Assembly: GCA_002917775.1 (NCBI GenBank)
Contig: KZ627146.1
Coordinates: 724,087-770,077, forward strand
Source of the DNA: Glaciozyma antarctica PI12
Taxonomy: Eukaryota > Basidiomycota > Microbotryomycetes > Kriegeriales > Camptobasidiaceae
DNA: 45,991 bases
Reading direction: 5' to 3'
Made by a program: the position numbers and the translations under genes. Shown one piece after another: positions 1-45,991 of the stretch. The notes beneath the pieces are model-generated. The model was not told the origin of the DNA and did not search any database. It was given only the letters and a program-made list of their open reading frames with translations. The first letter of the stretch is position 1; the number at the start of each line of letters is the position of its first letter.

Positions 1-1116
1 GTTCATATCAATTTGTATTTACCGTGTTGTCACCCTTGCTGCCGACTGGAAGTTCCGCAGGCCAACAGAGAGTCTCGCTCGCCTTCTCGCTCCAGTCCCC
101 TCTATCGCGCATCTTATCTCACCCATATCTGAACGGAGTTGCTCGCATAATGCGTGACAGCATACCGTTATTACGGAACGTTCTTCCAGTAGTAACAGCG
201 GAGCAGCAAGACTACGTGCGAAGGGAGAAGCTCAAGAATGTCGTCAAGTCAAGGTATGTTGTGGCAGTTCTCCTCCTCTCGACACTGAAGCCATGGATTA
301 TGCTTCCAGCAGAATATTGAACGAAGAAGGAAACAAAGATTACGCTTGACCAACCGACTGAGAGTGAGTAATAGCAAGGCGTCGCAGCGGGAGGAAGGGA
401 GAAATAATGCACGAATCATCCAGCCTAAGTTGTCGATGCCTGCAAGGTGGTGGCAGCTCCATATTGCTGGGGCCTCATCGTAACCGTCCATAGTAAGATT
501 GTGGACCCTCCGCATTCTCTCCCTCGATGGAAAGCAAGTCTCACACCATTTCGTGGGGCGCTCCCTCGCGGTTGTTGGGGACAGTGTCATGTGAGAGAAG
601 CGTAGAAGTTTGCACTTTACTTCTCCTGCTCTTCTTATTCAGACAGACAGAGTGTCCACAACGAGCGCTTCTCCGTCCCCGCTCGACTCTTGCTCTAGTG
701 GCCACCCAAAGCGCTTGTCCGCGGACTCTGTTCTCGCTTCCTTGCCAGTCCAAATCCCTGATTTTTGTCAGCAAGTTCTTGAGCTCACTGGCATCTGTCG
801 GAGACAACGACGAGGAGCGCACGTTCACCTCCCTCGCTGCATGACTGTGCATTTCGAAAAAAAAGTCGTGTTTGATTTCACTTGGCCCAATTCAAATCGA
901 AAGATGTTTATGAGCGGAGATGGGGTTGCTCCCTGTCTCTGACTCTACCATTCACCAGTCGCCCAGCTACACAGCTCACGTACCGACTAAGACCACAGCC
1001 AGCACCCATGCCTTCGCATCCACCACAAGGTACCAACAAAGCCTGGAAGCTGGTTGTTTCATCGAACCGCGAGCTGATCACTCGTAAACATTGCAGTCGC
1101 AACGGCACCGGCAGAG
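1..1116. other. 5' intergenic stretch, no gene assigned
   Basis: I see no supported gene here. Open frames exist on both strands, but none has the local intron grammar or a recognisable domain. The last part is presumably the promoter and 5' leader of the arsenite permease gene that starts at 1117. An upstream gene could end before or near base 1, and I cannot decide that from this window. Confidence 0.5.
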
Positions 1117-2938
1117 ATGCCTGTGTCCTCCAGCTCCTCCAACGCTGCGTCAGAGAAGACTCTCGAGCCGACTCCCACCCCCATTCAGTCCTCGCAGCGT
1201 GAGGTTTCTCCTCGCACCACCGATGGGCAGCCTCTGACCCACTTCGCAGCTCTGAAGCTCAAGCGCTTGAAGCTTGAAGGACCAGCTTCTAGCTCTCTGG
1301 ATCCTGCTTGCCATGGGAGTGGGAATCATTCTCGGCTACTTTGTCCCCAACACGGCCGTCGTCCTCGAGAAGGTCAAGTTCGTGGACGTCTCCCTTCCCC
1401 TCGGTACGTCCTGTCCCTATGCGGCACTCACACCCAAGCTCACCTCGCTCGCAGCCATCGCCCTTATTCTCATGATGTGGCCCATTCTTTGCCGCGTCTC
1501 GCCTACCTCTCTCGGACGCCTCTTCACTGGCCGCAAGATCTGGTACCATTTGGCGTTCTCGCTCTTTGTCAACTGGATCTTTGCGCCGCTGTTGATGGTG
1601 GGGCTATCCTGGGCGTTCCTTCCCGACAAGCAGGAGCTTCGCGAGGGTTTGATCCTCGTCGGCATCGCGAGGTGCATTGCGATGGTGAGTAGTTGTCGTG
1701 CGATCTGCGACGGATTGACGCTGATGCCTTGTCCACTAGGTGCTCGTCTGGACCGACATCGCTCAAGGAGACTCTGACTGTTCGTATCTCATCTTCTTAA
1801 ATTACCGAGCTCAGTACTGACGAACTTGCAACAACGCAGTCTGCGCCGTCCTCGTCGCCTTCAACTCCCTCCTCCAAATCGTCCTCTACGCGCCCTTTGG
1901 AATCCTCTACATCAACGTCATGGCCCCGGCTAGCGACCAAAACGACATCGTCATCTCGTACAGCACCGTTGCGAAGAGTGTCGCCGCCTTCCTCGGTTCG
2001 TCCCTTCGTTCGCATTCCCTCTGCAGGTGGTTCTGACTCTGCGCCTGCTTCTCAGGTATCCCCCTGGCGATGGCTTTGGTTACTCGCGGAGGTTTCTACC
2101 TCTTCAAGGCGCAGCACTTCTTCAACACCAAATTCCTCCCCTTCATCGGTCCTCTCTCCCTCATCTCCCTCCTCTTCACGACCCTCATCATCTTCGCCGC
2201 TCAGGGAAAACAGGTACGTTTGATCACCTTATCTCAGCCCGTGGCTTTGCTGAACGTTACGTCGCAGGTCGTCAACTCGATTACGGACGTCCTCCGAGTC
2301 ATCGCTCCCCTCATCGCCTACTTCACCCTCACGTTCTTCTCCGTTCTTCTGCTATGCAAGCACTACGGCGTCTCGTATCGTCTAACGACCGTTCAAGCGT
2401 AAGTTTTTTCGCTGCAGGAACTCTCGAGACCGAGGCTGACAAGCTTCCTCCCTCCTTTCTCCCAAAATCGTCCCTCCTCTGCCCTCCTCCCTCCTCCTGC
2501 ACTCTCCTTTCTCTCCCCCGCCACCTTTGCTCTTCATAGGTTCACCGCTTCCTCTAACAACTTCGAGGTACGTTACTTCACCGCATCCACGATCCGGCCT
2601 GAACGCTGACTCTCTCTATCTTTCAGCTCGCAATTGCTGTCGCCGTCGCATCATACGGTGCCGAGAGTCCTCAAGCTTTGGCAGCTACCGTCGGACCTCT
2701 CGTCGAGTACGTTTCTCGGCCAGGCTCTGTTCAACCAGCGCTGACACCCCTTCGCAGAGTTCCCGTTCTAATCAGTTTGGCGTACCTCCTCCTCTGGTAC
2801 CGCCGTCGGACAAACTGGGATATCGATACGCCCGCCGCGGTCGACGAGGGCAAGCCTATCACGGCGGAGACGGACGTGGAGAAGGTCGGAGGCGCCGAGC
2901 AGAGGAACGAGCAGGAGGTTGAGAAGGCAGTGGTGTAG
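1117..2938 (+). CDS. ACR3: Arsenite efflux permease, ACR3 family (9 exons, one apparent +1 frameshift)
   Basis: Predicted plasma-membrane permease of the BART superfamily that exports arsenite. Exons: 1117-1403, 1455-1684, 1740-1779, 1840-1995, 2056-2213, 2268-2398, 2540-2567, 2627-2706 and 2758-2938. Family signatures seen are LALWILLAMGVGIILGYFVPN in the first membrane segment (read as two adjoining pieces), MMWPILCRV with the conserved membrane cysteine, VLVWTDIAQGDSD, LVAFNSLLQIVLY and GPLVEVPVLISLAYL with its conserved glutamate. The exons total 1291 nt, one more than a multiple of three. The extra base lies near 1268-1273: the N-terminal part (HFAALKLKR) is in one frame and the first membrane helix in the next. 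Removing one A would give RLSLKDQLLALW, close to the usual family sequence, and about 429 residues. The intron at 2399-2539 (141 nt) is long for this window. Confidence 0.88.
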
Positions 2939-3320
2939 CTCGACTCTCCAGTGATTGTAGCCTACATAGATTAATTCGTTCAGTTCCAGGCATCGTCCCT
3001 GTCGTTCCATTTCGCGTCGTTCTGGTGTGCAAGCGAGACTGTTCACCGCGGAGGAGTCGCGGTCGACGAGGAGCTCACGCTTTCTTCGGCTGCCACCTCC
3101 GGGCTGTAGTCCAAGCAGAGCAAGCCCCGCATAAGCTGTTCGCTACTCAAAACCAGGAACAGACGTGAGCGAGAGAGAAGCGCTCTTCGCAGGCCAGCGC
3201 AGGCCCCCCGACGCCCAAGTCATTTCGCGGGAGGAGGTGCGTTGCCCTCTCCCTCCTCCCACTCCCTCACCTCTCTTGCGACCACAACCCAACCCCCACC
3301 AACCTTCCCTGCCTGCATCC
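2939..3320. other. Intergenic: ACR3 3' end and PRP16 5' leader
   Basis: These 382 bases separate two co-directional genes. The frame of PRP16 stays open upstream of its ATG at 3321 to about 3165, but no in-frame ATG is present there, so I treat the stretch as 5' leader. No other feature is seen. Confidence 0.5.
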
Positions 3321-8118
<4,798 letters not shown>

Positions 8119-8476
8119 GGTCTGTTTTCGATTATGTACAACTTTGAAGTCGTTCGCGCGAGTGGAGGTCGGCCAGCGAGAAGAGGAGCGAGCTGGCTGA
8201 GCCAAAGTTGAACTGGTGAAATATCGGAGTTTGAGTCTGTGAACCTCTCCAGCTTGAGCTTTAGGCTGGGAGGGTTGCTGCTGGCTGACTCTCACCTCCA
8301 AGAGGCTCCAACGAGAGCCGTTCGCCTGTAAACACTCTCCCTGTAGCTCCTTCTCTCCCCGGCCCAATCAACACCCCTCCGAACCTCGCTCGCCGAGTCA
8401 CTTCTCCCACCTCCCTCCCTCTCCGCCACTCCTCTCCCTTCTCCACCCCCGTCCACACCACCTGAACGCCACCACG
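8119..8476. other. Intergenic: PRP16 3' UTR and PRP22 promoter
   Basis: These 358 bases lie between co-directional genes. The last 130 bases are pyrimidine-rich, as is usual upstream of start codons in this window. I see nothing else. Confidence 0.5.
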
Positions 8477-11400
8477 ATGAGTAACGAGCTCGAGAAGCTC
8501 GAGGTCCTCTCCCTCGTCAACTCCATCACCCAAGAGCTCGTCAACCACACCGTGAGTCCCTCCTCTTCTCACCTCCCACCCCGCACGACACTAACGCACG
8601 AACGCAACAGGGACTAGCCGATTCTACTCTCGCTGAATTCCTCATCCACCTCCATGGCGAAGCGACCTCCCCCACCGACTTTAAAGCGAAATGCGCCCAA
8701 GTCGGCGCCGACTTTCCCGACTCGTTCCTCGCCTCTGTCGACAGGTTGATCCTGAGCATGCATCCCAAGTACAAGAAGAAGAAGGTCAAGGGGAAGAAGA
8801 GCAAGACGGCTGCGGGGAAAGCGGTGGAGGGGGAGGTGATGGATGAGGATAGGAAGAGGCAGATGCGCTTGTTTCCTGGGCTGGCGATGCCGGATAGCGA
8901 GTGGCAGCCGAGCTACAAGATGGATGACAAGGGGAAGAAGGAGAAGGTCCCTGGGATGGATCTGGGAGTGGACGACTTGATGGCGGAGCTCGAGGGAGTC
9001 AAGAAGCGCGTTGCGAATGGGGAGGTCGAGGAGGATGATCGGGATGCGAAGAGGAGGAGGGATGGGAGGAGCGCGTCGCCTGGGAGGAGGAGGGGGAGGA
9101 GTCCGGATTATCAGAGAGGGGGAGAGGGGAGGGATGGAGATCGGGGGAGGGACGCGGGGTATGGACGACCGGTGGGAGGGAGGGTCGGACCGAAGCGCGT
9201 AGACGACAAGCCCGTCATCTACAAGGTCTACCCTGGCAAGGTTGCGGGAATCAAGGACTTTGGAGCATTCGTCACGCTCGAGGGAGTCGCTGGTCGAGCA
9301 GAAGGTGCGTTCTCTCGTCCCCCCCTCTTCGTACGCGCACTAACGCCTTTCGTCGCGCAGGAATGGTCCACATCGGCTCAATCGGTACCGGTCGCATCTC
9401 CCATCCCTCCGACCTCCTCACGCGCGGCCAATCCGTCTTCGTCAAGGTCATGAGCACGGCGGGCGGTCGACTCTCGCTCTCGATGCGCGACGCGGACCAG
9501 AAGACCGGCGCGGACCTCACGCCTCATCTGCGCGTCAAATCGGAGGAGGAGATGCAGAATGCAAGTCGGCAAATGGCGGAGCGGGCAGCGAGTGGAAGCA
9601 ACGGCATCTCGCTTCGCAAGACGTTCGCGGACGACCACAAGACGAGCTCGGCGCGACGAATGACCTCTCCTGAGCGATGGGAGATCAAGCAGATGATCGC
9701 TTCGGGCGCCGCTTCTGCCGCCGACTACCCTGGACTCGACGAGGACTTTCTCTCCAACCCCGACGGGAACGGATTCGGGAGCTACAACGCCGGAGCCGAA
9801 GCGGACGAGGAACTCGACATCGAAATCAACGACGCCGAAGCTCCCTTCCTCGCCGGCCAGACGAAACGAGCCCTCGAACTCTCCCCCGTCAAGATCGTCA
9901 AAGCTCCCGACGGAGGACTCAACCGCGCTGCTCTCGCCGGAGCGTCGCTCGCCAAGGAGCGGAGGGAGCTCAAGGCGCAGGAAGCGGCTGAGCAGGCGGA
10001 TTCCGAGACGAGGGACCTCAATACGCCGTGGTTGGATCCGATGACGCAGAGTCATGAGCGGACGTTCGCGGCGGATGCGAGGGGAGTTGCGGCGGGGGAG
10101 AAGGCCAAGGACGTTCCTGCGTGGAAGAAGGAGACGTTTAATCAGGCGACGACGTTCGGCAAGATTACGAGCTTGAGCATTCAGGATCAGCGGAAGAGCT
10201 TGCCCATCTTCAAGTTTCGCGAGCAGCTTATCGAGGCGTTCAAGACGGTGCGTTCTTTCGTTTCGTGAGCTCGTCATTGGGAGCGAGGACTGATGCGCTC
10301 TTTGACTGCAGAACCAAGTCCTCGTCGTCGTTGGAGATACGGGATCGGGCAAGACGACGCAGATGACCCAGTACCTCGCCGAAGCCGGATTCGCCGACAA
10401 GCTCAAGATCGGCTGCACCCAACCTCGTCGAGTCGCCGCCATGTCAGTCGCGAAGCGCGTCGCCGAGGAGGTCGGTTGTCGACTAGGTCAGGATGTCGGC
10501 TACACGATTCGGTTCGAGGATTGTACGAGCCCCGAGACCAAGATCAAGTACATGACCGACGGCATGCTTCAGCGCGAGTGCTTGGTCGACCCCGATATGA
10601 CCCAGTACAGCGTCCTCATGCTCGACGAGGCGCACGAACGCACGATCGCGACCGACGTCCTGTTTGGATTGCTCAAGAGTGAGTTCTCGTCCTCCTTTCT
10701 CATGCGAAGAGGTACTGATGTTGCACCCTCGCAGAGTCTCTCAAGCGTCGCCCCGACCTCAAGCTCATCGTCACCTCCGCCACCCTCGACGCCGAGAAGT
10801 TCTCCGAGTATTTCTTCTCGTGCCCCATCTTCACCATCCCCGGACGAACGTACCCCGTCGAAGTCCTCTACACCAAGGAGCCCGAATCCGACTACCTCGA
10901 CGCCTCCCTCATCACCGTCATGCAGATCCACCTCTCCGAACCTCCAGGCGACATCCTCCTCTTCCTCACGGGACAAGAGGAGATCGACACGTCGTGCGAA
11001 ATCCTCTACGAGCGCATCGAAGTCCCTCGGCCCCAAAGTCCCTCGACCCCAACATTCCCTACCCATCTACTCCGCCCTCCCCTCCGAGATGCAGTCCAAG
11101 ATCTTCGACCCCGCACCCCCCGGAGCGCGCAAGGTCATCATCGCGACCAACATCGCCGAAACCTCGCTCACGATCGACGGAATCTACTACGTCGTCGACC
11201 CTGGATTCGTCAAGCAGAACGCCTACGACCCGCGATTGGGAATGGACTCGCTCATCGTCACGCCCATCTCGCAAGCTCAGGCGCGCCAACGGTCAGGACG
11301 AGCAGGGAGGACGGGACCGGGCAAGTGCTACCGCCTTTATACGGAGGCGGCGTACAGGAACGAGATGCTGCCGAACCCGATTCCCGATATCCAGCGGCAG

Positions 11401-12661
11401 AACCTCGCGTCGACGATTTTGGCGCTCAAGGCGATGGGGATCAACGACCTCCTCAATTTCAACTTTATGGACCCGCCACCGCAGCAGACGATGATTACCG
11501 CGCTCGAGAACCTCTATGCTCTTTCGGCGCTCGACGAGGAAGGTCTCCTCACTCGACGTGCGTTCCTCCCTCCCTCCTCGCTCGGGCGCGAAAACTGACT
11601 CGGACTTTCACAGTGGGACGCAAGATGGCCGACCTCCCTATCGAACCTCCTCTCGCCAAGATGCTCATCGCCTCGGTCGACCTCGAATGCTCGGAGGAGA
11701 TTCTCACTATCGTCGCCATGCTCTCGATCGGAGGCAGTATCTTCTACCGACCCAAGGAGAAGCAGGCGCAGGCGGACGCGAAGAAGGCCAAGTTTCATCA
11801 GCCTGAGGGGGATCACCTTACGCTGTTGACCGTGTACAATGGTTGGGCCGCGAGCAAGTTTAGGTGAGTCGTCTTTGAGAGTTTGAGAGTGGGAGCGAGC
11901 TGATGAGTGCGCGTTTGCAGTAATCCGTGGTGCTCGGAGAACTTCATTCAAGGTCGAGGGCTTCGGCGAGCTCAGGATGTGCGGAAGCAGCTTCTCGGGA
12001 TCATGGATCGGTACGTCTCTTTCGCGTGCGTTCTGAGCCGGGAGAGCAGGAGCTGATGCGTTGGTTCGCGCAGATACAAGCTCGACATCGTTTCGTGCGG
12101 GAAGAACTACAACCGCGTTCGACGAGCGATTTGCAGTGGCTACTTCCGGCACGCGGCGAAGAAGGATCCTCAGGAGGGGTACAAGACGCTCGTCGAAGGG
12201 TACATTGCCTCCCTCCCCGCCGTCCTCGCTCGGCGCTGATGATCTCGCTCGTAGGACTCCCGTCTTCCTTCATCCTTCCTCGGCACTGTTCAACCGCGCG
12301 CCAGAGTGGTGTGTCTACCACGAGGTACGTCGCTCTGCTTCCGCGCTCGAAGTTCGACTGACGCCTCTCCCGACAGCTCATTCTCACGAGTCGCGAGTAC
12401 ATGCGCGAAGTCTCAGCCGTAGAGCCAAAATGGCTAGTCGAAGTCGCTCCTTCGTTCTTCAAGATCGCGGACCAGAACACGATTTCGAAGCGCAAGAAGC
12501 AGGAGAAGATCGCACCGCTCTTCGATAAGGTACGTTTCGGTTTCGACTCCTTTTCCGGGATCGGGTGGCTGATGAGGGTTCTTTTGTAGTTCGCTGTGAC
12601 GCAGGATGATTGGAGGTTGAGTAAGATGAAGAGGGCGTCGAGGAGCTCGCAGACTTTCTAG
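8477..12661 (+). CDS. PRP22: DEAH-box mRNA-release ATPase Prp22/DHX8 with S1 domain (11 exons, apparent +1 frameshift)
   Basis: Spliceosomal DEAH ATPase that releases spliced mRNA from the post-catalytic complex. In order: a short N-terminal helical region ([23 protein letters not shown]), an RS/RG-rich linker (around residues 180-230), an S1 RNA-binding domain ([22 protein letters not shown] ... GRLSLSMRD, read as two pieces), Walker [15 protein letters not shown] in [12 protein letters not shown] in [25 protein letters not shown], motif [21 protein letters not shown]2 and OB-fold. Exons: 8477-8551, 8611-9304, 9361-10247, 10312-10678, 10735-11557, 11614-11863, 11921-12010, 12074-12199, 12255-12324, 12377-12529 and 12590-12661. 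They total 3607 nt, one over a multiple of three. The extra base lies at about 11017-11022: ILYERI is in one frame and [19 protein letters not shown] in the next, with no usable intron between. The corrected length would be about 1201 residues. Confidence 0.93.
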
Positions 12662-12859
12662 GGCGGGGGGTTGCGTGGGAAGCTTGGGTGACTGCAAGTA
12701 TTGCTGTATTCCTCGAGCGGTTGACTGTGAGATGGATTCTTGCTTGAGAGCTGCACGCTGCGTTCTTCGTATCCACGTCGAGAGCGAGACGAGTTCGAAG
12801 GACGTCGGCGAGAGGGCCGAGGTATTCTTCAAGCTCTGCACGATCTGTCTCGCGTTTCT

Positions 12860-13329
12860 CCTCTAGACTGTCTCGATATCCTCCCCAGTAAAGTCTCCAA
12901 GAGCAGGCGCAGGTACCGTCCCAAGAGCGAAGAGACTGGGCGGTTTGGCGACGCGTGCCTCTTCCGCCGCACTCCTCCCACCCTCACCTCTCTCGCCCTT
13001 CGCCGTCGACGTCCCCGACCCGTCGAAGGAGAAAACCCAGCGTTCCCAGTATCCGGCGTCCTCGCCGTCGTCCCTCACTCCCTCACCTCCCTCGACCTCG
13101 TCGAGTTCTACCTCTACCCCTCCCACCTCGCCACCTCTCCACCTGAGCAGGGAGATGCCCCCTTCGTCGCATTCGCTACGGCGTCGGTCCGATACCGGAG
13201 AGCGGGGTATATCCTGAGGACTCGGCGTGGTGGGAGCGAGAGAGGCGACGCTGGAGCGAGGTGGAGACGAGGGGAATATACGAGCTGTGTCTGGAGCTGG
13301 GGATAGAGTGCGAGCCGTGGTGGGAGTGA
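12860..13329 (+). pseudogene. Possible remnant of an F-box/LRR-like gene
   Basis: Weakly supported. One frame reads LTSLALRRRR, then HSLTSLDLVEFYLYPSHL, which resembles leucine-rich repeats. The next frame then reads RRIRYGVGPIPESGVYP and EDSAWWERERRRW, followed by a segment ending LGIECEPWWE and a TGA at 13327-13329. That C-terminal composition is typical of fungal F-box/LRR-like proteins. The two halves are in different frames, with the change somewhere near 13140-13180 and no convincing intron. I cannot place a start. The stretch from 12662 to about 12860 is PRP22 3' UTR or an unplaced 5' part. The opposite strand also has open frames, so strand and coding status are uncertain. Confidence 0.3.
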
Positions 13330-13423
13330 AGCAGTAACGCCTTGGACCAGTAACGCTGTCGTCCGAAGCAGATTGTTCGAAGCAGATACCGCGAGAACCA
13401 GAGCGAACCGGATCATTGCACGT

Positions 13424-14365
13424 TCAGAGCCGACCCTTGACCTCCTCGAGGTACTTCTTGAGCTCGCCCATATCAGCGGGCTTCGTGGGCCAGCCGATCA
13501 CAAGTCCTTCCTCGTCTGAGGCGCTAGGCTTGGGGATCACTGGAAGAAGGGAACGGGTCAGCGAGATGCACAGGTCTGAAGCGCGAAGGACGAACTGTGG
13601 AAGTGAATATGCTGCGTTGGGAAGGAAGTTAGCTTGTAGCCGCTGTGCTCAGCTGTGCTGGAGAGGAGGTACGTCGAGGTGCGAGATCCAGGTGCGCGAT
13701 CCTGCCGTTGTTCTAGGGAGGGAGAGAGGGAGTCCGTCAGCAAGGGGTCACCGAGTGGTGTCGTCTGGCTGCCAGCTGCATCGCTCCCACAAAGGGCTCT
13801 CCGCACTCACACCAGCAAGCTCTTCTCTCTCCGTATCCCTCCTCCAGCGTTGCTCCCCCACATCGCCTCGGCCCAGGCCGAACCCGTCGTAACCCGCCCA
13901 GCACAGACAAGCCGCTCACTCACCTGCAGGACGTTGTAGTCCACAGCTCCCACAGCCACCGCAAGCTTCTTCACAATAGGCAGCAGCTCGACGAGGTCCT
14001 CATCGGGGATGTCGTGGAGCTTGGCGCCGTGGTCTACGCGGCTCCGAATCAGCTTGCCACCTCGAACAGTTCACGGCGGGAGGACGCACACTTGGGGATA
14101 ACGAGAGCGTGCCCCTTGGAGATGGGTCCAATGTCAAAGAAGGCGAGCCTGTTGAGCGAGGCGAGCGCGTTGAGCGGAGAGCAAGTCGAGTTGCGGGGTG
14201 AGCTCACGTCTTGTCGGTCTCGATGAGCTTGAACGAAGGGATCTTGCCGCCTGGCGGTTCACTGTAATCAGAACTGTCTCCCTTCAGGTTCCCCAGCACT
14301 CGACACTCACTGACAATCTTGCAGAAGATGCAGTCCTCGTCGACCTTGTACGCGGGGGTCGTCAT
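13424..14365 (-). CDS. HNT1: HIT-family nucleotide hydrolase, Hnt1/HINT-like (7 exons, apparent 13-bp duplication)
   Basis: Histidine-triad protein of the HINT/Hnt1 branch, which hydrolyses adenosine 5'-monophosphoramidate and related nucleotides. Seen are CIFCKIV, SGKIPSFKLIETDKTLAFFD (in two exons), HALVIPKYHGAKLHDIPDED, NNGRIAH and the catalytic triad region HIHFHMIPKP. Exons: 14365-14311, 14250-14208, 14148-14090, 14033-13924, 13712-13673, 13611-13596 and 13539-13424. They total 439 nt, which is 13 more than the 426 expected for about 141 residues. A 13-nt direct repeat sits just before the HxHxH exon and throws the triad out of frame. The intron at 13923-13713 (211 nt) is the longest I reconstructed. 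Upstream of the ATG the frame stays open and encodes a mitochondrial-type presequence without an AUG. The gene shares a short promoter with the flavin monooxygenase. Confidence 0.88.
13677..13702. repeat. 13-bp near-perfect tandem duplication in the HIT gene
   Basis: AGGTGCGAGATCC at 13677-13689 is followed directly by AGGTGCGCGATCC at 13690-13702, with one mismatch in 13. It lies in the fifth exon of the HIT gene. Without one unit the exon is 27 nt and joins NNGRI(S/A)HLD in frame to HIHFHM. Confidence 0.8.
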
Positions 14366-14570
14366 TTGAGGCTTGGGAGCAGTGAGGGCGGCGGGGGCGC
14401 TGGAGAAGTGGCGGGCGAGGCTAGTGATGCGGCGGAGAGAGGACAGCTTGGAGAGAACTCCTGGTCGAGTGGGCGGGGGAAAGGAGAGAGAGGCGCCGAG
14501 CTCCGAGCTCCGTCGTCTGGTTGTTCTCCCTCCTCCTCCAGCTTCCCCGACTTTTACCCACGGATTCAGG
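14366..14570. promoter_or_regulatory. Divergent promoter of HIT gene and flavin monooxygenase
   Basis: Only 205 bases separate the two divergent ATGs, so both genes must share promoter sequence. Reading towards the HIT gene, the frame is open through most of this stretch and includes SLRRITSLARHFSSAP directly before the annotated ATG. The 5' leader may therefore be partly translated. Confidence 0.6.
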
Positions 14571-16382
14571 ATGCTATTGTACTGTCTTGCTCATCTGCGC
14601 GGTCCCAGGTCCCGAGCAGGCCTGGAGAGGGCTTTCTCGACGCTTCTCGCGACCCCCTCTCACTGGCAGCAGTCGTTGTCGAGTCCGACGAAACGAATTG
14701 CGATTGCTGGAGGAGGGACTGGGGGTATAGGAGCTCTCTTAGGTTTGCTTGCTCTGCCTTCCAACGCGAGGAGGGGATGGGAAATCGATCTCTTCGAGCA
14801 GCGGAAGGCGGTCGGTGGGATCTGGTGAGTCCCTTGTGCTCTTCTCCGCCTCGCAGAACGATGCTTACCGTGGCTTAGGCTACCTGATCCCGCAGATACA
14901 CATCCACCAAGGCTTCCTGAATCTCCGCTTTATCCGCAGCTCCGCACCAACACTCCTGTTCCCACAAGTGCGTCCACACTGTCACTGCTTCCCCTCTTTC
15001 TCTCTCAAACTAATCTTCTCCTAAACCACAGTGACCTATCCACTCTTTCCATTCCCACCCAGAACACCTCTCTTCCCTTCACCTTCCCACATCCAGGCGT
15101 ATCATGAGTCGGTCGTCTCGCAGGCCCAACTCTCGCCGTACATCCACCTTTCGCACAAAGTCACGGAGGCCACATACGATCCCCAACGCCGCTGGACCCT
15201 CCATACCAAGACTGACGGGAGCTCAGAAGATTCCGTGCGACAGTACGACCATCTCATCGTCGCGAACGGGCATTCTCACTATCCTCGGCAGCCGCATTGG
15301 GACGGCGAGGAGGAATGGCTCGCGGCGGGCGATGGTTCGAGGGAGATCGTTCATTCGATGTACTACCGGGATCCGGAGCGGTATCGTGGAAGGACGGTGG
15401 TGGTGGTGGGATTTGGCTCGTCGGGATGGGATTTGGCTTCGCAAATATCGCAATTCGCTGACAAGGTGCGTCTTGACTTCGCAGCTTTTTAGTTCTGTCC
15501 CCGAACTAACCTCTCCCCGCTCAGGTTTACCACTCGTTCAAGGATCCATCACCGCAGCTCGACGTTTCCTACGTCTCCGGCACCATCCACAAGCCTCGAA
15601 TCTCTCACTTCACCGCCGGCTCTGTCGTCTTCTTCGACTCATCCGCCCTAAATACCACCTTGCCCACCACCATTATCCTGGCGACAGGCTACGACCTCCT
15701 CGTGCCCTTCCTCAAACCTCTCTCCGTCGGCCCCCTCTCTCCCTCCGTAAAGCAACTCACCACCAATCGACGCTACATCCACCCTCTTTACCGCGACATC
15801 TTCGCACTGGACGACGCACTCCCACCCACCGCACTGTCGTTCGTCGGTCTACCCTGGTTCATCGGCAACGCAGCTTTCGACTACGCCCAAGCTCTCTTTA
15901 TCGGCCACGCCATCGCCGACGACAAGCTGCTGCCGTCCAGGGAGACGATGCTATCGGAGCTCGCGGAGAAGCAGGCGCAGCTTCGAAGCAGTGGGTACGA
16001 GCCGTTTGAGATTGGCCAGTTCGTTATCTTTGCGGACTTGTACCGGGCGCACGCTGACAGGGTGCTTGCTCGCAGCCGTTTCGTTGTTCCGGGCGCGGCG
16101 GAATCCTATCAAAACGATCTCGTCTCGCTCCTACGCACGAAATCGTCTGTCGCTCTCCCCGCCTTCTTGCAGGATCCATCGAAGCCCTATGTCGAGTCTT
16201 GGCGGAGGACAGGTCGGGCGAGAGCGATGCTGCTCAAACGGGCTTGGACGCGAGCGGAGGAGAAGGGAGTCGCGGGGAGTTTTGTGGAGGGAGTGGCGAG
16301 CGAGGAGGAATGGGCTGGTGCGATGAAGAGGCTGGAAGAGTGGGATAAGCGGGAGAGGGAGTCGAAGGAGCCAAGATTGTGA
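14571..16382 (+). CDS. Flavin-containing monooxygenase-like protein (4 exons, intact)
   Basis: FAD/NADPH-dependent oxygenase of the FMO superfamily; the substrate cannot be told from sequence. Motifs: FAD-binding IAIAGGGTGGIGALL near residue 45, a degenerate FMO signature (IVHSMYYRDP), NADPH-binding VVVVGFGSSGWDLA and the FMO motif ILATGYDLLVPF. Exons: 14571-14824, 14879-14967, 15032-15465 and 15525-16382. They total 1635 nt, giving 544 residues with no break. The start at 14571 is the first ATG of the frame after the shared promoter. The roughly 30 residues before the Rossmann fold include LRGPRSRAGLERAFSTLL, which is basic and hydroxylated and could be an organelle-targeting sequence; that is inference. 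This is one of the few genes here with no lesion. Confidence 0.85.
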
Positions 16383-16450
16383 ATAGGAGCGGGGAGAACG
16401 AAAGAGCGAGGTCGAGTGGTTTGCGAATGCGGTGTCCATATTAAGTATCA

Positions 16451-18377
16451 TCAATGAATCGCTCCTCTGCTCCAAGCTCTCCGTAGCCAGCTCTCCCGCT
16501 CAGGCACCACCAGTCCCCCATGATCTACGATCTCCCCCCACAGCGTGTCTAACAGATTCAGAATCACGATCGTCCTCTCGAAGTTAACCTGCGCCCTCAT
16601 CAGCCCCCTTCCTCGTCGCACGGCGATCTCACTCACCTGATAGCTGTAATGCGTCCCATCAAAGCTCACCGCCTGAACCTCAATCAGCTCCCCCCATCGC
16701 AAAAAAAAAAAGGAGAAAACGAGCTCACCCCCTCCGTCACATTATACCACTCCAAGCTCCTCCAAGCCCCTTCCCAAACCTCCCCCTCGCTTTCCTCCTC
16801 CAAAACCTCCTTCATCGCCTCATTATACTTCTTTACAATCTCAGGTCCCTGCGCTTCGAGCCACTCAACAGGCTTGTTAGGCCCCCGGAGCCATGTAGCC
16901 TGACCAGAGCGCGAGAGGACGGGGGATCGAGTGGTTCGTCCCTGTCATCCAAGGCTTGACGTGATATTTGCGCGTTTGTTCAGCGTCGAAATCTGCGAGC
17001 GAGTTAGCGATGGGGAGCGAGAGAGGTGGTGGGAGGACGCACGGTAGTGGATCCCGTGCGCGGAGATGTAGACGGGAGAATACTGCTGTCGCTCTGGAGG
17101 TAGTGAGGTAGTGAAGTTCGTGTAATCTCCCGCAGTCTTGTTCGAAGGCGTCCAGTCCCCCTCCGCCATCGTCTCGAACGCCCATCTGCGCCCACCCATC
17201 AGCACCTTCCTCGCGCAAGAAACGCAGGAACGCACGTCTGTTCGTACTTGACGTAAGGTATTGACTCGCAGACCATTTTAGGTAGGTCGGCGCTGTCGAA
17301 ATAGGAGAAGAAGCGGCAGAAAGGCCCGTTTGCGAAGGCGTTTTCGGAGAGGCATTCGGATTTGTGGTCCCAATGAACGTCGAGCGAGTCGGAGAGGAAG
17401 AAGAGGAAGGTTTGCGCGAGGTGGCGCATGAGGGAGTCGCCGCGGAGGAAGATCTGCGGGGAGCGAGGTGAGAGGAGCGAGAGAGAGGGGAAGGGAGGGG
17501 ACGTACGCCGCCGAAAGAGGAGATGAGATCGCAAGCTTCTGCGGGGGTGAAGATGTGAGGTGGTGGGCAGTCGGGTACTGCGAGATCATGGTCAGCGGAG
17601 GCAGGGGAGAGGTGGAGAGGAATGGACGCACGATCGTAGGAGAACTCGAAATCGCTGAGATCCAGCTCGGCGCTCAGCTCCTTCGCAAACTTGGTCCTAG
17701 ACGCCCCGTCCTCCCTGATCCTCGTCCTCTCCAAGCTCGCCAGCAACTGAGTCGAGTTGCACCCTCGTCCATGATACAACCCGCTCGTCCTCCTCGGCCC
17801 GACCCTCGTCGGCGGCGGTGGGATTCTTGGGGGAACGAGCGAGGCTGCTGAGAGGACGAAGAGGAGGGAGAGGAGAAGGAGGAGGATGATGAGGAGGGCG
17901 CGGCGTGAGAAGGTGTAGCGAGAGGGAGGGATGGGGGCCTGTTGCTCTCGGTCGTTAGCTCCCCCTTCCGCGCGCGAAGAGGAGCGCGCGTACCCGTAAT
18001 GAACGAAGCATCTCCTGCTCCTCCTCGTCCGTGCTGCTGCTCTCGTCGGAGGTCCAACGACTCTTCCCCTTCACCTCCCCTGGCGGGAAGGCATGGTCCT
18101 GGCGCACACGAGGTTAGCTCACCTTATCCCCCCGATCGGCAAGACAAGCAGGACTCACGCTTTCGCCCTCCTGCTCTGCGGCGCCCTCAGCCCTCAGCCC
18201 GACCAGCGCATACCTTCCCGCGTCACCTCCTCCTCCCGCACCTTTCTCATTGCTCCAAGTCGGCATGCTCTTCTTCTCCTCTGCGTGGTCCTCGGGCGGT
18301 AGTGGAGGCGAGACGATCGCTTTGACGTACGAATACGGCGCGGTGAAGAGAGGAGGAAGGTAAGCGCGCGTTCTCAT
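16451..18377 (-). CDS. SGNH/PC-esterase-like type II membrane protein (9 exons, apparent +1 frameshift)
   Basis: A cytosolic N-terminal region of about 110 residues (SDESSSTDEEEQEM) leads into one membrane helix (ALLIILLLLLSLLFVLSAA) and a luminal domain. That domain has the GDS block IFLRGDSLMRHL, a G-x-x-APG-x-NKP region and a late D-x-x-H (SFDGTHYSYQVN). GDSL plus DxxH is the catalytic layout of PC-esterase/SGNH acyl-esterases that modify polysaccharides in the secretory pathway; that role is inferred. Exons: 18377-18159, 18098-17994, 17938-17632, 17577-17507, 17453-17236, 17185-17043, 16992-16729, 16672-16637 and 16588-16451. They total 1501 nt, one over a multiple of three. The extra base is at about 16873-16882: LWSGYMAPGA is in one frame and NKPVEWLEAQGPEIV in the next. 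The corrected length would be about 499 residues. Confidence 0.65.
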
Positions 18378-19086
18378 CTCGTCGACGCGTCTTCCGTCCT
18401 TGGCTTCAGCCAGCGACGAGGGAGGGAGTTCCGGAGTAGCGGGGCAACCACTTTTGCAAGCAACAACACTCTTGGAATTGGAACCCAGGATTTATCTGCC
18501 GAGCCGCCCAAAGAAAACAGCAAGGTTCGCTTTGTTGAACTCTAGCGCGCGGAGCGTGGCGGGCCAGGAATCAGGACAGGCCTGGACGCGGGGTGGAGCG
18601 AGACGGTTTACGTTGGTGTCCGTGCCTAATGAGCACTGAGCAGGGATTTCATGAAGACATCGCAGGAGAAGTGCGACGGGAAGAGGCTTTTCGGGAGCAG
18701 AGATGTGGAGCGAGGTTGAGAGGGAACCTCTTTCGGAACATTGTTCAGAGTTCTTTGAGGTGTGTGCTTTTGAGAAACCATACCGCATCGATCTAGCACA
18801 ACGACGGTGGAAAGTGAAAGCAGGGCCACTTGGAACGCGTTCGCAGGAGCGTCGCAGACGAACGCGGAGCCGCGACGGCGAAAAGAACGGCGTCGAGGCA
18901 TCTCGAGAACTGGGGAGCTCTAGCCGATGGCTTAGGGAGCAGTAGGAAAGAGCGAAGAGGAACTTCTCCAGCGACCAGAGGAACAGCGCGGCCGAGAGGT
19001 CCGACGCATTCCTGCAACGCTGCTCAGCCCCAACTCCCACTCGCCTCGCTCGATTCCGTACATACAAGCTGTTAAGATTCCTCTCC
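18378..19086. other. Intergenic, no gene assigned
   Basis: This stretch holds the upstream region of the PC-esterase-like gene and the 3' flank of the ZNF511-like gene. Open frames on both strands lack the local intron grammar, recognisable domains and biased codon use. I see no RNA gene or repeat. Confidence 0.5.
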
Positions 19087-19992
19087 TTAACCTCCCACCA
19101 CCATCACAGAGCCCTTCTCCTTCTCCTTCGCCTTGCGTCTCACCGCCCTCGGAACCATCGCAATCTTCGCCTCTCCCATACCCCGCACCAGCTCGTTCAT
19201 CTCCTCCTCCTCCACCCTCCCTCCCTCCTCCTCCTCCTCCTCCTTCTTCTTCTCAACCCTCCCCAACCCCCTCGCCTCCTCCCGCCCCACTCCTCTCCCC
19301 AGCCCCTCCACCTCGGGACTCGCGCTCCTCGCACTCCCACTCCCATTTCCTCGATCCTTCCATTCCCTCCTCACCATCCCACCTCCTTTCCTCAGTACCT
19401 CTCCTACACCCCAGCGCGTAACAGCGAAGAAGTACTCCTTTGGGAATCCATGCTTGTCGATCAGGTGTAGCCGGCGTTTCTTCGGATCAAGGAAGTGAGA
19501 ACCGCACGAAGGGTGCAGGCACGCAAACTGTTCACCTTGTTAGCTCCCAAGCCCAGCACAGAGAGAGGACATACGATCTTCTCGACCCTCTCGATCCTGA
19601 CCCTCGCGAGCGGATCATGGCACTCGCCAAAGTGCAGTCCCAACACCCTCTCATCCGGGAATACCCTCCCACACTCCTTCTCCTTCCCTTTCCTCCCCTC
19701 CTCCTCATCAAGGTAGCTCATCGCCGCTCGGCAAACGAAAGCGTGGTACGTGCGCCAGTGAGCTTCGTGCAGAGCCGAGGTTGAGAAGGTGGAAGGAGTG
19801 GTGGAACAGCTTGGTGGGAGGGTGCAGGTGAAGAGGGAGCTGTTGGGGGTTTAGTGGGAGGAGTGGGGAGTGGGAGGGGACGTACGTTGGGGAGGAGGGG
19901 CGGAAGGCTTTGGAGGATGGAGAGGAGGGAAGGGAGGAGGAGGAGCTGGTTGAGCTGGAAGGTGAAGGGCTTCGATGCCGTTTCGAAGTCAT
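19087..19992 (-). CDS. C2H2 zinc-finger protein, ZNF511-like (3 exons, intact)
   Basis: Short nuclear-type zinc-finger protein resembling the animal ZNF511 family; its molecular role is not established. After a serine-rich N-terminus come a first finger (FTCTLPPSC ... HEAHWRTYH), a central FPDERVLGLHFGECHDPL block and a last finger (FACLHPSCGSHF ... RRLHLIDKHGFP). The order and spacing of CHD and LHLIDKH are the family hallmarks. The C-terminus is a low-complexity glutamate run encoded by CTC/CTT repeats (around 19198-19255). Exons: 19992-19886, 19839-19575 and 19527-19087. They total 813 nt, 270 residues, no break. The start is the first ATG after the 150-bp promoter shared with the Aurora kinase gene. 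Confidence 0.7.
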
Positions 19993-20142
19993 TTTGAGTG
20001 ATCGAGAGAGCGAGAGAGGAGAAGGGAGAGGCGAAGGTGTAAAGTCTTCCCACGTGACTCAGCGGAACTGGGAGAGTTGAAGACTGCTTGTCTCCTCCTC
20101 TCTCTCTCCCCCGTCCTCTCGATAGACCACAAGGCGCTCGAA
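19993..20142. promoter_or_regulatory. Divergent promoter of ZNF511-like gene and Aurora kinase
   Basis: The two divergent ATGs are only 150 bases apart, so the promoters must overlap completely. The side next to the kinase is a CT-rich run just before its ATG. I cannot name a factor-binding site. Confidence 0.6.
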
Positions 20143-21976
20143 ATGGCATCCAACGCCAACAGAATACTCAACAGGCCATCAACTATCGAGGCTCGTCTAG
20201 GAGGACTCGCCTTGGAAGACTCTGAAGACCGTCGTTCAACAACTTCGAAAGCGTCAACAACCATCGGAGGAGGCAAGGTGTGTAACTTCCCCAGCCCTAC
20301 CCTACCACTCCACTAACGCCCCACACAGTACGCCCCCATTCGCTCCTCGACCACCAACCCCGTCCCGCTCTCCCACCGCGCTCCCTCTCTCAAACTAGCC
20401 ACCTCGACTCTCCAACCCTTCCCCCCTCGCTCCTCCACCATCCCCTCCACTTCCACCTCCCTCAACAAAGTCCGTCTCGCCAATAACCCCGCCACGACCA
20501 CCGCTCTCCCCTCCAAATTCCAAGGCGCTCCTTCCGCCCATCGTCCTCCACCCTCCTCTTCGACAACGCAGAACCGCCCGCCCGCGAGCTCGACGAATTA
20601 TGCCAACAAGATGGGAACGCAGGTGAAGGCGCCTGTGTTGCAGTTGGGGGGGAACGGGGAGGTGGGGATTGGGACGTATGACGGGGGGTTCGAGAAGGAC
20701 GCGGCGAGGGAGGTGGTGCAGGGTGAAGCGGCTGAGGTGCTCGCGATGGATAGTAGCAGGGACCAGTACGTTCTCTTCCCTCCTTCCGTGCTCTCTCGAC
20801 GAGCCGAAGGGGGCACAAGCTGACGATGTTGTTTTGCGCGCAGGTACGCCGCTCGAACGTTCCTCGCTCTAACGTCTACTCCTTTGAGATCGGTCGTCCG
20901 CTCGGGAAAGGAAAGTTCGGACGAGTGTACATGGCGCGAACGAAGACGGAGCCCAAGTTCATCCTAGCGCTCAAGTGCTTGCACAAGGAGGAGCTCGTCA
21001 AGGCCAAGGTCGAGAAGCAGCTCAGGCGCGAGATTGAGATCCAGAGTCACTTGGCGTGCGTTCTTCCTTTCTGTTGAGTGAGGAGGGTGAGCGGAGACTG
21101 ACTTTGAACGCAGGCACCCCAATATCCTTCGCTTGCACGGCTACTTCCACGATGAGAAGCGCATCTTCCTCATGCTCGAGTTTGCCGGCAAGGGAGAGCT
21201 GTATAAGCAGCTCCACAAATTCCACCACTTTTCCGAAAAGCGTTCCTCCCGCGTACGTCCTCTCTCCTTCCTCCGCTACGAACGAAGCTCACGTCCTCTG
21301 GCGCAGTACATCGCACAAATGACCGACGCCCTCTCGTACCTTCACAAGAAGCACGTCATCCACCGCGATATCAAGCCCGAGAACCTCCTCCTAGGCGTGA
21401 ACGGCGAGCTCAAGATTGGTGATTTCGGCTGGAGCGTTCACGCACCCGGAAACCGGTTCGTCTTTCCTTCCTCTCCGCCGTGCGACGACTGATGAGGAGC
21501 GCAGACGGACGACGCTTTGTGGGACGCTGGATTACCTTCCTCCGGAGATGGTGGAGGGCAAGGACCATTCGAAGGAGGTCGACTTGTGGGCGCTCGGAGT
21601 GTTGACCTACGAGTTCCTCGTTGGGAGCCCACCGTTCGAGGATATGAATGGGTACAATGGTGCATTCTCTCTCTCTCTCTTTCTCTCGACGGAAGCTGAT
21701 GCGCGACGACAGCGACGTACCGCCGAATCGCGAAGGTGGACCTCAAGATCCCCGAATCGGTCTCTCCCGAAGCGCGCGACTTGATCGTCAAGGTCCGTTC
21801 CTCATTCCTCTTCCCAGGGCGATTGCTCACGACCCTTGCAGCTCCTACAACATGATCCTACGCGCCGCCTACCGCTCGACAAGGTCGCGGTTCATCCGTG
21901 GATCACCAAATATATTAAGAAGGACTCTTCCGCTGGGACTGGCAGGAGTACGACGAGTGGGGAGGGAAGGTGGTAG
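20143..21976 (+). CDS. IPL1: Aurora-type mitotic protein kinase, Ipl1/Ark1-like (8 exons)
   Basis: Serine/threonine kinase of the chromosomal passenger complex, controlling kinetochore-microtubule attachment and cytokinesis. A disordered N-terminus of about 200 residues precedes [16 protein letters not shown] (P-loop), LALKCL (catalytic lysine), [20 protein letters not shown], the Aurora activation segment [12 protein letters not shown] with its phosphorylatable threonine, [15 protein letters not shown] and HPW near the end. Exons: 20143-20277, 20329-20787, 20844-21055, 21114-21252, 21307-21455, 21505-21659, 21713-21792 and 21842-21976. They total 1464 nt, 487 residues. The second intron is ambiguous. 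The best-looking donor (GTACGT at 20766) puts the kinase domain out of frame; a weaker donor (GTGCTC at 20788) gives a normal 56-nt intron and keeps frame. I use the latter. Confidence 0.9.
21666..21687. repeat. CT-rich simple repeat inside an Aurora intron
   Basis: A (TC)n run followed by TTCTCTC fills the 5' half of the intron at 21660-21712. It is probably length-variable between strains. Confidence 0.7.
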
Positions 21977-22107
21977 CGTAGCATCTGGAGAGTGTATAGC
22001 ATCGTAACTCGTTCCCACTTGGTCGTCGCCGTTTGAGCTCGGACACGACTCCGAATGAACTTGAACAAATTTGGGCTTGCTCCCCGCCATCCCCCTCTAG
22101 AAACAGC

Positions 22108-23001
22108 ATGTGGCCCTTCACCTCCCCCGCCCCTCCAGCACCGGCACCATCAGCAGACGGCTGCCCCGTAGACCACACCACCCGATCCGCCTGGCTCTCC
22201 GCCGCCTCGTCCTCTCCCCCTCCTCCTCACCCGACCCAGCCGACCCAACCTCTCTCGACCCTCTCCCAAGACCGCGAAATCTCCTCCATCCCCCGCTGGC
22301 TACCGCCAAACCCCGTTTCAGCCCCAGAAGACCCTACCGCCTGTCCCGCCCGTTCCGCCCCTCCCACCTCCGCCACTCCTTCCCCCGATGCCTCTCCAGC
22401 TGCCAAGTCCGAGAACTGGGTGTACCCCTCTCCTTCCTCGTTCTACACCGCTCTTCAGCGGAAGAATAGGGAGCCCCAGGCGAAGGATATGCCCATCGTC
22501 GTACCGATCCATAACGCCGTGAACGAGCGCGTTTGGGAACAGGTACTAGAATGGGAGAGGAAGGACGGAGGAGCGGAGGGGAGTAAGCTCGTTAGCTTTG
22601 TGGGGAAACCTAAGGAGCTTAGTCCGCGCGCGAGGTGGAAGACGCTCGTCGGGTGAGTTCCGTCGTCGATGCGAAGGGAGGAGCTGATGAGGAGCAGGTA
22701 CTCGGCTCCGTTCGATAGGCACGATTGGACTGTCGATCGACCTGTCTTGTCCCCAGACGGCACACAGTCGTCGATGAGGATTCGCTACGTGATCGATTTC
22801 TACACGGGACGACTGCCAGCGATGCTCTCGCCAGATCGTCTCGCGGCGGCGGGGGTCGACGTAGGAACCGAGGATAACTTTAGGCCGAATTTGGCGTTCT
22901 TTTTGGATGTGAGACCGGCGGTGGATGGGTGGGAGGGGGTGAGGATGAGGAGTGGGAGGGTGTGGAGGAGCTGGTTTGGGGGGGACGAGGAGAAGAAGTA
23001 A
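22108..23001 (+). CDS. CYC3: Holocytochrome c synthase / cytochrome c heme lyase (2 exons, intact)
   Basis: Mitochondrial intermembrane-space enzyme that attaches heme to apocytochrome c. Seen are a heme-regulatory CPV motif (GCPVDHTTR) near the N-terminus, NWVYPSPSSFYTALQRK, VPIHNAVNERVWEQVLEWE, the family core PFDRHDWTVDR and the closing RYVIDFYTG ... FFLDVRPAVD. The cytochrome-c-binding residues H and D in the DRHDW block are present. Exons 22108-22652 and 22698-23001 total 849 nt, 282 residues, with no break. A proline/serine-rich insert of about 100 residues between the CPV motif and the core is longer than in budding yeast. The start is the first ATG that puts CPVDH close to the N-terminus. 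The region from 21977 to 22107 is a short spacer after the Aurora gene. Confidence 0.93.
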
Positions 23002-23357
23002 TGCGATGCGGTATCGCGAAGGAGGGATGGATGGCTTTGCTTTGTGTGGGAAAGCTCTGCTGGGAGAGTGGTGGACAAAAGCTTTGCTGGAGAGGGGACT
23101 GATTGGGTTCCTTCCTGCTCTGAGGATCCTCGGCTCGCTCGAGGGCTCGGTTACGGCGCTCTGGTCTGCGCTTTTACAGTGCGTTCCCCTCGTCCTGAAC
23201 TGCTCTATACGCAACTGATGTGGGGATAATCGAAGCGAAGCAAGGACTTCGCGCCCAGTCCCCGCGCTCGTTCCTCTCCCTTCCCTTTCTTCTCTAGCCT
23301 TCACACTCTGCTCCCCTCCTGCTTCCGTCTCTTTCTTTCCTCCACCCTCGCCGCACG
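23002..23357. other. Intergenic, promoter of the 2OG oxygenase gene
   Basis: These 356 bases hold the heme lyase 3' flank and a pyrimidine-rich run (about 23260-23350) before the next ATG. I see nothing else. Confidence 0.5.
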
Positions 23358-25371
23358 ATGAGTATCGTCAGGCTCTTCCGCAGCTCTCATCCCTTGCGCC
23401 AGCTGCCAGCCAGCCGCACCACGTTCGCTCCTGTCTCGGGCTCGAGGGCCTTTGGCACGGGGATCGCTCTCCGCTTCACTGCATCAGGCAAGTCCGCCAC
23501 TCTCGTTATCGAGCTCACAGCTAACCAAACTGTGCCATCAAAGGAAGTATCGCTCAAGCCGCGCCCGCAAGGCGTCTCACTCGCAAGGTCGTCACTCCCG
23601 CCGAAGCCTCCTACCTCCACGCTCTCCGCCGTACGCTCGAGAGCTTCGAGTCCAAGTTCTGCTGCGGTGGAACTATCGATCTGGGTCCCGAGGCTCTGCG
23701 GTTGTTCTACCTCGATGCTGGAGGGAAGGCGAGGTGAGTCGCGGAGGGGAACTGGCTGTGAGCTTGGCTGACGCGGGCTATCGCTTCTCCAGGGTTATGG
23801 AGCTTCCGGGGACGTCTTCGGACCTTGGAGAGCTGCACGAGGCGGCTACTCCTTCGCCTCACGGCTACAAGGGCGATACAGTTCTCGATCCAAAGTACCG
23901 TCTTGCTCGCGAACTGAAGGTACCTCACTGTCTTTCTCTCCTTCCGAGCTCGCACTAACGATTCTTAATTCGCAGCTCGGTAGCTTCGCCACGACTTTCG
24001 ACCCCCTGCACCCGAAGAGCCAAGTCCTTCAAGGAATCTCCGCCCTCACCGCTGGCCCCAAGGTCTCTCGCTCAGGAGCTCTCGACGACGTCGTTCGAGC
24101 AGCTCACGAAGCTCTCGTTCTCCGCAACGCCGAATCACGCCGTATATACCCCTACGCCGCCGCACACTTCCCCGACCCGAAACCGCTCGCCACTCCTCCA
24201 GCACCCGAGCCAGCGAGCTCCGACATCCCTCTCGACCCTGCGACGTCGGGCAAGATCTACGCCGATCTTTACAAGCTCAACTCGTACTCGAAAGGCGGGT
24301 TCTTCAAGGCTCACCGCGACACTCCCAGGGGCAACAACCACCTCGGCACCATCGTCGTCGGCCTCCCCTCCTCCTACACCGGCGGCGAGCTCGTCGTTCG
24401 CCACGGCGGTACCTCGCAGACCTTTGTCTGGGCCTCTTCCGCCACGAACGGGATCGTCAACTGGGCTTTCCTCTACTCGGACTGCGAGCACGAGATCCTC
24501 CCCATCACCTCCGGCACCCGTAACTCCCTCTCCTACGACGTCTTCGCCTCCCCCACTCCCACCCCCTCGGCAGTGCTCGAAAGCACTTCCTTCCCCTTCC
24601 ATTCGCACCTCGCCAATCTCTTGCGACGAGATGACTTCCTCCCCGAGGGAGGGAAGGTGGCCTTCGCGCTCGAGCATGCGTACCCCCTTCCTACGGCGGT
24701 CGAACAGTCGGCGAGCGGGAGGAACGAGGATTTCGTCCAGTCGTTGCCAGGTCGGCTTAAGGGATTCGACGCGGTCCTTTACGCCGTCGGTCGCTCGCTA
24801 TGCCTCGCTCCTCAGCTCAAGGCGATGTACAGCGTCGAAGCTGCCTCGTTGGCAGACGCTCGATCGTCGTACCAACTGGGCGACGATGACATCGAAGGCC
24901 TCGACGAGGACGCGAAGGAGGATCTCTTCTACCAAGGGGTGGTGGAGGAGTACGGGTCGATTGCGGGGGACGAACATCTTTCTCAGGACGCCTTTTCAGC
25001 TTGAGCCGGTCCGGGACTCAACCCCAGCTACTCGAAGGAGTTCTACCTCACCGGAGACGTCTTCACGGGAGGCGGGGATCCCGATGGCGAAGGACGGGAC
25101 GATATGCAGCTCTTGACGGAGGATGCGGGCGCACAGCTCGAAGGCGACTTGATCTGGGCGCATCGAGCGGCGGCGAGCGTTGGTGATGCGGGAAGTCCTT
25201 GGAGCCAGGCTTCTTCGTACGAAGCGTACGGGAACGAGGTGCGTTTTTTCTTGCTGTTTGCGTCGCTCCTTCGCGAAGGCAACGAGTCGGTGGACTTACG
25301 GAGCTGTTGCACTCGTGCTTCACGTTCCAGCGTTCGTTCAGCGGTTTTCGAGCCACGGTATTGACGAATGA
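23358..25371 (+). CDS. 2-oxoglutarate/Fe(II)-dependent oxygenase with mitochondrial-type N-terminus (5 exons, in-frame TGA)
   Basis: Non-heme iron dioxygenase of the prolyl-hydroxylase-like superfamily; the substrate is unknown. The iron ligands H-x-D are in FFKAHRDTPRGNNHLG, the distal histidine in YSDCEHEIL and the 2OG-binding arginine in GTRNSLSYDVF. GGELVVRHGG is the usual beta-turn between them. The N-terminus (VRLFRSSHPLRQLPASRTTF) is basic and serine-rich, like a mitochondrial presequence. Exons: 23358-23487, 23544-23733, 23793-23919, 23976-25238 and 25279-25371. They total 1803 nt, exactly 601 codons. One codon, 25002-25004, is TGA, and the frame continues with NPSYSKEFYLTGDVFTGG and AYGNE. 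A C-to-T change in a CGA arginine codon is the simplest origin. The first intron is GC-AG. The last 34 coding bases overlap the SET gene on the other strand. Confidence 0.78.
23488..23543 (+). other. GC-AG intron
   Basis: The first intron of the oxygenase gene starts GCAAGT and ends AAAG, with the branch site CTAAC. Splicing here joins FTASG in frame to SIAQAAPARRLTRKVV. Every other intron I placed starts with GT, apart from the damaged CIN1 donor. Confidence 0.75.
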
Positions 25372-26753
25372 GGTGCAACACTGAGCGAGTGCGAGATGGC
25401 GATATCGGACTCTGCTCTCGTTTCTACTGCTTCTGCCGCTTCAGATTCCACCATTACACCTCCTCGCTCGCTACTCAAACGGTCCCAGCTCGACATCCGT
25501 GGTCCTCTTGAAGCTCTTCCTGGGTCCCATCCCCGTCCCTCTTCCATTCTCGGGTTCCTCAGCTTCTCCCTAATCTCGTCCGCCCTTAAGCTCTTCTCCC
25601 CAAACTCCGCCACCCTCGCCTTCAGCGCCGCCGTCATCCACCGCTTCGTCGACTCCCAGTCCGAATGATACGCGCACATCAACGCCGCCTGCAGCGTGAA
25701 GTCGTCCGAGTCGGCAGCGTAGCCCTCCTCCTTGAGGATCCGCAACGCTTTTCCTGCGAGCTCGAGCTGCTGCTGCGCCGGGAGGTACGGGATCGTGTCC
25801 CAAATCCGCTTGAGCTCCGTCCTTCGCTCGTCGCTCGCTTGGCCCTTCTTCGCCTTCCCCTTCTTCGCGTTCAGCGAGCAGCTCGAGCAGCTGCCGATAG
25901 AACGACGAGTCTCCTCGAGCCTCGCACGTCGTTCCGCCCGCGTCGAGCCGTAGACGTGCCTCCCGGAGATGTAGAAGACGAAAATCTCCTCGCCGACTGT
26001 GATCGTGCGAAGGCAGAAGATTCGCTCCTTTCCTGTCTTTAAGTCCCACGAGTATCGCGCGTTCGGTGAACACGAGTGGTTGAACCTCGAAGCGACGACG
26101 CAGATCCCGGCCGACGTATCGTCGAGTTTGAAACAGTTCGTGTGGAAGATCCCGAGGTCGCGTGGGTAGTCTGGCGCTCCTTCGCACGATTTGTGGAGCA
26201 AGTAGAACTGCTCCTGCTCGTTGGGAGAGAGCGTCTCGATTTTGGCCTGGAGGATGGGCATGGGGACGAGGCGAGGGAGGGTGAAGAGAGGCTTCTCCGC
26301 GAGGATGAGGTCTCCGCGAGCGAACTGGCGCGTAGCGAAAGCACCGACGCCCTTCGTTCCAGATTGGCAAACCTCGAAGCCATCGAAATACGAATAGGAT
26401 GCCGGCGGAGGAGGGGGAGGGAGATTCGAGGGAAGAGTCTCGGCAGCGAGCGAGAGGAGGTCGAGCTTCTTCGCGAGCTCTTCGTCGCTGCCAGCTTTGC
26501 CGGACGCTACTGATTCTGCGAAGCAGCAGAATCAGCTCCCAACTTCGTCGAAGGCTCCCGCCGCACGCACCCTCCCCAGCTCCCAGCAAGATCTCCCGAA
26601 CGAGCGTCGCGGCTCCCAGAGGGATGGGGATGCGCTCGTTGGCGTGATAAGCGGGTTGGAGTCCGTATAATATTCCTGCGCGTCGCTCGTCGGTCTGAGA
26701 AGAGCAGCATCAGCAGCTGCCCTCGACAAGACCTCCCCACTCGACTCACTCAT
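25338..26753 (-). CDS. SET-domain protein, SMYD/SET5-like (3 exons, intact)
   Basis: Predicted protein-lysine methyltransferase. The split SET fold is seen as SGTKGVGAFATRQFARGDLILAEKPLF (in two parts: GVGAFATR and GDLILAEKPLF), RFNHSCSPNARYSWD with the NHSCxPN signature, TVGEEIFVFYI with GEE-type substrate/cofactor residues, and a cysteine cluster (CSSCSL) in the post-SET position. No MYND zinc finger is seen. Exons: 26753-26733, 26694-26571 and 26515-25338. They total 1323 nt, 440 residues, no break. The first intron is only 38 nt and the first exon only 21 nt, so the start is less certain than the rest. The C-terminal tail runs past the stop of the convergent oxygenase gene, giving a 34-bp antisense coding overlap. 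Confidence 0.75.
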
Positions 26754-27442
26754 CGACCCGGCCTGAGTTCGCCGGCGGCTGGCTGAGTGGGTTAACTGGC
26801 TTCATCGGGTCCTGTGAGAGCTTCTATCGAGCGTGCTGAAGTGCTGAGTTCCTCGTGCTGATCCAAGGAACGCTGTGAGCCTGCGCTCCGAAGGCGTGAG
26901 CTCGTCCCTCGTCGGCAGACAAGGTGCTGCTCACCCACGCTGCTGTACTGAGCTCGACGAAGCGCAGAAGTCGCCCCTGCAGAAGCGAAGAACGTAGGAG
27001 GAAGAAGGCCTTGAGGTCGAAGTTCATCTCAACGCGTTTCGCGGAGCTCCGCGCGCTTGTTCTCTCCCCAACTCCTTCTCCCTTAACTCTCAACGAGCTC
27101 TCTCGAAGCCTAAAGCAAACCTAGAAACGCATTCGGTATAACAATGCGATTTAGCGCTGATTGGAAAGGCAAAAAGAACCAAGTGAGTTGAGTCGGGGGG
27201 GTAGGTCGCGCACGGCGCAGACCTGTATCGAGTGTGTATGAGGGAGGGGGCTAGAAAGATGGAGGTAGTGAGAGTATCGGAAATAAGATAAAGATGGTTG
27301 TAGAAAGGGGAAGGAGACAGGAGGGCCAGCCCGCGAGAGCCACACCCTCCTGCTTCCATCGAGCTCGAAAGGAAGGGGGGTGGGGTATATCAATCAATCA
27401 AAGTCCGTTCGGTAGGCGGGAAGGGGAGAGGGTATTGCACGA
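26754..27442. other. Intergenic, SET promoter and MSB2 3' flank
   Basis: These 689 bases hold no supported gene. Open frames on both strands are short and without domains or introns. I found no tRNA-like fold or repeat. Confidence 0.5.
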
Positions 27443-30325
27443 TCACAGCATGAGCGAGTTGGACTGGATCTGAGGCCTGCGCGCGACGAAAACGGATCAG
27501 CATGGCTCAGCACAACCACCGAGCGAAAAGGAACGCACGGTCCAATGTCGAACTGCCCGTTCGGTCCCCTGACCACATTCACACGCCTATGCTCCCTCAT
27601 CTCCCCATGCCCCGTACTCCCACTCCTCTCCACCCCCGCACTCCCCCCACTAAACCTCCACCAGCTACTCCTCCTATCGCTCCCAACATCGACGCTCGTC
27701 GACCTCGCATGACTCCCCGACTCCCTCTGCGAGTCCCTCGAGTCTCCCGATAATCCCGTACTCCTACTCGACGCACTCGAAGCCGACGACGTCGAATCCC
27801 TAAGCTGCAGTCGCCCGCCCTGCGAGAGGGAGAACGCGCGGTGCTGAGGGTCGATACGCTCCCCCTTTCGGCCAGAGGGGAGGCTGAGAGCTCCCCGCTT
27901 CGTGGCGCGGAAAGCGGCGTAGCCTGCTAGGGCGAGGACGATAACTCCAAAGGTGACGACGACGGCGATGATGATCGTCTTGCTCTTCTTGCCGCTGTCG
28001 GAGCTCGTCGTAGACGTGCTGGAGGTCTCGCTGTTCTGAGTCGCGAGAACGGTAGACGTGTAGGCCTTGACGTCGAACGTGGGGTTGATGGCGTTGGCGA
28101 TCTGAGCTTGGATCCCCGATTGGTTGTAGAGCGGGCTGTTCGCAGCGCTGATCATCGCCTGGAGGGCGTCGACGTACTGCGTCGGGATGTGACCGAGCCA
28201 GAGGGTGAGAATCTGGCTCGCGTCTCCATCGAACGTCGCGGGCTCGTACGCCGCGAGCGAGAGCGTCTGGATCTCGGCCGAATCGATCTTGAGTGCGGTG
28301 GCGAGGACGATGTAGAAGAGTAGAAGAGGATCTGGCCCGACGCGTCCGAGTTCTGGACCATCCAAGGCCACGGGAGGGAGCTGTCGAAGAGGATGGAGAT
28401 GAGGGTCGTATCCTCGTCGGCGGTCGCGGCGGTGCTCTGGGACGAGGAAGTGGCGGGGACGATCTTGCTGGGGAGCTCGGTGGGGAACGCGTGCTGAGAG
28501 GTGATGGTGATGGAGGCGACTCCGTCGATCGTCGTCGTTTGCGCGCCGGCGACGAGTGCGGTCGTCGTCGCGACTCCCGTCTCGGAAGACGTGGCCGAGT
28601 TGACGAGGAGCGCGGACGTAGGAACCCAGTTGTATTGGCTGCAGAACATGGGTCAGTTCAAACTTCTCCTTGACGCGAGAAGAAAGATAGGGCGCACGTG
28701 TCGCTCTCAGACCTGGTAGCACTGCTGCTGCTCGACTCGCTGCTCTCCGACGACGTCGACGACGACTCGGGCGCACTCGTGATTTCCGTCACGCTGGATT
28801 CTCCATCGCTGGTGAAGAGGGTAGGTTCCGCCGTGACCGTCGCCGAGGGCTGTTCAGTACTCGACGAGGACTGGGCGACCGAGGTAGCGTCCGCCGTCGA
28901 CGATCCCGTCTCTACAGCGGTTCCCGCGGACGTGCTCGACGATCCGTCGACGACCGTTCCGTTCGACGTGCTCGAAGCGACGCCAGAGCCTGACGACTCG
29001 TCGGCCATGCTTGAGGGCCCCGCCGTCACCGTCGCGTCGACCGAGGATCCCGTCGGGGACGACGACAAGTCGGACGTGACTCCCTCGACGCCGCTCGTCA
29101 AGCTGCCGATGATGCTTCCGCTGCTCGAGGGTTCGGCGGTCGAGTTCGCAGCGTCGGTAGCGGTGGGCTGGCCCAAAGTCGCGTTGCCGGTGGTCGTAGG
29201 GCCGGGAAGGATGGACGGGAGCCCTCCGAAGAGGGAGGTGATCTGTCCCGCGATTCCGTTGATCCCGCTCGCCACGCTCGAGGTCTCGGCAGGCGACTCC
29301 AACGTCGTCGTCGCGGCCTCGCTGCTCGCGTCCGAAACCGACTCCGTGGCCGACGGGGCGAGGGTAGGCGTGGGGAGGAGAGTCGTGACGTCGCTCGTCT
29401 CGGTGAAGATTCCGCGAGACGTTGTGATGGTCTCAGACGCGTTCGCCGGCACCGTGGGTAGCGCGATCTCGCTTGAGGTGGTCTCGATGACGGTGGTAGA
29501 AGCGTCCACGCTCTCTGTTGCGGTCGAGTTGGCGGGGATGACGGCGTCGGTAGGAGTGGGGAGGAGCCCGCTGACCATCGACACGATTCCGCCAAAGAGG
29601 CCGCTCGACGACGCGGGTTCGGTGCTCGACGACGCGGGTTCGGTGCTCGACGACGCGTCTGCCACGGTGGTTTCGGCGGCGGAGGTCGAATTAGTGGTGG
29701 GGGAGGCGGCATCGACGGAGGGGGAGTCGGTGGAGGAGGGTGACGCGACGGAGCGGGTGGTCGCAGCGTCGGTCAAAGAGTAGGCGACTGAGTCGGTGGA
29801 AGATGCCTTGGGGTTGAGAGCGGTGGGAAGGTCCGTCAAAGCGTCGCTGGTACGAGTGGCTGCTCCTGCGACTCCCCTCCTCGTCGCGGTGGAGGTAACG
29901 TTGGTCGTTTCGTTGGCGGGCAGGGTGGTCGAGATGGCGGGGCCTACGGCTTCCGTCGCGTTCGCGGCGATAGTTCCATTGACGGTCCCGTTCGTAGTAC
30001 CGTTGGCGGTGGCTGCAGAGCAACGTAGTCAGCTCTGTCCCCTCCTCAAATCGAAGGACCGTGGTGAAACAAGAAAGGAGCCCAACGTACCCAAGATCTC
30101 GTCGCGCGTGCTGCCCGCTTGTCGCTTCCCAAATCCCCTAGCCCTCTTCTTGCCCGCGTCTCCTACGCTGTTGACGACCTGAGGCCTCCCTGCCAACCCG
30201 ATACGGTAACCCCGGAACGCGGTCACATCAAACTCGCGGTCCTCTTGAGCGGCGGCGCCAGAGGCGAGGGCGGAGGAGGAGGCGAGCGCGAGGAGGATGA
30301 AGGCGGTGGTGGAGGGGAAGTACAT
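27443..30325 (-). CDS. MSB2: Msb2-like signalling mucin (4 exons, 8-bp out-of-frame duplication)
   Basis: Cell-surface sensor of the Msb2 type, feeding Cdc42/MAPK pathways in fungi. In order: signal peptide (MYFPSTTAFILLALASSSALA), a KR-rich stretch that could be a Kex2 site (GFGKRQ), NGT/NAT N-glycosylation sites, about 430 residues of Ser/Thr/Pro/Ala mucin, the extracellular conserved domain (ISILFDSSLPWPWMVQ, LSLAAYEP, LGHIPTQYVDALQAMIS), one membrane helix (TIIIAVVVTFGVIVLALAGYAAF) and a basic cytoplasmic tail ending PPQIQSNSLML. Exons: 30325-30091, 30012-28698, 28638-27539 and 27476-27443. They total 2684 nt; subtracting an 8-bp tandem duplication at 28313-28328 leaves 2676 nt, exactly 891 residues plus stop. 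As written, the frame is lost inside the conserved domain, before the membrane helix. Confidence 0.85.
28313..28328. repeat. 8-bp perfect tandem duplication in MSB2
   Basis: TAGAAGAG occurs twice in a row (28313-28320 and 28321-28328). Without one copy GQILFY joins IVLATALKID in frame on the minus strand. Confidence 0.85.
29603..29657. repeat. 21-bp coding tandem repeat in the mucin domain
   Basis: Two identical 21-bp units start at 29603 and 29624, followed by a 13-bp partial third. They encode the repeated peptide SSSTEPA on the minus strand. The unit length keeps frame, so copy-number change would only alter the length of the mucin stalk. Confidence 0.85.
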
Positions 30326-32663
30326 GGTTGGCGAGGGAGAGAGAGGGTCGAGGGGGGAAGGGGGGAAGGGGGTGTGCTGCGACTTGGCCGATCCAGTCGT
30401 CCTTTCAAAGTCGGTTTTGCGAGAGGTCTGATGGGGCGGAGAAGGGGTAACCGGGGGTGCTGAAGAGCTGGGAGTGCAAACGAGTGTGAGGGGGCGAGGG
30501 GGAGGAGCTGGAACGCTCTAAGGGCGCCTGGGCGTGGTTCGTTGGACCTTGTTGTCGACGGGGCGGAGAGAGGGGGAGAGGCTGCTCTAGGAGAAGTTCT
30601 TCTTTGGTTGGCAGAGAAGACGACGAGAGGGCGCTTGTCCTGCTGCTGTAATGGTGATGGAAGGGAGGAGGGAGAGGAGCCCAGTCGAAAGAACGGGGGT
30701 CCCTCGCGCTGGTGCCACGGGGGTCAGAGGGACCCTGGCTCAATTTCACCTGAGGCGTCGAGTTGGACAGGCACGAAATGCGGATTCTTCAGGGCGAGCT
30801 TGCCCTGCCCTAATAGCCAGTAGCGAGTAACAAGCTCACAGCGATGCTCAAGGCGAGCAAAAACTAACTCACTGAGAAGAGGTTCGGGCCCCTCTTCTAC
30901 CAGTGGACTCTCGCTAGCGCCCTCTCGTCCTTGAAGGCTTCACGTCGAGGACGCAGGCTGGAATCACCTCTTCTTGCTCGTATCATCCACTGGATACAAA
31001 GCTCGACGAAGAGAACTTAGAGAAGACACGAAACTAAAGAAAGCAGCAAAAATGCTCGCCCGTTGCGAAGATCACTCCGGAGAGTTGCGGCGTGTCTCTC
31101 CTTTTCGATGAGAGTTGTCTGGCAGGATGAAGGGGTGCTGCCTCTGTACGAAGAAGCATGTGTCTTTTGCGTCGCCAGCAGAGCGAAATCAACGGTCGTT
31201 CGCGGTATTTCTTCCCCGGGACGCGCGCATCTGCAGGTCCCTTTCCTCCCTAAAGCGTGTACTTCGGCCCTTAATCGTGAGACCTGCTTTCCCTCGTCCA
31301 TTCAGCAATAACTCCCTGGAAAAAGATACGCGTAACCGTTCTCCAGCCAGCAGCACAAGCCACCTCACCTCGCTTCTCCCTTCGCTCGCCCTCGCTAGCT
31401 CCCTATTCGCACCCATCGCGTCCCTGTTCACACCGGTGCACTCCAGCTGCTCTTTAGAGGCTCGTCTTTACAGGAGTGGTACTTTGGCGGGGAAAGGCAA
31501 GTCAGATTCACGCAAAAAGCTAAATCGACCATCGCCGCCTCCCCATCTCCCTCAATCCCCAGCTCCACGTACACCTCTCGTCCGCTCTCTCCTCCTCCTT
31601 TCTCCTCTCACAATTCTGTAAGATCCACAGACCTGGCCTGCTTAACCGAGCAGCACCGCCACCGGAGCGAGGGACAAGTTCGCGCACGTCGAGAGTGACC
31701 TGAGCGGTCGAGAGATTGGTGGCAGGTGGTGGATACGGTAGAGCTTCTCCAACCTTGCTGATGGCGAAGACACAGCCGACCTTGAGTTGGCGCGGCTCAT
31801 CGAATGAAAGCAGAGCGCACCTTGCCCGACGAGAGGACCGAAGTCGACGCCGCGGGGGGCCAGTCCTGGCACGCTCGCGCAGGTGGTCGGTACAGCGCAG
31901 ATAGATTGGCGGAGTGAGCTACACTTTCGGCCCGCAACGTCGCAGCGGAGGAGGAGAGAGGAGAGCGCGAGCGCGGGGAGGTGGAGTTGGAACGCAGGTG
32001 TCCAGTTGAGGGTGCGCGACGGAGACGGAGCAGAGGAGAGCCTTTCTAGGTAGTTCGGAGCTGTTTCGTCGAGCGAGCAGGAAGTCCGAAGGAGGGAGTT
32101 GGAAGAGGTCGAGCTCACAACACGTCTGTTCCTCTCCTCCCTACACCCAACTCCACCCCGCTGTTCCACTACGCTGCTCCTCCACCAGCATCCCAGAGCG
32201 GAGACTCGCCTTCGTCTGTGTTGGCGCCTCTCAAACGACGTCCTCGACACGGCCGTTGCCGTCTGAAACGGCCTCTTCCTCGCGTACGCCCGCACTTCGC
32301 CATCGAGCAGAGGTCCCCGGTGTCTCTTGCACGTCAAATCTCACCAGGCACAGCTGCTCTCTCTGTACCCGAACGACCCGAAACGGGGAAAGTTAACGAC
32401 CGCGATCTCTGAACACCACCCGCCTTGGCGTTTCGCTCTTCCCGTTCTCGATGCTTCAAATTGCGACGACCCACTGAACCGCCAACGCACCGTATTGGTC
32501 GACTGAGTGTATCTGATCACTATGGAGCAATCAGATCCAGGAGGACTGCCAAGGGAAGAGGGAGCGTGGCAGAGGAGCGAGGGGAGCATGGCCGTTCCCG
32601 TCCCGCTCTCTTCCCGTCCTACTCTCACCCCTCCCTCAACTCCACCGCCAGACTCAGCTCAGG
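30326..32663. promoter_or_regulatory. Large divergent intergenic region between MSB2 and the MFS gene
   Basis: At 2.3 kb this is by far the longest gene-free stretch in a window where most spacers are under 400 bases. MSB2 leaves to the left and the MFS gene to the right, so it holds both promoters. Open frames are present on both strands (for example 231 codons at 31642-32337, minus) but show no domains and no introns. I see no repeat array or RNA gene. A non-coding transcript or complex regulatory region is possible but unproven. Confidence 0.45.
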
Positions 32664-35244
32664 ATGCCTTCCAAGATTGCAGAGGTCCTGCGTTGTGAGT
32701 TGCGAGACTCGCTTCCTCACGCCCGCCCGACGTTCGCCTGCTGATCTTCTTCGCACCTCGCAGCGTTCTCTTCCGCCGAAAAGAGGAACATGTGCGTCCC
32801 TCACCTACCAAGAAGCACAGCGCGAGCTCGATACTGATGCCGCCCTGTCGTTTGCAGCGCATGGTACAGCGCCGGTATCGTGACTTGTGAGTCAACTGCG
32901 CGATCTGACCCGAAAAAGACTTGCGCTCACCCCCATTTGTCCCTGCAGACAAGTTTGGAATCGAGTTCTTCAACGTAACCAGCAGCCGCCTCCTCGCGAT
33001 GCTCAAAGCTAACGTCGTTCCGCGCAGGGATCCATCTCAACCCTCGCTGCCGATCGCTTCAAGGTACGTCCGAGATTTACCGCGAGACGGTGCCGCTCTT
33101 GCTCACGAACTTTCCTTCCAGGCTTCGAATGCTTTCACCAAGCTGGGTGCTGCTCAAGGAATCAACCTCGCCGCGCAGTGCGTCGGCGCCATCTTGAGTG
33201 CGTCGCCTTCTCTCCCCTTCAGTTGATCTCGCTAACGAGACCTTGCAGTCGCTCCTCTCATCAAAAGGTGGCCGACTCGCACCGTCCTCTCTGCTGCCAT
33301 CATCGGCTTCGCTTTCATCACCACCAGTGCGTCTTTCTAGCCAGCCTTCGCTCAAGCCTTTCTAACGCCCGCTTTCTCCCGCAGTCCTCCTCATCGTTGA
33401 CGCTGCGACGGGCGGAAAGATGAAGGGCCCTGGCGACACGAAGCCTAACTACGGTGACTGGAACCCCAACGCGATCTTCGTCATCTGGACGCTGTCTGGT
33501 GCGTTCGCTCTCCTCCTCTACCTAAAGCGACGCAGAATCTCACTCTTCGCTGCAGGTATCTTCTTCGGAATGGTCGAGCTCATTCGCCGTGTTATGTACG
33601 TCTGTTCCTGCTTTGTTGCGCGTGCGAAGCTGACCCTCTTCCACCTCAAAGCCCTGCGGACGTCGTCGGCTGCAACGTCTCGAAGCTCCGTCGCATGGAC
33701 GCCACCGTTCACATCTTCAACGGTTCGTTACCTGACTCTCCACCTTCCGAGTTTCACTGACATCTCCGTCGAAAGAGCTCGCAGGAACTGCCGGTGCCTT
33801 CGCTTCCTCGTCGGCCATCTCGCGTTTCGGCAACAACTACTCGTTCTTTTTGACTCCCGTCTTCTTCGTTGCTTCCGCCGTACGTCTTCGCCGCAGACCT
33901 CTTCGAGATCTTACTGACTCGAGACTTACACAGTTCCTTTGGACTCGCATCGGCGTCCTCTCGTTCAAGGCTCCTGGAGACGCTGTCGAGGGCGAAGACG
34001 CCGCCGACGCCGCCGCTCGCCAGACTCGCTCCAAGAACTACCTTGCTCAGATTGGTCACGGCGCACTCCTTTTCGTCAAGTCGATTTACACTGGCGCAGT
34101 AGTGGTCATGAGCCACCGCAAGTTCATCTGGCTCTTCCCTGGATAGTGCGTTCTCTTCCTTCCTTCTTCGCCGCACATTGTGCTGACGATCATCGCTCGC
34201 AGCTCGATTGCTCTCTACCTTCATCGGTAAATTCCTCACTCACATCTTCGGAGACGGCTTCTCATGAGGTCCACAGCTTCGTCGAGAGCGCCGTTATCGG
34301 TGCCTACGCAAAGCGAGTTCTCGGCGTCTCGGCCTGGAGCCAACTTATCAACGGTACGTTCTTCTTTACGCTCCGTAGTTCTTTGCTGAACTTGAACGAC
34401 AACAGGTGGATCCAACTTTGGAGAGGTGCGTTTGCTTTACCGATTTTTCATGACGCTCGCTGACACTCTCGAACAGATGCTCGGAGCCGTCGCCGTCTTG
34501 ATTCTCTCCGACTACGTCCAGACTCCTCTGCCTTGGCTTCGTCTCGACGCGGTCATGGTGCGTCGCTGCTTCCGTACCTCCCTCCCTCGCAAGACTAACT
34601 CGCTCCGCAGCTGAACCTCGTCTGGGTCATCCCTGCTTTCGCGCGAATGGCCGTCGCTGGCGATGTCTCGTGGGCATGGCGTCTCGCAGGCTGCATGATT
34701 CCCATCTCCTTCGGTTGGTCCGCCGGCGACGTCTCTCTCGCCGCGTACATCCAGTCTTCCTTCTCCAGCACCGAGCTGGGTACGTCCCTTTTTCGCGCAG
34801 CTCCTTCGCACGCTGATCCCGTCGCTGCAGCTTCGACGCACAAGGACATCTCCCTCCTCGGAGCCGTCTTCGCTTTCCTCCTCAGCTCAACGATCGTTAT
34901 CAACGCCATCAACTCCGTCCTGTCCTGGGAAAAGTTATAGACCGCGATTTCGTCAAGAACGGCAACATCTTCGCTGCTCTCTCCCAAGTCGGCGGGTGCG
35001 TCTCCTTACTCTTCTTTCTGCGACGCTCGCTGATCTCGTGAATCGTAGGATCCAATTCTCGGTCGGCTTCGTCATCGTCTTCCTTTCTACCTTTATCCCC
35101 CGAGGCGCGTTCGCATGGAACCCCAAGGTCCTTCCTGGGATGTACGTCGACGACGGTACCGCTGCGAGTGATGAGGCGTCGGAGGGCTCCGAGGATGGAG
35201 AGGAGAAGATCAGGGAGGAGGAGAGCGAGAAGGCAACGGTTTGA
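32664..35244 (+). CDS. MFS-type multi-pass membrane transporter (19 exons, 5-bp out-of-frame duplication)
   Basis: Polytopic membrane protein with the two-halves pattern of the major facilitator superfamily; substrate unknown. Conserved stretches include AEKRNIAWYSAGIVTYKFG, FNGSISTLAADRF, ELIRRVIPADVVG, SHRKFIWLFPGYSIALYLHR, RVLGVSAWSQLINGGSNFGE, a long hydrophobic series around WRLAGCMIPISFGWSAGDVS, and an acidic cytoplasmic tail. It has 19 exons, several under 30 nt: 32664-32694, 32764-32791, 32858-32886, 32950-32975, 33028-33063, 33122-33197, 33249-33326, 33385-33498, 33556-33595, 33652-33722, 33776-33879, 33934-34145, 34203-34226, 34277-34353, 34406-34425, 34477-34557, 34611-34779, 34831-34995 and 35049-35244. 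They total 1577 nt; without the TCCTG duplication at 34918-34927 it is 1572 nt, 523 residues. The duplication separates INSVL from GKVIDRDFVKNGNIF. Confidence 0.72.
34918..34927. repeat. 5-bp perfect tandem duplication in the MFS gene
   Basis: TCCTG occurs twice in a row. With both copies the frame runs into a TAG within 20 bases; with one copy it continues to the normal end at 35244. Confidence 0.8.
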
Positions 35245-35975
35245 GTAAGGGTCGAGGGTATATGGGTCGGTATTTGAGCGTGGTGCGAGTAATCATCACT
35301 CCCCAGTCAAAAGTACGTGGGAGTGTGGGAGTGTGGGAGTGTGGAAGTTCGAGCACGAGAGAGAAGACTCCCGAGGATCTAGATCTCGCTTGGCGCGGTT
35401 CGCTCTCGCTGCGCCTTTTCTGCCCTTGCTCTTCATTCTTCGCTTTGAAGGACCTTTAGCACTGTGCAAGGCTATCGCGGTGGGCTGTTGGGTCGACGTC
35501 GAAGCACCACAGTCGTTGATGCGCCGCTTTGCCCGAGCGCGCGTTCCTCTCCCAGTCTCCCCAGCCTTTCCCAGCAGCGTCCGCTTAGGAACCTCTCGAA
35601 CGACTTCCGAAGCGACAGCCTCGACCTGTCCTCGTTCCACTTTCGTCGCCCCCAGACTCCAGAGCACCTGAGCAGACGAGCGGCTCCTCTACTCCGGTCT
35701 CTGCTCCGCCGGCGCCGCATGCTCCCAGCGCCTTAAAAGCTGGTCATTACGGCCTGCTCAGTGCTCACCAATGTCTATTGTCCCGCAATCCTCAGCTTGC
35801 TCGCTGCGGCCGACATCACTTCTCACGCGGTCTTCTTTTTTTTCGTGATCGGCGAGAGAGCTCGGCGACGGAGTCCGCCCTAGCGTACGTTACCCATCGC
35901 CAATCTTTTGCGGAGCCCCCTGCACTTCCCCAGCTTCCTCCTTTCGACAGTCTACAACGCAACGGATCAAGCGAG
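35245..35975. other. Intergenic with an 8-bp simple repeat
   Basis: These 731 bases hold the MFS 3' flank and the FNT promoter. At 35319-35342 the unit GGGAGTGT is repeated three times in a row. I see no gene; short open frames on both strands have no recognisable content. Confidence 0.5.
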
Positions 35976-37410
35976 ATGACCTACACACCACGGGAGACCT
36001 GCGAGCTGCTGCTGAAGAACGGAATGCAGCGCCACGCCGGCGGCTGGCCACTCGCCCTTGCAAAGGTGGGTTTCTCACTGAGATCGGTCTAGGGAAGCTG
36101 CTTCTACCGAGACTTCTTCCGCGTTTGTGGAAGATCGAGTAGGAGCGAGCGCCCGAGGGCTCTTCCTCTGTCGAACGACCGAGCTAATGTGCGATATCGG
36201 GCAGGCGTTTATGGGAGGAATCATGATTTCTCTCGGTGGTTTGTTCAGTCTCGTGATTGGCGGTGGTCTCACCGAGCTGGGCATCTTGAATCCTGGTACG
36301 TTCGGCTTGCGAAGGTGCAAGGAATGCACGCTGACTCTCGCGTCGCAGGGATTGGAAGGTTTCTCTCATCAATTGTTTTTCCAATGGGCCTCATCATGAT
36401 TACGCTTCAAGGATCCGACCTGGTAAGCTCTCCATCGTGCTGAACCGTCTCGACTGCACTGACTGGCTCTGCGAACAGGTAACCTCGATCATGGCCGTCT
36501 GTGCGTTCCTTCCTCCCTCCTGATGGGTTTATCAGCTGACACCACAGTTTCAGCCGTCATGACTGTTCTACGACGCAAGGCACCGTGGTGGGACGTACCC
36601 ATGGAGCCTCTTTATCAGTACATGCGGTAACTTCATGGGGAGCCTCTTCGCCGCCGGGTTCTTCGCATATTACTCTGGGATCGTCTCGCAACCTCCCTAC
36701 AGTACCTGTGAGTCGTTGAGGAGCTCCTTCAGAAGTTTTTACTGAGCTCTGATTCGCAGACGTGATCGCGTACGCGGATTCAAAGGTCCGTGATCTCGCT
36801 CGCCTTGCGAACACCCCGACTAATGCCCCCGCTTTCGCAGGTTCTCACTCCTTCATGGGGCGAAATCTTTGCTCGTGGCGTAGGCTGCAACTTCCTCGTC
36901 TGCATCGGCGTGTACCAGGCCTACATGGCGACCGAGGTCGTTAGCAAGATCATCGCAATCCACCTCCCAATCTTCACTTTCGTGGCGTACGTTCCTCTCT
37001 CGCTTCTTCTTCTTTGCCCAGCTGATCCAGTCTCAAAAGTCTCTCGTATGACCACGTCGCTGCAAACATGTTCTCCATTCCTCTGGCCATGATGCTCGGT
37101 AGCGACCTTTCTGTTGGGTATTATCTCTGGAAATCGGTGAGTCCTGTTCCTGCCCTCACTCCCTGCCTTCCTTGACGTTTTTTTGTCCAGTTTATCCCGT
37201 CGTTCATTGGCAACTGCGTGGGAGGAATCTTGCTTGCCCTTCCCCTCGTGTGTACGTCTCTTCTGACCGTCGCAACGTCGTCCACCGATCCTGATCCGTT
37301 TTCGCGCAGACTTCCACCTTATGGATCACAACAAAGGACCGTCAATTGAGCAATCGGAAGCATCTTCGACACAGACAAGTCTCGAGGACGGGAAGGTCAG
37401 CGTCGTGTAG
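35976..37410 (+). CDS. Formate/nitrite transporter, FNT family (10 exons, apparent +1 frameshift)
   Basis: Six-helix channel-like transporter for formate, nitrite or related monovalent anions, expected in the plasma membrane. Seen are AFMGGIMISLGGLFSLVIGGG, FPMGLIMITLQGSDLVTS with the central helix-break motif, ISTCGNFMGSLFAAGFFAYYSG, FVALSYDHVAANMFSIPLAM with the pore histidine region, and FIGNCVGGILLALPLVYF. Exons: 35976-36065, 36205-36295, 36349-36422, 36479-36500, 36548-36707, 36760-36785, 36841-36986, 37040-37136, 37191-37251 and 37310-37410. They total 868 nt, one over a multiple of three. The extra base is at about 36601: KAPWWDVP is in one frame and WSLFISTCGNF in the next. The corrected length would be about 288 residues. 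The first intron (139 nt) is long for this window. Confidence 0.85.
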
Positions 37411-38033
37411 CGAGGGGGGGCGAAGACTCGGTGCTCGGTCGCTGTACTTTGCGCGCATTTTGTTGATAATTGTACCTGTGCTCCTGCGAATGGCTGCGTT
37501 CGCTCTTTGCAAGCAGGTCCGTTCTAGTCGCGAAGGAGACCTCTCGGGAGGAGAGAGGTAGCTCGGTGGCTGACCTTTCCCTTTCGTGAAGCTTGTTCGC
37601 GGAGCGAGCTCTTCTGACGTCTCCAGAGTCCACCTGCTGCCATCGCTACATACTACGGACCGTGGCGCCAGTTGATTTCGGGAAGGAGCAGGGAGATGCG
37701 AAATTTGAGACGCGACGATCTTCTCGACTCGAAGGTTTCGACGCGTTCGCGACGAGAACAACATTCCAGTCGGGTTTCCTCGCTCTCCTGAAGCTTCTTC
37801 CTCCTCTGTCCCACAGGCTCAAGTCGTTTACATCGCACTCCTCGGAGTCTCCCTTCCCCTGTTTCATCAACCGAGTACACCTCCAAAGACCCCCGAGCAC
37901 CTTCGTCCGACACCCTCCCCTCGACGCGTGAGTTTCTCCAGCTTTCCTCCGATCTGGCCCTCTTACAGTGTTCCGGGACGCTTCTTGTGTACAGCGGGAC
38001 CAGTACTGACGCCCTCACCTTCGCAGACGCGCC
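37411..38033. other. Intergenic, no gene assigned
   Basis: These 623 bases hold the FNT 3' flank and the leader of the next gene. A CTGAC plus CGCAG pair at 38008-38030, directly before the next ATG, could be the 3' end of an intron in the 5' UTR. Nothing else is recognised. Confidence 0.45.
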
Positions 38034-39204
38034 ATGGCACCCCGCACCGTGTCCGCATACTATCGCGAAGCCGCGTTGGCTGCCGAAGAAGGCTACAGCC
38101 CCGAAACAGCGTACGTGGAGCGCATGGAGGACGCATACGAGCAACAGCCAGACGTCGACCGAGCCATCTACCCGCATTCCACCCTCGCTGCCGACCCTTC
38201 GCACCACTCGAAGAACCCCTCCCATCCTCCATCCCACCTCGCGTACGGCCAACCCCTCTCCTCGTCCTCCCCGATGCTCCGCCCCTCTCCCCGCCCCGCA
38301 CCACTCGAGATGATTGATCTCACCGCTGCGAACGCGCCGCGCGTCTTCGCCCTGCCTCCGATCTCGCCTCATCGCTTCGAGCCTTACCGCGAACCTGCCT
38401 CGCCCGTCTACCCCGACTACGCGACGGGGGAACGAGATCATCAGGAGAAACTTCAGCCGATCAACTCGCACTCGACGTCGCTGTTCGATTGGGGAAATGT
38501 GGATGGTGCGATAGGGGAGAAGGGGACGAGCAGGTGGTGGAAGAGCAGGAGGGGAATAGTGGGGTTGTGCCTCCTTGTTGCCCTCGCCGTGCTAGCGGTG
38601 GGGCTGGGGACGGGACTTGCGAAGAGGGAGAAGGGCGTGGAGGAGGCTAAAATTGAGGGAGCCGCGGACGGCGCGTCGACTGCGTCTTCGAGCACGAGCG
38701 GTTTGGACGCGACGACTGCCAGTTCAGCCGTCAGCGATATCGCCGAGACGCTGTCTTCGCTGCTGGAAACAAGCGCGACGGCGGAAGGGGAAGCGTGGAT
38801 GACGAGCAGGTCTATCTCGTTCGGCAGCGAGCCCACGTCGACGCCCTACGTCGAGCCCTCTTCTTCTCGCGCAGAGGACAACTCTCCCGCCTACACGCCT
38901 CCCAGCTCTTCCTACACTCCCCCGTGGAGCACACCCCCACACCCCCCCACGCTCCTCCACCTCTTCCTCGCGACAAGCGGCGCCAACTCCCTCCAGCTCC
39001 TCCACGACTTCCCCTCCTCCTCCCACCTCCTCACCCGACCCCACTCCCACCTCCTCTCCTCCTGCGGAACCTACCTCGTCGGCCGAATCGGTCGAAGAAT
39101 CTTCCTTTGCTGAAGAAACCTCGTCCTCCCAAGATCAAGACGGGCTCCTGAACTTGCGAGGGCTTTCAACTGCGACGTCGGGGAATGTGACGTCCCACGC
39201 GTGA
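38034..39204 (+). CDS. Orphan single-pass membrane protein with Ser/Thr-rich tail (1 exon, apparent +1 frameshift)
   Basis: I do not recognise a family. The first 180 residues are polar and proline-rich with several tyrosines (SAYYREAALAAEEGYS). A basic stretch (SRWWKSRRG) and one membrane helix (IVGLCLLVALAVLAVGLGTGL) follow, then a Ser/Thr-rich segment (STASSSTSGLDATTASSAVS). Basic residues before the helix put the N-terminus in the cytosol, so the Ser/Thr part is outside. The frame of 38034 runs into an atypical Leu/His-rich end at 39113. The +1 frame from about 38950 instead gives a Ser/Pro/Glu-rich tail (AEPTSSAESVEESSFAEETS) ending in TGA at 39202-39204. A one-base excess in the C-runs at 38932-38948 is the likely cause; 1171 nt is one over a multiple of three. 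The layout is like a small wall sensor or signalling mucin. Confidence 0.55.
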
Positions 39205-39482
39205 TTCTCAAGGTGCGTTTGGCGCTCTTCTTCGACGGGTGCTGAGCTGACGAAACGTTAGCAGCGACTTCAAGAGCTGGTCCGCTCCGAGCGAGCAGCT
39301 TGGTCGAGGCAGTCCGGCCGACGGGGGGACGTAGTCGTAGAAAGCGTGTTGTGGGCAAAGGTGTACAAGCTGTATTACGAATATAAGTGGGTATCGGAAC
39401 AGAAGGGGGTATCCAAAAGGAGAGCTGGGGAAGCAAAGTGCTAAGCGCGCGCCCCGAGAGTATGAGCGAAAACCGACCTACT

Positions 39483-42400
39483 TCACGACCTCGACGCGCG
39501 CCTCTTCTCGAGAGCGTCTAAACAAACTCGTCGCGCTGCTTCGATCTCCTTCGTCCAAGTGGCGCATTGGCGGAGCGTCGGAGCTCGAACGTTGATCGTC
39601 TCCCCTCGGTGAGCGACCTGGAACGAGGATTCGTCGCTACGATGATCGCGGATGGCACACTCTTCGAGAGGAATCGGCTGCGACGCAAGCTGTGTCAGCA
39701 CACACGCAAAGACGCGGGAGAGGACTCTTCGGCAACTCACCCAGCGATAAACGATCTCGGAACCAGACTTCGTTTCGGTGAAGAGCAGCAGGTCGTTGAA
39801 CAGGTAGGCTTGTAGCTTGCGACCGCTCTTGAGCTTCGAGAGCTGACCTTCCTTGAGGATCTTGCGCGGGCCAAGAAGGCGCGTCGGCGCGCTAAGCTCA
39901 AGCCGCTGCGAACAACAGGCCTCATCAGCGAGCGACAAAGACGCAGGCAGAGAGAGGACGTACAGCGTCCACGCCTGGGACAGTAAGATTGTCCGACAAT
40001 GCCGCGAGCTTCTCCGCGTCCTCCTGAGATCGCACGGCCTCGTTGACGACGCCGAGGATGGCCTCCGCGATGCGAAGGGACTTGGTGAGGCTTTCGTAAT
40101 CTGGGTGGTCGGGCTCCGTGTAGCGAAGGATCTGCGGTGGGCGCTTCGTTAGAAGATGATAAAGAGAGAGTAGCAGCTACGCCCCTGGTGAATGAGCAAC
40201 GGGTAGCGAGTGAGCCGCTGCATGGGCTCCAGCAGGAAGTGCTCGATGGCGAGGTTCTTGGCGCGTAGGCCCTGTCACGAACGCCGTCAACATCCAGGCG
40301 AAATCGAAGCGAAAAAAGACGCACGTCCAAGAGCGTGCGGAGATTGGGATCTGAAGCCTTGAGGTCTGCGAGAGTTTGTGCGGCGTTCGACTGATTGAGG
40401 CAGTAGCCTCGGTAGACGTCCAATCCTCGCATGTGGGTCCGAATCACATCTCCAATAGCGTCCACGTACAAGCGAGAGACCCGCTGGCGTTCTTCGAGCT
40501 CGCTCAGGAAGATCTGCGGACGTGGCGTGAGCGCGGAGCGAGAAGGAGAGGTCGAATGCGCACGGTGTTGAACATGAGGATGTCCTCGACGTTGGCGAAG
40601 ATGATGCTCGACGCCTTGGGCGCCAGAACTGGCTGCAAAGCCGTGAAGAAGACCTGCAGAACGAAGAACTTCAGCTCGACTAATGGAGGAATGACTGCAT
40701 CAGCGCACCTCGATGATAAGCTGCAAGCTCTGAACGTAGGTAGCCTCTGCGAGACCCGACAACACAATCAGCAGATGCCTGACACCAAAGTCGACCTAAC
40801 GTACCCGTCGCGATGAACTCGAAAATGCTCTCCTGACGCTTGCGTTCGCGATTAGGAACGTTCTCCAGCGCGCTCTCGTCGATCAAGCTGGCCCACGTCT
40901 GTGAAACAAACATCAGCACACACCCAGCGCCAAGAAACTACGGACGTACAGCTCCCACCGGAGCAACCGTGCTCGCCCTGCGTTCCCCGGTCGAGCTCGT
41001 CGGAGTGCTGATCATCGGCGCGCTGACGACCGGCCTCGCTCGCTCCCCAACTGCACTGCTCGTGGTGCGAGAAACGCCGGCGACGACGCGGGAGATGAAA
41101 CTGCTCGCCACCGAAAGGCGAGCGTCGGATTTGTGAATGGACGCTGCAGTCGACGGCGAGGGCGAGGGAGGAGGAGAGAAGTCGGGCATGGGCGAGTAGC
41201 GAGGGAAGGAGGTGGAGTCGACTGAATCACGATGAGGAAGAGGAGGTAGATCTCGCATCGCTTGTTGATAAAGCTGTGAACGAGCAATCAGTCTCAGCAT
41301 CGAAGCGAACGAGCGACAAACTCACATCGTAAGCATCCTCCATCCGCTCCTCTTGCTGCTCCTCGGTGACGACCTCCTCGACCTCTTCCGGCATCGATGG
41401 CGTATCAGGAAGCGCCGTCCTAGGAGGTCGCGAAGGTGCAGCTCGTCTCGTCGCCCTCCTCTTGACCGGCGACGCTGCCGACTCCCTCACGAGAAGACCC
41501 GCCGCCTCGAGCACGCGAAGACGTTCCACCTCCCGCTCCTTCGGGCTCCTGGTGTCGGGCTCTGCATCGCTGTCGTCGTCGCTACTCGAGTCTGAGTCGT
41601 CCGCGATCGGAGAAGGTGGTTCGATGAGGATGGGAGCAGGTGCGGCGATTAGCGAAGGCGGCGTCGGAGCTGCGATGGTGACTGGCGTTGCGAGCGACGG
41701 CGGCGGCGAGATTGAAGAAGTTGTCGGCTCGAGACCTGGAAGACGGCAGCGCGAAGGTTGATCGATAAAGTGGGGGAACGTTCAATTGCGGGAGGGACAG
41801 AAAGGGGAGGGACAAAAGTGGAGATAGTCTCAGTACGGGAGTGGTAACGAGGAGGTAGAAAGAGGGAGAGGGGACGCAGCGGGTATTAAAGAACGTTTAC
41901 TGACGCAGTTCGAAGTACGCCGCAGGGACCAGTCCGATGATGCCTCCCTTCTCCGCCTTCCACCAGCTCTCGTCCGAGGTGTCCACGATCGAGAGAGTGT
42001 CGTCCTCCTCGAATGAGAATTCGTCGCCAGACGTCGCGGTGTAAGCGTAGAGGGCGGTGGCGACGACTTGAGCTGCGAGCGGAGAACGGCGTCAGCAAAC
42101 GCAGCATCAAACGAAACGAACGAACACGCACCATTGATCTCCTCAATGTACGACTTGGGAATCCATCCAGCCTTGCCGGTGCTCTCGATCTTGCCGTACC
42201 ACCAAGGACTATCGGCGTCCATAGGAGGGTTGGCGGCGATGACCACGTTCTCGCCAAAGCTGAGGTCCTCGGAGCGTTGACCCTCGTACGCGTAGAGCGA
42301 GCGCATTCGAACAGCTGCAACCGTACTTCAGCTAAAGCCCATCCCTCCGGAAAGAAAACGACGCACTCGTTCTAAGATCCACAGCATCCATCGGATCCTC

Positions 42401-45400
42401 CTCCACGCTGACCTCCTCAACAACCGGCTCCGGCGACGGCTCCCTCGCAGGAGGAGGCGGGGATGGCTCCCTCGCAGGCAGAGGAGATGGCTCCCTCGCA
42501 GGCGGAGGAGACGGTGCGCGCGGTGGAGAGGGCGGCGAAGGCGGGCGGTACGTCTGAGCCGGCGGCGACGCATCCCCAATCACCGCTCCCGCGACCGCCG
42601 GTCCACTCTTATCCTTCGTCTGTGTCTTCTTCAACCTCAGCCCTCCCTGGATCTGTCCCAACAGCGCTGAGGGCGGGACGACAGGAGTCGCTGGTTCCGC
42701 CGACGAAGGGGCGACGGGAGCTCGAGGAGCCGGCGGGGGCGCAGGAGCTGCAGGAGGGGCGTTGGCGGCTGCTGACGTGGGGCGAGAGGGTGCGCCGAGA
42801 CCGATATGGCTGAAAAGGGACTGAGCGAACTTGGCCCTTCCACCGCGGTCGAAGCCTTCCTCGTCGCTGCTGTCGCTCTCGTCCTTCTCGAGTCCGGCGG
42901 GCGAGTCCCAGTCGTCGTCCGGGGGCGGAGGGGCGCGGAACGCGATCTTCGGAGGAGCTTGCGTGAAGGCTGGTGCGGTGGGAGGAGTGGGAGCTGCTGG
43001 GGCGGGAGGACCGGCGGCGGGGAAGAAGGGGTTCGTTTTAGCGAGGGCGGGAGAGGGCGTGCTTGCTGCGCCTCCGAGCTTGTAGAACGGGTTCGTGCTG
43101 GGTGCCTTCGCGACGGGCGGAGAGACGGCAGCGGGAGGAGTAGGTGCCGGAGGGGGAGGAGGGGGAGTCGGCGCAGGCGCAGCGGCGCGAGGAGGGGGAG
43201 GCGCAAAGTCGTCCTCATCCGCCTTGGGAGTCGAAGGTGCCGCGCGAGGAGCCGGAGGCGGAGGTCGTCCACGAGAAGGAGGAGGGGGAGGAGGGACCTT
43301 TGCCGCCGACTTCGCTCCATTGGCGAACTTGGCCTTGTTCTTGACAAAGTTCTCCTCCGCCTCCTTAGCCTCGGCAAGGTCCTTCTCCAACTGCCTGACC
43401 CGCGCCATCCTCTCCTCCTTCTCCCGCTCGAGCGCCTGCTCCCGCTCTTTGATCGCCGCATCCTCAACGGCCAACTGCTCCTCCGCCGCCCTCGCCGCCG
43501 CAGCAGGCGGTCCAGCCTTCTCAACCTCCTTGCGAACCTGCTCGACCTTCGCCCCATCGCGCTCGTTGATCGACTGCTCAATCTCGACTCCGCGCAACTT
43601 CTCCCGCTCGAGCTTCGCCTGCCGCTGAAGCTCCTTGGCCTCGAGCTCGCGGTCTGCCGCCTCAGCCTTGCGCTTCGCCTCGACGCGGTCCGCCTCGAGC
43701 CGATCCGCGATAGTCGTGTCGGCAGGACTGTCGGAGGGAGCAGCGACGCCGAGCGCGCGCAGACGGTCCTGGACTCGACGAGCCGCTTCGGATTTGATAA
43801 ACGCCTTCTTCTCCTCGGGCGTCATCGAGGCCGTCGAAGGAGCCGGGGAGCTGATGCGGGACGTGGGAGCCGAGACGGGGGGAGGAGGTGGTGGGGCGAG
43901 TTTGGCGGCTGCGGCTGGGGGAGGGGGAGGGGGAGTTCGCGTGTGGGGAGGAGGGGAGGAAGGGCGGGAGGACTCTCGGCGGTCGTCGTCGTACGTTCCG
44001 CGCCGGTAGCCCCGCTCGCGCTCCCTCGAGTCGTCCCTGCTGCGCTCGCGATCGTCGTAGCCTCCACTCCGTCGCTCGTCGAACTTGTCGTATTTGTCGT
44101 TCCTCCGATCCCGCTCCATCGCATACTTCTTCTTGTCGCGCTGCTTGTCTCGCTCGCGCTCCTCCATCTTCCGCTCGAGGGCCGGAAGCTCCTCGTGCTC
44201 GAGCTTGAGCAGCTCGCGCTCCAACTTGCGCTTCTCGTCGTCCTTGCTCGCGGTCCTTCGTCCTCCCCGCAAGTTATGCTCGAGATCTTCGTTGACCCGT
44301 TCGATACGCCGCTTGAGGTCCCTCAACTCGTCCTTGAGATCCTCCTCGTCGTCGTCCCGCTCGCGACTCTTCTCTAACAGGCTCTGCGTGCTCTTGAGCC
44401 GTTGCTTGACGTCGTCCAGCTCGCCTCGAGGACTCTCCCTCCCTCCATCGTTGTACCGCACCGTCTCGCGATCCAGGTGCCGCGAGCTGGACTTGTACGT
44501 TCCCGCACCGCTGTCGTCGTGCCGGTAGACGGTCGCGTCCTTGCGGTTCGCCGCTGGTACCGTCTGGTGCAGCGAGCGAGACTTGGCGTAAGATCCTTGG
44601 CCGGAGGAGGAGAAGTCGTCTGCCGTGGTCGACCGCGTGTTCGTGTCGTTCTTGAGGAGCTGAGTGAGGAACCCGACCGAGTCGTTGAGGTCGCGTGCGG
44701 AGGGAGGAGCGAGTTCGGGAGGAAGAGTGGTGGGGATAGGGTTGCCGTTGAGGCCTGCGTTCGGGGATGGGGTCAGCGGTGGAGGACGTGGGAGTGGGGG
44801 AGGACGTACGGCGGTAGATGAGGCCCATGGCTACGTGGAACTCGTCGATGTTGAGCTTGCCTCGGTCCTCGACGTCCGCAAGGTTCCTGCACCGTCGTCA
44901 GCTCCTCTTCCTCGCCCCTGCTCCAGCGAGAAACTCACCAGATCGCCATCAGGTCATCCCGCTCGATCCCCGCCTGACCAAACACAAACATCGCCACCGC
45001 GCCTCCGATAAAGCCCGTTCCCTGCTGGTCCCACGCGCGGAAGATCTGGTCGTACCGCTTCTTCTCGTCCACCGTAAGCGCCCACGGGATCGGGACCTGC
45101 TGCTGTTGCTGCTGACCCGTCGTCTGCGGGCTCTGGTGGTAGCCCTGCTGAGGTGGGGCGCTCAGAGGTTGCTGGGCGAACTGCATCTGGGAGGGATCCA
45201 TGTAGGGCGAAGGCTGGATCGAGGTCGAGGGCATAAAGGTCGAGATGAACTGGGATTGGGGAGCGGCGGCTTGGTAGGACGGTTGAGATTGGAACGAGGG
45301 GACGGGAGGAGCGTTGTAGGTGTTGTACGAAGGTTGCTGCTGGAACTGAGGTTGTTGGCCTGGGTACCCGGTCGCCATCGGGCGCTGCATGGGAGCGTAT

Positions 45401-45712
45401 CCAGTCGGCTGACCCTGGAGAGGGAGCTGCGGCCGAAGCCCTCCTCCGCCATAACCTGTCGGCTGAGGTTGCTGTAGACCGAGTCAGCCGTGCTCCCAAA
45501 ACCCTCTCCTTCCACTTTAGCTTACCTGGAACTGAGGCTGAGGCTGGAACCCAGTGTGTTGACCCTGTTATCGCCTGAGTGAGCTGATGACGAGGTCGTG
45601 GGGTGAGCTGAGTACTCACCTGGAGCGGCTGCTGGTACCCCGTCTGCTGCTGGTTGAGATAAGGCTGCTGCTGTGGTTGACCACCCTGGTAAGGTTGGTT
45701 GAGCCACGACAT
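39483..45712 (-). CDS. CIN1: Intersectin-like EH/SH3/SH3/DH-PH scaffold and Rho GEF, Cin1-like (17 exons, broken splice donor)
   Basis: Endocytic scaffold and Rho-family exchange factor with the domain order of Cryptococcus Cin1 and animal intersectin. A Gln/Pro-rich N-terminus precedes an EH domain ([20 protein letters not shown] ... [18 protein letters not shown]), a long charged coiled coil (about residues 300-720), a proline-rich region with WH2-like and AREPSP repeats, SH3 no. 1 ([20 protein letters not shown] ... WWYGKI), SH3 no. 2 ([20 protein letters not shown] ... SWWKAEKGG), a DH domain ([20 protein letters not shown] ... [17 protein letters not shown]) and a PH domain ([20 protein letters not shown]). 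The 17 exons total 5241 nt, exactly 1746 residues plus stop. The intron after LLIHQ lacks a GT donor: CAG is followed by GGGCGTAG where GTGCGTAG is expected (40183). The intron at 41904-41736 (169 nt) uses donor GTCAGT. Confidence 0.9.
42438..42512. repeat. 24-27-bp coding repeats in the CIN1 proline-rich region
   Basis: GGCTCCCTCGCAGG begins three consecutive units at 42438 (27 bp), 42465 (24 bp) and 42489 (24 bp). On the minus strand they encode PAREPSP-type repeats, likely SH3 ligands. All unit lengths keep frame. Confidence 0.8.
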
Positions 45713-45991
45713 CGCAGGTGGGGAGCAAGTGGGGCGGAGGAGGAGGAGGTCGGCAGCGGCCAAGTCCAGCGAGTGCGCCTGCGTCCGTTCGCAGTCTCCC
45801 CGAGGCCCAGCGACGCTTTTCGCCCTTCCTCCTTGCGAAGACTGAAGACCTCGACACAAGAGCTGGTAAACGAGAAGTTGAAGGCTAAGATTACTCTCCG
45901 TGACGGCGGGGGAGACGAGACGAATCCATTCCACTCAAGCTGCTGCCGTCTCGGACTCATCCTCCCAGCTCTCTGGCGTAGGATCCCTCTC
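45713..45991 (-). promoter_or_regulatory. CIN1 upstream region
   Basis: These 279 bases are upstream of the CIN1 ATG and should hold its 5' leader and part of its promoter. I see no other gene start before the window ends. Confidence 0.5.

Follow-up and report, generated by a model that had tools for sequence, protein, structure and literature searches.

We conclude, with a probability of about 0.84, that the breaks in the genes of this DNA are consensus errors of the draft assembly. The breaks exist in the deposited sequence, recur across the genome as calls, and affect PRP16, PRP22, PRP43 and SSE1. Their absence from the DNA of the cell, and the sequencing or assembly step that made them, are what we infer. 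Most likely, the genes would be intact in the sequenced DNA, and local mistakes would have stayed in the consensus: extra bases, some of them in single-base runs, small spurious duplications and a few scrambled stretches of tens of bases. Those mistakes that shift the frame would become visible every few kb of coding sequence.

The window, that is, the whole stretch of DNA analysed, spans 46 kb (C1:724087-770077) of a basidiomycete-like yeast genome of 19.98 Mb in 18 contigs. Long runs of N flank it, directly behind and, at a distance of 86 bases, ahead up to base 724000 (L006 1247-10000, L005 78-7666, L010 5308-10000). These runs may be gaps or withheld sequence; single Ns scattered at the L006 edge give them an appearance more of masking than of a gap. 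A tRNA scan and an Rfam scan of the window were both without match, and a plasmid search returned none either. Introns are dense and short (median 56 nt, n=715, from the window and 20 other loci), the usual pattern running from GT[GA]CGT to CAG. Breaks were called by a gene finder composed of a three-periodic codon model, splice-site matrices and a costed frameshift state, self-trained on the window together with 20 loci of 10 kb from elsewhere in the genome. Two of these 20, consisting mostly of N, were excluded from the rate counts, which thus used 18. Each claimed site was moreover inspected in a three-frame display, and PRP16, PRP22 and HIT were additionally aligned to solved relatives, with an X placed at the break.

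An earlier note on this DNA had claimed eleven anomalies, and ten of them are present in the deposited sequence when it is displayed in three frames. The spliceosomal DEAH helicases PRP16 and PRP22 are related to each other, and their genes are neighbours in head-to-tail order at 3321-12529 on the plus strand. In PRP16, a perfect 8-bp inverted repeat with a 1-nt spacer stands where relatives have QED (6268..6284, plus strand): the 8 nt after MTG, together with the 8 nt ahead of them, make up a perfect palindrome, and IEVTC then follows in another frame, leaving a net frame change. The two relatives printed in the alignment read MTGQEDIE and MPGQEDIE at this place. In PRP22 (11018..11060, plus strand), CEILYERI is read in one frame and KSLGPKVP in the next, with RPQHS where the three relatives printed in the alignment have ELII; an imperfect 16-nt repeat can be seen there by eye. 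The gene for the HIT protein (13673..13702, minus strand) has the residues between AH and HIHFH swapped for a longer sequence: the best relative, with AHQVVDHVHFH, has four residues from AH to HxHFH, and here 19 nt take their place, again with an imperfect repeat, of 13 nt, noticed by eye. For these three genes the frames and the alignment to solved relatives agree in supporting the claimed anomaly.

Short tandem duplications mark the frame change in three further genes, as read in the frames: 7 bp, before the first membrane helix, in an ACR3-like transporter (Pfam SBF; 1265..1279, plus strand), 8 bp in what we take to be an MSB2-like mucin gene (28312..28328, minus strand), and 5 bp in an MFS-type transporter (34917..34927, plus strand) whose match to Pfam MFS_1, at 21.3 bits, is under the curated cut-off of 33.4. 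The MSB2-like gene also holds a 21-bp tandem repeat in frame at 29603-29657; in-frame tandem repeats are common in mucin domains. One base too many is read in the frames of two genes. In the PC-esterase-like gene (16877..16885, minus strand) it brings a stop right after APGA; the name is that of the earlier note, the pieces searched having given no Pfam match. In FNT (Pfam formate/nitrite transporter; 36595..36604, plus strand) the extra base falls between WWDVP and GNFMGS. The frame of an orphan membrane protein changes where the sequence is rich in C and contains an 8-bp tandem repeat (38930..38960, plus strand), as judged from the amino-acid make-up of the frames only. The dead splice donor claimed for a gene with a RhoGEF domain, presumably CIN1-like, is there too: an exon encoding part of that domain (23 residues) precedes a GG at the intron start, where GT is expected (40183..40184, minus strand). 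In the same gene, a predicted intron of 169 nt with a GTCAGT donor (41736-41904) could hide a further anomaly.

The eleventh claim, a 2OG oxygenase disabled by an in-frame TGA (25002), was not confirmed. This TGA probably lies in an intron, and 24950..25027 (plus strand) is best read as a 78-nt GT-AG intron that bridges it. The coding log-odds of the segment are negative (-2.9). With a stop cost of 4 nats or more the gene finder retains the intron, and with a cost of 2 it drops it. Its splice sites are only fair (donor 2.5, acceptor 0.2), so that we regard this reading as a lean and not as proof. Five genes had been called clean. Aurora and heme lyase do read cleanly, as does FMO when spliced at the acceptor near 14879; the ZNF511-like gene is ambiguous, and SET has one weak called event at 25555, near its 3' end, which is included in the window's five called events.

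By called rates, the breaks are not confined to the window, and the window is not clearly different from other loci. With the frameshift cost set to 10, the coding sequence of the window (29.3 kb) yields 5 called events, that of the other loci (110.2 kb) 18, and simulated clean genes (276.3 kb) likewise 18. This amounts to 0.171, 0.163 (18 other 10-kb loci) and 0.065 events per kb, so that the false-call rate of the gene finder is not small. The corresponding counts are 6 in 29.3 kb, 26 in 111.5 kb and 39 in 279.4 kb at cost 8, 4 in 29.2 kb, 8 in 109.5 kb and 9 in 274.7 kb at cost 12, and 1 in 29.1 kb, 5 in 109.3 kb and 5 in 273.6 kb at cost 14. Across these costs, called events outside the window exceed the simulation by about 1.7-fold to 2.6-fold. 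The gene finder found only 4 of the 10 window sites confirmed by eye. Of the 17 frame shifts called at the other 10-kb loci, 13 belong to the +1 class, and 5 fall in runs of at least 4 equal bases. Such a +1 bias, together with single-base runs, would fit consensus indels; among the 5 shifts called in the window, 4 are of the opposite, -1 class. A search of the genome for 5S rRNA copies, meant as an error gauge, gave no match among the best 47 of 1248 candidates, which were scored.

Homology to solved structures confirms breaks outside the window in genes that are well conserved; the remaining called sites elsewhere are calls of the gene finder. PRP43 (C4) changes frame between NLTP and GDIMSAF, and SSE1/Hsp110 (C9) does so at a run of six C. 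The HSP70-family listing has 27 matches at seven places, and of these places only that of SSE1 has a gap smaller than an intron. In addition, a kinesin motor on C8 is broken near its end, and 3 of 8 other DEAH helicase loci (L025, L039, L040) carry a called event. The matches listed for MCM genes, 14 at six places, show no gap too short for an intron. Six genes of the CCT family, from a list of ten places, showed no frame break in the roughly 9.4 kb of their coding sequence that was covered; three were checked from DNA and three from predicted proteins. Like the MCM matches, they look cleaner than the window. Tallied by hand, conserved genes elsewhere have about 4 breaks in about 40 kb, against 10 in the 29 kb of the window, and the evidence leans towards the window being the worse of the two, in a loose comparison of sets that were chosen differently. 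Draft-assembly error, which the earlier note had ranked first, is the best supported explanation: similar breaks are called assembly-wide and equally often, and breaks are also present in PRP43 and SSE1/Hsp110.

The identity of the affected genes points the same way. PRP16, PRP22 and PRP43 are required for splicing and are essential. This bears out the remark that genes with essential relatives are hit, PRP16 and PRP22 in the window and PRP43 elsewhere. Introns abound in this genome. If the strain is haploid, having all three broken should be lethal, and therefore consensus error is the best reading. Haploidy is on record for published relatives only: in the available part of one report, two Rhodotorula mucilaginosa genomes, each of some 20 Mb, are called haploid (PMC6476726). 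By its GC content, size, introns and gene structure, the present genome may be that of a red yeast of the Rhodotorula group.

Some features would not be expected of plain random error, namely the spread of one break per gene, the tandem repeats and the six CCT genes without a break. The earlier note had spoken of exactly one change per gene. The spread is indeed improbable by chance: if sites are placed at random by coding length, all of them fall in different genes with a probability of 0.0068 for 10 sites and 0.0021 for 11 (gene lengths were entered by hand). The rule may not hold elsewhere: one gene in each of L013, L014 and L021 has at least two called events, some of which are perhaps false calls. 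Because our approach cannot register more than one net shift in a gene and is blind to in-frame changes, the even spread is partly a matter of ascertainment.

At five of the ten window sites an exact tandem repeat of 5-8 bp is found no more than 6 nt away, which is true of 3% of gene positions (P about 7e-6, in a test that was not blind, some repeats having been noticed beforehand). Among the five, the repeat of PRP16 is a 5-bp repeat within the palindrome, and that of the orphan gene lies in low-complexity sequence. The palindrome is one of two in the window with arms of at least 8 and a spacer of at most 3. Repeats at half of the sites and a palindrome are not expected of plain base-calling error. 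Together with the even spread, they are the reason why we leave a small share of probability to real templated mutations or break-repair scars. Exact tandem 8-mers overall number 10 in the window and 17 in the 200 kb taken from elsewhere, of which about 21 kb is N. This is a mild excess, and exact tandem 7-mers show none.

The changes could be real DNA, left by error-prone repair that struck in a burst, through template switching or through end joining with copied insertions, the cell being kept viable by gene copies absent from the assembly. We consider this unlikely. Besides the tandem repeats and the palindrome, it would account for the imperfect repeats in HIT and PRP22, and exonic tandem 8-mers, 6 in the 29.3 kb of the window and 7 in 110.2 kb elsewhere, fit it as well. 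However, exonic tandem repeats with units of at least 7 bp not divisible by three are, as a whole, evenly distributed (10 in 29.3 kb and 32 in 110.2 kb), the called shifts outside the window are mostly +1, and such a cell would have PRP16, PRP22 and PRP43 all broken, with no second copy found for the parts of PRP16 and PRP22 searched. In a narrower version, which we hold to be quite unlikely, copied-insertion repair would have flared up recently and put roughly one short templated scar into each gene, the strain surviving through unassembled intact copies or some other compensation. Excision footprints of transposons, which the 7- and 8-bp duplications had brought to mind, were considered as well, and rejected. 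hAT-like transposons leave 8-bp duplications. The duplications here are of 5, 7 and 8 bp, accompanied by changes of other types, and do not have one fixed length; nor does the window, all exonic duplications being counted, have more of them than other loci do.

It is very unlikely, in our judgement, that the window represents a haplotype or homeologue in decay, with a second copy still intact, a possibility raised by the earlier note. Decay of this kind would affect essential and dispensable genes alike, as is seen here. Nevertheless, an intact second copy did not turn up for any of the parts searched. Among the best candidates scored, a part of PRP22 and a part of MSB2, searched as DNA against the genome, matched only themselves, PRP16 DNA matched other helicase loci at 68-75% (and one at 94% over 35 bases), and the protein of the PRP22 helicase core had its next match, at 73%, on C13. 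Moreover, a decaying haplotype would not explain why similar breaks are called outside the window.

We give as little credit to the idea that the shifts come from faulty gene models and are in fact introns or natural sequence. It probably holds for the 2OG stop, and the CCT genes show how such a mistake comes about: CCT3, CCT4 and CCT5 looked broken until the DNA showed introns, one of them with a GC donor, and the breaks were rejected. That intron, in the CCT3-like gene of L041 (about 231), starts with GCGCGT and is otherwise normal; the same gene has two extra residues at another exon joint. Against wrong models as a general explanation, PRP16, PRP22, HIT, PRP43 and SSE1 break in conserved stretches where no intron fits. 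Programmed frameshifting, or a correction at the RNA level that restores the proteins, has the hairpin-like palindrome of PRP16 and nothing else in its favour, and we give it next to no credence, since the 25 break contexts (24 of them distinct) have no slippery motif or stop context in common by eye, as the earlier note had held, and since conserved residues of PRP16 and HIT are replaced and not merely shifted, so that skipping bases would not restore them.

Consensus error therefore remains our reading, and most likely the breaks are an ordinary property of this assembly and not biology. Gene loss and pseudogenes inferred from this assembly would be unreliable, and any reading of its sequence alone will meet many broken genes. 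Were the changes real, a single cell would carry three broken spliceosomal helicases, and a new explanation would be needed.

Similar situations have been described in other genomes. According to the available part of a report on long-read assemblies, errors in them can fragment genes (PMC12007338). The likeness lies in frameshifts and early stops in conserved genes, with a bias to insertions outside the window. The difference is that the window sites go beyond one-base errors, several consisting of a short tandem duplication, a palindrome or tens of scrambled bases, and the present assembly may not be a long-read one. Collapsed haplotypes, in the part available of another report (PMC8445201), likewise produce apparent frameshifts in a reference. 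Our case resembles them in that the frameshifts of a reference would be only apparent, and may differ from them in ploidy, to judge from the two related genomes described as haploid in the same partly available source (PMC6476726).
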